A stretch of DNA of 64,000 nt from Lacisediminihabitans profunda (lineage in GTDB: Bacteria > Actinomycetota > Actinomycetes > Actinomycetales > Microbacteriaceae): assembly GCF_008040105.1 (NCBI RefSeq), contig NZ_VRMG01000002.1, positions 1 to 64,000 of the forward strand. Reading direction: 5' to 3'. Under the pieces are notes generated by a model. It was not told the origin of the DNA. It saw nothing but the letters and a program-made list of their open reading frames with translations, and made no database searches. Within the stretch, counting starts at the first letter, position 1, and each line of letters opens with the position of its first letter. Of this stretch, positions 1-64,000 are shown piece after piece. The position numbers and the translations under genes were made by a program.

Positions 1-150
1 CTGCTCGCTGGGGCCCTTCAGCCGGCAGTTATTGACGGCCGAGTCGGGCGCAGTGCTCACCGGTCGGGCATCTGCCACTCCTCCGTCAGTAACTGCTCGC
101 TGGGGCCCTTCAGCGAGCACTTAGTGACGGCCGAGTCGGGCGAGGGTGCT
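1..150. repeat. Two direct copies of a ~58-bp hairpin element
   Basis: Positions 1-58 and 93-150 are clearly related, both starting CTGCTCGCTGGGGCCCTTCA and both containing GACGGCCGAGTCGGGCG. In the second copy GCTCGCTG and CAGCGAGC form a perfect 8-bp stem. The first copy begins at the window edge, so the array may extend upstream. The stretch 1-233 carries no convincing gene. This is one of several intergenic repeat clusters in the window. Confidence 0.6.
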
Positions 151-233
151 CGGTTGAGTGGGGTCCTGTGCGGCCGGGATGCCGCGCCCCGCACCGGCCG
201 AGGGTCGGGCGGAACGGGATAGGGTCGTTTCTC

Positions 234-1454
234 ATGACCGCAATTGCCAGACCCGTTCCCTCCCTGCGTACCTTCGCCGCCGCCGTCCTGTCGGCCCTCG
301 CGGTGGCCGTCATGACCCAGGCGGTGACGGTTCTGCTCTTCTTCGTGGGAGCCGGCGCGGACTCCGCCACGCTCGTGCAACTCGGCGACTACTTCCTCGG
401 CGCGAGCCTGTGCGTCTTTGTGGTGCTTGCGATCTTCGGCGTCGTCGGCGTATACCGCTACTGGTATGTGAGGGTGGTCGCCGCACTCGTCGCCGGTGTC
501 GTCGCCGCACTGGTGGGCACCGCGCTCACCATCGTGCTGCGCGGAACCGCGCTCTCCCCGTCGATCCTCAGCCAGCTGTTCGCGACCCTCATCGGGCCGA
601 ACCTGGTCTTCGTCATCGTCGTCGTACTCTCCACCCTCACCGTGGGCGTGTGGGTCTTCAGCCGTGTCACCGGCGCCCCCGCGACTCCGGGCGAACGGCG
701 CATCGCCCTGGTGCGGGCGCCGGCCGACAACCTCGCCGAGGGCGAGGTCACCCACGTCGACCGCACAGCCATCGACACCGACCTCGCGAACGACCAGTGG
801 GACGCCTATGTGGCCGCCTTCGCCGACAACGGCTGGGATATCGTCGAGGTTCCGGTCGCGAACACACTCGCCGACTCGGTCTTCATCGAGGATGCCGTGG
901 TGCTGTTCGGAGACACGGCGGTGATCACGAGCCCCGGCGCCGAGTCCCGCCGCGACGAAATCGTCGACGCGGAGGCGACGGTGCGCGAGGCCGGGCTGCG
1001 GGTCGAACGGATCGTGCTCCCGGGCACCCTCGACGGCGGGGACGTTCTCAAGGTGGGCTCGACCGTCTACGTGGGTCGGGGCGGTCGCACCAACGCGGAG
1101 GGCATCCGCCAGTTGCGGGCGATCGTCGCGCGGCTCGGGTACACCGTGGTCGCGGTGCCGGTGACGAAGGCCCTGCACCTCAAGAGCGCGGTGACGGCTC
1201 TCCCGGACGGCACCGTCATCGGCTACCCGCCGGTGGTCGACGACCCGGCCATCTTCGACCGCTTTCTCGCGATGCCCGAGGAGGGCGGGGCGCACGTCGT
1301 GACGCTCGCGCCGGACACCGTGCTGATGGCGGCGTCCGCCCCGGCGAGCGCCGCCCTCATCGCGGACCTCGGCTACCGCGTGGTCACCGTGGACATCAGC
1401 GAGTTCGAGAAGCTCGAGGGATGCGTCACCTGCCTGTCGGTGCGCGTGCGGTAG
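234..1454 (+). CDS. Membrane-anchored dimethylarginine dimethylaminohydrolase-like protein
   Basis: The 406-residue product has about four hydrophobic segments in residues 1-150. These are followed by an amidinotransferase-fold domain (about 155-406) of the dimethylargininase (DDAH) type. Family landmarks are FIEDAVVL, the LDGGDVL loop followed by YVGRGGRTN, the histidine in LHLKSAVT, and the catalytic cysteine near the C-terminus in EGCVTCLSV (about Cys400). Known DDAHs hydrolyse methylated arginine to citrulline and are usually soluble proteins of about 250-290 residues, so the membrane domain is the unusual part. The ATG at 234 was chosen over an upstream GTG because it begins the hydrophobic N-terminus. 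The catalytic domain call is firm; the physiological substrate is inference. Confidence 0.8.
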   Translation: MTAIARPVPSLRTFAAAVLSALAVAVMTQAVTVLLFFVGAGADSATLVQLGDYFLGASLCVFVVLAIFGVVGVYRYWYVRVVAALVAGVVAALVGTALTIVLRGTALSPSILSQLFATLIGPNLVFVIVVVLSTLTVGVWVFSRVTGAPATPGERRIALVRAPADNLAEGEVTHVDRTAIDTDLANDQWDAYVAAFADNGWDIVEVPVANTLADSVFIEDAVVLFGDTAVITSPGAESRRDEIVDAEATVREAGLRVERIVLPGTLDGGDVLKVGSTVYVGRGGRTNAEGIRQLRAIVARLGYTVVAVPVTKALHLKSAVTALPDGTVIGYPPVVDDPAIFDRFLAMPEEGGAHVVTLAPDTVLMAASAPASAALIADLGYRVVTVDISEFEKLEGCVTCLSVRVR

Positions 1455-1498
1455 AGAGACGCCGCAAGGTTTCTTGCGCCCCCGTTTGTGGCATCCCC

Positions 1499-1528
1499 TT
1501 GTGGGATCGAAGGGGGGCGGGATATTCT
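1499..1528 (+). promoter_or_regulatory. Possible promoter of leader ORF and ABC exporter operon
   Basis: TTGTGG at 1499-1504 and TATTCT at 1523-1528 are spaced 18 bp apart, fitting a vegetative promoter. They sit upstream of the small ORF at 1619 and the exporter genes. The 353-bp gap between the DDAH-like gene and the exporter holds this, the small ORF, and little else that I can recognise. Confidence 0.35.
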
Positions 1529-1618
1529 GTAAGGCTGTTCGGTCGCCGCTCCCCGTGAGGGTGGGAGGCGGGCGTGGCCATAACCAGAGTGAAAAACATA
1601 CGTGCCCAGGAGGACGCC

Positions 1619-1699
1619 ATGATCTACACCTTTCTCGCAACTGCAGGCGCGAAGCGTGTCGCCGTCCGTCCGTCCTTGACGCCAGCCAGGAACCGGTAG
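1619..1699 (+). CDS. Possible 26-residue leader peptide
   Basis: An ATG preceded five bases upstream by a perfect AGGAGG (1608-1613) opens a 26-codon frame beginning MIYTFLATAGAKRVAV and ending in TAG. It lies 108 bp before the ABC exporter start. A GGGCC/GGCCC mini-hairpin follows shortly after its stop. A short translated frame with such a strong ribosome site ahead of a drug-exporter-like operon suggests translation-coupled attenuation, but no alternative terminator pairing is proven. It could also be chance. Confidence 0.4.
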   Translation: MIYTFLATAGAKRVAVRPSLTPARNR

Positions 1700-1807
1700 A
1701 CGACGGGCCCTTCGCGGCCCACTGCCAGAAGCATCCGGCTCACCCCTCCCTCGCTCAACAATCTCGGTTCGTGCACGTCGGCGACCCCCCGCATCCAAGG
1801 AATCACT

Positions 1808-3634
1808 GTGTCTGCAGACCCACAACGCCAGGGCACCTTTGCCTCGATCCTGCGTCTCTACCCTTACGCCAAACCGGCCATGCCCCGGATCTACCTCGGG
1901 ATGGTCGTGGCCCTCATCGCCGCGCTCGTGGCCCTGCTCATCCCCCAGGTGCTGCGCGCGCTCGTGGACGGGCCGCTGCAGGGCGGTGACTCGAGTCAGA
2001 TCTGGTGGCCGGTCGCCGCGGTGCTCGGGCTCGGCGTGCTGGAGGCCATCATGATCTGGTTCCGCCGCTGGTTCGTGCTGCAGCCGGGCACGATGGTGGA
2101 GGCCGACATGCGCAACGCGCTCTACAAGCGCCTGCAGGAGCTGCCGGTGAGCTTCCACGACCGATGGGCGAGTGGGCAGTTGCTCTCCCGAGTGGTGAGC
2201 GACCTCAACCTCATCCGCCGCTGGATCTCCTTCGGCACCGTGCTGCTCGTCGTCAACGTGATCACGATCGTCATCGGGTTCTTCTTCCTGATCTCGATCA
2301 GCTGGATCCTCGGGCTGATCTTCGTGGTCTGCTCGATCCCGCTCTGGATCTACGGCTACCTGTTCGAGAACAAGTACTCCGCGGTCGCGCGCCGCAGCCA
2401 GGACCAGGCCGGCGACCTCGCGACGGCCGTCGAGGAGTCGGTGCACGGCATCCGGGTGCTCAAGGCGTTCGGTCGCGGGCAGCACGCGCTGAAGAACTTC
2501 GCCTCGCAGGCGGAAGACCTGAGGGGCACGGAGATCGAGAAGGCCAAGGCGATCGCAGGCATCTGGCTCTGGCTGCTGCTGGTTCCGGACGTCACGTTCG
2601 GGCTCTGCCTGCTCGCCGGCGTCTGGCTGGCGGCGGGCGGCGAACTCACCGTCGGGCAGCTCGTGGCGTTCTTCGCCACGGCGACGGTGCTGCGCTGGCC
2701 GGTCGAGTCGATCGGCTTCCTGCTGTCGATGACGTTCGACACCCGCACCGCCGCCGACCGATTCTTCGAGGTGATGGATGCCCCGAACCCGATCATCGAT
2801 CCGGAGCGCCCGAAGACCATCGCGGCGCCCCAGGGACGACTCGTGTTCGACGACGTGCACTTCCGCTACCAGGACTCTCCCGCCCAGTACGCGGACCTGC
2901 TCGACGGGATCAGCCTCGAGCTCGAGCCGGGGGAGACCATGGCGCTCGTCGGGCTCACCGGCAGCGGCAAGTCGACGATCACCTCGCTCACCACGAGGCT
3001 CTACGACGTGACGGGCGGCGCCATCCGGCTCGACGGCGTGGACATTCGCGACCTGAGCCTCTCCGACCTGCGCACCCACCTGTCCATGGCGTTCGAGGAT
3101 GCGACACTGTTCTCCGCGTCGGTGCGCGACAACGTGTTGCTCGGTCGCCCGGAGGCCACGGACGAAGACCTGGCCGAGGCGATCGACATCGCCCAGGCCG
3201 GCTTCGTCTACCAGCTGCCGGACGGAATCGACACGAAGGTCGGCGAGGAGGGGCTGAGCCTCTCCGGCGGCCAGCGTCAACGTCTGGCTCTCGCTCGTGC
3301 TGTCGCGGCGAGGCCCGAGGTGCTCGTGCTCGACGACCCGCTCTCGGCGCTCGACGTGGACACCGAGGCACTCGTCGAGGCGGCGCTGCGCCGCGTGCTC
3401 GCCTCGACCACCGCGCTCATCGTGGCCCACCGGCCATCCACGGTCATGCTCGCCGACCGGGTCGCGCTGCTTGAGGGTGGCCGAATCACCGCCGTCGGGC
3501 GGCACCAGGAGCTGTTGGCCACGAGTGATCACTACCGGTTCGTGATCTCGAGCCTGGAAGACGAGGAACGCCGCGAACGGGTCGATGCTGCCCGACCGGC
3601 GGAACAGCCACTAGAGGAAAGGGCAGGCGCATGA
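1808..3634 (+). CDS. ABC exporter half-transporter, subunit 1 (degenerate catalytic Glu)
   Basis: The 608-residue protein has an N-terminal six-helix type IV exporter membrane domain (about 1-340) and a C-terminal ATPase domain. The ATPase shows Walker [10 protein letters not shown] (about 381), an intact LSGGQRQ signature, and an H-loop in AHRPSTV. Its Walker B runs [11 protein letters not shown], with Asp instead of the catalytic Glu, a mark of the degenerate site in heterodimeric exporters. The GTG at 1808 has AAGGA just upstream. The stop overlaps the next start by four bases, so translation is coupled. Family members export drugs, lipids or peptides; the substrate here is unknown. Confidence 0.9.
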
Positions 3635-5436
3635 GCGTCACCGGAGTTACCGGCGAAGAGCGAAGCGACTTCACCAAATCGGAGAGCAAGCAGATCCGCG
3701 ACCGTTCGTTGCGCCTGCTCGGCACCCTGCTTCGTCCCCTCTGGGTGCGGGTGAGCCTCACCATCGCCGTGGTCATCGTGAGCACGGCGGCGCAGGTCGC
3801 CGGGCCGGCACTCATCGCCTACGGGATCGACTCCGGCCTGCCGGCGCTGGTGAAGCAGGACTGGGTGCCGCTGGGCTTCGCGGTCTTCGCCTACCTCTTC
3901 ACCGGCGTCATCGGGGCGGTGCTCATCGCGTGGTACACGGTGCTGACCGCGCGCATCAGCCAGGCGATCCTGATCGACCTGCGCAAGCGGGTGTTCCTGC
4001 ACACCCAGCGGCTCAGCCTCGAGTTCCACGAAAGCTACACGTCCGGGCGCATCATCGCGCGCCAGACGAGCGACCTCGACTCGATCCGCGAGCTGCTCGA
4101 TTCCGGCATCAACCAACTCGTTCAGGGCGGCCTGTACATGGTGTTCATCGCCGCGGCGTTGTTCTCCATCGACTGGGTGAGCGGCCTCGTGCTGTTCGGC
4201 TCGCTCGTTCCGCTGTGGTTCCTCGTGCGCTGGTTCCAGATCCACTCCCAGAAGGCCTTCCGCGCGACGAGAACCACCTCGGCCAGGCTCATCGTTCACT
4301 TCGTGGAGACGATGACCGGCATGCGCGCCGTCAAGGCCTTCCGCAAGGAGACGCGCAACGAGACGGAATTCGCCGGTTACGTGGAGGACTACCGCCTGGC
4401 GAACATGCGCACCATCCGCCTGTTCGGCGTGCTCGATCCCGGCCTCGTGCTCATCGGCAACGTCGCGCTCGGGGTCGTGCTGCTCGTCGGCGGACTGCGC
4501 GTGGCGCAGGGCGGCATCGCGATCGGCGTGCTGCTCGCGGCCCTGCTCTACACGCGGTCGTTCTTCGCGCCCGCGCAGGAGATGGCGATGTTCTACAACT
4601 CCTACCAGTCGGCCGCGGCCGCGCTCGAGAAGATCTCGGGCGTGCTCGAGGAGCAGCCGAGCGTGCCGGATCCGACGCGGCCGATCGACCTCTGGCAGGC
4701 GAAGGGCAGCGTGCGCTTCGAGGGCGTCGAATTCGCCTACAACGCCGGGCGCGTGGTGCTGCCGCAGTTCGACCTCGACATTCCGGCGGGCCAGACCATC
4801 GCCCTCGTCGGATCCACCGGAGCCGGCAAGTCGACGCTCGCGAAGCTCATCTCGAGGTTCTACGACCCGTCGGACGGCGTCGTGTCACTCGACGGCGTGG
4901 ACCTGCGCCGGCTGCACCCGAAGGACCTGCGTCGCGCGATCGTGATGGTGACGCAGGAGGCGTACCTGTTCTCCGGCTCGGTCGGCGACAACATCGCGCT
5001 CGGCAAGCCGGAGGCGACGATCGAGGAGATCGTGGCCGCGGCGAAGGCGGTCGGCGCGCACGAGTTCATCCAGTCGCTGCCCGACGGCTACGACACGGAT
5101 GTGAACAAGCGCGGCGGCCGGGTCTCGGCCGGGCAACGCCAGCTGATCTCGTTCGCGCGCGCCTTCCTGGCCAACCCGGTCGTGCTGATCCTGGACGAGG
5201 CGACCGCGTCCCTCGACATCCCCTCGGAGCGGCTCGTGCAGGAGGGCCTGCAGACGCTGCTCGCCGACCGCACGGCGATCATCATCGCGCACCGCCTGTC
5301 GACGGTCGCGATCGCCGATCGCGTGCTGGTGATGGAGCACGGGATCATCGTGGAGGACGGAACGCCGCGCGATCTCATCGCAGGCACAGGGCGCTTCTCG
5401 AAGCTGCACGCGGCGTGGCGGGAGTCGCTCGTCTAG
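3631..5436 (+). CDS. ABC exporter half-transporter, subunit 2 (degenerate signature)
   Basis: The 601-residue partner of the preceding gene has a membrane domain (about 30-345) and an ATPase domain with Walker [10 protein letters not shown] (about 393), canonical Walker [12 protein letters not shown] and AHRLSTV H-loop. Its signature is the altered VSAGQRQ rather than LSGGQ. In an assembled dimer this altered signature faces the altered Walker B of subunit 1, giving one dead and one active ATP site, as in TM287/288 and BmrCD. The start overlaps the upstream stop (ATGA). Substrate unknown; multidrug-type export is a family-level guess. Confidence 0.9.
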
Positions 5437-5466
5437 CGGCCCCCGGCATCCGGCACGTCTCTCCGG

Positions 5467-5537
5467 AGGGACCTCCGGGGGAGGGTCTCCGCGGGAGGGT
5501 CTCCGGGGGAGGGTCTCCGCGGGAGGGTCTCCGCGGG
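5467..5537. repeat. Tandem repeat of a 14-bp unit
   Basis: Four units of AGGGTCTCCGCGGG (one with GG for CG) run head to tail at 5482-5495, 5496-5509, 5510-5523 and 5524-5537. They are preceded by a diverged unit from 5467. The array lies just after the exporter operon, in the 314-bp gap before the alkyltransferase-like gene. A tandem array of this kind is prone to copy-number change. Confidence 0.8.
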
Positions 5538-5550
5538 TGCCCTCCCCGGT

Positions 5551-5604
5551 GAGTGGGCAATTCTGCACCTAAAAGCGCGTTTTTGGCGCCAGAATTGCCC
5601 ACTC
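5551..5604. repeat. Perfect 15-bp inverted repeat
   Basis: GAGTGGGCAATTCTG (5551-5565) is followed after 24 bases by its exact reverse complement CAGAATTGCCCACTC (5590-5604). The loop contains TTTTT. It lies between the 3' ends of convergent genes and may act as a bidirectional terminator or be a REP-like dispersed element. The rest of the gap to 5750 is low-complexity GC-rich sequence (repeats of GGCCCG) without a gene. Confidence 0.7.
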
Positions 5605-5750
5605 GGCGTGGCCCGACATGAGCTGGCGTGGCCCGACGCGGCCCGGCCCGGCCCGGCGCGGCCCGACGTGCCGTCAGGCGTGAGTCGGCGTGAGTGCGGC
5701 CGGCGTGGTGGCGCACCATCCGAAAACGCAGGAGATCCGCGAGGCGGGGG

Positions 5751-6065
5751 TCAGGGGCGCCAGCGGGCGACGCGCAGGTCGACGCGGTAGGCGCCGGCCG
5801 CGGGCCAGACGAGCGGCGTGGACTCCGCGCGGTAGTGCTCGAGGGCCGGCGCTTCGTGGTCGATGGGCGGATGTCCGCTCGCGCGGATCACGCGCCACCA
5901 TGGCACATCCGAGCCGTAGTAGGCCATCACCTGGCCGACCGCGCGGGCGGCCCTCGAGCCGATCGCCGCGGCGACGTCCCCGTAGGTCATGACGTGGGCG
6001 GGAGGAATCGACTCGACGACCGCGAGCACGCGGGAAACGAAGTCCTGGTCGGGATGCGCGGCCAC
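5751..6065 (-). CDS. Alkyltransferase-like protein (ATL, MGMT family without active-site Cys)
   Basis: The 104-residue protein matches the DNA-binding domain of O6-alkylguanine-DNA alkyltransferases, including the helix-turn-helix region MTYGDVAAAIG and the ARAVGQVMA recognition segment. The methyl-acceptor motif PCHRV is replaced by PWWRVI, so no alkyl transfer is possible. ATL proteins flip and mark alkylated guanine for nucleotide excision repair. The GTG start (6065) follows directly on the stop of the upstream acetyltransferase gene, implying one transcript. Confidence 0.88.
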   Translation of the reverse strand: MAAHPDQDFVSRVLAVVESIPPAHVMTYGDVAAAIGSRAARAVGQVMAYYGSDVPWWRVIRASGHPPIDHEAPALEHYRAESTPLVWPAAGAYRVDLRVARWRP

Positions 6066-6518
6066 CTAGAGCTCGAGCGCGCCGATCTTCTCGCCGTACT
6101 GGGTTTCGCCGACGACCTTGAAGCCGGTGCGGAGGAAGAACTGCTCCGGCCCCTCCTCGCCCGGCTCCCAGATGGCGGTGAGCCGGGTGAAACCACGGGA
6201 ACGCGCCTCCTCGGCGAGTGCCCACACGGCGAAGCGGCCGACGCCGGAGCCCTGGGCATCCGCGGCCACGTTGACGCGCCAGACGCAGCTGCGCAGCTCC
6301 TCCTGTTCGGCGTCCGGGTCGAAGTTGCCGCGGATGAAGCCGACGACGGTGTCGCCGTCGAGCACCACGCGGGGCCAGGTGGTGGCCGGATTGATGTACG
6401 CGTCCGCGATCGCATAGCTGGGCGGCGTCACGTAATGTTCCTGGCCTCGCCGCAGCGTGAGGCTGTTCGCGGCGACAATTGTTTTCGCCGACAGTTCTTC
6501 CAGTCTCAACTCAGCCAT
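6066..6518 (-). CDS. GNAT family N-acetyltransferase
   Basis: The 150-residue protein has the acetyl-CoA binding motif in VNVAADAQGSGVGRFAVW (R/Q-x-x-G-x-G type) and a C-terminal FFLRTGFKVVGE strand-helix typical of GNAT enzymes. The preceding conserved strand, VVGFIRGNF, is also present. The acceptor is not predictable. The ATG at 6518 was preferred to a GTG two codons upstream. No clear ribosome site precedes it, so the message may be leaderless. It is the first gene of a two-gene unit with the ATL gene. Confidence 0.8.
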   Translation of the reverse strand: MAELRLEELSAKTIVAANSLTLRRGQEHYVTPPSYAIADAYINPATTWPRVVLDGDTVVGFIRGNFDPDAEQEELRSCVWRVNVAADAQGSGVGRFAVWALAEEARSRGFTRLTAIWEPGEEGPEQFFLRTGFKVVGETQYGEKIGALEL

Positions 6519-6576
6519 GAACACAGGCTAACCCGCGAGGCGGATACCGGGTAGCTCGCGTTGCTGCCAATCGGGC

Positions 6577-6600
6577 AAGTATCTTGATGTCGAGATACTT
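6577..6600. promoter_or_regulatory. Palindromic operator candidate upstream of icd
   Basis: AAGTATCT (6577-6584) and AGATACTT (6593-6600) are perfect 8-bp inverted arms around TGATGTCG. It lies 59 bp before the icd start and between divergent transcription units. The extended TATCTTGATGTCGAGATA core resembles a dimeric regulator site. The regulator is not identified. Confidence 0.55.
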
Positions 6601-6658
6601 CGCAGAACTAGTAAGCTAGCGGCGGTGGGCAGAATGCCCCTGTGGTGAGGAGATTTAC

Positions 6659-7873
6659 GTGGCCAAGATCAAGGTAGAGGGAACCGTTGTCGAGCTCGAT
6701 GGCGATGAGATGACGCGCATCATCTGGCAGAGGATCAAGGACACGCTGATCCATCCCTATCTCGACATCAACCTCGAGTACTACGACCTCGGCATCGAGC
6801 ACCGCGACGCGACCGACGATCAGGTCACCATCGACGCGGCCCACGCCATCCAGAAGCACGGCGTCGGCGTCAAGTGCGCCACCATCACGCCGGACGAGGC
6901 CCGCGTCGAAGAGTTCGGCCTCAAGAAGATGTGGAAGTCGCCGAACGGCACGATCCGCAACATCCTCGGCGGCGTGATCTTCCGCGAGCCGATCATCATC
7001 TCGAACATCCCGCGCCTGGTCCCGGGGTGGAACAAGCCGATCATCATCGGCCGCCACGCGTTCGGCGACCAGTACCGCGCCACCGACTTCCGCTTCGCGG
7101 GCAAGGGCAAGCTCACCGTGGCGTTCACCCCGGACGACGGCTCCGAGCCACTGCAGTTCGAGGTCTACCACTCCCCGGGTGACGGGGTCGCCCAGGTTCA
7201 GTACAACCTCGACGACTCGATTCGCGACTTCGCCCGGGCGAGCCTCAACTACGGCCTCTCCCGCAACTACCCGGTCTACCTCTCGACCAAGAACACGATC
7301 CTCAAGGCCTACGACGGCCGGTTCAAGGACATCTTCGAGGAGATCTTCGAGGCCGAATTCCGGAGCCAGTTCGAGGCGGCCGGCCTCACCTACGAGCACC
7401 GCCTGATCGATGACATGGTCGCCTCGGCGATGAAGTGGGAGGGCGGCTACGTCTGGGCCTGCAAGAACTACGACGGCGACGTGCAGAGCGACACCGTGGC
7501 GCAGGGCTTCGGCTCGCTCGGCCTGATGACCTCGGTGCTGTCCGTTCCGGACGGGTCGATCGTGGAGGCGGAGGCCGCCCACGGCACCGTCACGCGCCAC
7601 TACCGCCAGCACCAGGCCGGCAAGCCCACCTCCACCAACCCGATCGCCTCGATCTACGCGTGGACCAGGGGGCTCGCGCACCGCGGCAAGCTGGACGGCA
7701 ACCAGGACCTGATCGACTTCAGCCTCACCCTCGAGGATGTCGTGATCAAGTCGGTCGAGTCCGGAGCGATGACCAAGGACCTCGCCGCCCTCGTCGGCCC
7801 GGACCAGCCGTGGCAGACCACCGAGGAGTTCCTCGACACCCTCGACAAGAACCTGGCGACGCGCCTGGCCTAG
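6659..7873 (+). CDS. icd: NADP-dependent isocitrate dehydrogenase, eukaryotic-type dimeric
   Basis: The 404-residue enzyme converts isocitrate to 2-oxoglutarate and CO2 with NADPH formation in the TCA cycle. It matches the homodimeric eukaryotic-like class throughout: [12 protein letters not shown] at the N-terminus, [13 protein letters not shown] and the FREPI segment for substrate binding, and [12 protein letters not shown] near the nucleotide site. Length is normal for that class. The GTG at 6659 has a GAGGAG ribosome site. Many actinobacteria use the unrelated monomeric form instead. It is monocistronic, followed by a hairpin. Confidence 0.97.
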
Positions 7874-7911
7874 CGGCCAGCCCCGCCTGCGTTCCCGTGA
7901 CCGGGAGCGCA

Positions 7912-7933
7912 CCGGCAGGCGCGATCCTGCCGG
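7912..7933 (+). terminator. Hairpin after icd
   Basis: CCGGCAGG (7912-7919) and CCTGCCGG (7926-7933) form a perfect 8-bp stem with a 6-base loop, 38 bp past the icd stop and before the ROK regulator. There is no T-tract, so termination strength is uncertain. Confidence 0.45.
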
Positions 7934-7979
7934 GTAGTGTTCTCGGCATCCGTCCAATGGCGGACAGGGAGGTGACGAC

Positions 7980-9224
7980 ATGAGACTCGGCACCAACCTG
8001 CCCGCCGTCGGCGGCTACAACCAGAAGGTGATCCTCGACGTCATTCGCCGCACGAGCGGTGGACTGAGCCGGGTCGAACTGGCCGAGGCCACCGGGCTGT
8101 CGGCCCAGACCGTGTCGAATGTGAGCCGAAAGCTGCTCGCCGACGGGCTCATCCGGGAGGCGGGCACCACCACCGACGGCGGCGTCGGCAAACCGCGCAC
8201 CATCCTGCAACTCGAGGCCCGCGGGCGGTTCGCCGTGGGCGTGCACCTCGACCCCTCGGTGATCACGCTCGTCGTGCTCGACCTCGCCGGCTCCGTCGTG
8301 GCGCACTCTCGCATGCCGGCCCCGTCCGCGGTGTCGTCCGAGGAGACCATCGACCGGATCGCCGAGGCCGTCGAGTCCCTCATCGCGGGCTCCGGGGTCA
8401 GCCGCGATCGCATCGTCGGCGTCGGCGTGGCGGCGCCCGGCCCCGTGGACCTGGGGCGCGGCATCATGCTCAACCCGCCGCTGCTCTCCGGCTGGCAGAG
8501 CGTGCCGCTGCGAGACGCCCTCCTGGCGAGGCTCGCGCTGCCCGTGCTCGTGGAGAAGGACGTCACCGCCGCGGCGGTCGCCGAACTCTGGATGGGCGAT
8601 GCGGACGCCCGCGGAAACTTCGCGTTCTTCTACTACGGCACCGGCACCGGCATGGGGGTCGTGTTGAACGGCGAGGTGATCCGCGGCGCGAGCGGCAACG
8701 CCGGCGACATCGGCCACATCCTCGTGACTTCCGGCGGGGAACTGTGTTCGTGCGGCCGGCGCGGCTGCCTCGGCAACGTGATCCTGCCGCGACTGCTCGT
8801 GACCGAGTGGATCGGGCGGAGCGCGGCCACGCCGACGGACCTCGAGCTCGACGTCGAGGCTGTGCATCGCGAGTTCGCCGCCCTCGCCGCCCTCGCCGAG
8901 GCGGGCGACCACGCGGCCCGTTCGGTGCTGGAGGCGACGGCCGCGCACATCGCGACCGGTCTCGTGGCGATCATCAATCTGCTCGACCTCGACCGGGTCG
9001 TCTTCGGCGGCCCGTTCTGGCATCCGGTATCGGCATTCCTGCTCGGCCTCATCCCGGGTCTCGTGGCGGACTCCCCGGCCCTGGTGGCGCCCCACGCCGT
9101 CGCGTTCGAGGAGTCGGGGATCGGCGAGGATGTCGCGGCCGTCGGGGCGGCCTGCCTCGTGCTCGACAACACCTTCTCTCCGCGCCCGGACACCCTGCTG
9201 CTCTCCCCGAGCGTGCGCTCCTAG
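7980..9224 (+). CDS. ROK family transcriptional regulator of the glycan operon
   Basis: The 414-residue protein starts with a winged helix (about 15-70, including LSRVELAEATGLSAQTVSN). A ROK sugar-binding domain follows, with the zinc motif CSCGRRGCLG. The upstream sequence GGGAGGTGACGAC gives a good ribosome site for the ATG at 7980. Family members are repressors released by a sugar or sugar phosphate. It sits 158 bp before an ABC sugar importer and mannosidase operon whose promoter carries a perfect palindrome, the probable target. Regulation of that operon is inferred from position. Confidence 0.88.
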   Translation: MRLGTNLPAVGGYNQKVILDVIRRTSGGLSRVELAEATGLSAQTVSNVSRKLLADGLIREAGTTTDGGVGKPRTILQLEARGRFAVGVHLDPSVITLVVLDLAGSVVAHSRMPAPSAVSSEETIDRIAEAVESLIAGSGVSRDRIVGVGVAAPGPVDLGRGIMLNPPLLSGWQSVPLRDALLARLALPVLVEKDVTAAAVAELWMGDADARGNFAFFYYGTGTGMGVVLNGEVIRGASGNAGDIGHILVTSGGELCSCGRRGCLGNVILPRLLVTEWIGRSAATPTDLELDVEAVHREFAALAALAEAGDHAARSVLEATAAHIATGLVAIINLLDLDRVVFGGPFWHPVSAFLLGLIPGLVADSPALVAPHAVAFEESGIGEDVAAVGAACLVLDNTFSPRPDTLLLSPSVRS

Positions 9225-9290
9225 CCTCCGCATCCGTCTCCCGGGGCGCGGGCGGCATCCTTGCGCGCACTGCAACATCCGTGGCAAGCC

Positions 9291-9322
9291 TTGACAGCCA
9301 ATTACTAAAAATGATTTAGTAA
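9291..9322 (+). promoter_or_regulatory. Promoter with palindromic operator for sugar importer operon
   Basis: TTGACA at 9291-9296 is a consensus -35. TTACTAAA (9302-9309) and TTTAGTAA (9315-9322) form a perfect 8-bp inverted repeat with a 5-base spacer, covering the spacer and the expected -10 region. Repressor binding here would block RNA polymerase. AT-rich palindromes of this type are known for ROK/NagC-XylR regulators, and the ROK gene at 7980 is the nearest candidate. Confidence 0.7.
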
Positions 9323-9382
9323 AACCGCAGCGCACGGCTCGAACAGTTGTCCGGGTCGGCGCCATGAGGCAAAGGAGCATTC

Positions 9383-10723
9383 ATGAAGAGCATCCTGTCG
9401 GCGCTCGCCATCACCGCCGCCGCGACACTCGTTCTCGCCGGTTGTTCGGCCGGAGCGCCGGCCGCGACGGAGATCAAGGTCGCGTACCAGAAGTTCGGTC
9501 CCTCCCAGCAGCTCGACCACCACATGAAGGCGGTCAAGGAGGCCTACGAGGCGAAGCACAAGGGGGTCACCGTCAAGCTCGTGCCGATCGAGGCCCAGCA
9601 GAACGACTACTTCACGAAGCTCGCCCTCATGAATCGCGCCAGCGCCACCGCGCCGGACGTGATGTACGAGGACACCTTCATGATCAAGTCGGATGCCGAG
9701 GCCGGCTACCTGGCTCCGCTGGACTCCTATGTCGCCAAGTGGGCGGACTGGAAGCAGTTCCCCGACAACGCGAAGCAGGCCGGAGCGGGGGACGACGGCA
9801 AGATCTACGGCGTCTCGATGGGAACTGACACACGGGCGCTCTGGTACAACAAGGAGATCCTCGCGAAGGTCGGGCTGCCGGTGCCGTGGGCGCCGAAGAC
9901 CTGGCAGGACGTGCTGGATGCCGCCAAGACGGTGAAGGCGAAGGCGCCGGGCGTGATCCCGATCAACGTGTACTCGGGCAAGCCGCAGGGCGAGGCGGCG
10001 GTGATGCAGGGCTTCGAGATGCTGCTCTACGGTACCCAGGACAAGCTCTACAAGGCCGACACGAAGAAGTGGACGGTGGGCTCGAAGGGGATCACGGATT
10101 CCCTCCAGTTCGTGAAGGACGTCTATCAGGGCGAACTCGGACCGAAACCGGAGCAGGCCCTCGACACGACCGTGGGCAACACGGTCTCCAACGAGTGGCT
10201 GCCGCAGGGCAAGCTCGCGATCAGCCTCGACGGGTCGTGGGTGAGCGGAACCTGGCTCCCGACCGGCGGCACCCCGTGGCCGCAGTGGAAGGACGTGATG
10301 GGCGTGGCCCCGATGCCGACCCAGAACGGCGAGAAGCCCGGGATGACGAGCATGTCGGGTGGCTGGACCCTCGCGGTCGGCGCCAAGTCCGCCCACAAGT
10401 CCGCCGCCTGGGACTTCGTGGCGCTCGCGCTCGACAAGGACAACTCGCAGAAGTTCGACATCATGAGCAGCCAGATCGCGGTGCGTAAGGACGTGTCGAA
10501 CGACAAGGCCTATCTCGCCTCGAACCCCACCGTCGGGTTCTTCTCCAAGCTGGTCGCCAACACGCACTTCCGGCCGGCGACCACCGACTACCCGAAGGTG
10601 GCCAACGAGATCATGGTGGCGATGGAATCGGTGATGACCGGCCAGCAGACCCCGAAGCAGGCGGCGTCAACCTATGACGGCGCCGTGGTCGGGATCGTCG
10701 GCAAAAAGAACACCTCGAAGTAG
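9383..10723 (+). CDS. Sugar ABC transporter substrate-binding lipoprotein (CUT1)
   Basis: The 446-residue extracellular solute-binding protein has a signal peptide ending in lipobox VLAGC (Cys about 22). The family-1 oligosaccharide binding fold follows, with landmarks such as APDVMYED, GVSMGTDTRALWYNKE, KLAISLDGSW and SMSGGWTLAV. It is anchored on the outer membrane leaflet and feeds the two permeases directly downstream. Together with the GH38 mannosidase and GlcNAc genes, the ligand is probably a mannose- or GlcNAc-containing oligosaccharide; this is inference from context. Confidence 0.92.
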   Translation: MKSILSALAITAAATLVLAGCSAGAPAATEIKVAYQKFGPSQQLDHHMKAVKEAYEAKHKGVTVKLVPIEAQQNDYFTKLALMNRASATAPDVMYEDTFMIKSDAEAGYLAPLDSYVAKWADWKQFPDNAKQAGAGDDGKIYGVSMGTDTRALWYNKEILAKVGLPVPWAPKTWQDVLDAAKTVKAKAPGVIPINVYSGKPQGEAAVMQGFEMLLYGTQDKLYKADTKKWTVGSKGITDSLQFVKDVYQGELGPKPEQALDTTVGNTVSNEWLPQGKLAISLDGSWVSGTWLPTGGTPWPQWKDVMGVAPMPTQNGEKPGMTSMSGGWTLAVGAKSAHKSAAWDFVALALDKDNSQKFDIMSSQIAVRKDVSNDKAYLASNPTVGFFSKLVANTHFRPATTDYPKVANEIMVAMESVMTGQQTPKQAASTYDGAVVGIVGKKNTSK

Positions 10724-10725
10724 CC

Positions 10726-11667
10726 GTGACTTCCCTCACCACCACCGCGGCGGGTCGGGACGCCCGCGGGCGGGGAGCTCACCCTCCCCGCCCGCGGGGC
10801 GTCGGCCGCAGTCTCGTGCGCAGCCTCCCGCTCGTGCCTGCGATCATCCTGCTCGCCGTCTTCCTGCTGGGTCCGGTGATCTCGTCGTTCTACGGCTCGT
10901 TCACCGACTCCTCGCTCACGGGAAGCGCGGCGAAGGGCGCGAGCTTCGTGGGCTTCGGCAACTACCTCGAGCTCTTCGCCGACAAGGACTTCCCCAAGTC
11001 CGTGCTGCTCACCCTCGTCTTCCTCTTCGCCTCGGCGATCGTCGGGCAGAACGTGCTCGGCCTGGGCCTGGCGCTGCTGATGAAGTCGGGCAACCGGGTG
11101 GTCGGCGCGATCGTCGGCACCCTCGTGGTCACCGCCTGGGTACTCCCCGAGATCGTGGCGGCCTTCGCCGCCTACGCGTTCTTCAATGCCACCGGCACGC
11201 TCAACACGCTGCTCGCGGTCGTGGGTCTCGATGGCCCCAACTGGCTCTACCGGCTGCCGATGATTGCGGTGATCCTCGCCAACATCTGGCGCGGCACCGC
11301 GTTCTCGATGCTCGTCTACTCCGCGGCGATCGACGACGTGCCGGATGACGTGCGCGAGTCAGCGGAGATCGATGGGGCCGGCGGGGCGAAGCGGCTCGTC
11401 TACATCACGATCCCCATGATCCGCCGCAGCATCAGCACCAACCTCATGCTCACGACGCTGCAGACCCTCTCGGTGTTCACCCTGATCTTCGTGCTCACCG
11501 GCGGCGGGCCGGGCACCGACAGCTCGACGCTGCCGATCCTCGCCTACCAGGAGGCGTTCAAGTTCTCCCGGCTCGGATTCGGCACCGCGATCGCCACGAT
11601 CATGCTCGTGGTCGGAGCGCTGTTCTCGATCGTGTACATCCGCGCGCTCAAACCGGAGGTGGACTGA
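10726..11667 (+). CDS. Sugar ABC transporter permease 1 (MalF type)
   Basis: The 313-residue membrane protein has about six helices (from about residue 35). Its EAA coupling loop reads ESAEIDGAGGAKRLVYITIP, which contacts the ATPase. The GTG start lies two bases after the binding-protein stop, and its own stop overlaps the next ATG. The operon encodes no ATPase; actinobacterial CUT1 importers of this kind usually share the MsiK/MalK-type ATPase encoded elsewhere. Confidence 0.92.
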   Translation: MTSLTTTAAGRDARGRGAHPPRPRGVGRSLVRSLPLVPAIILLAVFLLGPVISSFYGSFTDSSLTGSAAKGASFVGFGNYLELFADKDFPKSVLLTLVFLFASAIVGQNVLGLGLALLMKSGNRVVGAIVGTLVVTAWVLPEIVAAFAAYAFFNATGTLNTLLAVVGLDGPNWLYRLPMIAVILANIWRGTAFSMLVYSAAIDDVPDDVRESAEIDGAGGAKRLVYITIPMIRRSISTNLMLTTLQTLSVFTLIFVLTGGGPGTDSSTLPILAYQEAFKFSRLGFGTAIATIMLVVGALFSIVYIRALKPEVD

Positions 11668-12503
11668 TGGGTCTGACATCCCCGAGCGGCCGCAGCCTGC
11701 GCGCCGTCTCCAACTCGGTGCTCCTCGTGATCGCCGCCTGCTTCGCCCTGCCGATCCTGTGGCTGCTCGTGGCCTCCCTCGACACCTCGGCGACGCTGTC
11801 GCTCAAGCTGCCAGAGAGTCTCTCCCTGAAGAACTTCGCCGAGGTGATGACCCCCGAGCTCGCCTTCGTTCCGCTCGGCAACAGCCTCATGCTCGCCGGC
11901 GGCTGTGCGATCATCACGGTCGTCGTGGCGGTGCTCGCCGCCTACCCGCTCTCGCGCTACCGGATGCGGGTGAACAAGCCGTTCCTCTACGGCATCCTGT
12001 TCGGCACCTGCCTGCCGATCACCGCGATGATGGTGCCCGTGTACAGCCTCTTCGTCTCGCTCAATCTCATCGACTCGCTGGGAGGCACGATCCTGTTCCT
12101 CGCCGCCACGAGCCTCCCGATGGCGATCTGGATGATGAAGAACTTCATGGACTCCGTGCCCATCTCGCTCGAGGAGGCGGCGTGGATGGACGGCGCATCG
12201 ATGCTCACGACCCTCTCCCGGGTGGTCGTGCCGTTGATGCGGCCCGGCATCGCGGTGGTCTTCATCTTCGTCTTCATCGGGGCCTGGGGAAACTTCTTCG
12301 TGCCGTTCGTGCTGCTGCTCAGCCCGGACAAGCAGCCGGCGGCCGTGAGCATCTTCGCGTTCTTCGGCCAGCACGGCACCGTCGCCTACGGCCGGCTCGC
12401 GGCGTTCTCGCTGGTCTACTCCGTGCCGGTGCTCGCCCTCTACGTGTTCGTCTCGCGCGTGCTCGGCGGGGGCTCTGCGCTCGCCGGGGCCGTCAAGGGC
12501 TGA
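11667..12503 (+). CDS. Sugar ABC transporter permease 2 (MalG type)
   Basis: The 278-residue partner permease has about six helices and an EAA loop EEAAWMDGASMLTTLSRVVV. The start ATG overlaps the preceding TGA. It completes the two-permease core of the importer fed by the lipoprotein at 9383. The gene is followed after 51 bp by the mannosidase, so import and hydrolysis appear co-expressed. Confidence 0.92.
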   Translation: MGLTSPSGRSLRAVSNSVLLVIAACFALPILWLLVASLDTSATLSLKLPESLSLKNFAEVMTPELAFVPLGNSLMLAGGCAIITVVVAVLAAYPLSRYRMRVNKPFLYGILFGTCLPITAMMVPVYSLFVSLNLIDSLGGTILFLAATSLPMAIWMMKNFMDSVPISLEEAAWMDGASMLTTLSRVVVPLMRPGIAVVFIFVFIGAWGNFFVPFVLLLSPDKQPAAVSIFAFFGQHGTVAYGRLAAFSLVYSVPVLALYVFVSRVLGGGSALAGAVKG

Positions 12504-12554
12504 CCGCCGCCATCCAGCCGTACCATCCATCCGCACAACAACCAAGGAGCACCA

Positions 12555-15500
12555 GTGCACGACAACTCCCGACTCGTCACGGCAAGAATCGCCCGGTTCG
12601 TGGACGAACGGATCACCCCGGCCATCTACCCGTCGGCCCGGCCGCTCGAGCTCACCGCCTGGGAGGTTCCGGATGAGCCGGTGCCGTTTGCCGAGGCCGT
12701 CGGCCAGCGCTTCGAACCTTTCACCGTCGGCCGCACCTGGGGCAAGCCATGGGGGACCACCTGGTTCCACGTGACCGGCGAGGTGCCGCGCGAGTGGCGC
12801 GGCGCCGGTCACACCGTCGAGATGCTCGTGGACCTGGGCTTCAGCGGCGGCCAGCCCGGCTTCCAGGCCGAGGGACTCGTCTACGAGCCGAACGGCGCGA
12901 TCGTCAAGGCGATCGAGCCGTTCAACTCGTACGTGCCGCTCCCGACCACCGCGGACGGCGCGATCGACCTCTTCGTCGAGGCGGCCTCCAACCCGGACGT
13001 CGGCTCGAACTGGGGCTGGAAGGCCTCGCCGTTCGGCGACAAGGAAACGGCGGGCACCGACCCGATCTACACCCTGCGGCACGTGAACGTCGCACTGCGC
13101 GACGTGACCGTCTGGGAACTGGACCGCGACTTCTGGACCCTGCGGGGTCTGCTCGCCGAGCTGCCGGCCGACCTGCCTCGGGCGGCGGAGATCCTGCGCG
13201 CCCTCGAGCGCGCGGTCGACGCGATGGATCCGGATGACGTGGCCGGCACGGCGGCGGCCGGTCGCGAGGCGCTCGCCGGCGTGCTCGCCCAGCCCGCCTA
13301 CGCGAGCGCCCACCGCATCACCGCCGTCGGGCACGCGCACATCGACTCGGCCTGGCTCTGGCCGACCAGGGAGACCATCCGCAAGTGCGCGCGCACCTTC
13401 TCCAACGTGTTGCAGCTCATGGAGGTCGACGACGAGATCGTCTTCGCCTGCTCGTCAGCGCAGCAGTTCGCCTGGATGAAGGAGTTCTATCCCGAGCTGT
13501 TCGAGCGCATCCGGGCCCGCGTCATCGAGGGTCGTTTCGTGCCGGTCGGCGGAATGTGGGTCGAGTCCGACACCAACCTGCCGGGCGGTGAGGCGCTCGC
13601 CCGCCAGTTCGTGGCTGGCAAGGGGTTCTTCCTGCGCGAGTTCGGCGTCGACCCGCTCGAGGTGTGGCTTCCCGACTCGTTCGGCTACTCCGCCGCGCTT
13701 CCGCAGATCGCCGCCGCCGCCGGGTCGGAGTATTTTCTCACCCAGAAGATCTCCTGGAACGAGACGAACGTGATGCCGCACCACACGTTCGAGTGGGAGG
13801 GCATCGACGGCACGCGAATCTTCACCCACTTCCCACCCGTCGACACCTACAACTCGGTGCTGTCCGGCCAGGAGCTCGCCAGGGCCCAGCGCCAGTATGC
13901 GGAGAAGGGGGCGGCGAACTCGTCGCTCGTGCCGTTCGGCTTCGGCGACGGCGGCGGAGGACCGACCAGGGAGATGCTCGCCGCGGCCTCCCGCACCGCA
14001 TCGCTCGAGGGTTCGCCCACCGTGCGCATCGCCTCGCCCCGGCGCTTCTTCGACGACGCGCGGGCCGAGTACCCGCATCCGCCGGTCTGGACGGGGGAGC
14101 TCTACCTCGAGTTCCATCGCGGCACCTACACCTCCCAGGCGCGCACGAAGCAGGGCAACCGGCGCAGCGAGCACCTCCTGCGCGAGGCCGAGCTCTGGGC
14201 CGCGACGGCGCAGGTGCGCGCCGGGGTCGACTATCCGTACGAGGAGCTGGACAGCATCTGGCAGACGGTGTTGTTGCTGCAGTTCCACGACATCCTGCCC
14301 GGATCATCGATCGCCTGGGTTCACAAGCAGGCGGAGGCGAGCTACCGCGAGGTGGCCGGGCGGCTCGAAGCGGTGATCGCGACGTCGATCGACGCCCTGC
14401 GCGGCGCCGGCGACGAGTCGGTGGTGTTCAATGCCTCCCCGTTCGCGGTGGCCGGAGTGCCGCCGCTCAGCGCCGGGGTGCCGATGCGTGCCGGGGAGGT
14501 CACGGTCTCCCGCGTGGACGGCGGAGCGGTGTTCGAGAACGGGCTCGTGCGCGTGTCGATCGATGCGACCGGCCGGGTCACGTCCCTCGCCGATGCGCTG
14601 GGCGGCCGCGAATTCGTGGCTCCCGGTCAGTCCCTCGCCGAGTTGCAGCTGTTCCGCGACACCCCCAACCAGTGGGATGCCTGGGACATCGACGAGCACT
14701 ACCGCCGGCACGGCCAGACCCTCACCGACGTCACCTCGTTCGAGGTCACCGAGAAGGACGGCCGAGTGGCCGTGCGTGTGCTGCGCGAGTTCGGCGAATC
14801 GAGCGTCATGCAGGACTTCAGCCTGGCCGCCGGATCGACGACGCTGGAGATCACGACAACTCTCGACTGGCACGAACGGCAGAAGCTGATCAAGCTCGCG
14901 TTCCCGATCGATGTGCGCGCCGAGCGGGCGGCATCCGAGATCCAGTTCGGCCACGTCTACCGCGCGACCCACGAGAACACGTCGTGGGATGTCGCCCGAT
15001 TCGAGACGAGCGCCCACCGCTGGGTGCACGTGGGCGAGCCCGGCGTCGGCGTCGCGGTGGCGAACGACGCCACGTACGGCCACGACATCACGCGCCAGCC
15101 GCGCGAGGGCGGCGGAACCACGACGCTGGTGCGGCAGTCGCTGCTGCGCGCTCCGGTGTTCCCCGACCCCGAGGCCGACCAGGGCACCCACGTGCTCCGC
15201 TCCTCTGTCACCGTCGGAGCGGAGATCATCGACGCCGTGCGCGAGGGATACCGCATCAACCTGCCTCAGCGGGTGCTGCCGGGCTCCGGGCCGGTTGCGC
15301 CGCTCGTGGTGGTGCACAACCCGGCGATCGTCGTCGAGGCGATCAAGCTCGCGGAGGACCGGTCGGGCGACGTCATCGTGCGGCTGTACGAGTCGACCGG
15401 CGTGCGATCGGGCGGAAGCATCGACTTCGACGGCGCGCTCGATGCGGCGACCGTGCGCGAGACCGATCTTCTCGAGCGGGAGCTGCCGGCTCGAGCGGTG

Positions 15501-15578
15501 ACCTCGGCGTCCGGGGGCACGGTTCAGCTCGCCGTCGGGCCGTTCCAGATCGTGACCCTGCGGGTGTCCCGGGCGTAG
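12555..15578 (+). CDS. Glycoside hydrolase family 38 alpha-mannosidase
   Basis: The 1007-residue enzyme has an N-terminal carbohydrate-binding/ancillary region (about 1-245). The GH38 catalytic domain follows: GHAHIDSAWLWPTRET supplies zinc ligands, and Asp374 in VWLPDSFGYS is the predicted nucleophile. The mid domain and C-terminal beta domains span about 500-1007. GH38 enzymes remove alpha-linked mannose from N-glycan-type oligosaccharides. No signal peptide is visible, so hydrolysis is likely cytosolic after uptake by the adjacent importer. The GTG at 12555 follows an AAGGAG site. Confidence 0.95.
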   Translation: MHDNSRLVTARIARFVDERITPAIYPSARPLELTAWEVPDEPVPFAEAVGQRFEPFTVGRTWGKPWGTTWFHVTGEVPREWRGAGHTVEMLVDLGFSGGQPGFQAEGLVYEPNGAIVKAIEPFNSYVPLPTTADGAIDLFVEAASNPDVGSNWGWKASPFGDKETAGTDPIYTLRHVNVALRDVTVWELDRDFWTLRGLLAELPADLPRAAEILRALERAVDAMDPDDVAGTAAAGREALAGVLAQPAYASAHRITAVGHAHIDSAWLWPTRETIRKCARTFSNVLQLMEVDDEIVFACSSAQQFAWMKEFYPELFERIRARVIEGRFVPVGGMWVESDTNLPGGEALARQFVAGKGFFLREFGVDPLEVWLPDSFGYSAALPQIAAAAGSEYFLTQKISWNETNVMPHHTFEWEGIDGTRIFTHFPPVDTYNSVLSGQELARAQRQYAEKGAANSSLVPFGFGDGGGGPTREMLAAASRTASLEGSPTVRIASPRRFFDDARAEYPHPPVWTGELYLEFHRGTYTSQARTKQGNRRSEHLLREAELWAATAQVRAGVDYPYEELDSIWQTVLLLQFHDILPGSSIAWVHKQAEASYREVAGRLEAVIATSIDALRGAGDESVVFNASPFAVAGVPPLSAGVPMRAGEVTVSRVDGGAVFENGLVRVSIDATGRVTSLADALGGREFVAPGQSLAELQLFRDTPNQWDAWDIDEHYRRHGQTLTDVTSFEVTEKDGRVAVRVLREFGESSVMQDFSLAAGSTTLEITTTLDWHERQKLIKLAFPIDVRAERAASEIQFGHVYRATHENTSWDVARFETSAHRWVHVGEPGVGVAVANDATYGHDITRQPREGGGTTTLVRQSLLRAPVFPDPEADQGTHVLRSSVTVGAEIIDAVREGYRINLPQRVLPGSGPVAPLVVVHNPAIVVEAIKLAEDRSGDVIVRLYESTGVRSGGSIDFDGALDAATVRETDLLERELPARAVTSASGGTVQLAVGPFQIVTLRVSRA

Positions 15579-15602
15579 CGGACTCCCACCACGGTGAGCT
15601 CA

Positions 15603-15678
15603 CCCGCGACTGTTCCCGTTTGACGAGTGTGTGCCCCGTCGCGCCGGCACACTCCCGACAAACGGGAACAATCGCGGG
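15603..15678. repeat. 33-bp imperfect inverted repeat
   Basis: Arms 15603-15635 and 15646-15678 pair at 29 of 33 positions around a 10-base loop. Each arm includes the word TTCCCGTTTG or its complement. The core CGACAAACGGG recurs in the palindrome at 20229-20286. It lies after the mannosidase stop and may terminate transcription or be a dispersed REP-like element. Confidence 0.75.
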
Positions 15679-15699
15679 GCATTGCGCGCCGCGGAGTTC

Positions 15700-15714
15700 G
15701 TAAGGTTGACTTAC
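15700..15714 (+). promoter_or_regulatory. Small palindrome ahead of second ROK regulator
   Basis: GTAAG and CTTAC (15700-15704, 15710-15714) flank GTTGA, only five bases before the ATG at 15719. A regulator bound here would occlude the start of the gene, so autoregulation is plausible. No good ribosome site precedes the ATG, suggesting a leaderless or near-leaderless message. Confidence 0.35.
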
Positions 15715-15718
15715 AAAC

Positions 15719-16924
15719 ATGAGCGAAGCAGGCGCCCGTGACACCGCAGCCGAGGTGGATGCGGCCCGCGGCCGTCAGGCCGCCCGCCGCGTTCCCGGGG
15801 CGTTCGTCGCCGGTCGGGTGCTGCGGCCGAGCACGAAGGTGCTTCCCGAACACGCGCGCGGACACAACCGCGCCCTCGTGCTGCAGACCCTCTTCACGGC
15901 CGGGCAGCAGAGCCGCGCCGACGTGGCGAGGCGCACGGGTCTCACCCGGGTCACCGTCTCCGACCTCGTCGGTGAGCTCATCGCCGAGGGCCTCATCGTG
16001 GAGACCGGCCAGCGCGACGGCTCGCGCCCTGGTAAGCCCGCGACCCTCCTCGACATCGGGCGCACGGCCTTCCAGGTGCTCGGCATCGATCTCAGCGACC
16101 ACTCGGCGTTCCGCGGAGCGGTGCTCGACCTCACCGGCACGATCCTCGAGCGGGCGGAGGTGCCGCTCGCGGGCAGGGTCGGAGACGACGCCCTCGCCAC
16201 GGTGTTCGAGCTCGCCGACGAACTGGTGTCACTCTCGACCCGGCCGATCCTCGGTCTGGGTGTCGGATCCCCGGGCGTCGTGGACCCCGACGGCGTGGTC
16301 CTCGAGGCCCCGAATCTCGGCTGGGCCGATCTTCCGCTGCGGTCGCTGCTCGCCGAACGGGTCGGCCGGCCCGTGGTGGTGGCCAACGACGCGAATGCCG
16401 CGATCCTGGCCGAACACAGCTTCGGCAACGCCGAGGGGGACATGATGCTCGTCAAGGTCGGGCACGGAGTGGGAGCGGGCCTGCTGCTCGGCGGGAGCCT
16501 GCTCTCCGGCGGTCGATTCGCCGCGGGCGAGATCGGCCATGTCGTGGTCGGCACCGACGGTGGCGAGGAGTGCAGCTGCGGAAAGTCCGGCTGCCTCGAA
16601 ACCTGGCTGGCCGCGCCGCGGCTCGAGGCCCGGATTCGGCGAGCGCCAGGGCAACGGGAGGCGATTCTGCGCGAGGCCGGTCGGCGCCTCGGCATCGTGC
16701 TCGCGCCCATCGTCGGGGCGCTCGACCTGTCGGAGCTGATTCTGAGCGGGCCGCCGGCGCTGCTGGACGGCACCCTCGCCGAGGCGACCCGCGAGACGGT
16801 GCGCGAGCGCACCATGGCCGAATTCTCCGGCGACCTGGTCCTGAGGATGACGACCCTCGGCGACGACATCGTGCTGCGGGGCGCCGCCGTCATGGTCATC
16901 TCCGCCGAGCTCGGCGTCTCCTGA
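15719..16924 (+). CDS. ROK family transcriptional regulator (NagC-like)
   Basis: The 401-residue protein has a basic N-terminal extension, a winged helix (about 45-100, including SRADVARRTGLTRVTVSDL), and a ROK domain with the zinc motif CSCGKSGCLETW. It directly precedes the GH3, sugar kinase and NagB genes, so control of GlcNAc-type catabolism is likely. It is a separate paralogue from the ROK repressor at 7980, differing in length and in the zinc-loop residues. Confidence 0.85.
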   Translation: MSEAGARDTAAEVDAARGRQAARRVPGAFVAGRVLRPSTKVLPEHARGHNRALVLQTLFTAGQQSRADVARRTGLTRVTVSDLVGELIAEGLIVETGQRDGSRPGKPATLLDIGRTAFQVLGIDLSDHSAFRGAVLDLTGTILERAEVPLAGRVGDDALATVFELADELVSLSTRPILGLGVGSPGVVDPDGVVLEAPNLGWADLPLRSLLAERVGRPVVVANDANAAILAEHSFGNAEGDMMLVKVGHGVGAGLLLGGSLLSGGRFAAGEIGHVVVGTDGGEECSCGKSGCLETWLAAPRLEARIRRAPGQREAILREAGRRLGIVLAPIVGALDLSELILSGPPALLDGTLAEATRETVRERTMAEFSGDLVLRMTTLGDDIVLRGAAVMVISAELGVS

Positions 16925-17048
16925 TCCGGACTCCCACGATCGCCGAACGCTCGCTAGCATGGAAGGGGCCGGTTTGTTAGGACGCTTGACGTAATTACCG
17001 ACCGGTCGCCAGGCAGCCGACCGGATCCGCCCCAGAGTGAGGAAGAGC

Positions 17049-18524
17049 ATGACCGAGCGCGAGACGAGCGTGGGCAACGCGGCCGGTGTGCTGCTGCCGG
17101 GATTCGCCGGCACGACCCTCCCCGACTGGCTCGAGCAGAGGCTTCGGCACGGCCTGGCCGGGGTCTGCCTGTTCGCCGAGAACATCGTCTCGGGCGACCA
17201 GGTCCGGCGGCTCACCGACCGGATCAGGCAGGCGAACCCCCTCGCCCTCATCGCCATCGACGAGGAGGGCGGCGACGTCACCCGGCTCTTCGCGGCCACC
17301 GGCTCGCCCTATCCGGGCAACGCGATTCTCGGCCGGATCGACGACCTCGACTACACCGAGGCCGTCGCCAGGTCGGTCGGCTGGCAGCTGCGGCTGGCCG
17401 GCTGCTCGCTCGACTTCGCACCGGATGTCGACATCAACTCCAATCCGGACAATCCGGTGATCGGCGTTCGCAGCTTCGGAACCGATCCGGCCCTCGTCGC
17501 CCGGCACAGCGCGGCCTGGGTGCGTGGACTCGAGTCCACCGGCGTCGCCTCCAGTGCCAAGCACTTTCCGGGGCACGGCGACACGGCTCAGGACTCCCAC
17601 CTGGCCCTGCCCGTCGTCGACCTGTCGCCCGACGAACTGCGCGAGCGCGAGCTGGCGCCCTTCCGCGCGGCGATCGAGGCGGGGACGAGCACCATCATGA
17701 CCTCGCACATCGTGCTTCCCCAGGTGGACGCGGAGGGTCCGGCAACGTTCTCGCGCCGGATCCTCGGCGACCTGCTTCGCGGCGAACTGGGCTTCGCCGG
17801 TCTGATCGTGACCGACGCCCTCGACATGGCGGGGGCGAGCGCCGAGATCGGCATCCCAGCCGCCGCGGTTCGGGCCGTGGACGCGGGCTGCGACCTGCTC
17901 TGCATCGGCACGAGGAACACCGCCGAGCAGCTCGACGAGATCGAGCGGGCGCTGCTGGACGCGATCTCCGCGGGCACTCTCTCCGCGGCACGACTCGAGG
18001 AGGCCGCGACCCGCAATCGCGACCTCGCCCGCGTTCTGGACGAGAGATCCGCTCTCATTCCCGTTCCGGAATACGTCGGCGAGCTGGACGCGGAGTTCGA
18101 GCTCGCGCGAACGGTCGGGGCGTTCGACATGCGGCCGGAGGTCACGGTATCCGCCGAGCGTGCCCTCGTCGTGCTCGAGACCGCGTCGAACATCGCGGTG
18201 GGGCGGTCGCTCTGGGGCCCGATCGCCGCGGGGGCGGATCCGCTCATGCTGCGACCGGGCGACACCCTCGACCTGCCGCCCGGCGTGCAGCCGGTGCTCG
18301 TGGGACAGGGAAACCACCGGCAGCCCTGGGTACGCGAGACGATCGACGCGGTCCGCGCCGACCATCCCTCCGCCGTCGTCGTGGACATGGGGTGGCCGGG
18401 CGACGACCGCGCGTACGCGGACGTGGCGACCTTCGGGGGATCACGGCACGTGGGCCGGGCCCTGCTCGCCTGGCTCGAGACGCGCGCCGCCGACACCGGG
18501 GCGACCGAGACGGGCCGGCCATGA
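17049..18524 (+). CDS. Glycoside hydrolase family 3 beta-N-acetylhexosaminidase (NagZ-like)
   Basis: The roughly 491-residue enzyme matches NagZ-class GH3 proteins. It has the barrel motif ALIAIDEEGGDVTRL, the KHFPGHGDTAQDSH loop bearing the His-Asp general acid/base, and the Asp nucleophile in IVTDALDM. A further C-terminal domain of about 150 residues resembles that of two-domain NagZ enzymes. Substrates are terminal beta-GlcNAc residues from chitobiose, N-glycans or muropeptides. No signal peptide is seen. The ATG at 17049 is preferred over a GTG at 17037 because GAGGAA lies just before it. Its stop overlaps the kinase start. Confidence 0.9.
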   Translation: MTERETSVGNAAGVLLPGFAGTTLPDWLEQRLRHGLAGVCLFAENIVSGDQVRRLTDRIRQANPLALIAIDEEGGDVTRLFAATGSPYPGNAILGRIDDLDYTEAVARSVGWQLRLAGCSLDFAPDVDINSNPDNPVIGVRSFGTDPALVARHSAAWVRGLESTGVASSAKHFPGHGDTAQDSHLALPVVDLSPDELRERELAPFRAAIEAGTSTIMTSHIVLPQVDAEGPATFSRRILGDLLRGELGFAGLIVTDALDMAGASAEIGIPAAAVRAVDAGCDLLCIGTRNTAEQLDEIERALLDAISAGTLSAARLEEAATRNRDLARVLDERSALIPVPEYVGELDAEFELARTVGAFDMRPEVTVSAERALVVLETASNIAVGRSLWGPIAAGADPLMLRPGDTLDLPPGVQPVLVGQGNHRQPWVRETIDAVRADHPSAVVVDMGWPGDDRAYADVATFGGSRHVGRALLAWLETRAADTGATETGRP

Positions 18525-19450
18525 GAGTCGGCGTGGACATCGGAGGCACCAAGATCCACGCCGTGCTCATCGACGACTCCGGGGCGGTGGTGCAGCAGGT
18601 GCGGCTGCCCACCGGGTTCGGGCCGACGGTCGTGCTCGAGACCGCCGCCGAATCGGTGCGCGCCCTCGCCAGGCTCGCCGGGGTCGAGACGGCATCCTTC
18701 GAGACAGTGGGGGTCGGCATCCCCGGGGCGGTGGACAGCGACACCGGCCGGGTGTCCCACGCGGTGAACCTCGGGCTCGAGGGGCTGGAGCTCGGCCGGG
18801 AGCTCGGCGCGCTGCTCGGCCTCCCGGTGCGGGTGGAGAACGACGTGAATGCCGCGGCCGTCGGGGCGTTCCGGCTGCTCGACCGGCCGCTCGAGCAGTC
18901 CATGGCCTACCTCAACCTCGGCACCGGCCTGGCCGCTGGGATCGTGCTCGCCGGCCGGCTCTGGCGCGGTTCGCGGGGCACCGCCGGCGAGATCGGCCAC
19001 ATCCCCGTCGACCCGAATGGACCGTTGTGCCCCTGCGGTCAGCGCGGCTGCCTCGAGACCGTCGCTTCCGGGTCGGGGGTGGCGCGGCAGTGGCCGAGCG
19101 ATCACCCGAGCCCCGTTCACGCCCTGTTCGAGGCGGCAGCGGCGGGAGACGCCCGGGCCGTCGAGGTGCGCGACGGGCTGGTCCGCAACGTCGCCTCGGC
19201 GGTGCGGATGCTCGTGCTCTCGGTGGACGTCGACAGCGTCGTCATCGGCGGGGGCCTCAGCTCGCTCGGCGACACCCTCCTGGTGGGCGTCCGCGGGGTG
19301 CTCGGCACCTGGGCGAGCTCCTCGCCGTTCCTCGCCTCCCTCGACCTTCCCGACCGGGTAGAGCTCGTCCCGAGCGACTTCCCCGCCGCCGCCGTGGGCG
19401 CTGCCCTCGTCGGCATGACAACGACCGGAGACACCCCATGGCAGAAATAG
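18521..19450 (+). CDS. ROK family sugar kinase (probable N-acetylglucosamine kinase)
   Basis: The 309-residue kinase has the phosphate-binding GVDIGGTKIHAVL, catalytic Asp in VENDVNAAAVGAF, the ROK EIGHIPV loop and zinc motif CPCGQRGCLE. It has no DNA-binding domain, so it is an enzyme, not a regulator. Its place between a hexosaminidase and glucosamine-6-phosphate deaminase points to phosphorylation of free GlcNAc; glucose or mannose cannot be excluded. It overlaps the upstream gene by 4 bp and the downstream gene by 13 bp, so the three are translationally coupled. Confidence 0.88.
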   Translation: MRVGVDIGGTKIHAVLIDDSGAVVQQVRLPTGFGPTVVLETAAESVRALARLAGVETASFETVGVGIPGAVDSDTGRVSHAVNLGLEGLELGRELGALLGLPVRVENDVNAAAVGAFRLLDRPLEQSMAYLNLGTGLAAGIVLAGRLWRGSRGTAGEIGHIPVDPNGPLCPCGQRGCLETVASGSGVARQWPSDHPSPVHALFEAAAAGDARAVEVRDGLVRNVASAVRMLVLSVDVDSVVIGGGLSSLGDTLLVGVRGVLGTWASSSPFLASLDLPDRVELVPSDFPAAAVGAALVGMTTTGDTPWQK

Positions 19451-20208
19451 TGATCCTCGACGGCATGGCGGCGGCCGGAGAACTCGCGGCCGACGCCATC
19501 CTCGCCATCGTGGCGGCGAAGCCGGATGCCGTGCTCGGGCTCGCGACCGGATCGACGCCCCTCGCGGTCTACCGCGCCCTCGCCGCCCGCGAGGCGGACC
19601 TCTCCCGGGTGCGCGGCTTCGCGCTCGACGAGTACGTCGGGCTGCCGGAGGGCCATCCGGAGAGCTATCGGTCGGTGATCACGCGCGACGTGGTCGAACC
19701 GCTCGGGCTCGATCCGGCACTCGTCCGCGTTCCGGGCCACGACGGACCGATCCAGACGGCGGGCGACGACTACGAGCGCGCGATCCGCGCGGCGGGAGGA
19801 GTGGACCTGCAGATTCTCGGTATCGGCACCGACGGCCACATCGGGTTCAACGAGCCGGGTTCCTCGTTCGAGTCGCTCACCCGAGTGAAGACGCTGACCC
19901 AGCAGACCAGGAACGACAACGCCCGCTTCTTCGACTCCATCGACGAGGTGCCGGTGAACTGCATCACTCAGGGCCTGGGCACGATCCGCCGCGCACGGCA
20001 CCTCGTGCTGCTCGCGTTCGGCGCGGGCAAGGCCGAGGCCATCGCGGCGGCGGTCGAGGGACCGGTCACCGCGAGCGCTCCCGGCTCGGCGATCCAGCTG
20101 CACCCGCACGTGACAGTACTCGTGGACGAGGCGGCGGCGTCCGCCCTCGCCAACGTGGACTACTACCGCTACGCCTGGGCCAACAAGCCCGACTGGGAGG
20201 CGCTCTAG
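19438..20208 (+). CDS. nagB: Glucosamine-6-phosphate deaminase
   Basis: The 256-residue enzyme converts glucosamine-6-phosphate to fructose-6-phosphate and ammonia. Diagnostic segments are LATGSTPLAVY, the FALDEYVGL active-site region, GIGTDGHIGFNEPGSSF and the helix after VNCITQGLGTI. It starts inside the end of the kinase gene. NagA, which supplies its substrate, is encoded convergently 106 bp downstream. Confidence 0.96.
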   Translation: MAEIVILDGMAAAGELAADAILAIVAAKPDAVLGLATGSTPLAVYRALAAREADLSRVRGFALDEYVGLPEGHPESYRSVITRDVVEPLGLDPALVRVPGHDGPIQTAGDDYERAIRAAGGVDLQILGIGTDGHIGFNEPGSSFESLTRVKTLTQQTRNDNARFFDSIDEVPVNCITQGLGTIRRARHLVLLAFGAGKAEAIAAAVEGPVTASAPGSAIQLHPHVTVLVDEAAASALANVDYYRYAWANKPDWEAL

Positions 20209-20228
20209 GCCTCGAGATCCCCGTGAAT

Positions 20229-20286
20229 GTGCCCGTTTGTCGCGATTGGGCCTCCTCGAGCGTGCCCAATCACGACAAACGGGCAC
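20229..20286. terminator. 23-bp inverted repeat between nagB and nagA
   Basis: Arms 20229-20251 and 20264-20286 pair at 22 of 23 positions (GTGCCCGTTTGTCGCGATTG against its complement). The location between two converging genes fits a bidirectional terminator. The arm core CGACAAACGGG is shared with the element at 15603-15678, so this is also a member of a dispersed palindrome family. Confidence 0.65.
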
Positions 20287-20314
20287 AATTGTGGCACCGG
20301 GAGCGGAGCGCGGC

Positions 20315-21451
20315 TCAGGCGATCCGAAGCCCGTTCGCCCAGACCTCGCCGACCTGCCAGTCGTGGTCGAGCAGCACGGCGTCGGCCGCGAAGCCAGGGG
20401 CGAGCCGGCCGAGTCGGTGTCCGAGCCCGAGAACCCGAGCGGGCGTCGCCGTGACCGCGGCCACCGCATCCGCGGGACTCACGCCGGCGTTGTCGATAGC
20501 GCAGCGCAGGGCCACGTCCTGGGTGAGCGTCGAGCCGGCGATCGTCGATGTTCCGGAGAGCACGGCGAGGCCGTGTCGCACGGTCACGTTGAGCGAGCCG
20601 AGTCGGTAGTCGCCGTCCGAGGCGCCCGCGGCGGCCATCGCGTCCGTCACGAGGGCGATCCGGTGGGGCGCCTCGCGGAAGGCGAGCGCGGCGACCTGCG
20701 GATGCACGTGCCGCCCGTCGAGGATCAGCTCGAGGGTCACGCGGTCGTCACCGAACGCCGCGACCACCGGGCCGGGCGCGCGGTGGTGGATGCCCGGCAT
20801 CGCGTTGAACGCATGGGTGAGCAGCCGGGCGCCCCGGTCGAAGGCCTCCCTGGTGCTCTCGAAGGTGGCGTCCGTGTGGCCGACAGCCACGACGACTCCG
20901 GCCTCGACGAGCACGTCGATGGCATCGAGCGCGTTGGGCAGCTCGGGGGCGATCGTCACCTGGCGGAGTGTGCCCCGACTCGCCTCGAGCAACTCGTCCA
21001 CCCGGTACGGGCTGGGGTCGATCAGGAAGTCCGGATTGTGGGCGCCGCGGTGCTCGGGCGAGAGGAACGGGCCCTCGAGGTGGGACCCGAGCACGAGCGG
21101 GTCGGACTCGGCGAGGTCGGCGATCACGCCGAGGCTCTCCCGCAGCTGTGCCATCGGGTTCGCGACGAGGCTGAGCACCGTACGGGTGGTGCCGTGGGCG
21201 CGGTGCGCGGCGAGGGCTCCGCCGATCGCCGCCGGCCCGTCGTCGTAGGCGTGGCCGCCTCCGCCGTGGCCATGCAGGTCGATGAAGCCCGGCACCATCC
21301 AGCGACCGTCCACGTCGACGGTCTCGGACGCGGTCGGCATCTCCTTGCCCGAGCCGGTGGCGAGGATGCCGTCGCCTCGCACGAGCATCCAGAAGTCGTC
21401 GACCTGGCCGGTGATGTCGAGCTTGCGCGCTCCGTGGAACAGGATCGTCAT
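20315..21451 (-). CDS. nagA: N-acetylglucosamine-6-phosphate deacetylase
   Basis: The 378-residue amidohydrolase-fold enzyme removes acetate from GlcNAc-6-phosphate. Visible motifs are VPGFIDLHGHGGGGHAYDDG (metal and fold), HLEGPFLSPEHRGAH, GHTDATFE, HAFNAMPGIHHRAPG and the catalytic Asp in ALVTDAMAAAG. The ATG at 21451 has a GGGAG site. It overlaps the stop of the upstream YrdB-like gene by four bases. It completes the GlcNAc route with the kinase and NagB on the opposite strand. Confidence 0.96.
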   Translation of the reverse strand: MTILFHGARKLDITGQVDDFWMLVRGDGILATGSGKEMPTASETVDVDGRWMVPGFIDLHGHGGGGHAYDDGPAAIGGALAAHRAHGTTRTVLSLVANPMAQLRESLGVIADLAESDPLVLGSHLEGPFLSPEHRGAHNPDFLIDPSPYRVDELLEASRGTLRQVTIAPELPNALDAIDVLVEAGVVVAVGHTDATFESTREAFDRGARLLTHAFNAMPGIHHRAPGPVVAAFGDDRVTLELILDGRHVHPQVAALAFREAPHRIALVTDAMAAAGASDGDYRLGSLNVTVRHGLAVLSGTSTIAGSTLTQDVALRCAIDNAGVSPADAVAAVTATPARVLGLGHRLGRLAPGFAADAVLLDHDWQVGEVWANGLRIA

Positions 21452-21822
21452 TCGTTGTCTCCCTTGGTGAGCTCTGACCGGCCGTTGATCACGCCGCTGA
21501 TCACGGCGACAACAGCGAAGCCCGCGCCGATCAGGGGCAGGCCGAGCATGAACCAGGCGGCGGCGGCCGAGCCGAAGACCAGGATCTCGACGAGCGCGCG
21601 GCCCACCGGGTCGAGGGGCACGACCGCCTTGGGCGAGCGGAAGAGAGCCCACACCACGGCGGCGAAGAGCGGCACGCCGATCATGAACAGCACGCCGGGC
21701 CACGGGAACGGCCAGGCGAGGTAGCCCCAGTAGCCCAGCGAGAAGAGGGCGAAGAGTTCGAGCAGAAAACGCACGACGTCGTTGGGGCCGAGCCGGACCG
21801 CATCAGATTCTGGCGTCGTCAC
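21448..21822 (-). CDS. YrdB family (DUF2568) small membrane protein
   Basis: The 124-residue protein has four hydrophobic segments and the family-like N-terminal pattern NDVVRFLLELFALFSLGYWG, then PGVLFMIGVPLFAAVVWALF. Function is unknown. The GTG at 21822 was chosen because the frame upstream lacks membrane character and a ribosome site. Its stop codon overlaps the nagA ATG, so it is the first gene of a bicistronic unit, although no functional link with GlcNAc metabolism is known. Confidence 0.8.
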   Translation of the reverse strand: MTTPESDAVRLGPNDVVRFLLELFALFSLGYWGYLAWPFPWPGVLFMIGVPLFAAVVWALFRSPKAVVPLDPVGRALVEILVFGSAAAAWFMLGLPLIGAGFAVVAVISGVINGRSELTKGDNE

Positions 21823-21851
21823 CCTCCAACAGTAGCGAAGCACCACCCGCA

Positions 21852-21917
21852 CCGTGAATATGGGCGGTCCGGGACATTCCGGGCCGGCCCGCCGACCCGG
21901 AGTGTCCGAATTCACGG
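21852..21917. repeat. 66-bp imperfect palindrome
   Basis: Outer arms CCGTGAAT (21852-21859) and ATTCACGG (21910-21917) enclose inner arms related to GGACATTCCGGG and CCCGGAGTGTCC. It sits between two minus-strand genes, after purU, and may form a terminator. The architecture resembles other palindromes in this window, but the sequence differs. Confidence 0.6.
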
Positions 21918-21945
21918 GTTCTCGAGGGAGCGCGCGGCGCTCCCG

Positions 21946-22803
21946 CTACTTGAAGATGATCGTGCGGGCGCCGTCCCGCAGCACGCGGTTCTCGGCGAAC
22001 CACTTCACGGCCTGGGTGAGCGTGCGCGACTCCTCGTCCTGGCCGATCGAGACCAGCTCGGCCGGCGTGCGCGAGTGGTCGACGCGCACCACGTTCTGTT
22101 CGATGATCGGCCCCTCGTCGAGGTCGCTCGTCACGAAGTGGGCGGTGGCGCCGATCAGCTTGACCCCGCGGGCGTGGGCCTGCCGGTAGGGGTTCGCCCC
22201 CTTGAAGCCGGGCAGGAAGGAGTGGTGGATGTTGATGATGCGGCCCCCGAGGCGGTCGCAGAGCTCGGGGGAGAGGATCTGCATGTACCGCGCGAGCACC
22301 ACGAGTTCGATGTCGAACTGTTCGACCGCGTCGAGGATGCGGTCTTCGAAGGCGAGCTTCTGGCCCTGGGAGACCACCGGGTGGGACTCGAACGGCACCC
22401 CGTAGAACTCGGCGAGGCTCGCGAGTTCGGGGTGGTTGCTGAGCACGAGCGGCAGCTCGACGGGAAGCTGCCCGGCCCGCTGCCGGAAGAGGAGGTCGTT
22501 GAGGCAGTGAGCGGCCCGGGACACGAGCACGAGGGTGCGCAGCGGACGGCCGACGACATCCAGCTTCCAAGCCATGTCGTAGCGGGCGGTGACGGGCGCG
22601 AGCTTCGCCTCGAAGGTGGCCCGGTCGGCGTCGGATTCCACCTGGAGCCTCATGAAGAAGGTGCCGGTGTCGTCGCTGGAGAACTGCTGCGACTCGGTGA
22701 TGTTGCCGCGGGCCTCGACGATCGCGCCGCTGATCGCGTGGACGATTCCCGGCTGGTCGGCGCAAACGAGGGTCAGCACCCAGTGGGTCGAGGACGTGGT
22801 CAC
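21946..22803 (-). CDS. purU: Formyltetrahydrofolate deformylase
   Basis: The 285-residue protein has an N-terminal ACT domain (about 8-80, LVCADQPGIVHAISGAI) and a formyltransferase-fold hydrolase domain. Catalytic landmarks are the His in INIHHSFLPGFKGANPYRQA, the Asn in VLSNHPELA, and the Asp in ATAHFVTSDLDEGPII. PurU releases formate from 10-formyl-THF, balancing one-carbon pools. GTG start, 23 bp from a divergent MFS gene. The glyA-folD operon in this window belongs to the same folate network. Confidence 0.95.
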   Translation of the reverse strand: MTTSSTHWVLTLVCADQPGIVHAISGAIVEARGNITESQQFSSDDTGTFFMRLQVESDADRATFEAKLAPVTARYDMAWKLDVVGRPLRTLVLVSRAAHCLNDLLFRQRAGQLPVELPLVLSNHPELASLAEFYGVPFESHPVVSQGQKLAFEDRILDAVEQFDIELVVLARYMQILSPELCDRLGGRIINIHHSFLPGFKGANPYRQAHARGVKLIGATAHFVTSDLDEGPIIEQNVVRVDHSRTPAELVSIGQDEESRTLTQAVKWFAENRVLRDGARTIIFK

Positions 22804-22895
22804 GCCTCAAGAGTATTCTGGAATGGTTGCGGCGCGCGTCTGCCGCAACCCGCGGGCGGCGAAGCGCACCACACTCCACACGGGACGGTTGTCGA

Positions 22896-24122
22896 TTGGC
22901 TGTGCGCGGGGCTCAGGGAAAGACGGCATCGGCCTTCCCGATCGCCGGACTCCTCGTGCTCGCGGGGGCCATCTTCGTCTCGGTGACGAGCGAGTTCCTG
23001 CCCACCGGCCTCCTGCCGGACATGGCGCGTGAGCTGCACGTGTCCGAGTCCCGCATCGGCCTGCTCATCACGATCTTCGCCGCAACCGTGGTGGTGTCCA
23101 CGACGCCCATCGCCGCACTCACCCGTCGCTTCTCGCGCAAGTCGCTGGTGATCGTCGTGCTGATCGTGATCGCGAGCGGCGCGGTGCTCGCCGCACTCGC
23201 GCCGACCTACGAGGTGTTGGTGGCCGCGCGGGTGATCGGCGGTCTCGCGCACGGGCTCTTCTGGGCGGTGGTCGGCGCGTACTCCGCCCACCTCGTGCCC
23301 AAACACCAGATCGGCCGGGCGGTGGCCATCACGAGCGGCGGCGCGACGGCGGCCTTCGTGCTCGGGGTCCCCCTCGGCACGGCGCTCGGCCACCTCGTCG
23401 GCTGGCGCCTCGCCTTTGCGGCGATCGCGGTCGTCATCCTCGTGCTGGCGGTTCTCGTCCTGCGGTTCCTGCCGCCGGTGGATCATCGGGTGACCCTCTC
23501 GACGGGGGAGATCGCGGTGCCCCTCGGGCGCGACAGGAGCCTGCCGGGCGTGATCGTGATCTGCCTCGTGATCGTGGTGATCATGATGGGCCAGAACGTC
23601 TATTACACCTACATCGCGCCCTGGCTCATCCACACCGCGCACTTCGATGCCTCGTCGATCGCCCTCATCCTCTTCCTCTACGGCGGGGCCGGGGCCGTGG
23701 GCCTGGCGCTCGCCGGCGCTGTCGCCGACAGGTTCTCGAGGCGCGGCTTCGTGGTCGCGACCGCGATCGTGCTCCTGGCGGTGCTCGCGCTCGCCCTGTT
23801 CCCGACCAACCCGGTGGTGGTGCTCGCCGCGATCGTGGTCTGGGGAATCGCCTTCGGCGGGCTTCCGGCGATGCTGCAGACGCGGATGCTGCACACCGCG
23901 TCCGCGCGCGTCCGCGATCTCGCCGCCGCGCTGTTCACGACCTCGTTCAACCTGGCGATCGGTGGCGGGGCGCTCGTGGGCGGCATCCTCCTGGACAGGG
24001 TGGGGCTCACCACCCTGCCGTTCGTGGACCTCGTGTTTCTTGGCGCCGGAATCGTGCTCAGCCTCGCGACCGACGCCTGGCTCAGCGCCCGGGCCAGCCG
24101 CGCGCGCCCCCGTCCGGCCTGA
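22896..24122 (+). CDS. MFS transporter, DHA1 family (sugar/arabinose-efflux-like)
   Basis: A 408-residue, 12-helix major facilitator protein. The N-terminal EFLPTGLLPDMARELHVSES segment and the loop-2 motif RRFSRKS match the DHA1 efflux group that includes AraJ/YdhP-like proteins. The start is uncertain: TTG at 22896, GTG at 22902 or a far-upstream TTG are possible. 22896 was chosen for its spacing after GGGACGG. The substrate is not predictable. Confidence 0.85.
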   Translation: MAVRGAQGKTASAFPIAGLLVLAGAIFVSVTSEFLPTGLLPDMARELHVSESRIGLLITIFAATVVVSTTPIAALTRRFSRKSLVIVVLIVIASGAVLAALAPTYEVLVAARVIGGLAHGLFWAVVGAYSAHLVPKHQIGRAVAITSGGATAAFVLGVPLGTALGHLVGWRLAFAAIAVVILVLAVLVLRFLPPVDHRVTLSTGEIAVPLGRDRSLPGVIVICLVIVVIMMGQNVYYTYIAPWLIHTAHFDASSIALILFLYGGAGAVGLALAGAVADRFSRRGFVVATAIVLLAVLALALFPTNPVVVLAAIVVWGIAFGGLPAMLQTRMLHTASARVRDLAAALFTTSFNLAIGGGALVGGILLDRVGLTTLPFVDLVFLGAGIVLSLATDAWLSARASRARPRPA

Positions 24123-24180
24123 CCAAGTCAGGCGCCCGGCCGCAGCCAGGATGCCCGACTCGACGGGAGATCCGGCACCG

Positions 24181-24233
24181 TTGACACGCCACCTAAGCCA
24201 GGACTAGCTTGTGCTGAACAGGTCTGAACAGGT
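24181..24233 (+). promoter_or_regulatory. Promoter and 10-bp direct repeat upstream of NCS1 operon
   Basis: TTGACA (24181-24186) and TAGCTT (24205-24210) lie 18 bp apart. A perfect tandem repeat of CTGAACAGGT follows at 24214-24223 and 24224-24233, spanning the expected transcription start. The GntR/HutC-type gene in the same operon is the natural candidate to bind it. Confidence 0.5.
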
Positions 24234-24255
24234 GCATTTCGAGAGAGGTCGGGTC

Positions 24256-25761
24256 GTGGCCACAACCGCAAACGAGGGCATCAGGTCCTCGGGCAGGGAC
24301 GCCCTGAGCGTCGAGTTGAACGGCATCAACACCATCGCGGAGGGCGAGCGCAAGGGCGCGCCGCGCAGCCTCTTCTGGCCATGGTTCGCGGCGAACGTGT
24401 CAGTGCTGGGAATCGGCTACGGATCGTTCATCCTCGGCTTCGGCATCTCGTTCTGGCAGGCGACCCTCGTGGGCGTGATCGGGATCGTCGTGTCCTTCGT
24501 GCTCTGCGGGATCATCGCGCTCGCCGGCAAGCGCGGCTCCGCTCCCACGATGATCCTCAGCCGTGCCAGCTTCGGCGTTCGCGGCAACGCGCTGCCCTCG
24601 GTGATCTCCTGGATGCTCACCGTGGGCTGGGAGACGGCGCTCACGGCGCTCGCCGTGCTCGCCACCTCCACCGTGTTTCGGGAACTCGGTTGGCAGGGCG
24701 GTGTCGCCACGCAGATCGTGGCCCTCGTGGTCGTCGCCGGGCTGATCGTCGTCGCCGGGGTGATCGGCTTCGACCTCATCATGCGGCTGCAGGTCTGGAT
24801 CACGATCATCACCGGCGTGCTCACCGTGGTGTACATCGTCCTCGCCGTGCCGCACATCAACCTCGCCACCGTGGGGGCGCTGCCCGCCGGCGCCGGACAG
24901 GCCGTGATCGGGGCGCTCGTCTTCGTGATGACCGGCTTCGGCCTCGGCTGGGTGAACGCCGCCGCCGACTACTCGCGCTACCTGCCGCGAGGCTCGCGCA
25001 GCTCGTCCGTCATCGGTTGGACGGCCTTCGGCGCCTCCGTCGCCCCGGTGATCCTCGTGGTGTTCGGTCTGCTGCTCGCCGGGTCGTCGGCGAGCCTGAG
25101 CAAGGCCATCGGCGCCGATCCGATCGGCGCCCTGACGACGATCCTGCCGACCTGGTTCCTGGTGCCGTTCGCCCTGGTGGCCGTGCTCGGCCTCGTCGGC
25201 GGCGCCGTGCTCGACATCTACTCGTCCGGCCTCGCGTTGCTGAGCGCCGGCATCAAGATCCCGCGGTTCGCCGCGGCCGGAATCGACGGCGTGGTGATGA
25301 TCGCCGGCGCCATCTACGTCGTGTTCTTCGCGCCGAGCTTCATCGCCCCGTTCGAGGCGTTCCTCGTGACGCTCGGCGTGCCGATCGCTGCCTGGTGCGG
25401 GGTCTTGGTGGCGGACATCGTGCTGCGGCGCAAGGACTACTCCGAGGCGGACCTCTACGACCACCGAGGCCGGTATGGCGACGTGCGGTGGCTGTCCATC
25501 GGCCTCGTCGTGGTGGGGACCGTGATCGGCTGGGGCATGATCACGAACACCTTCGGCGTGCCGGAGTGGCTCAACTGGCAGGGCTACCTGCTCGGGCCGG
25601 TCGGACTGGGGGGCCGATCCGGGCCCTGGGCCTACGCCAACCTCGGCGTGCTGATCGCCCTGCTGATCGGCTTCTTCGGAATTCTCCTCTTCGGCCGCGG
25701 GGCGATCCGCCGGCAGGAGGAGCAGCCGATCGAGCGGGCACGGGTCGAGGAGCGCGCGTGA
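24256..25761 (+). CDS. NCS1 family cytosine/purine/nucleoside permease
   Basis: The 501-residue protein with about 12 helices matches the nucleobase:cation symporter-1 family (CodB/PurE-like). Key segments are the amphipathic lead into SLFWPWFAANVSVLGIGYG, the substrate-helix region GKRGSAPTMILSRASFGVRG, and WVNAAADYSRYLP. The GTG at 24256 follows GAGAGG; an upstream ATG at 24211 lies inside the promoter repeat and is less likely. It is the first gene of a five-gene overlapping operon and probably imports the nucleobase, nucleoside or vitamin-like compound processed by the downstream enzymes. Confidence 0.9.
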   Translation: MATTANEGIRSSGRDALSVELNGINTIAEGERKGAPRSLFWPWFAANVSVLGIGYGSFILGFGISFWQATLVGVIGIVVSFVLCGIIALAGKRGSAPTMILSRASFGVRGNALPSVISWMLTVGWETALTALAVLATSTVFRELGWQGGVATQIVALVVVAGLIVVAGVIGFDLIMRLQVWITIITGVLTVVYIVLAVPHINLATVGALPAGAGQAVIGALVFVMTGFGLGWVNAAADYSRYLPRGSRSSSVIGWTAFGASVAPVILVVFGLLLAGSSASLSKAIGADPIGALTTILPTWFLVPFALVAVLGLVGGAVLDIYSSGLALLSAGIKIPRFAAAGIDGVVMIAGAIYVVFFAPSFIAPFEAFLVTLGVPIAAWCGVLVADIVLRRKDYSEADLYDHRGRYGDVRWLSIGLVVVGTVIGWGMITNTFGVPEWLNWQGYLLGPVGLGGRSGPWAYANLGVLIALLIGFFGILLFGRGAIRRQEEQPIERARVEERA

Positions 25762-26327
25762 GCCAGAGTGTCGAGACGGGGGCCGCGCCATGGCTCGTCG
25801 TGATCGACATGCAGCGGATCTTCGGCGACCCGGGGAGCGAGTGGTTCACCCCCGGTTTTCCCGCGATCGAACCGACGATCGCCCGGCTGGTCGAGCAGTT
25901 CTCCCCGCGGGTGGTCTTCACCCGTTTCGTCGCCCCCGCCGAGCCACGGGGAGCCTGGATCCCGTACTACGAGGCGTGGCCGTTCGCGCTCGTGCCACCC
26001 ACCGATCCGCTCTACGAACTCTCGCCGATGTTCGCCGGCCTCCACCTGCCGACGGTGACCCGCGAGACCTTCGGCAAGTGGGGACCCGAACTCGCGGGCA
26101 TCCTGGGCGACAGCGCCGAGATGGTGCTCGCCGGGGTGTCGACGGACTGCTGCGTGCTCTCGACCGCCCTCGCCGCGGCTGACGCCGGGATGCACGTCCG
26201 CGTGGTGGAGGACGCCTGCGCCGGGCTCACCGACTTCGACCACGAGAGGGCCATCGGCGCAATGGCCCTCTACACGCCGCTCATTCAGATCACGACAGCG
26301 GCGGCGATCGGCGCGGAGGGCGCGTGA
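25758..26327 (+). CDS. Cysteine hydrolase, isochorismatase/nicotinamidase fold
   Basis: The 189-residue protein carries the catalytic triad of the family: Asp in VVIDMQRIFG, Lys in ETFGKWGPEL, and Cys in GVSTDCCVLSTALAA, with the preceding cis-peptide region. Members hydrolyse amides such as nicotinamide, N-carbamoyl compounds or ureidoacrylate. The GTG start overlaps the permease stop. Context suggests amide or carbamoyl hydrolysis in breakdown of an imported nitrogenous compound, but the substrate is unknown. Confidence 0.88.
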   Translation: MSQSVETGAAPWLVVIDMQRIFGDPGSEWFTPGFPAIEPTIARLVEQFSPRVVFTRFVAPAEPRGAWIPYYEAWPFALVPPTDPLYELSPMFAGLHLPTVTRETFGKWGPELAGILGDSAEMVLAGVSTDCCVLSTALAAADAGMHVRVVEDACAGLTDFDHERAIGAMALYTPLIQITTAAAIGAEGA

Positions 26328-27046
26328 GTCCGGAGCGCCCGCTCCCGCGGCTCAAGCACGAGCAGGTGGCGCGGGTGCTCGAGACGGAGATCCGCGGCGG
26401 CAACGTGCCGTTCGGCCGCCAGTTGCCCGGCGAGGCGGCACTCGCCGAGCGCTTCTCGGTGAGCCGCAACACCGTGCGAGCGGCGCTCTCCGAGCTCGGC
26501 GAGGCCGGGCTGATCGCGACGCGCTCGGGCAAGGGCTCCTTTGTGACCTTCGACGGCCGGCCGCTGGACGTCAAGCTCGGCTGGGCGCGCGCCCTGCGGG
26601 AGCAGGGCGTCGACGCCCGGGCGGAGGTGCTGCGGCTCGAGCAGGTGACGGATGCCGAACTGGCCGACGAGCTCGGCGAGAGTTCCGATCGCTTCATCCT
26701 CGTCGAACGCCTCCGCCGCGTCGCGGATGGGTCTCCCGTCTCCTACGAGCGCTCACGCATCCCGGCGACGCCCCTCTCGATCGCCGCGTTCGGCGCCGGC
26801 CTGGCCGACGGGTCGCTCACCCGGCTGCTGCTCGGGTCTGGACTGGTCGCGGCCCAGGGCGAGCAGTGGGTGGAGGTGCGGCGGCTGGAGGGCGAGGATG
26901 CCCGCCTTCTCGAGCGCGATCCGGGCGAGGCGTTCCTGTGGTCGCGTTGCGTCACCCGGGACTCTGGCGGCGCTCTCGTGGAGAGCGTGGAGAGCCTGCT
27001 CGACCCGGCGCATTTCAGCCTGCACTTCTCCTTCTCGGCCCGCTGA
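26324..27046 (+). CDS. GntR family regulator, HutC/UTRA type
   Basis: The 240-residue protein has an N-terminal GntR winged helix (about 8-75, with LPGEAALAERFSVSRNTVRAALSEL containing the recognition helix) and a C-terminal UTRA effector domain (about 95-235, beginning ARAEVLRLEQV and including FILVERLRRVADGSPVSYERS). The GTG start overlaps the hydrolase stop. It is embedded in the operon it probably controls, with the direct repeat at 24214-24233 as likely site. Confidence 0.9.
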   Translation: MSPERPLPRLKHEQVARVLETEIRGGNVPFGRQLPGEAALAERFSVSRNTVRAALSELGEAGLIATRSGKGSFVTFDGRPLDVKLGWARALREQGVDARAEVLRLEQVTDAELADELGESSDRFILVERLRRVADGSPVSYERSRIPATPLSIAAFGAGLADGSLTRLLLGSGLVAAQGEQWVEVRRLEGEDARLLERDPGEAFLWSRCVTRDSGGALVESVESLLDPAHFSLHFSFSAR

Positions 27047-27047
27047 C

Positions 27048-28040
27048 GTGACCGCCTCCCGCGATCGCGCGCTCGCGGCACTCTACGGTCTGGCGATCGG
27101 CGACGCCCTCGGGATGCCGACCCAGCTGATGAACCGCGCGGCGATCACCGAGCGGTACGGTCGCCTCACCGGCTTCGAGCCGGCGGCGGCCGACCACCCG
27201 CTCGCGGCCGGACTTTCCGCCGGGTCGATCACCGACGATACCGAGCAGGCGCTGCTGCTGGCCGGGATGCTCGTCGAAGGCCGAGGCCGAATCGACCCGC
27301 GCGAGTTCGCGGCCGCCCTCGTGGCTTGGGAGCAGGGGATGCGCGAGCGCGGCTCGCTCGACCTGCTCGGGCCGTCGACGAGTCGAGCGGTGCGGGCCGT
27401 GCACGCCGGGGAGGCCGTGGAGCTGGCCGGCCGGTTCGGCACCACGAACGGGGCGGCGATGCGGGTGACCCCGGTCGGCATCGCCGTCGGCTCGCGCGAC
27501 CTTCCCCTTCTCGTCGACCGGGTGGTCGAGGCGAGCGTGGTGAGCCACAACACGGGCGTCGCGATCGCCGGCGCGTCGGCGGTCGCCGCGGCGGTCAGCG
27601 CCGGGGTCGACGGGGCCACCGTGCACGAGGCGTTCGAGGCGGCCATCGCGGCGGCGGCGATCGCGCGTACCCGCGGCAATTGGGTGGCCGCGGCCGACGT
27701 CTCCCGCCGCATCCGCTGGGCCATCGACCTCGCCGACCCGGCCGACCCTGACCGCAGCCTCACCGACATCTACGAGCTCGTCGGCACCAGCCTCGCGACG
27801 CAGGAGTCGGTGCCTGCCGCCTTCGGCGTGCTCGCGACCCTCCCCGACGACCCGTGGCAGGCCTGCCTCGCCGCCGCATCGCTCGGCGGAGACAGCGACA
27901 CCGTCGCCGCGATGGTCGGAGCGGTGGCCGGGGCGACCCACGGCACCGCGGGCTTCCCGGCGGAGGCGAGGGAGACGGTCGACCGGGTGAACGGCCTGCG
28001 CCTCGCCCAGGTCGTCGACGCGCTGCTGGAGTTGCGATGA
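27048..28040 (+). CDS. ADP-ribosylglycohydrolase family protein (YegU-like)
   Basis: The 330-residue protein has the dinuclear metal motifs of the family: GLAIGDALGMPTQ, SITDDTEQALLLA near the N-terminus, and GGDSDTVAAMVGAVAGA near the C-terminus. Family enzymes cleave the N-glycosidic bond of ADP-ribosyl adducts. Members encoded beside a sugar kinase and nucleoside permease are thought to act on small N-ribosides instead. The GTG lies one base after the GntR stop. Function as a nucleosidase-like hydrolase is inference from context. Confidence 0.88.
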   Translation: MTASRDRALAALYGLAIGDALGMPTQLMNRAAITERYGRLTGFEPAAADHPLAAGLSAGSITDDTEQALLLAGMLVEGRGRIDPREFAAALVAWEQGMRERGSLDLLGPSTSRAVRAVHAGEAVELAGRFGTTNGAAMRVTPVGIAVGSRDLPLLVDRVVEASVVSHNTGVAIAGASAVAAAVSAGVDGATVHEAFEAAIAAAAIARTRGNWVAAADVSRRIRWAIDLADPADPDRSLTDIYELVGTSLATQESVPAAFGVLATLPDDPWQACLAAASLGGDSDTVAAMVGAVAGATHGTAGFPAEARETVDRVNGLRLAQVVDALLELR

Positions 28041-28990
28041 CCGCGCGGCTGATCAGCGTCGGCAACGTCATCATCGACATTGTGGTGCGGGTGCCGCACC
28101 TGCCGGAGCGGGGCGGGGATGTGCTGGCCGAGGCCGCGGGGGTCTCGCCGGGCGGGAGCTTCAACACCATGGTCGCCGCGGCCCGCCAGGGTCTGCCGAC
28201 CGCCTACGCGGGCGCGCACGGCACCGGAGTGTTCGGCGACCGGGTGCGGGCCGAGCTCGCCGCGGAGGGAATCGACGCGCTCCTGTCGCCGACTCCCGGC
28301 CGCGACACCGGCTACGACATCGCCCTCATCGACGCGGGAGGCGAGCGCACCTTCGTCACGGTCTTCGGCGCGGAGGCCGCCCTCACCGCGACGGCGATCT
28401 CCGCGGTGCGTCCCGGGGACCACGACCTGGTCCACCTGTCCGGCTATGGCCTGCTCGAGCGCACGAACGGCGCCGTGCTCTCGGCCTGGTTGGGCACCGT
28501 GCCGGCCGGCACCCGGGTGCTGTTCGACCCGGGACCGCTCGCCGCCGACATCCCGGACGAGACCTGGCGGCTGGTCACCGGGCGGGCGGACTGGCTGAGC
28601 TGCAACGCGCGGGAGGCCACGATGCTCACGGGGGAGACGGATGCCGTGGCCGCGATCCTGGCCCTCGGCGCCCTCGGCGCCCTCGGCGCCCTCGGCGCGC
28701 TCGGCGGGGCGTCGGGCGGCGCGATCGTGCGCCTCGGACCGGACGGCTGCCTGCTCTGCCTGCGCGGCGAGATCACCCACGTTGCGGGATTCCCGGTCGC
28801 CGCGATCGACACCACCGGAGCGGGGGACGCCCACGCCGGCGCGTTCCTCGCCGCGCTCGCCGCCGGCGAGCATCCGGTGGCCGCCGCCCGTCGCGCGAAC
28901 GCCTGCGCCGCCCTCGCCGTCACCCGCTCGGGACCGTCGACCGCCCCGACCCGCGCGGAGGTCGACGCGTTGCTGGATCCGGGCCGCTGA
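28037..28990 (+). CDS. PfkB family carbohydrate/nucleoside kinase (YegV-like)
   Basis: The 317-residue kinase has the ribokinase-fold signatures GGSFNTMVAAARQG near the N-terminus and DTTGAGDAHAGAFLAAL with the catalytic Asp near residue 262. A run of GAL repeats around residues 209-223 is encoded by a 9-bp tandem array. The start overlaps the stop of the glycohydrolase. Pairing with an N-glycosylase-like enzyme suggests it phosphorylates the released sugar or the intact nucleoside. Confidence 0.9.
   Translation: MTARLISVGNVIIDIVVRVPHLPERGGDVLAEAAGVSPGGSFNTMVAAARQGLPTAYAGAHGTGVFGDRVRAELAAEGIDALLSPTPGRDTGYDIALIDAGGERTFVTVFGAEAALTATAISAVRPGDHDLVHLSGYGLLERTNGAVLSAWLGTVPAGTRVLFDPGPLAADIPDETWRLVTGRADWLSCNAREATMLTGETDAVAAILALGALGALGALGALGGASGGAIVRLGPDGCLLCLRGEITHVAGFPVAAIDTTGAGDAHAGAFLAALAAGEHPVAAARRANACAALAVTRSGPSTAPTRAEVDALLDPGR
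28661..28705 (+). repeat. In-frame 9-bp tandem repeat within the PfkB kinase gene
   Basis: Five head-to-tail copies of GCCCTCGGC (the last with one change) encode Ala-Leu-Gly repeats. Being a multiple of three, gain or loss of units would lengthen or shorten the protein without a frameshift. The repeat lies in a segment between the substrate and ATP regions that is usually variable in length. Confidence 0.85.
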
Positions 28991-29010
28991 CCGGCCCCCG
29001 GGCTGGTAAA

Positions 29011-29116
29011 GTGATCGGGTCGCGACTGGCGTTGAGGTGGGTAACCATCGGGGAGCGACCTTCTACGATTCGGCCGTACGCCTGGGCCGAACCGGATAGC
29101 CTTTTGTCGTCCGGTC
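29011..29116 (+). ncRNA. ZTP (pfl) riboswitch upstream of glyA-folD
   Basis: The leader has the hallmarks of the pfl motif: a stem formed by GGTCGC (29018-29023) with GCGACC (29055-29060), the internal CATCGGGGAGC segment, and the downstream conserved element CGTACGCCTGGGCCGAAC (about 29075-29092). ZTP riboswitches sense the purine intermediate ZMP/ZTP when 10-formyl-THF is short, and are typically found before glyA, folD, purH or fhs, as here. A later hairpin, ACCGGA/TCCGGT (29091-29096, 29110-29115), ends six bases before AAGGAG. This suggests control of translation rather than a classical U-tract terminator. Confidence 0.85.
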
Positions 29117-29136
29117 ATGTCTAAGGAGCAACGCCA

Positions 29137-30453
29137 GTGTCCGTTGAAAACGCAGTAACCGACAAACTTCCCACCACCTTCACGGATCCGCTTTCGAGCG
29201 TCGATCCCGAGATCGCGGCGGCCCTCGAGTCCGAGCTCGGCCGCCAGCGCGGCACGCTGGAGATGATCGCCAGCGAGAACTTCGTCGCCCGGGCGGTGCT
29301 CGAGTCCCAGGGCTCCGTGCTCACCAACAAGTACGCCGAGGGCTACCCCGGGCGCCGGTACTACGGCGGTTGCGAGTTCGTCGACATCGCGGAGAATCTT
29401 GCGCTCGAGCGCGTCAAGTCGCTCTTCGGAGCCGAGTACGCCAACGTGCAGCCCCACTCCGGCGCCACCGCCAACGCCGCCGTGCTCGCCGCGATCGCCA
29501 CGCCCGGCGACACCATCCTCGGCCTCGAACTCGCGCACGGCGGGCACCTCACCCACGGCATGAAGCTCAACTTCTCCGGCAAGCTCTACAACGCCACCGC
29601 GTACGGGGTGGATCCAGAGACCTTCCGCGTCGACATGGATGTCGTGCGCGAGAAGGCCCTCGAGCACCGACCGACCGTGCTCATCGCCGGCTGGTCAGCA
29701 TACTCGCGCCAGCTCGACTTCGCCGCGTTCCGTGCCATCGCGGACGAGGTGGGAGCCAAGCTCTGGGTGGACATGGCCCACTTCGCCGGCCTCGTCGCGA
29801 CGGGCCTTCATCCGTCGCCCGTGCCGTACGCGGATGTCGTGTCGAGCACCGCGCACAAGACCCTCGCCGGTCCGCGCTCCGGCTTCATCGTCGCCCGCGA
29901 CATGGCGCTCGCCAAGAAGCTCAACTCCGCCGTGTTCCCCGGCCAGCAGGGCGGCCCGCTCATGCACGTGATCGCCGCGAAGGCGACCGCGTTCAAGCTC
30001 GCCGCCGAGCCGGAGTTCAAGGACCGTCAGGAGCGCACCGTGCGCGGCGCGCAGATCCTCGCCGAGCGCCTCACCGCTCCGGACGCGACCGCGGCCGGCA
30101 TCGATGTGCTCACCGGCGGCACCGACGTGCACCTCGTGCTCGTCGACCTGCGCACCTCGGCCATCCACGGCCAGGACGCGGAGGACATCCTGCACTCGGT
30201 GGGCATCACCGTCAACCGCAACGCCGTGCCGTTCGACCCGCGCCCCGCCATGACGCCGTCCGGAGTGCGGATCGGCACCGCCGCGCTCGCCACTCGCGGC
30301 TTCGGCGACGAGGAGTTCGCGGAGGTCGCCGACATCATCGCGATCGCCCTCATGCCGAACCCGGATGTCGCGGCCCTCCGTGCGCGCGTGCTCGCCCTCA
30401 CCGACGGCTACCCGCTCTACCCGGGCCTCACGAGCCCCGGCACCTGGGCGTGA
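29137..30453 (+). CDS. glyA: Serine hydroxymethyltransferase
   Basis: The 438-residue PLP enzyme interconverts serine and glycine with transfer of a one-carbon unit to tetrahydrofolate. It shows [33 protein letters not shown], the cofactor Asp in [13 protein letters not shown] and the PLP lysine in [14 protein letters not shown]. The GTG at 29137 follows AAGGAG. It lies directly under the ZTP riboswitch and overlaps folD by four bases, forming a one-carbon operon. Confidence 0.97.
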
Positions 30454-31325
30454 CCGCAGTCAGGATGGACGGCGTCGCGACCGCGGCCGCCGTCAAGTCG
30501 GAGCTCGTCGACCGCATCGCCGCCCTCAAGGCGCGCGGCGTGTTCCCGGGACTCGGCACGCTCCTCGTCGGCACGGATCCTGGCTCGCTGTCCTACGTCG
30601 CCGGAAAGCACCGGGACAGCGTCGAGCTGGGCATCGAGTCGATTCGCGTCGACCTGCCGGCCACGGCCACCGAGGACGAGGTGCGAGCCGCCATCGTCGC
30701 GCTCAACGACGACCCGGCGGTGACCGGATACATCATCCAGCTCCCGCTGCCGGCCGGCATCGACGAGAACGCGATGCTCGAGCTCATGGACCCGGCCAAG
30801 GACGCCGACGGACTGCACCCGATGAACCTCGGCCGGCTCGTGCTCGGCGTCTCCGGCGAGCTCGACTCGCCGCTGCCGTGCACCCCGGCTGGGCTCGTGG
30901 AGATGCTGCAGCGCTACGGCGTGCCGATCGCCGGTCGGCGCGTGGTCGTGATCGGCCGCGGGCTCACGGTCGGCCGGCCGCTCGGCCTCCTGCTCACCCG
31001 CAAGGGACTCGATGCCACCGTGACGCTCGCGCACTCCCGTACGGTCGACCTGGCCGATGAGGTGCGCCGTGCGGACATCGTGGTCGCGGCCGTCGGCGTG
31101 CCCGGCCTCGTCAAGGCCGACTGGGTGAAGCCCGGTGCCGCCGTGCTCGACGTGGGGATCACCCGCCGGGTGAACGAGGTGACCGGCAAGGCGAAGCTCA
31201 TCGGCGACGTCGACCCCGAGGTCGCCGAGGTCGCCGGCTTCCTCTCGCCCGTGCCGGGCGGGGTGGGCCCGATGACCAGGGCGATGCTCATGGCGAACGT
31301 GGTGGCGGCGGCCGAACGGCTATGA
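30450..31325 (+). CDS. folD: Methylenetetrahydrofolate dehydrogenase/cyclohydrolase
   Basis: The 291-residue bifunctional enzyme converts 5,10-methylene-THF to 10-formyl-THF. Motifs include [19 protein letters not shown] with the catalytic Lys-type region, [26 protein letters not shown], the NADP-binding [13 protein letters not shown], and [14 protein letters not shown]. The GTG start overlaps the glyA stop and the gene ends overlapping the next ATG. It provides the formyl-THF that relieves the ZTP signal. Confidence 0.97.
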
Positions 31326-31990
31326 GCCACGAGGACCGCGTGATCCCGGCCAGGATGCCGGAGAAGTATCCCGGCCGGGATCGCGCGGCCCTGCACGCCC
31401 TCATCGCCGATGCGCGGGTGGGGCACGTCGCCTTCGTGCTAGACGGCGAACCGCGCGTGCTGCCGATCGCCATCGTCTCGACCGGCGACGACATCCTGCT
31501 GCATGGGTCGACCGGCTCCCGCTGGCTGCGCCTGCTCGCGACGGGCACGCCGGTTGCCCTCTCGGTGACGTCGCTCGACGCCGTCGTGGTTGCCCGCTCG
31601 GCGTTCGAATCCTCGATGCACTACCGCAGTGCCGTGCTCTTCGGCGGCTGCCGCCCGGTCACCGACGACGCGAAGGTGCATGCCCTCGACCACATCACGA
31701 ACGCGATCATCCCCGGCCGCGTCGGCGAGATCCGTCGGCATAGCCCGAAGGAGCTCGCGGCGACGCTCGTGCTGCGGCTCGAGGTGGAGGACTGGAGCCT
31801 CAAGGTGTCAGACGGCTGGCCGGAGGACGGCCCGGATGACGTGGCCGGCACCGCGTGGGCCGGCGTGCTGCCGGTGGCCACGGGTTTCACCACCGCGTTG
31901 GCGGCCCCGGACCTTGCCGAGGGCATCCCACTCCCGCCGTCGGTGCAGAGCCTGCTCGAGGGGCGCCGATCGGGCTATTCGCCCACGTAG
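31322..31990 (+). CDS. FMN-binding split-barrel protein (pyridoxamine-phosphate-oxidase-like)
   Basis: The 222-residue protein has the split-barrel pattern of the NimA/COG3467 branch: [36 protein letters not shown] and [20 protein letters not shown]. Members bind FMN or haem and are often annotated as flavin-nucleotide-binding proteins; true PNPOx activity is unlikely. It overlaps folD by four bases but may be a passenger in the operon. Its 3' end overlaps the convergent lipoprotein gene by 16 bp. Confidence 0.82.
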
Positions 31991-32727
31991 CCGATCTGGC
32001 ACGAGGTGCCGTCGGAGTCCGGACTGGCCCAGCCGTCGATGCCGTTCACGACCGACTTGCCGAAGTCGGTGACCGTGATCGAGCAGGCCTCGATCGTGGA
32101 GTTGGACTCGAACGGCACGCTGAACCCGTACTTCGCGTAGCGCCAGGACTTGAGGTCGGGGCCGGGGTTGCCGCTCTCGAACACGGCGACGGCGTGCACC
32201 GCGCCGGAGGACGCCCAGGTGTAGCCGGAGTTGCAGGGCTGGCTCGAATCGGCCGGGGCGACTCCCTTGCCCGTCGCGGACTGGCCGCGGTACTGGTTGC
32301 CCAACGAGAGGGTGACCGGGTAGACAAAGACCTTGCCGGTGGAGCTCGAGGCGATGTCGATCGGCATCAGGATGCTGCCGTTCGCGGCGAGGCTGTCGTT
32401 CGTCACCGGCACGCCGGCCGTGCCCGCTCCACACGAGGCGATGAACTCGTCCTTGAGGGGCTTCGCCGCGCTCGCGCTGTAAGGAAGGGGCTTGTGCGCC
32501 GTGAGGAGGATCGCGATGGTGCTGCCGTCCTTGCCTCGAACGTTCGCCGCGATGGTGAACAGCACGTCCTTCGGCTCGGCGGTCGAGCTCGCCGAGGGGG
32601 CGGCGGTCGGCGTTGCCGTCTTGCTCGCGGCGGGCGCGGTCGGCGTCGAGCCGGCGCATCCGGTGAGCAGCGCGGTGAGAAGCACGGCGCCGACGGCGAT
32701 CGACGCTGTGGGGTGAAACGCTCGCAC
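31975..32727 (-). CDS. Putative secreted lipoprotein of unknown function
   Basis: The 250-residue product has a signal peptide with lipobox LLTGC (Cys about 24), then a Thr/Ser/Ala/Pro-rich linker to about residue 50 and a globular domain with four cysteines, two of them near the C-terminus. I do not recognise a family. The GTG start at 32727 is preceded by AGGAG. It lies 37 bp downstream of galK on the same strand, so read-through is possible, but no role in galactose use is evident. Confidence 0.7.
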   Translation of the reverse strand: MRAFHPTASIAVGAVLLTALLTGCAGSTPTAPAASKTATPTAAPSASSTAEPKDVLFTIAANVRGKDGSTIAILLTAHKPLPYSASAAKPLKDEFIASCGAGTAGVPVTNDSLAANGSILMPIDIASSSTGKVFVYPVTLSLGNQYRGQSATGKGVAPADSSQPCNSGYTWASSGAVHAVAVFESGNPGPDLKSWRYAKYGFSVPFESNSTIEACSITVTDFGKSVVNGIDGWASPDSDGTSCQIGYVGE

Positions 32728-32764
32728 TCGTGTCTCCTAGCGGCTCAACGAGGAGCTCAGGGGG

Positions 32765-33921
<1,157 letters not shown>

Positions 33922-33925
<4 letters not shown>

Positions 33926-35031
33926 GGCGTGCTGGTCCCTGCTGTCTCGATGGCGGTTCGGAGGGCGCTGGCCGTCTGCTCGGGCGTCACGTCGCCGATC
34001 CATGCTCCCATGGCCGCCTCGGAGCCGGCGAGGTACTTGAGTTTGTTGGCGGCCCGGCGAGGGGAGGTCACCTGCAGCATCAGCCGGATCTCGTCCCGCT
34101 TCTCCCGCACCGGCGCCTGGTGCCACGCGGCGATGTAGGGCGTCGGGGTGTCGTAGAGGGCGTCGACGCCGCGCAACAGCGTGAGGTAGAGGCCGGCGAG
34201 CTCGTCGCGTTCCTCGGTGCTCGTGGCGGCGAAGTCCGGCACGTGGCGGTGGGGGAGCATGTGCACCTCGATCGGCCAACGCGCCGCGAACGGCACGAAC
34301 GCGGTCCAGTGCTGGCCGCGCAGCACCACGCGCTCCGACGCGCCCTCGAAGTCGAGGATGCTCTGGAACAGGTCTGGGCCGAAGCGTTCGATCGACTCGA
34401 TCAGCCGCGACGTACGCGGGGTGACGTACGGGTACGAGTAGATCTGGCCGTGGGGGTGGTGCAGCGTCACTCCGATCGCCTCTCCCCGGTTCTCGAACGG
34501 GAAGACCTGGGCGACGCCGGGCAGGGCGGAGAGGGCGGCCGTGCGGTCGGCCCAGGCCTCGATCACCGTGCGCGCCCGCGAGGGGGTGAGGCTGCCGAAC
34601 GACCCTTCGTGCTCCGGGCTGAAGCAGACGACCTCGCAGCGACCGATCGACGGCAGGGTGCGGCCGAGGCCGATCCTGCGCAGGTCCTGCTCGGTGTAGC
34701 TTTCCGAGACATCCGGTCCGAACGAGGGAGACCGGTTCTCGAAGACGGCGACGTCGTAGTTGTCCGGAATCTCCGAGGGGTTGGCTGCCGAGGCCGGCGC
34801 GAGCGGGTCCTTGTCTGCCGGGGGGAGGAAGACCCGATTCTGCCGGGCGGCGGCGATGGAGATCCATTCGCCGGTGAGCGGGTCCTGCCGCATCGTCGCC
34901 GTCTCCGGTCTCGGGTCGAGCACGCGGGCATCCGGCTTGCGATCCGGCGCCAGGGTGGTGTCGGCGTCGTCGAAGTAGATGAGTTCGCGGCCGTCCGCTA
35001 GCCGGTGCTCGCGTTTGACGATCGATGACAT
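33922..35031 (-). CDS. galT: Galactose-1-phosphate uridylyltransferase
   Basis: The 369-residue HIT-superfamily enzyme exchanges UMP between UDP-glucose and galactose-1-phosphate. The active site HHPHGQIYSYPYV carries the nucleophilic His. The N-terminal RQDPLTGEWISIAAARQNR and the NRSPSFGP region also match. The ATG at 35031 was chosen over far-upstream codons that lie in the operator region. It is the first gene of the minus-strand gal operon; no galE is visible in this window. Confidence 0.96.
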
Positions 35032-35072
35032 GGGGCTTCTCCGGTCAGGTTTCGAAACGAAGGAAACGATAC

Positions 35073-35105
35073 CTTCGATTGACAAGAAAACGCAAGTAAT
35101 CGAAG
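35073..35105. promoter_or_regulatory. Divergent gal promoter/operator region
   Basis: CTTCGAT (35073-35079) and ATCGAAG (35099-35105) are inverted 7-bp arms. Nearby lie further TTCGAAACGAAGG-like half sites (35051-35064) and a TTGACA (35079-35084) reading toward the DeoR gene. The 82-bp gap between galT and the DeoR gene is distinctly AT-rich. DeoR-family repressors bind repeated sites of this kind, so shared autoregulation and galTK control is likely. Confidence 0.6.
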
Positions 35106-35113
35106 ATAAGTCC

Positions 35114-35932
35114 ATGACCGACGCGCAGCACACCCCACCGGCGGCCGCCCGTCGCGAGCAGATCCGCACCCTCATCGAGGAGCGCGGCTTCGTCAGGGTC
35201 GCCCAGCTGAGCCGGCAGTTCGGCATCTCCGAGGTCACGGTGCGGGCGGACCTCAACGCCCTCGCCGACGACAACGTCGTGCAGCGCGTGCACGGGGGTG
35301 CGGTGGCCGGAACCGCCGCGCGTCCCGCCGGGCTCGAGCGTCCGTTCGAACAGTCGATGCTCGCGAGCTCCGACGAGAAGGTCCGCATCGGCCGTGCGGC
35401 GGCTGCCCTCATCGAATCCGACCAGGCCGTCGTGCTCGACGTGGGCACCACCACGACCGCGATCGCCGCGGCAATGCTCGAGCGGGACGACCTGCAGAAC
35501 GTGGTGGTCATCACCAACGCTCTCAACATCGCCCTGGCGCTCGAGCCCGCCATCCCCCGCTTCACGGTCGTGGTCACCGGCGGCACGCTGCGGCCGCTTC
35601 AGCACTCGCTCGTCGACCCGCTCGCCGGGGTGGTGCTCGACCGCATCCGGGCGGACATCGCCTTCATCGGTTGCAGTGGGGTGCACGTCACCGCCGGCGT
35701 CACCAATGTCAACCTCCCCGAGGCCGACGTGAAGCGTCGCATGATCGCCACCGCCGCACGCACAATCGTCGTCGCCGACAGCTCGAAGCTCGGCGTGGCC
35801 CAGCTCAGCCGAGTCGCCCCCCTCGCCGAGATCGACACTCTCATCACCGGAGACGAGGCGGATGCGGCGGTGGTGGAGAACCTGCGCGCCGCCGGCCTTC
35901 GGGTGATCCAGGCCGACCACGCGCCTCGCTAG
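35114..35932 (+). CDS. DeoR family regulator of galactose genes
   Basis: The 272-residue protein has the DeoR winged helix (about 12-65, RVAQLSRQFGISEVTVRADLNAL followed by RVHGGAVA) and a C-terminal sugar-phosphate-sensing domain with the DVGTTTTAIA loop and GCSGVHVTAGVTN. Divergent placement from galT-galK and 9 bp before galM makes it the likely repressor of both units, with a phosphorylated sugar as inducer. Confidence 0.92.
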   Translation: MTDAQHTPPAAARREQIRTLIEERGFVRVAQLSRQFGISEVTVRADLNALADDNVVQRVHGGAVAGTAARPAGLERPFEQSMLASSDEKVRIGRAAAALIESDQAVVLDVGTTTTAIAAAMLERDDLQNVVVITNALNIALALEPAIPRFTVVVTGGTLRPLQHSLVDPLAGVVLDRIRADIAFIGCSGVHVTAGVTNVNLPEADVKRRMIATAARTIVVADSSKLGVAQLSRVAPLAEIDTLITGDEADAAVVENLRAAGLRVIQADHAPR

Positions 35933-35941
35933 GCTTGACCG

Positions 35942-36895
35942 GTGCACTCGCCAACGGGACTCCAGTTCGAACTCTCCTCGCCGACTCCGCTCGGTGAGGC
36001 GCGCGCCATTATCACCGAGGTCGCCGCGTCGCTGCGCACCCTGTCGATCGGCGGCGTCCACCTCACCGAGCCGTACGGCGACGATGTCGTGCCGCCGTTC
36101 GGGGACGGCACCGTGCTGGTGCCGTGGCCGAACCGCGTCGAGGACGGCCTCTGGCGGCTCGACGGTATCGAGCAGCAGCTCGACCTCACCGAACCGGAGC
36201 GCGGCAACGCCCTGCACGGCCTCCTTCGCGACCGGCCGTACACGGTGGCCGATCGAAGCGCCTCGGCGGTCACCCTCGCCGCCACGGTGTTCCCCACCCG
36301 CGGCTACCCGTTCCAGCTCGACACCACCGTGCGCTACGAGCTCGTCGACGACGGGTTGCGCGTCACCCACGGCATCACCAATGTCGGGTCGCGGTCCGCG
36401 CCGGTCGCCGTCGGCACGCATCCGTTCCTCCGTCTCGGCGACGTGCCCACCGACGAGCTCGTGCTCACCGTGGCCGCCGGCTCGAGATTCGAGACGGATG
36501 CCCGGCTCAACCCGGTGAGCGAGAACCCGGTCGAGGGCACCGACTTCGACCTGCGGGCCGGACGACCCGTCGCCGAGCTGCACCTCGACGACGCCTTCGG
36601 GGCCGTGACACCGGCGGGCGCGCTGAGCAGGCACCGCCTCACCGCGAGCGACGGCCGATTCGTCGAGCTCTGGCAGGAGGGCGACTTCGCCTTCGTTCAG
36701 GTGTTCGCCACCCGAATCTTCCCGCGGGATGTCGGCCTCGGAACTCCCGTCCTCGGCACCGCGATCGCGGTCGAACCGATGACGGCTCCGCCGAACGCAT
36801 TCAACAGCGGTCAGGGCCTGCGCTGGCTCGCACCGGGCGAGACCTGGTCGCTGTCCTGGGGAATCCGGTACTCTGGAAAGCACGAAGGGGAGTAG
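35942..36895 (+). CDS. galM: Aldose 1-epimerase family protein (galactose mutarotase)
   Basis: The 317-residue beta-sandwich protein matches aldose epimerases: WPNRVEDGLWRLDG, GNALHGLLRDRPY with the catalytic His, GTHPFLRLGDVP, and IAVEPMTAPPNAFNSG near the C-terminal catalytic Glu. It interconverts alpha and beta anomers before phosphorylation by GalK. GTG start, closely following the DeoR gene. The symbol is used at family level. Confidence 0.88.
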   Translation: MHSPTGLQFELSSPTPLGEARAIITEVAASLRTLSIGGVHLTEPYGDDVVPPFGDGTVLVPWPNRVEDGLWRLDGIEQQLDLTEPERGNALHGLLRDRPYTVADRSASAVTLAATVFPTRGYPFQLDTTVRYELVDDGLRVTHGITNVGSRSAPVAVGTHPFLRLGDVPTDELVLTVAAGSRFETDARLNPVSENPVEGTDFDLRAGRPVAELHLDDAFGAVTPAGALSRHRLTASDGRFVELWQEGDFAFVQVFATRIFPRDVGLGTPVLGTAIAVEPMTAPPNAFNSGQGLRWLAPGETWSLSWGIRYSGKHEGE

Positions 36896-37088
36896 TTCCC
36901 CCCGCCGCCCGCATTCCGGGTTGCGGGCGCGGACGTATCGACATACTGGCCGGTCTCGATGACTGGCCCGGTACTCCACCCGAACGGCCAGAGTGGCCGC
37001 CAGGGCGAACGAGACCTTCGGTCAAACGGCCACGGAGCCGGGATGCGCACTGTCGCCTGCCCTCCGTGAGCTCGACCGGAAGGATCCC

Positions 37089-38174
37089 GTGACCGAGACT
37101 CGACGCCCAGGCGAACTGGCACCCACCCCCGCCGAGCTGCGACGATGGCGCCAACACCTCGCCGACGAGCGGGCGGAAGCCGCCGTCTATCGCGACCTGG
37201 CAGCACGACGCGCGGGCGAGGAGCGGGAGATCCTGCTCGCACTCGCCGAGGCGGAGGGCCGCCACGAGGAACACTGGAGAGCACTGCTCGGCGACGACGT
37301 CGGCAAGCCGCGCAGGGGCGACATCCGCACCAGACTGCTCGGATTCCTCGCCCGCCGGTTCGGCTCCGTCTTCGTTCTCGCCCTCGCCCAGCGTGCGGAG
37401 GCCCGGTCGCCGTACGCGGGGGACTCCGACGCCACGGCGGCGATGGCCGCTGACGAACGCATCCACGGCGAGGTGCTGCGTGGCCTGGCGATGCGCGGAC
37501 GCAACCGCCTGTCCGGCACCTTCCGCGCGGCGGTGTTCGGCGCGAACGATGGACTGGTGAGCAACCTGGCCCTCGTGATCGGCGTGAGCGCGAGCGGCGT
37601 CGCCACCAACGTCGTGCTGCTCACCGGCGTCGCCGGCCTGCTCGCCGGCGCCCTCTCGATGGGGGCCGGGGAGTACGTGTCCGTGCGCTCCCAGCGGGAA
37701 CTACTCGAGGCGTCCACCCCCGACCCGGAGAGCAACGATGCGCTGCCGCACCTCGACGTCGACGCCAACGAGCTCGCCCTCGTCTACCGCTCGAGGGGCA
37801 TGGATGCGACGGAGGCCGATGCCCACGCCAGGGAGGTCTTGGAGGATCACAGCCTCGCCGTCGCCGGGCCGCCCCCGGCCCACCTGCACGAATCGGTCGG
37901 CACGGGGATCGGGGCCGCCGTGTCGAGTTTCTGTTTCTTCGCCTCCGGCGCGATCATCCCGGTTGTGCCCTACCTGTTCGGCCTCAGCGGGCTCACCGCC
38001 ATCCTCGTGGCCGCGGGTCTGGTCGGACTAGCCCTGCTCGGCACCGGCGCGGTCGTCGGGCTGCTCTCCGGCGCCTCGCCCCTCAGGCGGGCGCTGCGCC
38101 AGCTCGCGATCGGCTTCGGGGCGGCGGCGGTCACCTACGGACTCGGCCTGCTGTTCGGCACGAGCGCGGGCTAG
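37089..38174 (+). CDS. Ferritin-like/VIT1 fusion: iron or manganese transporter
   Basis: The 361-residue protein has an N-terminal ferritin/rubrerythrin-like helical domain (about 15-140). This has metal-ligand-type residues in YRDLAARRAGEEREIL and EAEGRHEEHW, plus a second pair around MAADERIHGEVL. A C-terminal VIT1/CCC1 domain (about 150-361) follows, with FGANDGLVSNLALVIG, GALSMGAGEYVSVRSQRE and about five helices. VIT1 proteins export or sequester Fe2+/Mn2+; the ferritin-like part may bind the metal before transport. The GTG at 37089 has a GGAAGG site. The 190-bp upstream gap shows no recognised riboswitch. Confidence 0.9.
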   Translation: MTETRRPGELAPTPAELRRWRQHLADERAEAAVYRDLAARRAGEEREILLALAEAEGRHEEHWRALLGDDVGKPRRGDIRTRLLGFLARRFGSVFVLALAQRAEARSPYAGDSDATAAMAADERIHGEVLRGLAMRGRNRLSGTFRAAVFGANDGLVSNLALVIGVSASGVATNVVLLTGVAGLLAGALSMGAGEYVSVRSQRELLEASTPDPESNDALPHLDVDANELALVYRSRGMDATEADAHAREVLEDHSLAVAGPPPAHLHESVGTGIGAAVSSFCFFASGAIIPVVPYLFGLSGLTAILVAAGLVGLALLGTGAVVGLLSGASPLRRALRQLAIGFGAAAVTYGLGLLFGTSAG

Positions 38175-38344
38175 GTAGTACTGCCCAGGCAGGTTGGTTA
38201 ACCGGCCTCGGGGCGCGACGTTGCGGATCTCGTGGTCGTCGGCCTCGGCCCCGTCGCGGCCGCCCCGGCCGCCCTTCGCTGCATGCCCGTCGCCGCGATG
38301 CCGGAGGCTGGACCTTGTCGGCCCTCTGGCGGTGCCGCCCGCGT

Positions 38345-38640
38345 CGGTCGGGCCGCGTTCTGCAGGACGGCCCCGGAGGTATGGGTGCCTACCCCAGAGA
38401 CTCTGGTTGTGCAGGACAGCTTGTGCAGGACGGCTTGTGAAGGAATGTGGCGACCAGAACGGTCCCGGTCTGCAGGACGCTCCCGTCGGTTCTGCACCTA
38501 TCGTCGTCGCCATCCGCCCGAGGCGTCCTGCACAACCCGTCCTGCCGTCCTGCACCACCCGTCCTGCACAACTGGAGTCTGCGGGGCGGGCGCCAGCGGA
38601 CGGAGCCGTCCTGCACAACTGGAGTCTGCGGGGCGGACAC
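38345..38640. repeat. Dense inverted and direct repeat block
   Basis: Within the 550-bp gene-free gap 38175-38724, TGCAGGAC occurs four times in the left half and its complement GTCCTGCA four times in the right half. An exact 29-bp direct repeat beginning GTCCTGCACAACTGGAGTCT occupies 38561-38589 and 38608-38636. A related inverted copy lies at about 38392-38416. The block can fold into a large cruciform or multi-hairpin RNA. Open frames across it look like by-products of the repeats. No gene or transposase is seen. Confidence 0.8.
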
Positions 38641-38724
38641 CTATAGAACCCGCGCGGAACATCCTTCCCCACCCCTGTGTTGTACCGGTCGTGGGAACAT
38701 ATTCACCGCAAAGGAGACCACACG

Positions 38725-39243
38725 ATGACTGACACAACGGAACGCGCCATTCTCGCCGGAGGCTGTTTCTGGGGAGCGCAGCAGCTGCTCCGCCGACGGC
38801 CGGGAGTAATTTCGACGAGGGTCGGCTACTCCGGTGGCGACACCCCGAACGCGACCTACCGCAACCACGGCGACCACGCCGAGTCGGTGGAGATCGTCTT
38901 CGACCCCGCTCAGATCTCGTTCCGCGAGATTCTCGAGTTCTTCTTCCAGATCCACGACCCGTCGACCAAGAACCGTCAGGGCAACGACGTGGGGCGCAGC
39001 TACCGCTCCGCGATCTTCTACACCAGCGAAGAGCAGAAGCGCGTGGCCGAGGAGACCATCGCCGACGTCGACGCGTCCGGGCTGTGGCCGGGCAAGGTCG
39101 TGACCGAGGTCACGGCGGCCGGTGACTTCTGGGAGGCGGAGGAAGACCACCAGGACTATCTGGAGAAGAACCCGTACGGCTACACCTGCCACTTCATCCG
39201 ACCCGGATGGACGCTGCCGCACCGCGAGCAGGCGGCAGTCTAG
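38725..39243 (+). CDS. msrA: Peptide methionine sulfoxide reductase A
   Basis: The 172-residue enzyme reduces methionine-S-sulfoxide in proteins. The catalytic [13 protein letters not shown] motif is at residues 11-23, followed by [25 protein letters not shown] and the EDHQDYL segment. The ATG at 38725 is preceded by AAAGGAG. It is a stand-alone gene bounded by the repeat block upstream and a strong terminator downstream. Confidence 0.95.
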
Positions 39244-39268
39244 GCGGGGTGATCGTCGGTTGGCGATG

Positions 39269-39305
39269 AGGTGGGGAGGGGAAGCGTGGCTTCCCCTCCC
39301 CACCT
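39269..39305 (+). terminator. Strong hairpin terminator after msrA
   Basis: A perfect 17-bp stem (39269-39285 with 39289-39305; arms GGTGGGGAGGGGAAGC and complement) has a GTG loop and runs into TTTCT, 26 bp after the msrA stop. A second, bulged hairpin at 39330-39374 (GCCAGAG/CTCTGGC plus CAGGC/GCCTG) may serve the converging minus-strand operon. Confidence 0.85.
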
Positions 39306-39427
39306 TTCTGTGCCGGGCGGGCGGCCGCGGCCAGAGCCGCGGATCAGGGACAGGCCTGACCTGCCTGCTCTGGCGGCTTGCCCGTCAGGTACGCGTCCAA
39401 ACCGATTCACGGAGCAGTTAGCACGGG

Positions 39428-40504
39428 TCACACCCAGGTGGCCGCCCGGAACGGAAGCGGAACATAGTCGATGGTCTCGCCGAGGACGTGGGCCGCGCGC
39501 AGTGCGAAGTGGGGGTCGCGCGTGAGCTCGCGCCCAAGGAAGATCGCGTCTGCACGACCATCCACGAGGATCTGCTCCGCCTGTTCCGGCGTCGTGATCT
39601 TGCCCACGGCCGCGGCCTTCACCCCGCCGAGGCGACGCACGGTCTCGGTGAGTGGCACCTGGTAGCCCGGCGAAACGGAGATGAAGATGTCGCGGATGAG
39701 CCCACCGCTCGAGATGTCGAAGAAGTCGGCGCCGGCATCGGCCGCCCACGAGGCGACCTGCGCGGTTTCCTCTGGCGTCCAGCCTCCGTCCGCCCAGTCC
39801 GTGCCCGAGAAGCGCACGAACAGTGGGGTCGTCGGGGCAACCGACCGGATGCGAGCGACGATCTCGAGGAGCAGCCGGGCACGGTTCTCCAGCGAGCCGC
39901 CGTAGCCGTCCGTTCGTTCATTGCTCAGCGGAGACAGGAAAGAGTGCAACAGATAGCCGTGCGCCGCGTGGATCTCGATGACGTCGAAGCCCGCCTCGAG
40001 CGAGCGAACGGCCGCTTCACCAAAAGCATCGACCAGTGCCTTGATCTCGTCGAGGTCGAGTTCGTGCGGCACATCCATGCCTGGGCACGGAATCGCGGAA
40101 GCGGAGACCGGAACCCAGCCCCCCTCCGCCGCCGGCTTCGTTCTTCCCGCTTCTGCTGTGAAACCTCGGTAGTCAGAGGCCTTCCGACCCGCGTGGGCGA
40201 GCTGGATTCCGGCGAGCGCCCCCTGCGAATGCACGAACGAGGTGACGCGTGCCCAGCGATCGCGCTGCGCGTCATTCCAAAGTCCCGCACACTCCGACGT
40301 GATTCGCCCCTCAGGGGTGACGGCGGTCGCCTCGACCATGACGAGCCCCGCGCCACCCGCGGCATACGTTCCTGCATTGACGAGATGCCAATCGTGCGGC
40401 ATCCCATCGTGGTCGACGCACATGTACTGACACATTGGCGAGACCCAGATGCGGTTGCGAAACGACGTTCCGCGGATGGTGAGGGGCTCGAACAGCTTGC
40501 TCAC
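39428..40504 (-). CDS. Old yellow enzyme family ene-reductase (YqjM-like)
   Basis: The 358-residue flavoprotein is of the thermophilic-like OYE class. Features are SPMCQYMCVDHDG with the flavin-tuning Cys, AHAGRKAS, the substrate His pair in EIHAAHGYLLHSFLSPLSNER, and a GRELTRDPHFALRAA phosphate-binding end. Such enzymes reduce the C=C bond of alpha,beta-unsaturated ketones with NADPH. The GTG start overlaps the glutaredoxin stop by four bases. It is the last gene of a five-gene minus-strand operon with a monooxygenase, a hydrolase and an SDR, where it could saturate a cyclic enone before ring oxidation. Confidence 0.9.
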   Translation of the reverse strand: MSKLFEPLTIRGTSFRNRIWVSPMCQYMCVDHDGMPHDWHLVNAGTYAAGGAGLVMVEATAVTPEGRITSECAGLWNDAQRDRWARVTSFVHSQGALAGIQLAHAGRKASDYRGFTAEAGRTKPAAEGGWVPVSASAIPCPGMDVPHELDLDEIKALVDAFGEAAVRSLEAGFDVIEIHAAHGYLLHSFLSPLSNERTDGYGGSLENRARLLLEIVARIRSVAPTTPLFVRFSGTDWADGGWTPEETAQVASWAADAGADFFDISSGGLIRDIFISVSPGYQVPLTETVRRLGGVKAAAVGKITTPEQAEQILVDGRADAIFLGRELTRDPHFALRAAHVLGETIDYVPLPFRAATWV

Positions 40505-40743
40505 AGGAACCGCCGCGCGGTTTCGAGAAGCTCGGAGTTGGTCGGTTCGACGAGGAATGAGCCGTCGGTGAAGACGATCACCGGGGTCGAACGACGTCCA
40601 CTGATCTCCTCCGCCATGGCCGCTGCGTCAGCGTTCTCAGCGATGTCGATGTCGTCGAAGGGAATTCCGGCGTCCCTGAGTGCCGCGCGGGAGCGCGCAC
40701 AGTCGGCGCAGGTTGGGGTGCCGAAGAGTCTGATCGCGGTCAT
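40501..40743 (-). CDS. Glutaredoxin-like protein
   Basis: The 80-residue thioredoxin-fold protein has the redox motif CADC (residues 12-15), the cis-Pro loop STPVIVFTDG and a C-terminal helix. It resembles the NrdH/mycoredoxin branch of actinobacteria. It begins one base after the SDR stop and overlaps the ene-reductase start, so it belongs to the catabolic operon. Its role there (redox partner or thiol repair) is not evident. Confidence 0.82.
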   Translation of the reverse strand: MTAIRLFGTPTCADCARSRAALRDAGIPFDDIDIAENADAAAMAEEISGRRSTPVIVFTDGSFLVEPTNSELLETARRFL

Positions 40744-40744
40744 G

Positions 40745-41515
40745 TCAGCGCGCCATGAATCCGCCGTCGATGGGCAGGTTGACACCAGTGACCCACCTCG
40801 ACTCGTCGCTCGCAAGATACAGCACGCCGTAGGCGACATCGATCGGCAGGCCGAGCCGACGGATCGACTGATTGGCGGTGTTGACCTTTTCATATTCGAC
40901 GAGTCCGCCAGGGAACGCATTCGCCACACCCTCCACGAGCGGCGTGAGAACGGTGCTGGGGTGCACGGAGTTCACCCGGATGTTGAACCTGCCGTAGCTG
41001 GCCGCATCCTGCTTTGTCTGCATTGCGACAGCGCCCTTCGCCACGTGGTAGGCAGTGAACTCATCATTCCCGGTGAGGCCATAAATCGACGAGAAGTTCA
41101 CGATCGATCCCGAAGACTGCGCGATCATGTAGGGCAGCGCATGCTTGGTGGAGAAGAACACGCCTTTCACATCAATCGCGAAAAGTTCGTCCCATTCCGA
41201 CTCGCTCAGCTCGTGCGTCGGCTTGTCGACGCCGATGATGCCAGCACAGTTGATGAGCACATCGATCGTGCCGAACACCTCGCCGATCTCGCCATACACG
41301 GACGCGACATCCGTCTCGTCGGCGACGTTCAACGGCCAGAATCGGGCAGAACCTCCCGCGCTCGTGATCGCTGCGACGGTCTCGGCCCCGAGCGCCGCAT
41401 TCACGTCGGTCACCGCCACGGTCGCGCCTTCGGCTGCGAACAATTCGGCGGTCGCGCGCCCCATCCCGGACGCCGCGCCGGTGATCACCGCGATCTTGTT
41501 GTCGAGTCTGCCCAT
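40745..41515 (-). CDS. Short-chain dehydrogenase/reductase
   Basis: The 256-residue SDR has NAD-binding TGAASGMGRA, NCAG strand motif, catalytic Ser in NFSSIYG and Tyr/Lys in YHVAKGAV, and a C-terminal TGVNLPIDGGFMAR. Classical SDRs interconvert secondary alcohols and ketones. Placed directly after the Baeyer-Villiger gene (start overlapping its stop by one base), it is a good candidate for oxidising a cyclic alcohol to the ketone substrate. Confidence 0.9.
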   Translation of the reverse strand: MGRLDNKIAVITGAASGMGRATAELFAAEGATVAVTDVNAALGAETVAAITSAGGSARFWPLNVADETDVASVYGEIGEVFGTIDVLINCAGIIGVDKPTHELSESEWDELFAIDVKGVFFSTKHALPYMIAQSSGSIVNFSSIYGLTGNDEFTAYHVAKGAVAMQTKQDAASYGRFNIRVNSVHPSTVLTPLVEGVANAFPGGLVEYEKVNTANQSIRRLGLPIDVAYGVLYLASDESRWVTGVNLPIDGGFMAR

Positions 41516-43161
41516 CAGACGGTCGCCTTCTCCGTAGCGAGAAAGGTCGGGTACCCGGCCGCTTCGGCATCGCGGCAGAACTGCTGGTAGACCTGACCGC
41601 CACCCATATACACCTGGAATTCGCGCGGTTTGCCGGCGACGTTTTCGCCCAGAAACCATGCCTTCGCTTTGAGCCCTTCCGAGTACATGACAGTGGCTTT
41701 GCCGGCGCGGTCGACCTCGTCGGCCCACAACTCCTCCGACTCTGGAGTCGCCTCAAAGTGCTCGATGTCGTGGGCGGTAGCGAACTTGATCGCGCGAGCG
41801 ATCCACTGGGCGCCGAGTTGGATCGGTACCGGCAGGTTGGAGTACGGCGTCTGAGGGCCGAGGGACATGAAGAAGTTGGGGAAGCCGCTCACCGAAATCC
41901 CGAGGTTGGTTCGAATGCCCTTCGCCCACTTGTCGCGGAGGATGACGCCATCGCGTCCCACGATGTCGGGGGTGGTGAGCGTTCCCGTCATCGCATCGAA
42001 TCCTGTAGCAAAGATGATCACATCGAGTTCGAACTCAGTGTCACCGACAAGGATGCCCTTTTCGGTCAGGGTCGTGATGGGGTTTGACTTCACGTCGATG
42101 AGCGTCACGTTGTCCCGATTGAACGTCGCATAGTACCCATGACCGGTAGGAACACGTTTGCCATTGAACGAGTAGTCGGTGGGGCTCAGGAGGTCGGCGA
42201 CCGATTGGTCGATGACGATCTGATGGATCTTCTTACGGATGAAGGCTGATGCGAGCTCGCTCGATTCGTGGTTCGTGGCCAGGTCGTTGAAGCATTCGTT
42301 TGCGAAGTGAAACCCACCCTCCTGCCACTTACTCTCGAAGATGCGATCGCGCTCCTCGGCGTCGACGTCGAGAGCGCTCTTCTCTGCGAACACCATGTCG
42401 ACGCCGAACGGATGCGCTGCGGCTCTCGCAAAGATCTCGTCGTAGGTGTCGCGCACGTGCTTCATCTGCTCCGCACTCACCTTGTCGTTGTTGGTCTCGA
42501 CGATGAAGTTGGGCTGGCGCTGGAAAACCAGGAGTTCGGCGACCTGTGGGGCAATGGTCGGTACGACCTGAATGCCCGATGCGCCGAGTCCGACGATGCC
42601 CACGCGCTTGCCCGTCAGATCGACTCCCTCTCGTGGCCAGTTCGCAGTGTGATACTTCTGCCCGCCGAACGTCTCGATGCCGGGAATGTCGGGCCAAATC
42701 GCTTCGGAAAGGACGCCCATTCCACTGATGAGATAGGTCGCGGTAAGACTGCGACCGTCGGTGAGGTGCACCGTCCAGGTGTTGGATTCCTCGTCGTATT
42801 CGGCGCGGTCGACGCGGGAGTTGAATCGCATGTCCTTACGAAGGTCAAGGCGCTCCGCGACGAAGTTCAGGTAGGCGAGCACCTCCTTGCCCGACGGGTA
42901 CCGTTCGGTCCAGGTCCACTCGTCCCTAACCTCCTTCGAGAAGGAGAATGAGTAGTACTGAAATTCACTGTCAGTGCGCACGCCCGGGTAGTTGTTGCTC
43001 CACCAGGTACCACCAAGGTCGGAATCCGCGTCGAGAACCAGTGCCCGCTGGCCAATCTCGCGGAGGTGGTGGAGAAGCGCAATGCCGCTGAAGCCGGCAC
43101 CGATGATGATGCTGTCGAAGTCAGGCTTCGTCGTCGATGCGCCCGATGTTGTTGATGTCAT
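41515..43161 (-). CDS. Type I Baeyer-Villiger monooxygenase
   Basis: The 548-residue flavoprotein has two Rossmann motifs, GAGFSG (FAD, about residue 22) and GLGASG (NADPH), flanking the diagnostic BVMO fingerprint FGGQKYHTANWP that fits F-x-G-x-x-x-H-x-x-x-W-P. GTWWSNNYPGVRTDSE and FATGFDAMTG also match cyclohexanone-monooxygenase-like enzymes. It inserts oxygen next to a ketone carbonyl to give an ester or lactone. The ATG at 43161 follows AAAGGAAC. The hydrolase upstream would open the product. Ring size and substrate are inference. Confidence 0.93.
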   Translation of the reverse strand: MTSTTSGASTTKPDFDSIIIGAGFSGIALLHHLREIGQRALVLDADSDLGGTWWSNNYPGVRTDSEFQYYSFSFSKEVRDEWTWTERYPSGKEVLAYLNFVAERLDLRKDMRFNSRVDRAEYDEESNTWTVHLTDGRSLTATYLISGMGVLSEAIWPDIPGIETFGGQKYHTANWPREGVDLTGKRVGIVGLGASGIQVVPTIAPQVAELLVFQRQPNFIVETNNDKVSAEQMKHVRDTYDEIFARAAAHPFGVDMVFAEKSALDVDAEERDRIFESKWQEGGFHFANECFNDLATNHESSELASAFIRKKIHQIVIDQSVADLLSPTDYSFNGKRVPTGHGYYATFNRDNVTLIDVKSNPITTLTEKGILVGDTEFELDVIIFATGFDAMTGTLTTPDIVGRDGVILRDKWAKGIRTNLGISVSGFPNFFMSLGPQTPYSNLPVPIQLGAQWIARAIKFATAHDIEHFEATPESEELWADEVDRAGKATVMYSEGLKAKAWFLGENVAGKPREFQVYMGGGQVYQQFCRDAEAAGYPTFLATEKATV

Positions 43162-43220
43162 GAGAAGTTCCTTTCGGTGGTCAGTTCTTTGTCTGTTTTG
43201 CCAGGTGGCTGGTGGAAGAG

Positions 43221-44126
43221 TCAGCGGACGGCGTGGTACCACTCACCAATAAGTCGGATCTCCTCGTCCGCACGGGCGAGATTTCCGGCCTGAAACGGAT
43301 AGACGTGCTGCATGCCTTCGCCGATCGAGAACGTCACGTCGACACCTGCGTCTGAGGCCAATTGCCTTAGTCGAACTGCGTCGTCGAAGAGTGATTCCGT
43401 GTCGGCCGCGCAGATGTAGAGGCGGGGAAATCCGGCGAAGTCCGCATAGAGCGGGTTGACGTCCGGATTCGTGGGTTCCGTCACCCCTTCGATGTAGCGG
43501 TCGATGTTTCCCTGCAAGCCCTCGGGCGCGATGAGGAAGTCCGTGTCGTTGTTGCTTTCGAGGGTCGCGCCGTTGTTCTCCATGTTCAGCCACGGCGAGA
43601 GGGTGATCACGCGACCCGGAGTCGGGAGGCCCAGGCGCCGTGCGCGCATCGCCATGCTTATCGCCAGGTTGCCACCTGCGCTGTCACCGACTAGCGTGAC
43701 GTTCTCCGGAAGCACGCCTCGATCGAGAAGCGCCGAATAGACCGCCAGACCGTCTTCGATCTGGGCCGGATACTTGAATTCGGGGGCCCGCCGGAAGTCG
43801 ACGACGAACGCGACAGCCCCGCACGCCTTGGCGATATGCCCAGCGAGCTTGCGATGTGTCGCGGCAGAGCCGAGTGCGAACCCACCCCCATGCATGACGA
43901 TGAGCATCTGCGCGGGGTCGCTTCCCGTCGGAGTCACCAGGATCCCGGGGACTCCGCCGATTTCGGTGTTGGCGTACGTGACGTCTTCGGGCTCGGCCGT
44001 TGCGCGCTGCCAGTCCTCGAAGACGATACGAAGGAGTCCGATGGACATGTCTGGGTAGCGGGTCATCTCATTGATCCACTCGGCGTACATTTCGCCGAGA
44101 AGGTCGGTCGGCTTAGGGGTCGACAT
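43221..44126 (-). CDS. Alpha/beta hydrolase, hormone-sensitive-lipase family (lactone hydrolase candidate)
   Basis: The 301-residue enzyme has the HSL oxyanion motif HGGGFALGS, nucleophile GDSAGGNLA, acid in AADTESLFDDA and catalytic His in GMQHVYPF. HSL-family members include monoterpene epsilon-lactone hydrolases of Rhodococcus. First gene of the operon, 59 bp upstream of the Baeyer-Villiger gene, so hydrolysis of the lactone or ester product is the likely job. The ATG at 44126 is preceded by AAGGAG. Confidence 0.9.
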   Translation of the reverse strand: MSTPKPTDLLGEMYAEWINEMTRYPDMSIGLLRIVFEDWQRATAEPEDVTYANTEIGGVPGILVTPTGSDPAQMLIVMHGGGFALGSAATHRKLAGHIAKACGAVAFVVDFRRAPEFKYPAQIEDGLAVYSALLDRGVLPENVTLVGDSAGGNLAISMAMRARRLGLPTPGRVITLSPWLNMENNGATLESNNDTDFLIAPEGLQGNIDRYIEGVTEPTNPDVNPLYADFAGFPRLYICAADTESLFDDAVRLRQLASDAGVDVTFSIGEGMQHVYPFQAGNLARADEEIRLIGEWYHAVR

Positions 44127-44241
44127 GGTGCTCCTTGCGTGCGAGCGCTCGACGCGGCGATGCGTCGGCGCATAACGAAACGGGGGTGTGGCGTGTGCCA
44201 CGAATTCAGACTGCACGGCAGAAAACTGTGTTCAAAGCGCT

Positions 44242-44280
44242 GTCTCAAAATGAATCACTCGCGTCTCAACGTGACTCATT
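44242..44280. promoter_or_regulatory. Paired 18-bp operator-like repeats between divergent operons
   Basis: The words GTCTCAAAATGAATCACT (44242-44259) and GTCTCAACGTGACTCATT (44263-44280) share GTCTCAA-NN-TGA-N-TCA. They are offset by 21 bp, two helical turns. They lie in the 436-bp gene-free region (44127-44562) between the oxidation operon and the ABC importer operon. This is the expected position for the AcoR-type activator encoded in the island. Nothing else in this gap is recognisable as a gene. Confidence 0.55.
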
Positions 44281-44562
44281 CCGACGGTCTGAGCGCTGCA
44301 ATATTTGGTTTTGCGAGGCAGAACAGCCTCAGCCCGATTCCGTGACTGGGGACAACCAGCCTGGGGTCGGCAGAGCTCCAAGTAGTAGCGAAGCGCACAT
44401 CCGTAGTTCGTCAGAGCAGATGAAACACAGTCAGAGAAGACACTCATCGCGCTGGCGACTCCGAGCCCCAATCACAAGTTGAGATGCCGTGCTTTATGCC
44501 GAACCACACGCTGTCGGGTTCCGACCAGTGATTCGGTGTTCCTTTCAATCACGAGAGAAAGT

Positions 44563-45723
44563 GTGCAAATTTTGAAGAAGAACTTCGTTGCAGTGCTGGC
44601 CGTTGCCGGCGTGCTCGCGCTGAGCGCGTGTTCGTCTGGTGCGCCGGGTGCCGCGGGCGGCACATCGTCCCCAGGTGGCGCGAAAGGCCAGCAGGTTGGC
44701 GTTGCAGGCACGCAGAGTCAGATTCAGGACATCTCCAAGTTCTGCGGCACAAAGCCGATCAAAGTCGCCTATGCAGACGGTTTTGGTGGCAACTCCTGGC
44801 GCAAGACCACTCGCGCCGTATTCGAGGCGGAGGCGGCCAAGTGCAAGAACATCACCTCAGTCGTCTACACCGATGCCCAGGCGGATACTCAGAAGGCGAT
44901 TTCCGACATCAACTCCCTGACCGCCCAGGGCGTCAACGTGATCGTCTCGTTCACCGACGGCGGCCCTGCCCTTCTTCCGACGATCAAGAAGGCCACCGCG
45001 GCCGGCGTCAAGTTCGTGCCGATCGTCGCATCTCCTGGCGGTAAGCCGGGCGTCGACTACGTGGACTTCGTTTCTGAAAACGTTGACACCTACGGCAAAG
45101 GTCTCGCCGACTGGACCATCAAGCAGATGCACGGGAAGGGGAATCTGCTGATGACCGGCGGTCAGGCGGGCAACCCCTACTCTCAGGCGGTGTACGAGGG
45201 AGTCAAGAAGGCGGTTGCGGCCAACCCAGGAATCACACTGCTGAACACAAAGATCGGTGACATTCCGGTGGACACCGGGTGGGAGCCCGGCAAGACCAAG
45301 CAGGTGGTTGCCGGTCTCATCACCAAGTTCGGCACCATCGACGGAGTCGTAGCCGACTACGGCGGAGGGTCGGTCGGTGGAATCCAGGCCTTCATTGATG
45401 CGGGCAAGCCAGTCCCGCCGTGGTCTGCGAACGACTCCAACCAGTTCGCGTGCCTGTGGTACCAGTACAAGAGCACACAACCGAACTACCAGATTGCCAC
45501 TGAGTCGTCCCGCAACTGGGTCGCGATTGCCGCATTGCACAAGGGACTGGCGGCATACAACGGGATCCTCAACTCGGAGCCTTCGACCTTCAACCTGGGA
45601 ATCATCGAGGACTCGACGAACCCATCGCAGCAGCCGGTGTGTGAGAAGTCTCTGCCGAATGACGCAATTCTGTCATCCGGACTGACCGTCGCGCAGCAGA
45701 CGAAACTGTTCTCCACTAAATAG
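44563..45723 (+). CDS. CUT2-type ABC transporter substrate-binding lipoprotein
   Basis: The roughly 386-residue product has a signal peptide with lipobox LSAC and a Gly/Ser-rich linker. A periplasmic-binding-protein-like domain (RbsB class) follows, with [34 protein letters not shown] and a hinge region. Four cysteines beyond the lipid anchor could form two disulfides, which is unusual for ribose-type binders. GTG at 44563 or TTG at 44572 can serve as start; GTG has a GAGAAAG site. It opens the importer operon of the island; the ligand is unknown and need not be a sugar. Confidence 0.85.
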
Positions 45724-45730
45724 CACACCC

Positions 45731-45760
45731 GTCCCGGTGCCTCTCTCGAGGCACCGGGAC
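45731..45760 (+). terminator. Hairpin between binding-protein gene and SDR
   Basis: GTCCCGGTGCCTC (45731-45743) and its complement (45748-45760) form a perfect 13-bp stem with a TCTC loop, 8 bp after the binding-protein stop. There is no T-tract. Such hairpins often protect the 5' message segment, giving excess binding protein over downstream membrane components. Confidence 0.7.
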
Positions 45761-45825
45761 CCCACTTCGATGACGAAGCAACCAGTCGGTTGATCGTCTT
45801 GGCAACCCAATTCCGGAGGTACACA

Positions 45826-46545
45826 TTGAATCGACTGGATGGCAAAGTCGCCATCGTCACCGGCGCCGGTCGCGGCATTGGTCGCGCGATTGCCGAAGCT
45901 TTTGCTCGAGAAGGCGCCACGGTGATCGCCACGAGCCAATCCGATCACGCGGACTTCTCGGGAAACATCGAGTTTCACAAGCAGGACGTGGCCGAGGAGG
46001 CCGGTTGGAAAGACCTCGTCTCGGCCGTACTCGAACGTCACGGTCGGATCGATGTGCTGGTCAACAATGCCGGCATCATCGCGTATGACCCCCTTCACGA
46101 GCTCAGTGTTGCGGATTGGGACCGTGTCGTCGCTGTCAATCAGACCGGCGTCTGGCTGGGGATGCGCGAGGTGCTACCCGGGATGCTTGCCGCCGGCGTC
46201 GGCTCGATCATCAATGTTTCATCCATCTGGGGCAACGCCGCTGTGAGCGGTGCCCACGCGTATCACGCCACCAAAGGCGCGGTTCGCAACATGTCGAAGA
46301 ACGCCGCCATCACCTACGCCACCACTGGTGTCCGGGTGAACTCGCTCCACCCAGGCTTCATCGAGACTCCCTTGACGGACGCCCAGGCCCCGGAAGTCAA
46401 CGACTACGTCGTCAGTATGACTCCCATGGGTCGAGCCGGGCGGCCCGAAGAGATCGCCTGGGGGGCTGTCTTCCTCGCAAGCGATGAGTCCAGCTTCATG
46501 ACCGGGGCCGAGCTGGTCATCGACGGCGGATACCTCGCCCAGTAG
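45826..46545 (+). CDS. Short-chain dehydrogenase/reductase within the importer operon
   Basis: The 239-residue SDR has [20 protein letters not shown], catalytic Ser in NVSSIWG and Tyr/Lys in YHATKGAV, and a C-terminal [16 protein letters not shown]. The TTG at 45826 is chosen because GGAGG lies six bases upstream and the protein then starts like other SDRs. It sits between the binding protein and the fused ATPase-permease, suggesting it acts on the imported compound. Confidence 0.88.
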
Positions 46546-46557
46546 GGACGGAGAAAA

Positions 46558-49095
46558 ATGAAGAACGTAAGCGAGCTCGCTCAGGCCGATGGCCCTGCCG
46601 AACAATCCGAGCAGCACAACGGGGAAGTGCTCCTTCGGCTCACGGACATAGTCAAGTCTTTTCCGGGCGTCCGCGCACTGTCGGACGTGACCCTCGAAGT
46701 CCGAGCGGGCGAGGTGCATGCGCTCGTGGGCGAGAACGGGGCGGGCAAGTCCACTCTCATGGCGGTGGCTTCCGGCGCACTCGAGCCGGATGCGGGGACC
46801 GTCGAAATCGGAGGGACTCTTCTCACCGCAGCCTCTCCGGACGAGGCTCGTTCGCTTGGACTGGGAATCGTGCGTCAGGATCCTGCCCTCCTGCTTGACC
46901 TTACTGTCGCCGAGAACATGGCGATTGGCGTCGGCTACACGCGTGCCGGAGGACTGCGTGCCGCACCAGCCTGGGCCCAGTCGAAGCTCGACCCGTGGGA
47001 GATGGGAATAAGTGCGCGGGCGAGGGTTTCCGAACTGTCGGTCGAGCAACGGTTCGTGGTTGAGATCGCGAAGGCGTTGGCCTTGAAGCCCCGTGTGCTG
47101 CTCCTTGACGAGCCGACCGAGCACCTCAGTATCGAGGAAGTCCAGCGACTGTTCCGTCGTGTACGCGAACTCGTCAAGGACTCAGCCGCGGTCGTCTACA
47201 TCTCTCATCGCATTCCCGAGGTGCTTCAGATCGCGGACCGGATCACGGTGCTTCGCGATGGCCAGACCCGCGGAACATATTTCGCGAACGAGGTGACTGA
47301 GACAGACATCATCGAGCGTGTTGTGGGTCGAGCGCTCGACACGGTCTTTCCCCCTAAGGGGTCAGTTGCGGGCACGGTCCGCGAAGAAGAACGGCTTTCC
47401 GTGGCGGGACTGACCGGGCATCAGTTCGCCGACGTTTCGTTTAGCGTTCGTGCCGGCGAGATCGTCGGGCTCGCCGGGGTGCAGGGTAACGGTCAGACCG
47501 AATTGATCCGTGCGCTCGCGGGGATCGAGTCGGCGTCCGGATCGATCTCGATCGCGGGTTCCTCGGTCAGGCTGTCCAGCAACACTGCCGCGGCGCGCGC
47601 TGGGGTGGTCTACGTACCCTCTGACCGCCACGCCGAGGGGGTTTTCCTGCCCTTGACGGTGGGCGAGAACGTCGTCATGAAGAAGCTCCGCTCGGTTTCG
47701 AGGGGTGGAGTGATCAGCGAGAAGAACATCACGAAGATTGCCGACGAACAGATTCACAGCCTGGGCATTAAGACGCCATCATCGCGCACCGCCGTGGGGT
47801 CGCTGTCGGGTGGCAACCAGCAGAAGGTCGTTCTCGCGCGAACCATGCTGTCGAACCCGAAGGTGTTGCTTGCGGAAGAACCGACTCAGGGCGTCGATGC
47901 GGGTGCGCGGATAGACATCTACAAGATCCTGAGAAGCATCGCGGATTCGGGCGCTGCCGTCGTCCTGCTTTCGTCTGACGGGGTCGAGCTGGAGGGCCTC
48001 TGCGACCGTGTCTTGATCATGTCTCGCGGAAGCGTCATTGCAGAGCTTGAAGGAGCTGACGTCACGGAAGCGGAGGTCACCCGGACCGCGCTCACCTCGA
48101 CCTCTGTTCGAAAGCGCGAGCCGTTCAAGGCGACCACCGCGACTCGACTGCACGGATGGATGCGGGGAGACCAGTCCCCGGCTGCCGTGCTCGGCCTTCT
48201 GGTGGCCGCATTGGCCATCGTGATCGGTGTGTCGAACCCGGCGTATTTTTCGGCCTTCAGCCTCAACAATCTTCTGTTCATCGCTGCGCCCTTGATCTTC
48301 ATCGGAATCGCCCAGCAGGTGGTCGTCATGGGTTCGGGCTTCGACCTGTCGGTGGGACCCCTCATGGGATTCTTGGTGGTTACGGCGTCCTTCTTCATCA
48401 TCGACGGCGGGAATTTGGTCTTGGGCCTGGCAATTCTTGTCGTGGCGGCTCTCGCGGTGGGGTTCGTCAATGGGTTCCTCGTGACCAGATTCAATTTGAG
48501 CCCGGTTGTTGTGACCCTGGCGATGGCTCTGGCGCTTCAGGGCACATTCCTCACATTGCGCAACACCCCCGGCGGCGCTGTTTCGACACAGTTGAGCGCC
48601 GTGGTGTTCACCAATGTGGGCTTCGTTCCAGTCGCGACCATCGTCGCCGTCATCATTGCTCTTCTCGTCGAGTTCGCGCTTCGTCGAACTCGCTGGGGTG
48701 TTGAATTGCGCGCGGTCGGCTCACGCAAGGACGCTGCAGAGCGTCTCGGAATCAACTCGAAGCGCGCGCACCTGCTGTCCTACATCCTCACCTCACTGCT
48801 CGTTGTGCCCGCCAGTGTGCTCCAATTCGCTCAGATCGGCATCGGCGACGGCCGTCCTGGCCTGTCGTTCACCTTGTCGTCCGTGACCGTCGTCGTTCTT
48901 GCAGGCGCGAGCATCTTCGGGGGACGGGGCTCCTTCATCGGCGTTCTCGCAGCAGCGCTGCTCGTCGCGCAGGTTCTTGGAGTTCCTGCGTTCCTTGGCC
49001 TGTCCGGGGCATGGGGATATTGGCTTCCTGGACTAATCACCATTTGCGCGGCGGTTCTTTACGCGCAGATTCGACGTATCAGGAGGAACTCATGA
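46558..49095 (+). CDS. Fused ABC transporter: duplicated ATPase (RbsA-like) plus permease (RbsC-like)
   Basis: The 845-residue protein combines two ATPase repeats and a membrane permease. Repeat 1 has Walker A GENGAGKST and Walker B LLLDEPTEHLS but an altered signature LSVEQ. Repeat 2 has a degenerate Walker A (GVQGNGQTE), an intact LSGGNQQKV and LAEEPTQGVD. From about residue 532, 8-10 helices match the RbsC/AraH permease, including GFDLSVGPLMGF and VTRFNLSPVVVTLAMA. CUT2 ATPase and permease are normally separate polypeptides. The stop overlaps the second permease gene. Confidence 0.92.
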   Translation: MKNVSELAQADGPAEQSEQHNGEVLLRLTDIVKSFPGVRALSDVTLEVRAGEVHALVGENGAGKSTLMAVASGALEPDAGTVEIGGTLLTAASPDEARSLGLGIVRQDPALLLDLTVAENMAIGVGYTRAGGLRAAPAWAQSKLDPWEMGISARARVSELSVEQRFVVEIAKALALKPRVLLLDEPTEHLSIEEVQRLFRRVRELVKDSAAVVYISHRIPEVLQIADRITVLRDGQTRGTYFANEVTETDIIERVVGRALDTVFPPKGSVAGTVREEERLSVAGLTGHQFADVSFSVRAGEIVGLAGVQGNGQTELIRALAGIESASGSISIAGSSVRLSSNTAAARAGVVYVPSDRHAEGVFLPLTVGENVVMKKLRSVSRGGVISEKNITKIADEQIHSLGIKTPSSRTAVGSLSGGNQQKVVLARTMLSNPKVLLAEEPTQGVDAGARIDIYKILRSIADSGAAVVLLSSDGVELEGLCDRVLIMSRGSVIAELEGADVTEAEVTRTALTSTSVRKREPFKATTATRLHGWMRGDQSPAAVLGLLVAALAIVIGVSNPAYFSAFSLNNLLFIAAPLIFIGIAQQVVVMGSGFDLSVGPLMGFLVVTASFFIIDGGNLVLGLAILVVAALAVGFVNGFLVTRFNLSPVVVTLAMALALQGTFLTLRNTPGGAVSTQLSAVVFTNVGFVPVATIVAVIIALLVEFALRRTRWGVELRAVGSRKDAAERLGINSKRAHLLSYILTSLLVVPASVLQFAQIGIGDGRPGLSFTLSSVTVVVLAGASIFGGRGSFIGVLAAALLVAQVLGVPAFLGLSGAWGYWLPGLITICAAVLYAQIRRIRRNS

Positions 49096-50102
49096 CATCC
49101 ACGATCGACAAAAAGACCTTGGATGCGCCTCTCAAGCGCGTTCTTGGGGGTGGCTCTGTCGCGATCTGGGTGGCCACCGTTGCCCTGTTTCTCGTGAGCC
49201 CCGTCATCGCGCCGGGAAGCCTCGGCGGGCCAGCGGTGCTCGGAATGTTGCCGTTCGCGGCAGTCCTCGCAATCGCGGGCGTCGGGCAGACACTTGTCGT
49301 TCAGCAGCGCGGTCTCGATCTGTCCGTGCCGGGCATGATGGCCTTCGGTGCCGCGCTCGTCTCTGGTCTGCCTCAGAACAATGGCTGGCCGTTGGGGCTC
49401 GCAATTGTTGCCGCGATAGTGCTCCCAGCCGCCGCTGGACTCGTGAACGGCATTCTTGTCACACGTTTCGGCGTGATGCCCCTGGTCGCAACTCTGGGAA
49501 TGAACGCCGTACTTCTTGGCACCGTGTTCGGACTTTCGAACGGAACTCCGGCGGGAGCGATGCAGCCGTTGGCGGACTTCGCGACCTCGAAATCGATCGG
49601 CGTGCCGAACGCGCTCATCGTCGCAATTCTTGTCGTCGCGCTCATCGGCTTCGTCACTCAGCGATCCATCATCGGCCGTCGTCTCACGGCCGTGGGCGTG
49701 AGTGAGAAGGCTGCATCTGTGCTCGGAATCGGCGTCGGGCTCTACCAGATCGTTGCCTACGCGTTTGCGGGCGCGCTCTACGGAGTCGCCGCGATCCTGT
49801 ACACCGGCTATGTCACCACGCCACCGCTGTTCTTCGGAGACGCCTACCTCCTGCCGACGGTTGCGGCCGTAGTACTCGGCGGGACAGCGCTCACCGGAGG
49901 ACGAGCTGCGATCGTGGCATCGGGAGTGGCGGCATTGTTCCTCACCCAGCTGGCCCAGCTTTTGCGTGCCGTTGGTCTGCCAGAGGCGATGCAACTCCTG
50001 ATCCAGGCCGGGGTCCTCATCATCGTGGTGCTGCTCCGCGAGATTGTTCCGAGGATTTCGGCCGCCCTGGCCCGCCGCAGGCTGTCGCCCGCGCCAGCCT
50101 GA
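49092..50102 (+). CDS. CUT2-type ABC transporter permease
   Basis: The 336-residue, 8-10-helix RbsC-type permease has QRGLDLSVPGMMAFGAALV, VTRFGVMPLVATLGMNAV and VVLGGTALTGGRAAI. The ATG at 49092 follows AGGAGG and overlaps the stop of the fused gene. It probably pairs with the permease half of the fusion as a heterodimer. Confidence 0.93.
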   Translation: MTSTIDKKTLDAPLKRVLGGGSVAIWVATVALFLVSPVIAPGSLGGPAVLGMLPFAAVLAIAGVGQTLVVQQRGLDLSVPGMMAFGAALVSGLPQNNGWPLGLAIVAAIVLPAAAGLVNGILVTRFGVMPLVATLGMNAVLLGTVFGLSNGTPAGAMQPLADFATSKSIGVPNALIVAILVVALIGFVTQRSIIGRRLTAVGVSEKAASVLGIGVGLYQIVAYAFAGALYGVAAILYTGYVTTPPLFFGDAYLLPTVAAVVLGGTALTGGRAAIVASGVAALFLTQLAQLLRAVGLPEAMQLLIQAGVLIIVVLLREIVPRISAALARRRLSPAPA

Positions 50103-50146
50103 CCGCTCATCAGATCGTCGAACGAGAGGAAGTGAACCGTGAGCCA

Positions 50147-51886
50147 CTACGAGCCGAGTCGATATGCCTTCATCTTGCGGTACACCGTCGCCCGGGAGAT
50201 GCCGAGGATGTCGGCCGCCTTCATCCGGTTACCGCCGGCCACCACCAACGCCTTGCGAATGGCCTCGAGTTCCACTCTCTCGATGAGGCTGAGGGTTCGC
50301 TTGTTCTGCATCGTCGTCGGCAGGTCGCTAGGCACTATCTTCCCTGTACGACCGGAACTGGCGAGCTGGTTGATCACCTGGCGCAACTCCCTGACATTCC
50401 CAGGCCAGTCGTACGCTCGGAGCAGGTCAACGGCCTCGGACGACAAGTCCATCCGTGAGGTGGGAGCGATCGCGGCGACCAGGGAAGCCCAGAGCTCCTC
50501 GAGGTCCAGTATCCGGTCCCGAAGCGGCGGCAATGTGATCGGTTGTGCGGCAAACCTGAGGATGTGCGGTTCGAGTTCTTCGGGTGCATCCGCCGTCAGC
50601 GTCATGAACACCGCACCGGATGTCGTGCGTGAATCGAGAAGCGATCGCGCACCATCCAGTGCGGGCGCATCGAGCGTCTCAATTCCTCGCAGTACGACGT
50701 TGTGCCGTGTCTCAAGCGCCTCCGACAATCGTGTCAGCCACTCCCGAGTTCCCAGGATGTGGCGCTGCGCGGCATCGATGAGGGCCGAATTCGGAGCCGT
50801 CAACCCTGATTTGAACGGCGTACCGAGCGCGAGCGTCGTCTTCCCGACGCCTGCTTCCCCGACAAGGATCACGAGTTCACGCGAATCACGAAGGCGATCG
50901 ACCTGGTTCGCGACGGCGAGCCATCCAGGGGAGCGACCGACAACGCGGGGGAGAGCGAACCCTTTCGCAAAGGTTCGCCTGTCGGAATCCGGTCCTGCGG
51001 GGGCGACCGAAATGACGCTGTTGTCGCGTCCAATTCGAGTGAGATTCAGATCGGTGAGACCGGACGACAACTCGACCGCGTACCGACCGCTCGGTCGCCC
51101 TTCGCCGGCGAGTACTTGCAAGAGGGACTTGTCATGATCGCTCATGACGCTCGCCGTCGAACTCTGAATCATGATGCCCAAGGGGCCGAATGCGACGACC
51201 GGGCCCGGCTGCTGGCGGGTGAGGCTCACAAAGGCGCCCAGCATTTCCCGGGCATCGGGGTGTTCGACCGACATGAGGTGCTGTTCGAGTTGGGTCGTCA
51301 TCGAGCGCACAAGCGGTTTGAGGAGGTCGCTGCGTGGTGTGAGATCGCACGACAGGGTCACCACCGCCATGAGCTTGCCCGTTATGGGGTGCAGCACCGG
51401 GGCTCCGGTGCACACCGCGTCCCGATAGAACTCCGCGAAGTGCTCCTCGCCTTTGATTTGCAGGGCTCGGCCGGTCGCTATCACGGTGCCGACGCCGTTC
51501 GTCCCGACGACGTTCTCGGCGAGGACGGCGCCTCGTACAGTGCCGACGCGGTCGAAGTGGGACATGGCCTGACGGTCCTGGTACCAGCGCTGAAGGATCT
51601 GCCCGCGCGAGTCCGCCAGCAGAAGGCCAAGGCCGGTGCCTTCGAGGTCCTGCGCGAACTTGGTGAGCGGGGCGTGGAACATCTCGAGGAGGTGCTCGTC
51701 CAAGAGGCTCTCGGGCACATGCTTCACTTCGACGTTGCCCGGGGCGCCGAGAGCGGCATGCGATCGCTCCCACGACCGAACCAACTCAGTAGTGGGGGTG
51801 CCGTGTTCGTCGGTTCCGCCCAGCGCCTGTTCCTTAGTCAGCCGCACTGCATTGCCGTCAGACACTCCGTCGAGGGGTGGGTTCAC
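50147..51886 (-). CDS. AcoR-like activator: GAF, degenerate AAA+, Fis-type HTH
   Basis: The 579-residue regulator has an N-terminal sensory segment with a GAF domain (about 70-215, including ENVVGTNGVGTVIATGR and YRDAVCTGAPVLHP). An AAA+ domain (about 320-510) follows, with Walker A GEAGVGKTT but a poor Walker B (VVLRGIETLD), no GAFTGA loop, and YDWPGNVRELRQV. A C-terminal Fis helix-turn-helix reads NRMKAADILGISRATVYRKM. Such proteins in actinobacteria activate without sigma-54 and often control monooxygenase or acetoin/ketone genes. The GTG at 51886 has AAAGGAG upstream. It converges on the importer operon and diverges from the aldehyde dehydrogenase gene. Confidence 0.88.
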   Translation of the reverse strand: MNPPLDGVSDGNAVRLTKEQALGGTDEHGTPTTELVRSWERSHAALGAPGNVEVKHVPESLLDEHLLEMFHAPLTKFAQDLEGTGLGLLLADSRGQILQRWYQDRQAMSHFDRVGTVRGAVLAENVVGTNGVGTVIATGRALQIKGEEHFAEFYRDAVCTGAPVLHPITGKLMAVVTLSCDLTPRSDLLKPLVRSMTTQLEQHLMSVEHPDAREMLGAFVSLTRQQPGPVVAFGPLGIMIQSSTASVMSDHDKSLLQVLAGEGRPSGRYAVELSSGLTDLNLTRIGRDNSVISVAPAGPDSDRRTFAKGFALPRVVGRSPGWLAVANQVDRLRDSRELVILVGEAGVGKTTLALGTPFKSGLTAPNSALIDAAQRHILGTREWLTRLSEALETRHNVVLRGIETLDAPALDGARSLLDSRTTSGAVFMTLTADAPEELEPHILRFAAQPITLPPLRDRILDLEELWASLVAAIAPTSRMDLSSEAVDLLRAYDWPGNVRELRQVINQLASSGRTGKIVPSDLPTTMQNKRTLSLIERVELEAIRKALVVAGGNRMKAADILGISRATVYRKMKAYRLGS

Positions 51887-51995
51887 GCAGCAACTCCTTT
51901 GTCGCTTTTGGCACGGGTACGTCAACGCCGGTCGCGATCCGCTGGTGCAGAACGTCTTCAGGTGCCGATGAGTGTTTTGCCGATCAGTGTAGGGC

Positions 51996-52065
51996 GTTTC
52001 AGACACGTCATGGCTACTCGGTCAGCCGGGCCTCCACGGCAACCGCTGCGTAATACCATAATACG
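51996..52065. promoter_or_regulatory. Divergent promoter region between activator and aldehyde dehydrogenase
   Basis: The 253-bp gap 51887-52139 contains GTTTCAGACAC (51996-52006), whose complement GTGTCTGAAAC loosely resembles the half-site of the repeats at 44242-44280. It also holds TAATACCATAATACG (52051-52065), with an AATAC direct repeat of 8-bp period. These are candidate regulator or promoter sites only. No gene is seen. Confidence 0.3.
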
Positions 52066-52139
52066 GCATTCCCGGGTTCATCCGCCGTCACCATCCGCCA
52101 TCCGTTCGCGCGTCATCCGCTCAAAGTAAGGAATGCCAC

Positions 52140-53642
52140 ATGGCCAGCTCTACCCTCACTACCCCGACCTCCGACTTGGTGGTCGAGATTCACGGCCACA
52201 TCGTCCCGACCGCGCTTCTGATCGGCGGCGAGTGGCGCTCGACGGAGCGCACCTTCGCCGTGGCGAACCCAGCCACCGGCCAGACGATCGCCGACATGTC
52301 AGACGGTTCACCGGTCGAGGCCCGCGAGGCCCTCGACGCAGCCACCGCCGCAGCGGAGAGTTGGCGTGCCTGGCCTCCGCGGGCTCGAGCGGACCTCTTC
52401 CACCGCGCGCATCGTTTGCTGGTCGAGCGAGCCGATGCCTTCGCGGATGTCATGGTCAGCGAGAGCGGAAAGCCTCGAGCCGAGGCGGTGGGCGAGTTCG
52501 AGTTGTCGGCCGGTTTCTTCCTTTGGTACAGCGAGCAGATCGCACACCTGCATGGCACCTACCAGGAAGGTTCCCGTGGCGGGTATCGAGTCATCGAAAC
52601 CCACCAGCCCGTTGGCCCCAGCCTGCTGATCACGCCGTGGAACTTTCCGATGCTGATGTCGGCGCGCAAAGCGGGTGCGGCCCTCGCAGCCGGCTGCACG
52701 GTAATCATGAAGTCTGCGCGTGAGACTCCACTCACTGCCGCTCTGTTCGCCGACACCCTGAACGAGGCGGGCTTCCCGGCGGGCGTCATCAACCTCATCC
52801 ACACCAGCACCTCAGCCGATGTCTCTGCGGGCTTGATGGCCGACGATCGGCTGCGCAAGGTGAGCTTCACGGGATCGACCGGCGTGGGCCGGACACTGCT
52901 CGCCCAAGCGTCCGCGAACATCATGAATGCCTCGATGGAACTGGGCGGTGACGGCCCCTTCATCGTCCTGGATGATGCTGATCTCGAACTCGCGGTGGAT
53001 CAGGCGATCATCTGCAAATTCCGAAATGCCGGCCAGGCCTGTGTCGCAGCGAACAGGATAATCCTGCACTCGGCGATCGCCGACCGGTTTGTGGAGGCGT
53101 TCGTCGAGAAGACTCGACAGCTCGCAGTCGGTCACGGCTTCGACCCCGCCGTCACAGTGGGGCCCCTGATTTCCGAACGACAGCGGCACAGGGTGGTGGG
53201 GCTTGTGGATGCGTTCCAGGCGTCTGGTGCCGAGTTGCTCGCCGGAGGTCATGCCATCGATGGGCAGGGTTTCTTCTACGAGCCAACGGTGCTCAGGTTC
53301 AGCGGCCTGAAGCACGAATTCGCCAACGAGGAGCTGTTTGCGCCGGTCGCTGCCCTGTATACGGTCGACACCGTGTCCGAGGCGATCGAATTCGCGAATG
53401 ACACGCACTACGGCCTGTCGGCGTACTTGTTCACCAAGGACCTCTCGCGAGCCGTTGCGATCGCGGAGAAGCTCGATTTCGGGATGGTGGGGATCAATCG
53501 CGGCATCATGGCGGATCCGGCCGCACCATTCGGCGGTATCAAGGCGTCAGGGCTCGGCCGCGAAGGCGGTCACGACGGGATCTACGAGTTCCTTGAGCGC
53601 AAGTACCTTGCGCTCACGATCGACGAGACGGTGGTTCTCTGA
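52140..53642 (+). CDS. NAD(P)-dependent aldehyde dehydrogenase
   Basis: The 500-residue ALDH has the nucleotide motif SFTGSTGVGRTLL, general base Glu in MELGGDGPF and catalytic Cys in FRNAGQACVAANR, and resembles the succinate-semialdehyde dehydrogenase group. ATG at 52140 with AAGGAA. Its stop overlaps the alcohol dehydrogenase start by one base. In a ketone pathway it would oxidise the oxo-acid formed from the opened lactone to a diacid. Confidence 0.93.
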   Translation: MASSTLTTPTSDLVVEIHGHIVPTALLIGGEWRSTERTFAVANPATGQTIADMSDGSPVEAREALDAATAAAESWRAWPPRARADLFHRAHRLLVERADAFADVMVSESGKPRAEAVGEFELSAGFFLWYSEQIAHLHGTYQEGSRGGYRVIETHQPVGPSLLITPWNFPMLMSARKAGAALAAGCTVIMKSARETPLTAALFADTLNEAGFPAGVINLIHTSTSADVSAGLMADDRLRKVSFTGSTGVGRTLLAQASANIMNASMELGGDGPFIVLDDADLELAVDQAIICKFRNAGQACVAANRIILHSAIADRFVEAFVEKTRQLAVGHGFDPAVTVGPLISERQRHRVVGLVDAFQASGAELLAGGHAIDGQGFFYEPTVLRFSGLKHEFANEELFAPVAALYTVDTVSEAIEFANDTHYGLSAYLFTKDLSRAVAIAEKLDFGMVGINRGIMADPAAPFGGIKASGLGREGGHDGIYEFLERKYLALTIDETVVL

Positions 53643-54889
53643 TGGCAAGCATTGAGAACGATCTGGGGCTCGGCCTGCTCCGCCAGCCGAAGACGGTGCT
53701 GTTCGGAGCGGGCCAGCGTCGGCAGCTTCCCTACCTCGTCAAGCCACTCGGCTCGCACGTCCTTATCTGCACGGATTCGCGAATGGCGACGACTGCGGAA
53801 TACGCCGAAATCGCCGCGTCACTGACTGAGAACGGGATTGCGGTGTCCGTCTACTCAGACGTCGAACCGGACCTTCCCCGCAGCAACGTCGTCGACATTC
53901 AACGGCGATTCGGATCCGAGCAGGTCGATGTGGTCATCGGCCTGGGCGGAGGAAGCTGCCTTGACATGGCAAAGGTCGCGGGGCTGATGTTGTCGCTCGG
54001 CGGTGACATCCGTGACTACTTCGGCGAGAACCTGGTGCCGCGGCCCGGTCTGCCCGTGATCACCATCCCGACGACGGGCGGAACGGGCGCTGAGGTGACC
54101 TGCATCGCCGTTGTCTTCGACGACGAGAAGCACATGAAGGTGGGAGTGGCGAGCGCGTACCTCGAGGCGGTCGCGGCGATCATCGACCCCGAACTCACCC
54201 TCAGTTGCCCGCCTGGGCTGACCGCAGCGACCGGAGCGGATGCGCTCTCGCATCTCATCGAGTCATTCACCGATCGCGCGAAGAACCCGAGCGCGGACGA
54301 CATCGACCAGCATCTCTACGTGGGCAAGAACGTGCTCACCGACGTGTACTGCCGCACTGGCATCGAGCTCCTTGGGCGATCGCTGGAGGCGGTGGTTGCT
54401 GACCCGTCCGACCTGCAGGCGCGCGCCGACACGATGTTCGCCGCCTACTGTGCAGGCATGGCCATCAACACCGCGGGCACGGCAGCGGCCCATGCCATCC
54501 AGTCGCCAATCGGTAATCTGACCCACTCGCCGCACGGCATCGGAGTCGGCGCTCTGCTGCCCTATGTGATGCGGTTCAACCTTCCTGCGCGCGTGGCGGT
54601 GTTCGCGGAGATCGGGCGCTTGCTCGGGGTCGCCGATGCCGCACAGCCCGAGCTCGACCAGGCACACGCCGCCATCGAAAGGGTGGAGCAGATTCTTTCG
54701 ATCCTGGGTGTCCCCGGCGACCTCAAGGAGCTCGGCCTCGAGCCGAAGGACTTCGAGTTCGTGGCCCAACAGGCAATGCTTGCGACCCGGCTCACCTCGA
54801 ACAACCCCCGGGTGCTCACGGAGAACTCGATCGTGGCGCTGCTGGAGCGCGGATACGCCAACGACCGCTCCTGGTGGGTGATCGAGTGA
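53642..54889 (+). CDS. Iron-containing alcohol dehydrogenase
   Basis: The 415-residue group III alcohol dehydrogenase has NAD-binding GLGGGSCLDMAK, IPTTGGTGAEVT, metal-ligand segments DALSHLIESF and HAIQSPIGNLTHSPHGIGVG. It oxidises primary alcohols or hydroxyacids, here plausibly the omega-hydroxy acid from lactone hydrolysis. It is coupled to genes on both sides by start/stop overlaps. Confidence 0.92.
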   Translation: MASIENDLGLGLLRQPKTVLFGAGQRRQLPYLVKPLGSHVLICTDSRMATTAEYAEIAASLTENGIAVSVYSDVEPDLPRSNVVDIQRRFGSEQVDVVIGLGGGSCLDMAKVAGLMLSLGGDIRDYFGENLVPRPGLPVITIPTTGGTGAEVTCIAVVFDDEKHMKVGVASAYLEAVAAIIDPELTLSCPPGLTAATGADALSHLIESFTDRAKNPSADDIDQHLYVGKNVLTDVYCRTGIELLGRSLEAVVADPSDLQARADTMFAAYCAGMAINTAGTAAAHAIQSPIGNLTHSPHGIGVGALLPYVMRFNLPARVAVFAEIGRLLGVADAAQPELDQAHAAIERVEQILSILGVPGDLKELGLEPKDFEFVAQQAMLATRLTSNNPRVLTENSIVALLERGYANDRSWWVIE

Positions 54890-55833
54890 CGAGGACCGTG
54901 GCGATCGCGGGCGCCGGGTCAATCGGCGTCGCGTTTGCACTCCTGTTCGCGAGGGCGGGCTTCAACGTCCGTATGTGGGACGCGCTCCCCGGAGCCTTCG
55001 ATCGCGCGACGCCGGACCTCCTCGATCGTCTGGACCTGCTTGACCGGTTCGACGCCCTCCACGAGCCGACTCACACCATCGCGGCTCGGGTCAGCTATCA
55101 CGACATCCTGCTCGACGCGCTAGACGGCGCCGAACTGGTTCAGGAGTGCGCTCCGGAGTCGCTCGAGATCAAGCGCGAACTCTTTCAGCAGCTTGGCGCC
55201 TACAGCGACTCGAAGACCGTACTCGCGAGTTCATCGTCGGCGATCGTGGCCAGCCAGTTTGCGACGGCAACCCCAGCCCGGGATCGTGTACTCATTGCGC
55301 ATCCGGGGAACCCGCCATACCTCATCCCCGTGATCGAACTGGTCCCGTCGCCCTTCACGAGTTCAGAGATCGTTGATAGAGCGGAACAGATCTACGTCGA
55401 GGCCGGGCTGAGGCCCGTTCGAGTGCGCAAGGAGATCGAGGGCTTCGTATTCAACCGACTGCAGGGCGCTCTGCTTCGTGAGGCCTACGCCCTGGTGAGG
55501 GATGGTGTCGCGAGCGTGGCCGACATCGACCTCGTAGTCACTCAGGGGCTCGGTCGACGCTGGAGTGTGATCGGCCCCTTCGAGACGATCGATCTCAACA
55601 CTCGAGGTGGTGTCGAGTCGCACGCCGCGAAGATGGGGCCTGCGTATGCGCGGATGGGCGCCGAACGTGGTCAGGATGACCCGTGGACGGACGAACTGGT
55701 CACTGAAGTTGCCAGACAGCGCCGGGAGCAGCTCCCGCTCGACCACTGGGACGAACGCGTGCGCTGGCGCGACGAGCAACTCCTTCGTCGACAAGTGCTC
55801 GACCACGATCCGTCGCCGACTAAGAATGCGTGA
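54886..55833 (+). CDS. 3-hydroxyacyl-CoA dehydrogenase family protein (lambda-crystallin/gulonate-dehydrogenase-like)
   Basis: The 315-residue enzyme has an N-terminal Rossmann motif AGAGSIGVAFALLFARAG, the SSSSAIVASQ loop, catalytic His in IAHPGNPPYLIPVIELVP, and the conserved GFVFNRLQGALLREAY start of the C-terminal domain. The HPxNPP signature is typical of the lambda-crystallin branch, which includes L-gulonate 3-dehydrogenase and 3-hydroxybutyryl-CoA dehydrogenases. It could perform the beta-oxidation dehydrogenation in this island. GTG start, overlapping the upstream stop. Its 3' end overlaps the convergent GntR gene by 14 bp. Confidence 0.88.
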   Translation: MTRTVAIAGAGSIGVAFALLFARAGFNVRMWDALPGAFDRATPDLLDRLDLLDRFDALHEPTHTIAARVSYHDILLDALDGAELVQECAPESLEIKRELFQQLGAYSDSKTVLASSSSAIVASQFATATPARDRVLIAHPGNPPYLIPVIELVPSPFTSSEIVDRAEQIYVEAGLRPVRVRKEIEGFVFNRLQGALLREAYALVRDGVASVADIDLVVTQGLGRRWSVIGPFETIDLNTRGGVESHAAKMGPAYARMGAERGQDDPWTDELVTEVARQRREQLPLDHWDERVRWRDEQLLRRQVLDHDPSPTKNA

Positions 55834-56512
55834 GATCCGGAACCCGGCGCCTGTACTCCACGATCGCCAGCTCGCCGGCGAGACGAATGTGTTCCTCGCA
55901 GGCCGCGCGGGCGCGGGCCGCATCGCGCTGACGGGCGGCCGCATCGACGATTCGTCTCAACTCCAGCATCGAGGTCGAGACTCGGTCCTCGTCGAGAAAC
56001 GCGTAGTGACGGAATATTCCGATCCGAGTGTGTACCCGGCTCAGGTCCTCGGCGAGGATCTCGTTGCGCCCGCCCGCGAGCAGGATCCGATAGAAGGTGT
56101 CCTTCGAGGATCCACGGCTTCGGAGGTCGCCGTGAAGGTACGTCGATTCCATCTTGTCGAGGAGGTTGATGAGCGCGACGGCATCCGCCTCGCTCGCATT
56201 GCGCGCGAAAAGTTCGCCGGCCAGCCCTTCGAGGCTCCCGCGGACCTCGTACAGCGAGGTGATGTCGTGAACCGAGAGCACCGATACGATGGGCCCCCGG
56301 TTCGGCAGCACCGTGATCAATCTCTCGGATTCGAGTTGTCGAAGGGCTTCGCGCACAACGGTTCGTGAGACTCCGTAACGCTCACACAGCGCGCTCTCCA
56401 AGAGTCGGTCTCCGGGATGCATCACGTCATCGAGGATCTCCTGGCGTAGCGCTCGGACGACCAGATTACGCAGAGGGGCGGCCACGGGAGTGACTCGTCT
56501 CGATGCGTCCAT
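55820..56512 (-). CDS. GntR family regulator, FadR/FCD type
   Basis: The 230-residue protein has a winged helix (about 15-80, with LCERYGVSRTVVREALRQLESERL) and a helical FCD domain whose metal ligands normally include Asp/His residues such as those around FYRILLAGGRNEIL and HTRIGIFRHYAF. The ATG at 56512 has GGAAGG upstream. It is divergent from the CoA-transferase operon, with a matching operator in the shared gap. Confidence 0.9.
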   Translation of the reverse strand: MDASRRVTPVAAPLRNLVVRALRQEILDDVMHPGDRLLESALCERYGVSRTVVREALRQLESERLITVLPNRGPIVSVLSVHDITSLYEVRGSLEGLAGELFARNASEADAVALINLLDKMESTYLHGDLRSRGSSKDTFYRILLAGGRNEILAEDLSRVHTRIGIFRHYAFLDEDRVSTSMLELRRIVDAAARQRDAARARAACEEHIRLAGELAIVEYRRRVPDLTHS

Positions 56513-56603
56513 AGGGGAACCTTCCGCCAACCGTGAACGATTCTAGCCTCGCGCCTTCGTGTCGTGGTTCAGGGGGCTTTCCCTTTGGAACCAAACCCGG
56601 TAG

Positions 56604-56638
56604 TGTTCGTTGTATGAACATTAGTTCGTCAGACGAAC
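56604..56638. promoter_or_regulatory. Two operators before the CoA-transferase operon
   Basis: TGTTCGTTGTATGAACA (56604-56620) is a 5-7-5 palindrome. GTTCGTCAGACGAAC (56624-56638) is a perfect 15-bp palindrome. The latter contains TCGTCAGACGA, which fits the FadR-type consensus TNGTNNNACNA. They lie 14-48 bp before the start codon at 56652. The FCD regulator divergent from them, or the IclR regulator at the operon end, are the likely binders. Confidence 0.7.
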
Positions 56639-56651
56639 GAAAGAGGGAAGT

Positions 56652-57350
56652 GTGATTTCCAAAGTTGTACGGTCAATCTCGGAAGCCCTTTCCGACATCG
56701 GCGACGGGTCGAAGATCATGATCGGTGGCTTCGGTCTTGCAGGGCAGCCCGGCGAGCTGATCGACGGGCTCATTGAGCAGGGGGCATCTCACCTCACCGT
56801 GATCAACAACAACGCGGGAAACGGGACGACCGGACTTGCTGCTCTGCTTCGCAACGGCCAGGTTGACAAAATCGTGTGTTCGTTCCCGAGGCAGGCGGAT
56901 TCACAGGTGTTCGATGAGTTGTATCGGGCCGGAAAGATCGAACTCGAACTCGTTCCCCAGGGCAATCTTGCGGAGCGTATCCGGGCCGGCGGCGCCGGGA
57001 TCGGCGCGTTTTACACCCCCACCGGGTTCGGAACGAAACTCGCCGAGGGCAAGGAGACCCGCACCATCAACGGGCGTGAATACGTGCTGGAGTATCCGAT
57101 GGTTGCCGATTTCGCTCTCATCAGTGCCTTCAAGGCCGACCGGCTGGGAAATCTCCTCTATCGCAAGACGGCCCGCAATTTTGGCCCCATCATGGCGAGT
57201 GCCGCGACGACGACAATCGTCCAGGTCGACGATGTCGTTGCACTCGGTGCCCTCGACCCGGAGTCGGTCGTGACCCCCGGAATCTTCGTTGACCGCGTGG
57301 TCGCGGTCGGCAGCAGGTTCGACCGAGAGGAGTGGGCAGGTGTTCGCTGA
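56652..57350 (+). CDS. 3-oxoacid/3-oxoadipate CoA-transferase subunit A
   Basis: The 232-residue alpha subunit has the family-I signature MIGGFGLAGQPGELID, NNNAGNGTTGLAALL, and PQGNLAERIRAGGAGIGAFYTPTG. With subunit B it transfers CoA from succinyl-CoA or acetyl-CoA to a carboxylate. GTG start after AGAGGGAAG. It resembles PcaI/ScoA proteins; specificity cannot be read from sequence. Confidence 0.94.
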   Translation: MISKVVRSISEALSDIGDGSKIMIGGFGLAGQPGELIDGLIEQGASHLTVINNNAGNGTTGLAALLRNGQVDKIVCSFPRQADSQVFDELYRAGKIELELVPQGNLAERIRAGGAGIGAFYTPTGFGTKLAEGKETRTINGREYVLEYPMVADFALISAFKADRLGNLLYRKTARNFGPIMASAATTTIVQVDDVVALGALDPESVVTPGIFVDRVVAVGSRFDREEWAGVR

Positions 57351-57993
57351 ACGACTGACGAGAAACGAGGTCGCTGCGCGGGTCGCGCAAGACATCCCCG
57401 ATGGCGCCTATGTGAACCTGGGCATCGGTCTCCCGACGCTCGTATCGAATTTCCTTCCCGCGGACAGGGAGGTCATTCTGCACACCGAGAACGGAATGCT
57501 AGGCATGGGCCCCGAGGCGCGGCCCGACCAGCTTGACCCCGACTTGATCAACGCGGGCAAGATCCCGGTGACCGCCACCCTCGGCGCGAGCTACTTCCAC
57601 CACGGCGACTCGTTCGCAATGATGCGTGGCGGGCACCTTGACGTTTGCGTGTTGGGAGCTCTGCAGGTCTCGCAATTCGGCGATCTCGCGAACTGGAGCA
57701 CGGGAGAGCCGGGAGCAATCCCGGCGGTGGGCGGTGCCATGGATCTCGCTATCGGTGCCAAGAACGTGTACGTGATGATGGATCTCAGCACCAAGCAGGG
57801 CCAGTCGAAACTCGTGGATGAGTGCAGCTATCCGCTCACTGGGATGCGTTGCGTGAGCCGGATCTACACCGATGTTGCCGTCTTCGGCCTGAGCGCCGCG
57901 GGAGCCACGGTTACACAACTTTTCGGCGATGCGACGGTCGACGCTTTGCGCGACCTCACTGGCCTCGCCCTCATCGATGGGACTTCGGCATGA
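57340..57993 (+). CDS. 3-oxoacid/3-oxoadipate CoA-transferase subunit B
   Basis: The 217-residue beta subunit has GAYVNLGIGLPTLVSNF and the active-site glutamate in LHTENGMLGMG, plus the GGAMDLAIGAKNVYVMM strand. The GTG at 57340 has GAGAGGAG upstream and lies inside the end of subunit A (11-bp overlap). Its stop overlaps the thiolase ATG, so the three are translated together. Confidence 0.94.
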   Translation: MFAERLTRNEVAARVAQDIPDGAYVNLGIGLPTLVSNFLPADREVILHTENGMLGMGPEARPDQLDPDLINAGKIPVTATLGASYFHHGDSFAMMRGGHLDVCVLGALQVSQFGDLANWSTGEPGAIPAVGGAMDLAIGAKNVYVMMDLSTKQGQSKLVDECSYPLTGMRCVSRIYTDVAVFGLSAAGATVTQLFGDATVDALRDLTGLALIDGTSA

Positions 57994-59159
57994 CTGCATC
58001 ATTCATTTTCGACGGGGTGCGCACTCCGATCGGCCGGTTCGGCAAGGCCCTGGCCGGGGTGCGACCCGACGACCTTGCCGCACATGTGATTCGGGAGTTG
58101 GTAGCCCGTCATCCGTCGCTGGACCCAGCGACGATCGACGACGTCATTCTTGGCGATGCGAACGCAGCCGGGGAAGACAATCGTGACGTGGCCCGGATGG
58201 CCCTCATCTTGGCTGGGCTTCCGACATCCGTACCGGGTGCAACGGTCAACCGGCTGTGCGGATCAGGGCTCGAGGGGATCATCCAGGCCAGTCGCGCCGT
58301 CGAGGTCGGCGACGCCAGGTTGGTGATCGCGGGCGGGGTCGAATCGATGTCTCGCGCGCCGTGGGTCATGCTCAAGCCAGACCGCCCATACCCGGCAGGG
58401 AGCGAGACTATGCACTCCACGACGATCGGCTGGCGGATGACGAACCCGAAGATGCCCACTGATTGGAGCATCCCGCTGGGGGAGACGGCAGAGATCCTCG
58501 CGGACCGTTATGACATCTCGCGAGAAGCGCAGGACGAGTTTGCTGTTCGCAGCCACCGAAACGCGGCGAAGGCATGGGACGCCGGCCGCTTCGATCAGGA
58601 GGTCGTCGCGGTGCCCGGCACCACCCTCTTGCGTGATGAGGGCATCCGCGCCGACTCATCCATGGGATCCCTCGCCGGGCTGACGCCCGCGTTTCGGCAG
58701 AATGGCACGGTAACCGCGGGGAACTCGTCACCTCTCAACGACGGGGCCGCAGCCCTGTTCATCGGCGGAGACAACGCTCTGCCCGGCGAGCCACTCGCGC
58801 GAATCGTCTCGCGCGGCGTCGCCGGAAACGACCCGAACATCTTCGGCATCGCGCCGGTCGAGGCGGCCAATATCGCTCTGAAGCGCGCCGGCAAGACCTG
58901 GGACGACGTGGACCTGGTCGAATTGAACGAAGCCTTCGCAGCGCAGAGCCTCGCGTGCCTGAAACTCTGGCCCGAACTCGACCCGGAGAAGGTGAACATT
59001 GACGGCGGTGCAATCGCGATTGGGCATCCCCTCGGCGCCTCCGGCGCCCGCATCTTGCTCCACCTCGCACGCGCACTCGAACTCCGCGGAGGCAGAGTCG
59101 GTGTCGCCGCGATCTGTATCGGCGTGGGCCAGGGCCTCGCGGTCGTGCTCGAACGCTAG
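57990..59159 (+). CDS. Acetyl-CoA acyltransferase (thiolase, PcaF-like)
   Basis: The 389-residue degradative thiolase has the nucleophilic Cys in VNRLCGSGLEGI, catalytic His in AIGHPLGASGARI, and second Cys in ICIGVGQG, all in the usual order. The NRLCGSG form with CoA-transferase neighbours resembles 3-oxoadipyl-CoA thiolase. It would cleave the 3-oxoacyl-CoA made by the pathway to acetyl-CoA and a shortened (or succinyl-) CoA. Confidence 0.94.
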   Translation: MTASFIFDGVRTPIGRFGKALAGVRPDDLAAHVIRELVARHPSLDPATIDDVILGDANAAGEDNRDVARMALILAGLPTSVPGATVNRLCGSGLEGIIQASRAVEVGDARLVIAGGVESMSRAPWVMLKPDRPYPAGSETMHSTTIGWRMTNPKMPTDWSIPLGETAEILADRYDISREAQDEFAVRSHRNAAKAWDAGRFDQEVVAVPGTTLLRDEGIRADSSMGSLAGLTPAFRQNGTVTAGNSSPLNDGAAALFIGGDNALPGEPLARIVSRGVAGNDPNIFGIAPVEAANIALKRAGKTWDDVDLVELNEAFAAQSLACLKLWPELDPEKVNIDGGAIAIGHPLGASGARILLHLARALELRGGRVGVAAICIGVGQGLAVVLER

Positions 59160-59168
59160 CGTTACAGG

Positions 59169-59918
59169 GTGCCAACACCAGAACCGAGTGACCTGTACGT
59201 CCAATCGCTCGTGCGCGGGCTGTCGGTCATTCGCGCGTTCGACGCGGACCATGCCAGCATGACGCTGAGTGAGATCGCGGCACAGACTGACCTGACGCGA
59301 GCCACCGTGCGCCGATTCCTGCACACGCTCATTGAGATCGGCTACGTCCGCACCGACGGACGCGCTTTCGAGTTGACTCCGCGCGTACTCGAACTCGGGT
59401 TCGGATACTTGTCTGCGTTGAGCCTTCCGGAGATCGCGCAGCCGCACCTTGATGCCTTCTCGCGCGAAACAGGCGAGTCGAGCTCGATGTCGGTGCTCGA
59501 CGGAAACGACATCGTCTACGTCGCCAGGGCGGCGGTCCGTCGAATCATGAGCGTATCCATCTCAGTCGGGACGCGCTTCACGGCTTACACGACATCGATG
59601 GGGCGCGTCCTCCTGGCCGCGACCGACGTCGCCCTACCGGAGACGCTCGAGCGCCCGACACCCCGCGCGATTTCACGTGCCACCGATCTACGCGCTGAAC
59701 TCGCCCGGGTGCGCGCGCAGGGCTACTCACTGGTCGATCAAGAACTCGAGATCGGCTTGATCTCCCTTGCGGTTCCCGTGAAGAACGAGGCGGGCGCGAC
59801 GATTGCGGCCATCAACGTGTCGGTCGCTGCAGGCGCCCACTCGCTCGAAGAACTCACCAGCGATCTGCTGTCTCGGCTGCGGGCAACGGCCTCCGAAATC
59901 GAGCGCGCATCTCGATAG
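59169..59918 (+). CDS. IclR family regulator (PcaR/PobR-like)
   Basis: The 249-residue protein has an N-terminal winged helix (about 10-70, LSEIAAQTDLTRATVRRFLHTL) and a C-terminal effector domain with SVSISVGTRFTAYTTSMGRVLLA and YSLVDQELEIGLISLAVPVKN. IclR regulators beside CoA-transferase and thiolase genes typically sense the corresponding ring-fission acid (PcaR in the beta-ketoadipate pathway). GTG start 10 bp after the thiolase stop, so it is probably co-transcribed with its target genes. Confidence 0.92.
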   Translation: MPTPEPSDLYVQSLVRGLSVIRAFDADHASMTLSEIAAQTDLTRATVRRFLHTLIEIGYVRTDGRAFELTPRVLELGFGYLSALSLPEIAQPHLDAFSRETGESSSMSVLDGNDIVYVARAAVRRIMSVSISVGTRFTAYTTSMGRVLLAATDVALPETLERPTPRAISRATDLRAELARVRAQGYSLVDQELEIGLISLAVPVKNEAGATIAAINVSVAAGAHSLEELTSDLLSRLRATASEIERASR

Positions 59919-60217
59919 CTCGCGTGGGCGGGTAGGGCGCGCGTCGGCTTCATCGACCGTGCCCATGAAGACATTCTTCTCTCCGGCCTCTCGGTGATGC
60001 CGGCAACGTCCATCCCGGGAATTTCGGTCCGGTTCTCGGCACCGGCGGCTTCGCGGCTGAGGGTCGCGTGGTGAGCAGTTGTTGGTTGGTCGAGGACCAG
60101 GCATTCGAGCACTTGAGCGAGGATGAGCACTGCCAGAATGCCCAGCGCTGTGGGAACAATGCGGGTATGGACACCCGTAGGCCACTGTTTGAATTCTAAA
60201 AAGCATTCTGACCAGGG
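59919..60217. other. Gene-free boundary between catabolic island and tRNA
   Basis: These 299 bp hold no convincing gene on either strand. A minus-strand frame extending over the 3' end of the IclR gene contains IPGMDVAG, slightly like a dehydrogenase, but lacks further family features and may be a decayed remnant. No copy of the tRNA 3' end and no integrase was seen here. Confidence 0.5.
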
Positions 60218-60290
60218 TGGGCCCCGTCGGGCTCGAACCGACGACCCACGGATTAAAAGTCCGATGCTCTACCAACTGAGCTAGAGGCCC
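60218..60290 (-). tRNA. tRNA-Lys (anticodon UUU)
   Basis: On the minus strand the 73-base gene folds normally. The acceptor stem is GGGCCTC with GGGGCCC, the D-arm has AGCTCAGTTGGTAGAGC, the anticodon stem-loop is GGACTTTTAATCC with anticodon TTT, and the T-arm is GTCGGTTCGAGCCCGAC. The CCA end is not encoded. Its 3' end faces the catabolic island. Confidence 0.96.
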
Positions 60291-60371
60291 CTACGGTTAA
60301 ATCTAGCGTGGATTCCACCGCCTGCGGTCCTGGCCCGATGGCAGAGCACCGGTGTTGCTGATGACGGGCCG

Positions 60372-60533
60372 TCAGGTGCGGCGGCCGGACATGCTGCGAA
60401 CGATCCAGACGATTACGGCGATGACGGCGAGCACGATCCCCACCCAGAGAAGAAACTGGAGGGAACTGACCAGACCGCCCGTGATGGCGAGTGCGACGGC
60501 GATGACGATGACAACAATGAGCAGAATATTCAT
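60372..60533 (-). CDS. 53-residue two-helix membrane protein
   Basis: This short frame begins MNILLIVVIVIAVALAI and encodes two hydrophobic helices (about 2-19 and 25-46) separated by GGLVSSLQ, ending in a basic tail SMSGRRT. A GAGGAGG ribosome site lies about nine bases before the ATG. Small hydrophobic proteins of this shape are common in actinobacteria and are usually of unknown function. The codon pattern (V/I/A-rich with GC-rich third positions) supports it being real. Confidence 0.7.
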   Translation of the reverse strand: MNILLIVVIVIAVALAITGGLVSSLQFLLWVGIVLAVIAVIVWIVRSMSGRRT

Positions 60534-60685
60534 GATGAGATGCCTCCTCGTGCCGGTGAAGCCCGGCTCCTGATTTTACCTCTCATACCGCGCCGGCGGC
60601 GGAGAATTGTGCCGCAGTGACCAGTCGCCGGGGAGGGCCAGTCTGGCTGGTGCCGGCGGCCGCCCGCTGGCCTAGGCTTGAACGG

Positions 60686-61315
60686 ATGACCGACGAGTTC
60701 CACAAGCCCACCCAGTTCTCGGGATCCAAGTTCGAGAGCTTCCAGGGCGGGGAAGACCCCGCCCAGATCAGCCGCGTCGCGCACGAGACCGCCCACGCGC
60801 TGCTCAACAGGGTGCGCGAAAGCCCGGAGACCGACATCGTGGACCGCCTTGTGGCGTTCACCGACGAGCACGGCATCGATGCGGTCGCCGAACTCTGGTC
60901 TCGCGCGAATCCGCGCAGTCTGCCCGGGGCGCTCTGGCGCATCTACCTCATGCGCGCGATGGTGCGGCAGGATGCAGAGGGCACGAGCTACCTGTACCAG
61001 CGCGGCACCGAGCTCGCCACGACGATCGACCCCGTGGTGGCCGGAGCGACCGCGCCGACCGGACCCGCCGAGATCACCGCGCTCGCCGACCAGATTCTGC
61101 GCGGCCTCTTCCAGGGCGACTTCGCGGTGGCGCTCGACCGGGCGGCGGCGTTCTGCCGGCTCTCCTCGCTCGGCTGCACGAGCGTTGCGGATGACGTCGA
61201 ACCGACCGCGCCCGACCGCGCGTCCGAGCTGACGACGCGGGCGCTGCGCCTCTCCCAGACGGCGACGGAGTTCGTCTCCTGCGCTCGGCTCTGGCGCGCC
61301 GGCACCCTCGACTGA
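60686..61315 (+). CDS. Conserved actinobacterial protein of unknown function
   Basis: The 209-residue soluble protein starts MTDEFHKPTQFSGSKFESF and is mostly helical, with an alpha-helical repeat-like body (VAHETAHALLNRVRESPETD, LWSRANPRSLPGALWRIYLM). No signal, membrane segment or catalytic motif is evident. Similar proteins in this bacterial group have, to my knowledge, sometimes been labelled as RNA polymerase subunits, which the sequence does not support. The ATG at 60686 is preferred over a GC-rich N-terminal extension. Confidence 0.7.
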   Translation: MTDEFHKPTQFSGSKFESFQGGEDPAQISRVAHETAHALLNRVRESPETDIVDRLVAFTDEHGIDAVAELWSRANPRSLPGALWRIYLMRAMVRQDAEGTSYLYQRGTELATTIDPVVAGATAPTGPAEITALADQILRGLFQGDFAVALDRAAAFCRLSSLGCTSVADDVEPTAPDRASELTTRALRLSQTATEFVSCARLWRAGTLD

Positions 61316-61331
61316 TACGGAACTGGTGGGT

Positions 61332-61465
61332 CGAGCCGCAAGCCTTGGTAGACTGGTCAACGGCTCGCAAGGGCCACGGCCGGGCCGCAGTAACCCCGGG
61401 CTCCAATATTCGCCGCTCCGAGCGGCCTCGCGCCGAGAGGCGTTCTGCGGCCCGGCCTCCTCTTT
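61332..61465 (+). ncRNA. Candidate structured RNA upstream of sigK
   Basis: The 369-bp gap 61316-61684 contains nested pairings. CGAGCCG (61332-61338) pairs with CGGCTCG (61361-61367). A 13-bp stem (61378-61390 with 61445-61457, GGCCGGGCCGCAG and complement) encloses two small hairpins: GCCGCTC/GAGCGGC at 61412-61426 and CTCG/CGAG at 61427-61437. A pyrimidine run with TTT follows. It may be a complex terminator of the preceding gene, a leader of the sigma factor, or a small RNA. It matches no RNA family I recognise. Confidence 0.45.
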
Positions 61466-61684
61466 GCCCCAGCGGAGAATCCTGTGATTGTGCGCTCCCG
61501 ACCAAACCGGTTGGCGCAGGGCTTCGAACTGACTGTGTGACCAGCCGGAGCGGCATCGAACGGGGATCCACGAGATCCTCGGGGCTGACGCGTGGTCGCG
61601 TCCAGCTGAATGGGGAAGCCACGACCCCGGAGGCAATAGTCGGGCTGGCCAGATCGGTGCACGCCGTGGCAGAAGTTGTTTGAG

Positions 61685-62290
61685 ATGCTTGAACTTGTGC
61701 CCCGAGAGACCAACCACGACCCGGACCAGGAGTCCGTGGAGGAACCAGTCTCGAAAGAGAGCCTCCTGGCTCGAATCGCCGGCGGCGACCAGGACGCGTT
61801 CAGCGCCCTGTACGACGAGATCTCGCCGAGAGTCTTCGGCCTGATTCGGCGGTTGCTCGTGGACTACTCCCAGTCCGAGGAGGTCGCCCAGGAGGTGTTC
61901 CTCGAGATCTGGCAGTCGGCCTCCCGCTATGAACCGAGCAAGGGCGGCGCCGCCACGTGGATTCTCACGATGGCGCATCGACGTGCCGTCGACCGCATCC
62001 GGGCGTCGCAGTCCAGCAGGGACCGCGACGTGAAGATCGGCGTCAGGGATTACGTGGCGGAGTACGACAATGTATCCGAAACGGTCGAAGTGTCCATCGA
62101 ACACGAGAGGGTGAAGGAGGCGATGACGCAATTGACAGAACTGCAGCGCCAGGCCGTCACCCTCGCGTACTACGGCGGCTACAGCCACAGCGAAGTGGCG
62201 AAACTGCTGAGCGTGCCGATCGGCACGGTCAAGACTCGATTGCGCGACGGGATGATCCGCCTTCGGGATGAACTGGGGGTGGCGTCGTGA
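61685..62290 (+). CDS. sigK: ECF RNA polymerase sigma factor SigK-like
   Basis: The roughly 201-residue protein has sigma region 2 (about 35-100, FSALYDEISPRVFGLIRRLL and SEEVAQEVFLEIWQSA) and region 4 (about 140-195, TELQRQAVTLAYYGGYSHSE and SVPIGTVKTRLRDG). It is coupled to a RskA-type anti-sigma factor by a four-base overlap, the usual SigK-RskA layout. The start is uncertain: ATG at 61685 lacks a strong ribosome site. It likely controls an envelope or redox stress response. Confidence 0.88.
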   Translation: MLELVPRETNHDPDQESVEEPVSKESLLARIAGGDQDAFSALYDEISPRVFGLIRRLLVDYSQSEEVAQEVFLEIWQSASRYEPSKGGAATWILTMAHRRAVDRIRASQSSRDRDVKIGVRDYVAEYDNVSETVEVSIEHERVKEAMTQLTELQRQAVTLAYYGGYSHSEVAKLLSVPIGTVKTRLRDGMIRLRDELGVAS

Positions 62291-63132
62291 GCGATCGCAA
62301 CGAACTGCACCTGCTTGCCGGCGCCTACGCGCTCGGCGCCCTCGACGACACCGATCGCGCGCGCTTCGAGGAGTACCTGCTGACCTCGGAGGAGGCGAGG
62401 ACCGAAGTGGCCTCGCTCTCTGACACCGCGGTGATCCTCGGGCTGGCCTCCACCCCGGAGGCCCCGCCCGCCGGCCTCAAGGGCCGCCTCATGGCGCAGA
62501 TCGCGGTGACCCCGCAGCTCGCGCCTCCTGGCGGCACCGACGCGCCTGTTCCGACTGCGGTCCCCGGTGCCGACACCACCGCGGCGCCCCTCGACAACGC
62601 CGAACCCAGTGCGGATGCCGCCCGCGCCATCCGCAAGTCCAGCGAGTCTCCGGCCCAGGCTAAGGCAACCGCGCGCTGGTACACCCGGCCCGCGACAGTG
62701 CTCCTCGCTGCGGCCGCGGCGGTGGCGCTGTTCGTGGGGGGAAACCTTCTGGGGCTGGCCAACGCCAACGACGGGCAGCAGCTGGCGACGAAATTCGCCG
62801 AGTTGACCTCGGCGAGCGACGTGCAGCGCTCCGTCTCACCCGTTGCGGGCGGAGGCACGGCCACGCTCTTCTGGTCGCTGGACCTCGAGCGATCCGCCGT
62901 GGTCATCGACAAGCTTCCCGCCCTCCCGGCGGGCAAGACCTACCAGCTGTGGTACATCGACACGGCGGGTGCGAAGCCGGCCGGTACCTTCGACGCGGCC
63001 CGCTCGGGAAGCACCGTGCGGGTGCTCGACGGCGCGATCGTGAGCGGCGACACCGTCGGTATCACTGTCGAACCGAGCGGCGGCTCGAAGAAACCCACGA
63101 CGAAGCCGATCGTCGCGATCCCGAGCGCGTAG
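62287..63132 (+). CDS. rskA: Anti-sigma-K factor RskA-like
   Basis: The 281-residue protein has an N-terminal anti-sigma domain (about 1-75, LHLLAGAYALGALDDTDRARFEEYL), an Ala/Pro-rich linker and one membrane helix (about 136-160, VLLAAAAAVALFVGGNLLGLA). An extracytoplasmic RskA domain (about 170-281, LPALPAGKTYQLWYIDTAGAKPAGTF) follows. It holds SigK at the membrane until regulated proteolysis. GTG start overlaps the sigK stop. Confidence 0.93.
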   Translation: MSDRNELHLLAGAYALGALDDTDRARFEEYLLTSEEARTEVASLSDTAVILGLASTPEAPPAGLKGRLMAQIAVTPQLAPPGGTDAPVPTAVPGADTTAAPLDNAEPSADAARAIRKSSESPAQAKATARWYTRPATVLLAAAAAVALFVGGNLLGLANANDGQQLATKFAELTSASDVQRSVSPVAGGGTATLFWSLDLERSAVVIDKLPALPAGKTYQLWYIDTAGAKPAGTFDAARSGSTVRVLDGAIVSGDTVGITVEPSGGSKKPTTKPIVAIPSA

Positions 63133-63157
63133 CGCAGTCCCGCGGTTCTGGCCCGAG

Positions 63158-63428
63158 GCGCGCTTCTCCGGAGGTTTCGGGTCGTGGGGTGCCGGCACGT
63201 GATGTGTTGCCCGTATCCGCGGGCTTCTCGGCTGCGTCTGGCGCGCAACCTCCGGAGAACGCGGGTTGAGGGGTCCGCCGGGGGCGAGCTGCCGCGGCGG
63301 GCCCGAGGAGCCCCGGCGCGCGCTTCTCCGGAGGTTTCGGGTCGTGGGGTGCCGGCACGTGATGTGTTGCCCGTATCCGCGGGCTTCTCGGCCGCGTCTG
63401 GCGCGCAACCTCCGGAGAAACGCGGGTT
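63158..63428. repeat. Two near-identical ~110-bp hairpin repeats
   Basis: Copies at about 63158-63267 and 63318-63428 (period 160 bp) differ at only a few bases. Each starts with TTCTCCGGAGGTT and ends with its complement AACCTCCGGAGAA (first copy 63164-63176 and 63247-63259), so each can fold into a long hairpin. They fill the 315-bp gap between the converging rskA and pstB genes, which holds no gene. Confidence 0.88.
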
Positions 63429-63447
63429 GCGGGGTGAGAAGGGGCGA

Positions 63448-64000
63448 CTATCCGAACTTGCCGGAGACGTAGTCCTCGGTGGCCTGCACGCTCGGCTTCG
63501 AGAACATCGTGTTGGTGTCGTTGTACTCGATGAGCCGGCCCGGCTTGCCGGTGCCGGCGATGTTGAAGAACGCGGTGCGGTCGGAGACCCGGCTCGCCTG
63601 CTGCATGTTGTGGGTCACGATCACGATCGTGTACTCGAGCTTGAGCTCCTCGATGAGGTCCTCGATCGCCAGGGTCGAGATGGGGTCGAGCGCCGAGCAC
63701 GGCTCGTCCATGAGCACGACGTCCGGCTGCACCGCGATCGCCCGCGCGATGCAGAGGCGCTGCTGCTGCCCGCCGGAAAGACCGGAACCCGGAAGGGCGA
63801 GGCGGTCCTTCACCTCGTTCCACAGGTTGGCGCTCTGCAGCGACTTCTCGACCAGGGCATCCGCATCGGTCTTGGAGATCTTGCGGTTGTTGAGCTTCAC
63901 CCCGGCGAGCACGTTGTCGCGAATGGACATGGTGGGGAACGGGTTGGGGCGCTGAAAGACCATGCCCACCTGGCGGCGCACGAGCACGGGGTCGACGCCC
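63448..64000 (-). CDS. pstB: Phosphate ABC transporter ATP-binding protein (partial)
   Basis: The 3' portion of pstB, cut by the window end, encodes the last 184 or so residues. Visible are the Q-loop region [19 protein letters not shown], signature [14 protein letters not shown], Walker [18 protein letters not shown]-loop in [16 protein letters not shown] and the C-terminal [10 protein letters not shown] ending typical of PstB. Walker A lies beyond the window. It energises high-affinity phosphate uptake with PstSCA, expected upstream on the minus strand outside this window. Confidence 0.96.

Follow-up and report, generated by a model that had tools for sequence, protein, structure and literature searches.

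Which compound is degraded by the gene island at positions 39428-59918 of the window (the whole 64,000-nucleotide stretch of Lacisediminihabitans profunda DNA analysed here), and how does its pathway end? The first-pass annotation had read the island as an accessory block that converts a cyclic ketone to CoA thioesters. All the genes it named were found on the strands it gave, and our family searches concur. We lean towards a reading that changes both substrate and ending: the island would encode the import and full degradation of an alicyclic six-ring substrate that carries two ring oxygens, leading into 3-oxoadipate without beta-oxidation or aromatisation.

The accessory character of the island is evident from its composition and distribution. 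The G+C content is 62.8% inside 39401-59950, compared with 69.9% on the left and 67.8% on the right, and no BVMO (Baeyer-Villiger monooxygenase) match at E<=1e-60 was found in the five other same-genus genomes searched. Among relatives, the interval that runs from the gene at 36993-38174 to tRNA-Lys (ttt; 60216-60290, minus strand), which borders the island on the right with its 3' end toward it, varies and measures only about 0.28 kb in G139. The site thus shows both features of a tRNA-associated genomic island, variation next to a tRNA 3' end and an empty counterpart in a relative. None of the 18 island genes encodes an integrase, and the only direct repeat found between the two borders (exact words of at least 11 bp) is a single 13-bp repeat located off the tRNA; the integrase and att direct repeat of an integrative element were thus not recognised.

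The minus-strand genes are transcribed in the order HSL-family esterase, BVMO, SDR 1, glutaredoxin-like protein and ene-reductase. The esterase (43221-44126), a proposed lactone hydrolase, contains HGGG and GDSAG and fits the GESAG group model best, below its cut-off. SDR 1 (40745-41515) was recognised by family search and by its TGxxxGxG and YxxxK motifs, whereas the glutaredoxin/mycoredoxin-like protein (40501-40743) matches PF00462 and contains CxxC. The ene-reductase (39428-40504; OYE, NamA/YqjM-like) matches NF010047 best, again below cut-off, and represents an optional module.

On the plus strand, the order is binding protein, SDR 2, ATPase-permease, permease, ALDH, Fe-ADH, dehydrogenase, PcaI, PcaJ, thiolase and IclR. 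The substrate-binding protein (44563-45723; CUT2/ribose type, Peripla_BP_4, with a lipobox-like motif), the fused double ATPase-permease (46558-49095; Walker A and signature motifs) and the second permease (49092-50102) together form an importer of sugar/polyol type according to family searches. The predicted structure of the binding protein is weak (mean pLDDT 62.8). SDR 2 (45826-46545), identified by family search and by its orthologs in other genomes, points in the same direction as the importer genes; its start codon (45826) and that of the binding protein (44563) were picked by eye. The aldehyde dehydrogenase (ALDH, 52140-53642) has the catalytic Cys and Glu motifs, and its nearest model, succinate-semialdehyde dehydrogenase, is matched below cut-off. 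The iron-type alcohol dehydrogenase (Fe-ADH, 53642-54889), found by family searches, contains DALSH and HAIQSPIGNLTHSPH. Three regulators had been claimed and all are present: a DhaR/AcoR-like AAA+/Fis regulator (50147-52006, minus strand), from which a motif search found the exact GAFTGA absent, a GntR-type regulator (55820-56530, minus strand; best models below cut-off) and a plus-strand IclR regulator.

Type I BVMOs are characterised by the fingerprints FxGxxxHTxxW[P/D] and [A/G]GxWxxxx[F/Y]P[G/M]xxxD and by two Rossmann motifs. The protein encoded at 41515-43161 contains FGGQKYHTANWP and GGTWWSNNYPGVRTD together with GAGFSG and GLGASG, in agreement with the fingerprint reported earlier, and it matches the solved chains of PAMO, steroid monooxygenase and CHMO over the full length (E 1e-114 to 1e-140). 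By both sequence criteria it is a type I BVMO. It lacks the PAMO 441-442 bulge, with the loop reading GPQTPYSNL.VPIQLGAQW. In the alignment, 11 cluster orthologs also miss the bulge and have the same loop sequence, which was not seen in the seven distant BVMOs aligned. Loss of the bulge is not unique to the cluster BVMOs, since two of these seven (L049 and L053) lack it as well. For a possible cyclohexanone monooxygenase function, the oxidation of cyclic ketones to lactones, the trait observed is loop length only, namely the missing bulge. In PMC6215540, the loop insertion is described for ACMO and PAMO, and the bulge is said to restrict PAMO.

The core of the island recurs syntenically in 12 other genomes from the window's family, Pimelobacter, Nocardioides and Mycobacterium, with some gene losses and contig breaks. 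Such co-occurrence in 13 genomes argues that the gene set is a pathway rather than a chance assembly. SDR 1 orthologs (69-80% identity) adjoin the BVMO in 10 of the 12 other genomes, and SDR 2 orthologs (69-79%) occur in 11. The cluster core was not seen at 77 loci with more distant BVMOs, where the neighbouring DNA was examined: neither the dehydrogenase nor the binding protein was found at any of them at 30% identity and 70% coverage, and weak neighbours (at least 30%) include HSL at 13 loci, ALDH at 15 and the SDRs at 19 and 12. One of these loci, L056, has just under 30% identity and so falls outside the threshold. The ene-reductase is less constant. Its orthologs (73-75%) adjoin the clusters of G012, G251, G094, G206 and G030, and only fragmentary matches (43 and 58%) are near that of G093. 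The enone reduction suggested earlier is therefore retained as an optional step.

The last four genes form a set that is, by sequence, specifically of the beta-ketoadipate type, which the first-pass annotation had not noticed. The PcaI-type 3-oxoacid CoA-transferase subunit A (56652-57350) scores 371.6 bits with TIGR02429 (cut-off 128.5), and the PcaJ-type subunit B (57340-57993), with its catalytic Glu in TENG, scores 277.4 bits with TIGR02428 (cut-off 243.55); both models cover 3-oxoacid CoA-transferases generally and leave the substrate unfixed. The IclR regulator (59169-59918) belongs to the PcaR/PcaU/PobR subfamily (TIGR02431, 291.7 bits, cut-off 284.75). The thiolase (57990-59159) has the catalytic motifs, and its best-scoring models are 3-oxoadipyl-CoA thiolases, although it remains below the PcaF equivalog cut-offs (454 vs 597 bits for TIGR02430, 464 vs 605 bits for PRK09050); the entry of its best solved relative, 7vtr, is named merely 'Thiolase'. 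The Nocardioides PcaF copy located beside a catechol 1,2-dioxygenase also fails these cut-offs (428 and 434 bits), so that they shut out a clade with beta-ketoadipate context there. A PcaF tree with 32 rows places the copies from cluster genomes, Nocardioides and Pimelobacter together in a single 11-row clade (100/100). Its sister clade (94/91) includes a G206 member adjoining PaaA and a PaaK-like gene, and the island thiolase thus groups with copies found at cat or paa loci.

In Nocardioides and Pimelobacter, the genomic context of these orthologs is that of the beta-ketoadipate pathway. In Nocardioides LHD-245 (L199), PcaF/I/J orthologs at 58-67% identity adjoin a catechol 1,2-dioxygenase (above cut-off) and muconate-cycloisomerase-like and PcaD-like genes (both below cut-off), and the Pimelobacter PcaI/J/F locus likewise has a catechol 1,2-dioxygenase. 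PcaI/J/F lie directly within the cluster only in the L. profunda genome, G288, G093 and G030; they are about 12 kb away in G094, far off in G205, on other contigs in the draft genomes G012, G156 and G206, and in a cat-type locus in Pimelobacter and Nocardioides. No close PcaF ortholog was found in Mycobacterium or in G251 (83% complete), the best match being 46%. L. profunda also has PcaI/J/F, together with two adjacent PF00775 genes, at a separate pca-like locus (C65). Because the island PcaF, PcaJ and PcaI are only 44, 51 and 41% identical to that set, they represent a second copy. This divergence would also suit another ring size or position, which the sequence leaves unfixed, such as a route from 3-hydroxycyclopentanone to 3-oxoglutarate or one from a substituted ring to a likewise substituted 3-oxodiacid. 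We regard these variants as unlikely: two genomes have the module orthologs next to catechol 1,2-dioxygenase, a setting that implies 3-oxoadipate as the substrate.

Esterases for short esters are common in the HSL family, so that the substrate here may be an acetate ester rather than a lactone. In an acyclic route following acetone/butanone-monooxygenase logic, the BVMO would convert a methyl ketone to an acetate ester, the esterase would release acetate and an alcohol, and Fe-ADH/ALDH would lead through a 3-hydroxyacid and a 3-oxoacid to the CoA-transferase and thiolase. PcaI relatives do include acetoacetate-type CoA-transferases. This route nevertheless appears improbable, given that the thiolase clade, with its links to loci of the cat and paa types, is ill suited to acetoacetate and that the BVMO lacks the loop insertion that PMC6215540 attributes to ACMO and PAMO.

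The gene at 54874-55833, annotated earlier as resembling a 3-hydroxyacyl-CoA dehydrogenase, is by sequence a member of the lambda-crystallin group, closer to it and to carnitine dehydrogenase than to classical HAD. It scores 199 bits with 3ado, whereas no 3-hydroxybutyryl-CoA dehydrogenase exceeds 94 bits, and has the stretch HPxNPPYxIPxxELVP in common with its best solved relatives 3ado and 3f3s. The protein also exceeds the PRK06129 ('3-hydroxyacyl-CoA dehydrogenase') cut-off, which makes a CoA substrate possible. It resembles L-gulonate 3-dehydrogenase (lambda-crystallin) and carnitine 3-dehydrogenase, while its own substrate is proposed to be 3-hydroxyadipate. The gene is present in all 13 cluster genomes, with at least 59% identity in the 12 others, and adjoins ALDH and Fe-ADH.

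The hap (4-hydroxyacetophenone) pathway uses a BVMO, an esterase, an ALDH and an Fe-ADH-family enzyme and ends in 3-oxoadipate, all of which the island shares. An aryl ketone route of HapE type would proceed through BVMO, esterase, ring cleavage, ALDH and maleylacetate reductase (Fe-ADH family) to 3-oxoadipate and PcaIJF. It is, however, highly improbable. No ring-cleavage dioxygenase was recognised among the 18 cluster genes, and searches for PF00775 intradiol dioxygenases, a family other than the cupin-type HapCD, gave no match inside the clusters of nine family genomes or anywhere in G030. Moreover, the Fe-ADH is of the ErcA/lactaldehyde-reductase/methanol-dehydrogenase type, with DxxxH and H...H motifs kept, and the lambda-crystallin-type dehydrogenase, which the hap pathway lacks like the importer and the two SDRs, would be left without a job.

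The chn-type cyclohexanol/cyclohexanone pathway of Acinetobacter, Rhodococcus and others also combines an SDR, a type I BVMO, an esterase-type lactone hydrolase, an ADH and an ALDH in one cluster. The island differs in its sugar-type ABC importer, its use of Fe-ADH, and its end in a 3-hydroxyacid dehydrogenase and PcaI/J/F, where chn ends in beta-oxidation. With this likeness in enzyme classes, an unsubstituted cyclic ketone might be converted to a saturated diacid and processed by the CoA-transferase, an acyl-CoA dehydrogenase and hydratase encoded elsewhere, and the island dehydrogenase and thiolase. Outside the cluster, the L. profunda genome does contain strong matches to PF00441 (171.9 bits) and PF00378 (273.6 bits). 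Neither family has a match inside the cluster in ten family genomes; in G288, ECH-family genes are located some 10 kb past PcaI, and in G094 an acyl-CoA dehydrogenase gene some 18 kb past it. PF00441 matches above 100 bits occur in nine of the ten family genomes searched and PF00775 genes in eight of nine, which leaves G030 as the only clean test. This 99% complete genome, assembled as one contig, carries the entire island gene set, one PcaJ-family gene and one thiolase at E<=1e-70. A genome search found no canonical acyl-CoA dehydrogenase, the sole PF00441 match fitting PF08028 better, and no PF00775 intradiol dioxygenase. Gene content, conservation, PcaI/J/F orthology and presence in G030 without alternatives are observed directly. 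With 3-oxoadipate-type end genes and a lambda-crystallin-type dehydrogenase, a chn-like route is doubtful, and the ending through beta-oxidation of a saturated diacid, as first annotated, is probably wrong.

The activities, ring size and substrate in the preferred route to 3-oxoadipate are predictions from sequence. The CUT2-type ABC system would take up a polar, polyol-like substrate, with cyclohexane-1,3- or -1,4-diol, 3- or 4-hydroxycyclohexanone or its hydroxycyclohexenone counterpart as candidates. An SDR would oxidise one ring alcohol to the ketone, and the ene-reductase, where present, would saturate an enone. The BVMO would then form a hydroxy-epsilon-caprolactone, which the HSL esterase would open to 3,6- or 4,6-dihydroxyhexanoate. 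Fe-ADH, acting on the omega-hydroxyacid, and ALDH, acting on the omega-semialdehyde, would convert the terminal CH2OH to COOH, yielding 3-hydroxyadipate from both 3- and 4-hydroxycyclohexanone because adipate is symmetric. The lambda-crystallin-type dehydrogenase would oxidise free 3-hydroxyadipate to 3-oxoadipate, PcaI/J would form 3-oxoadipyl-CoA, and the PcaF-type thiolase would release succinyl-CoA and acetyl-CoA. The hydroxyl already present on the ring would thereby substitute for acyl-CoA dehydrogenase and enoyl-CoA hydratase. Of the joined pathway proposed initially, import, ring oxidation, lactone formation and opening, diacid oxidation and CoA activation persist as a mobile gene set conserved in 13 genomes, without the beta-oxidation end; the cyclic ketone is likewise kept, with a second ring oxygen expected at C3 or C4.

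The beta-ketoadipate pathway is known mainly for aromatic rings, whereas the island cluster has no recognised ring-cleavage enzyme and 3-oxoadipate would arise from an alicyclic ring via 3-hydroxyadipate. We see evenly balanced prospects that this is an undescribed route, in which a dioxygenated cyclohexane (a deoxy-cyclitol-like diol) is imported and passes through ring expansion by the BVMO, hydrolysis, free 3-hydroxyadipate, a new 3-hydroxyadipate dehydrogenase, PcaIJ and PcaF with no aromatisation. If so, two textbook funnels would be joined, the BVMO-dependent breakdown of alicyclic ketones and the beta-ketoadipate pathway, and nothing would in fact be lacking where acyl-CoA dehydrogenase and enoyl-CoA hydratase had been listed as absent. 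A role would be gained by the BVMO subgroup that has a distinctive active-site loop, together with a candidate 3-hydroxyadipate dehydrogenase. The users of the route would include a bacterium with a compact 1.76-Mb genome (G030), and a conserved, unnamed cluster of the window's family, Pimelobacter, Nocardioides and Mycobacterium would acquire a function.

The block at 39428-59918 holds the genes named in the first-pass annotation, with families assigned by NCBIfam and Pfam. Its minus strand encodes an HSL esterase, the Baeyer–Villiger monooxygenase (BVMO), a short-chain dehydrogenase (SDR), a glutaredoxin-like protein and an ene-reductase. The plus strand encodes a binding protein, an SDR, a fused ATPase-permease and a permease, together with an aldehyde dehydrogenase (ALDH), an Fe-ADH, a 3-hydroxyacid dehydrogenase, PcaI, PcaJ, a PcaF-type thiolase and a PcaR-type IclR regulator. 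DhaR-like and GntR regulators lie on the minus strand between the plus-strand operon genes. In a motif search of the window proteins, every catalytic motif sought was present in the catabolic enzymes. The same search found a Walker A motif in the DhaR/AcoR-like regulator (50147-52006); this protein is perhaps not a sigma-54 activator of the usual sort, because the exact GAFTGA loop is missing.

The BVMO matched 30 of 299 family genomes at E<=1e-60, the own genome included, and 10 of these 30 (the own and nine others) carry it at 67% identity or more; five other genomes of the same genus gave no match at E<=1e-60. Among 80 BVMO loci from the named genome collection, three reach 69-71% identity (Pimelobacter simplex 3E, Nocardioides sp. 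LHD-245 and Mycobacterium sp. ACS1612). A class-wide search of 394 genomes from 138 genera turned up no BVMO at E<=1e-170 other than the own one, in a listing of only 21 genomes, all from the own family. Genes beside the clusters elsewhere were labelled by likeness to window genes, and part of the rest was family-searched. The esterase adjoins the BVMO in all 13 cluster genomes, and SDR 1 does so in 10 of the 12 other than the own; in genome G206 the contig breaks off, and Mycobacterium is without SDR 1. The binding protein (all but Mycobacterium) and SDR 2 (all but G012, whose contig ends before it) each occur in 11 of these 12. ALDH, Fe-ADH and the dehydrogenase travel as a group, the last in 13 of 13. 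In G205, G288, Pimelobacter, Nocardioides and Mycobacterium no ene-reductase was seen close to the cluster; this gene and that of the glutaredoxin are optional parts. The Mycobacterium cluster (locus L041, 65-2356), where no importer was seen, has as neighbours an NDMA-dependent alcohol dehydrogenase that scores above cut-off and two small proteins that matched no family. In genome G094, a second, distant BVMO (29%) and an ALDH (45%) lie about 11 kb from the BVMO cluster (locus L125, 16146-19228).

As an outgroup, 77 loci with BVMOs at 29-45% identity were compared; 53 are longer than 21 kb, and the remainder form a weaker test. None of them carries any of the partners at 50% identity, and the dehydrogenase and the binding protein both stay under 30%, narrowly so in L056. 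Weak neighbours were an SDR in 19 loci, an ALDH in 15 and an esterase in 13, and PcaI/J lies near the BVMO in a single locus, from Oceanobacillus. Synteny in 13 genomes together with absence from the 77 distant loci rules out a chance assembly of catabolic genes; the island is a conserved pathway.

The end module comprises PcaI, PcaJ and PcaR proteins that all pass the respective model cut-offs, and a thiolase (57990-59159) whose nearest models are 3-oxoadipyl-CoA thiolases, yet which scores below their cut-offs. In a tree of 32 thiolases, the island copy falls inside one 11-row clade (support 100/100), which also holds copies of eight other cluster genomes, Pimelobacter and Nocardioides. In the latter two, the clade copies have a catechol 1,2-dioxygenase nearby, and the Nocardioides locus additionally has a muconate-cycloisomerase-like and a PcaD-like gene. 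The sister-clade thiolase of G206 is accompanied by PaaA and a PaaK-like gene. The island thiolase has a 54% relative in locus L207 (G206) and on contig C172 of G156. No paper was found for structure 7VTR, its best solved relative. Elsewhere in the own genome, contig C65 carries a separate pca-like locus that includes two adjacent PF00775 genes, and two further PcaJ-family genes lie on C117 and C150, so that the island set is an additional, diverged copy. The Pca models, the thiolase clade, the cat/paa-type contexts and the second pca-like locus together point to 3-oxoadipate as the intermediate.

The first-pass annotation had proposed oxidation to a diacid, CoA activation and thiolysis, with acyl-CoA dehydrogenase and enoyl-CoA hydratase supplied from elsewhere, which amounts to beta-oxidation of a saturated diacid. 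Genome G030, a single contig of 1.76 Mb (99% complete), bears on this ending. Apart from GntR it carries the whole set, Grx, OYE and PcaR-F-J-I among them, with one PcaJ-family gene and one thiolase match at E<=1e-70. A genome-wide family search found no PF00775 match in G030, and its PcaI/J/F therefore serves no intradiol ring cleavage. Two ECH-family genes are present, one of them MenB. The sole PF00441 match (55 bits) fits PF08028 better, so a beta-oxidation route in this one genome would miss a canonical acyl-CoA dehydrogenase. In each of the nine further family genomes searched, PF00441 gives matches above 100 bits, and PF00775 genes occur in eight of nine family genomes other than the own; neither family matched within any cluster of the family genomes searched. 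The nearest ECH-family gene seen lies about 10 kb beyond PcaI (G288), and the nearest acyl-CoA dehydrogenase seen about 18 kb beyond it (G094). With Pca-type end genes, and G030 without a canonical acyl-CoA dehydrogenase, the beta-oxidation ending was set aside in favour of 3-oxoadipate.

The dehydrogenase (54874-55833) is closest among solved structures to lambda-crystallins (199 and 188 bits), followed by a pyridoxal-catabolism enzyme (123 bits) and 3-hydroxybutyryl-CoA dehydrogenases (at most 94 bits). Lambda-crystallin is described as L-gulonate 3-dehydrogenase (PMC12435205). It shares an HPxNPPYxIPxxELVP stretch with the island protein, and a profile search added carnitine dehydrogenase as another relative. 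Both L-gulonate 3-dehydrogenase and carnitine dehydrogenase act on free 3-hydroxyacids, and these relatives would therefore suit oxidation of a free 3-hydroxydiacid ahead of CoA transfer. However, the protein also passes the cut-off of PRK06129, a model named 3-hydroxyacyl-CoA dehydrogenase.

Profile and structure comparison place the importer in the sugar/polyol type. A specific ligand was not assignable: the nearest solved binding proteins belong to the sugar/polyol class, and with a weak AlphaFold model (mean pLDDT 62.8) the Foldseek list supports 'CUT2 type' only. Importers of this class are known to take up cyclitols such as inositol, and the importer type would suit a polar ring polyol.

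In the BVMO of the window and in 11 aligned cluster orthologs (all but that of G206), the active-site loop is missing both PAMO bulge residues. ACMO has one residue more than PAMO at this point (PMC6215540). The same report describes that removing bulge residues from PAMO admits bulkier substrates. Among seven distant BVMOs aligned, two (L049, L053) also miss both residues and none has the PYSNL.VPIQLGAQW loop of the cluster BVMOs.

The designation as an accessory island was borne out by G+C content (62.8%, versus 69.9% and 67.8% in the left and right flanks) and by the insertion site. A tRNA-Lys (60216-60290, minus strand) faces the island with its 3' end and is present in all seven of the same-genus regions compared, which contain the right flank. 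The left-flank gene (36993-38174) is reachable in four, at about 0.28 kb (L225), 4.7 kb (L227), 5.6 kb (L224) and 7.7 kb (L223) from the tRNA; the island operons were not found in these four slots, where other cargo was seen. The site is therefore a variable slot beside the tRNA, and one relative has it empty. An integrase-driven element was set aside: the island genes include no integrase, and the borders gave neither a usable att repeat nor a repeat of the tRNA end. Plasmid origin was set aside, the plasmid collection yielding only BVMOs below 60% identity (132 records). At the left border, in the stretch from the conserved left-flank gene to msrA, a CCGTCCTGCACAAC-like 14-mer occurs in seven copies on both strands (38351-38645; at most one mismatch, 0.04 expected by shuffling), in a cluster carrying longer direct and inverted repeats. 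The msrA gene itself (38677-39243, above cut-off), with the left-flank gene on one side and the island ene-reductase on the other, had no match in the seven same-genus stretches compared.

Most of the core is nearest by identity to genus g13 (SDR1 78-80%, ALDH 75-79%, Fe-ADH 76-77%, dehydrogenase 72-74%). PcaI (76-77% versus 68-69% in g13) and PcaF (68-74% versus 65-68%) are nearest to genus g12, and the BVMO is undiscriminating (g13 68-73%, g12 70-72%). The island may be a mosaic.

From these predicted activities we infer a whole route from hydroxycyclohexanone to 3-oxoadipate. The SDRs would convert a ring diol to a ketone; reading the pathway backwards suggests 3- or 4-hydroxycyclohexanone, which would yield a hydroxy-caprolactone and then 3,6- or 4,6-dihydroxyhexanoate. 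Fe-ADH and ALDH would form the terminal carboxylate, giving 3-hydroxyadipate, on which both routes would converge because adipate is symmetric. The dehydrogenase would introduce the 3-oxo group, and PcaIJ and PcaF would then take the 3-oxoadipate. Production of 3-hydroxyadipate by engineered reverse beta-oxidation has been described (PMC8336102). In the portion of the literature covered, open-licence PMC articles, no description was found of a BVMO route via 3-hydroxyadipate or 4-hydroxycyclohexanone. BVMO ketone catabolism and the beta-ketoadipate terminal genes are each already known; their joining without aromatisation looks new.
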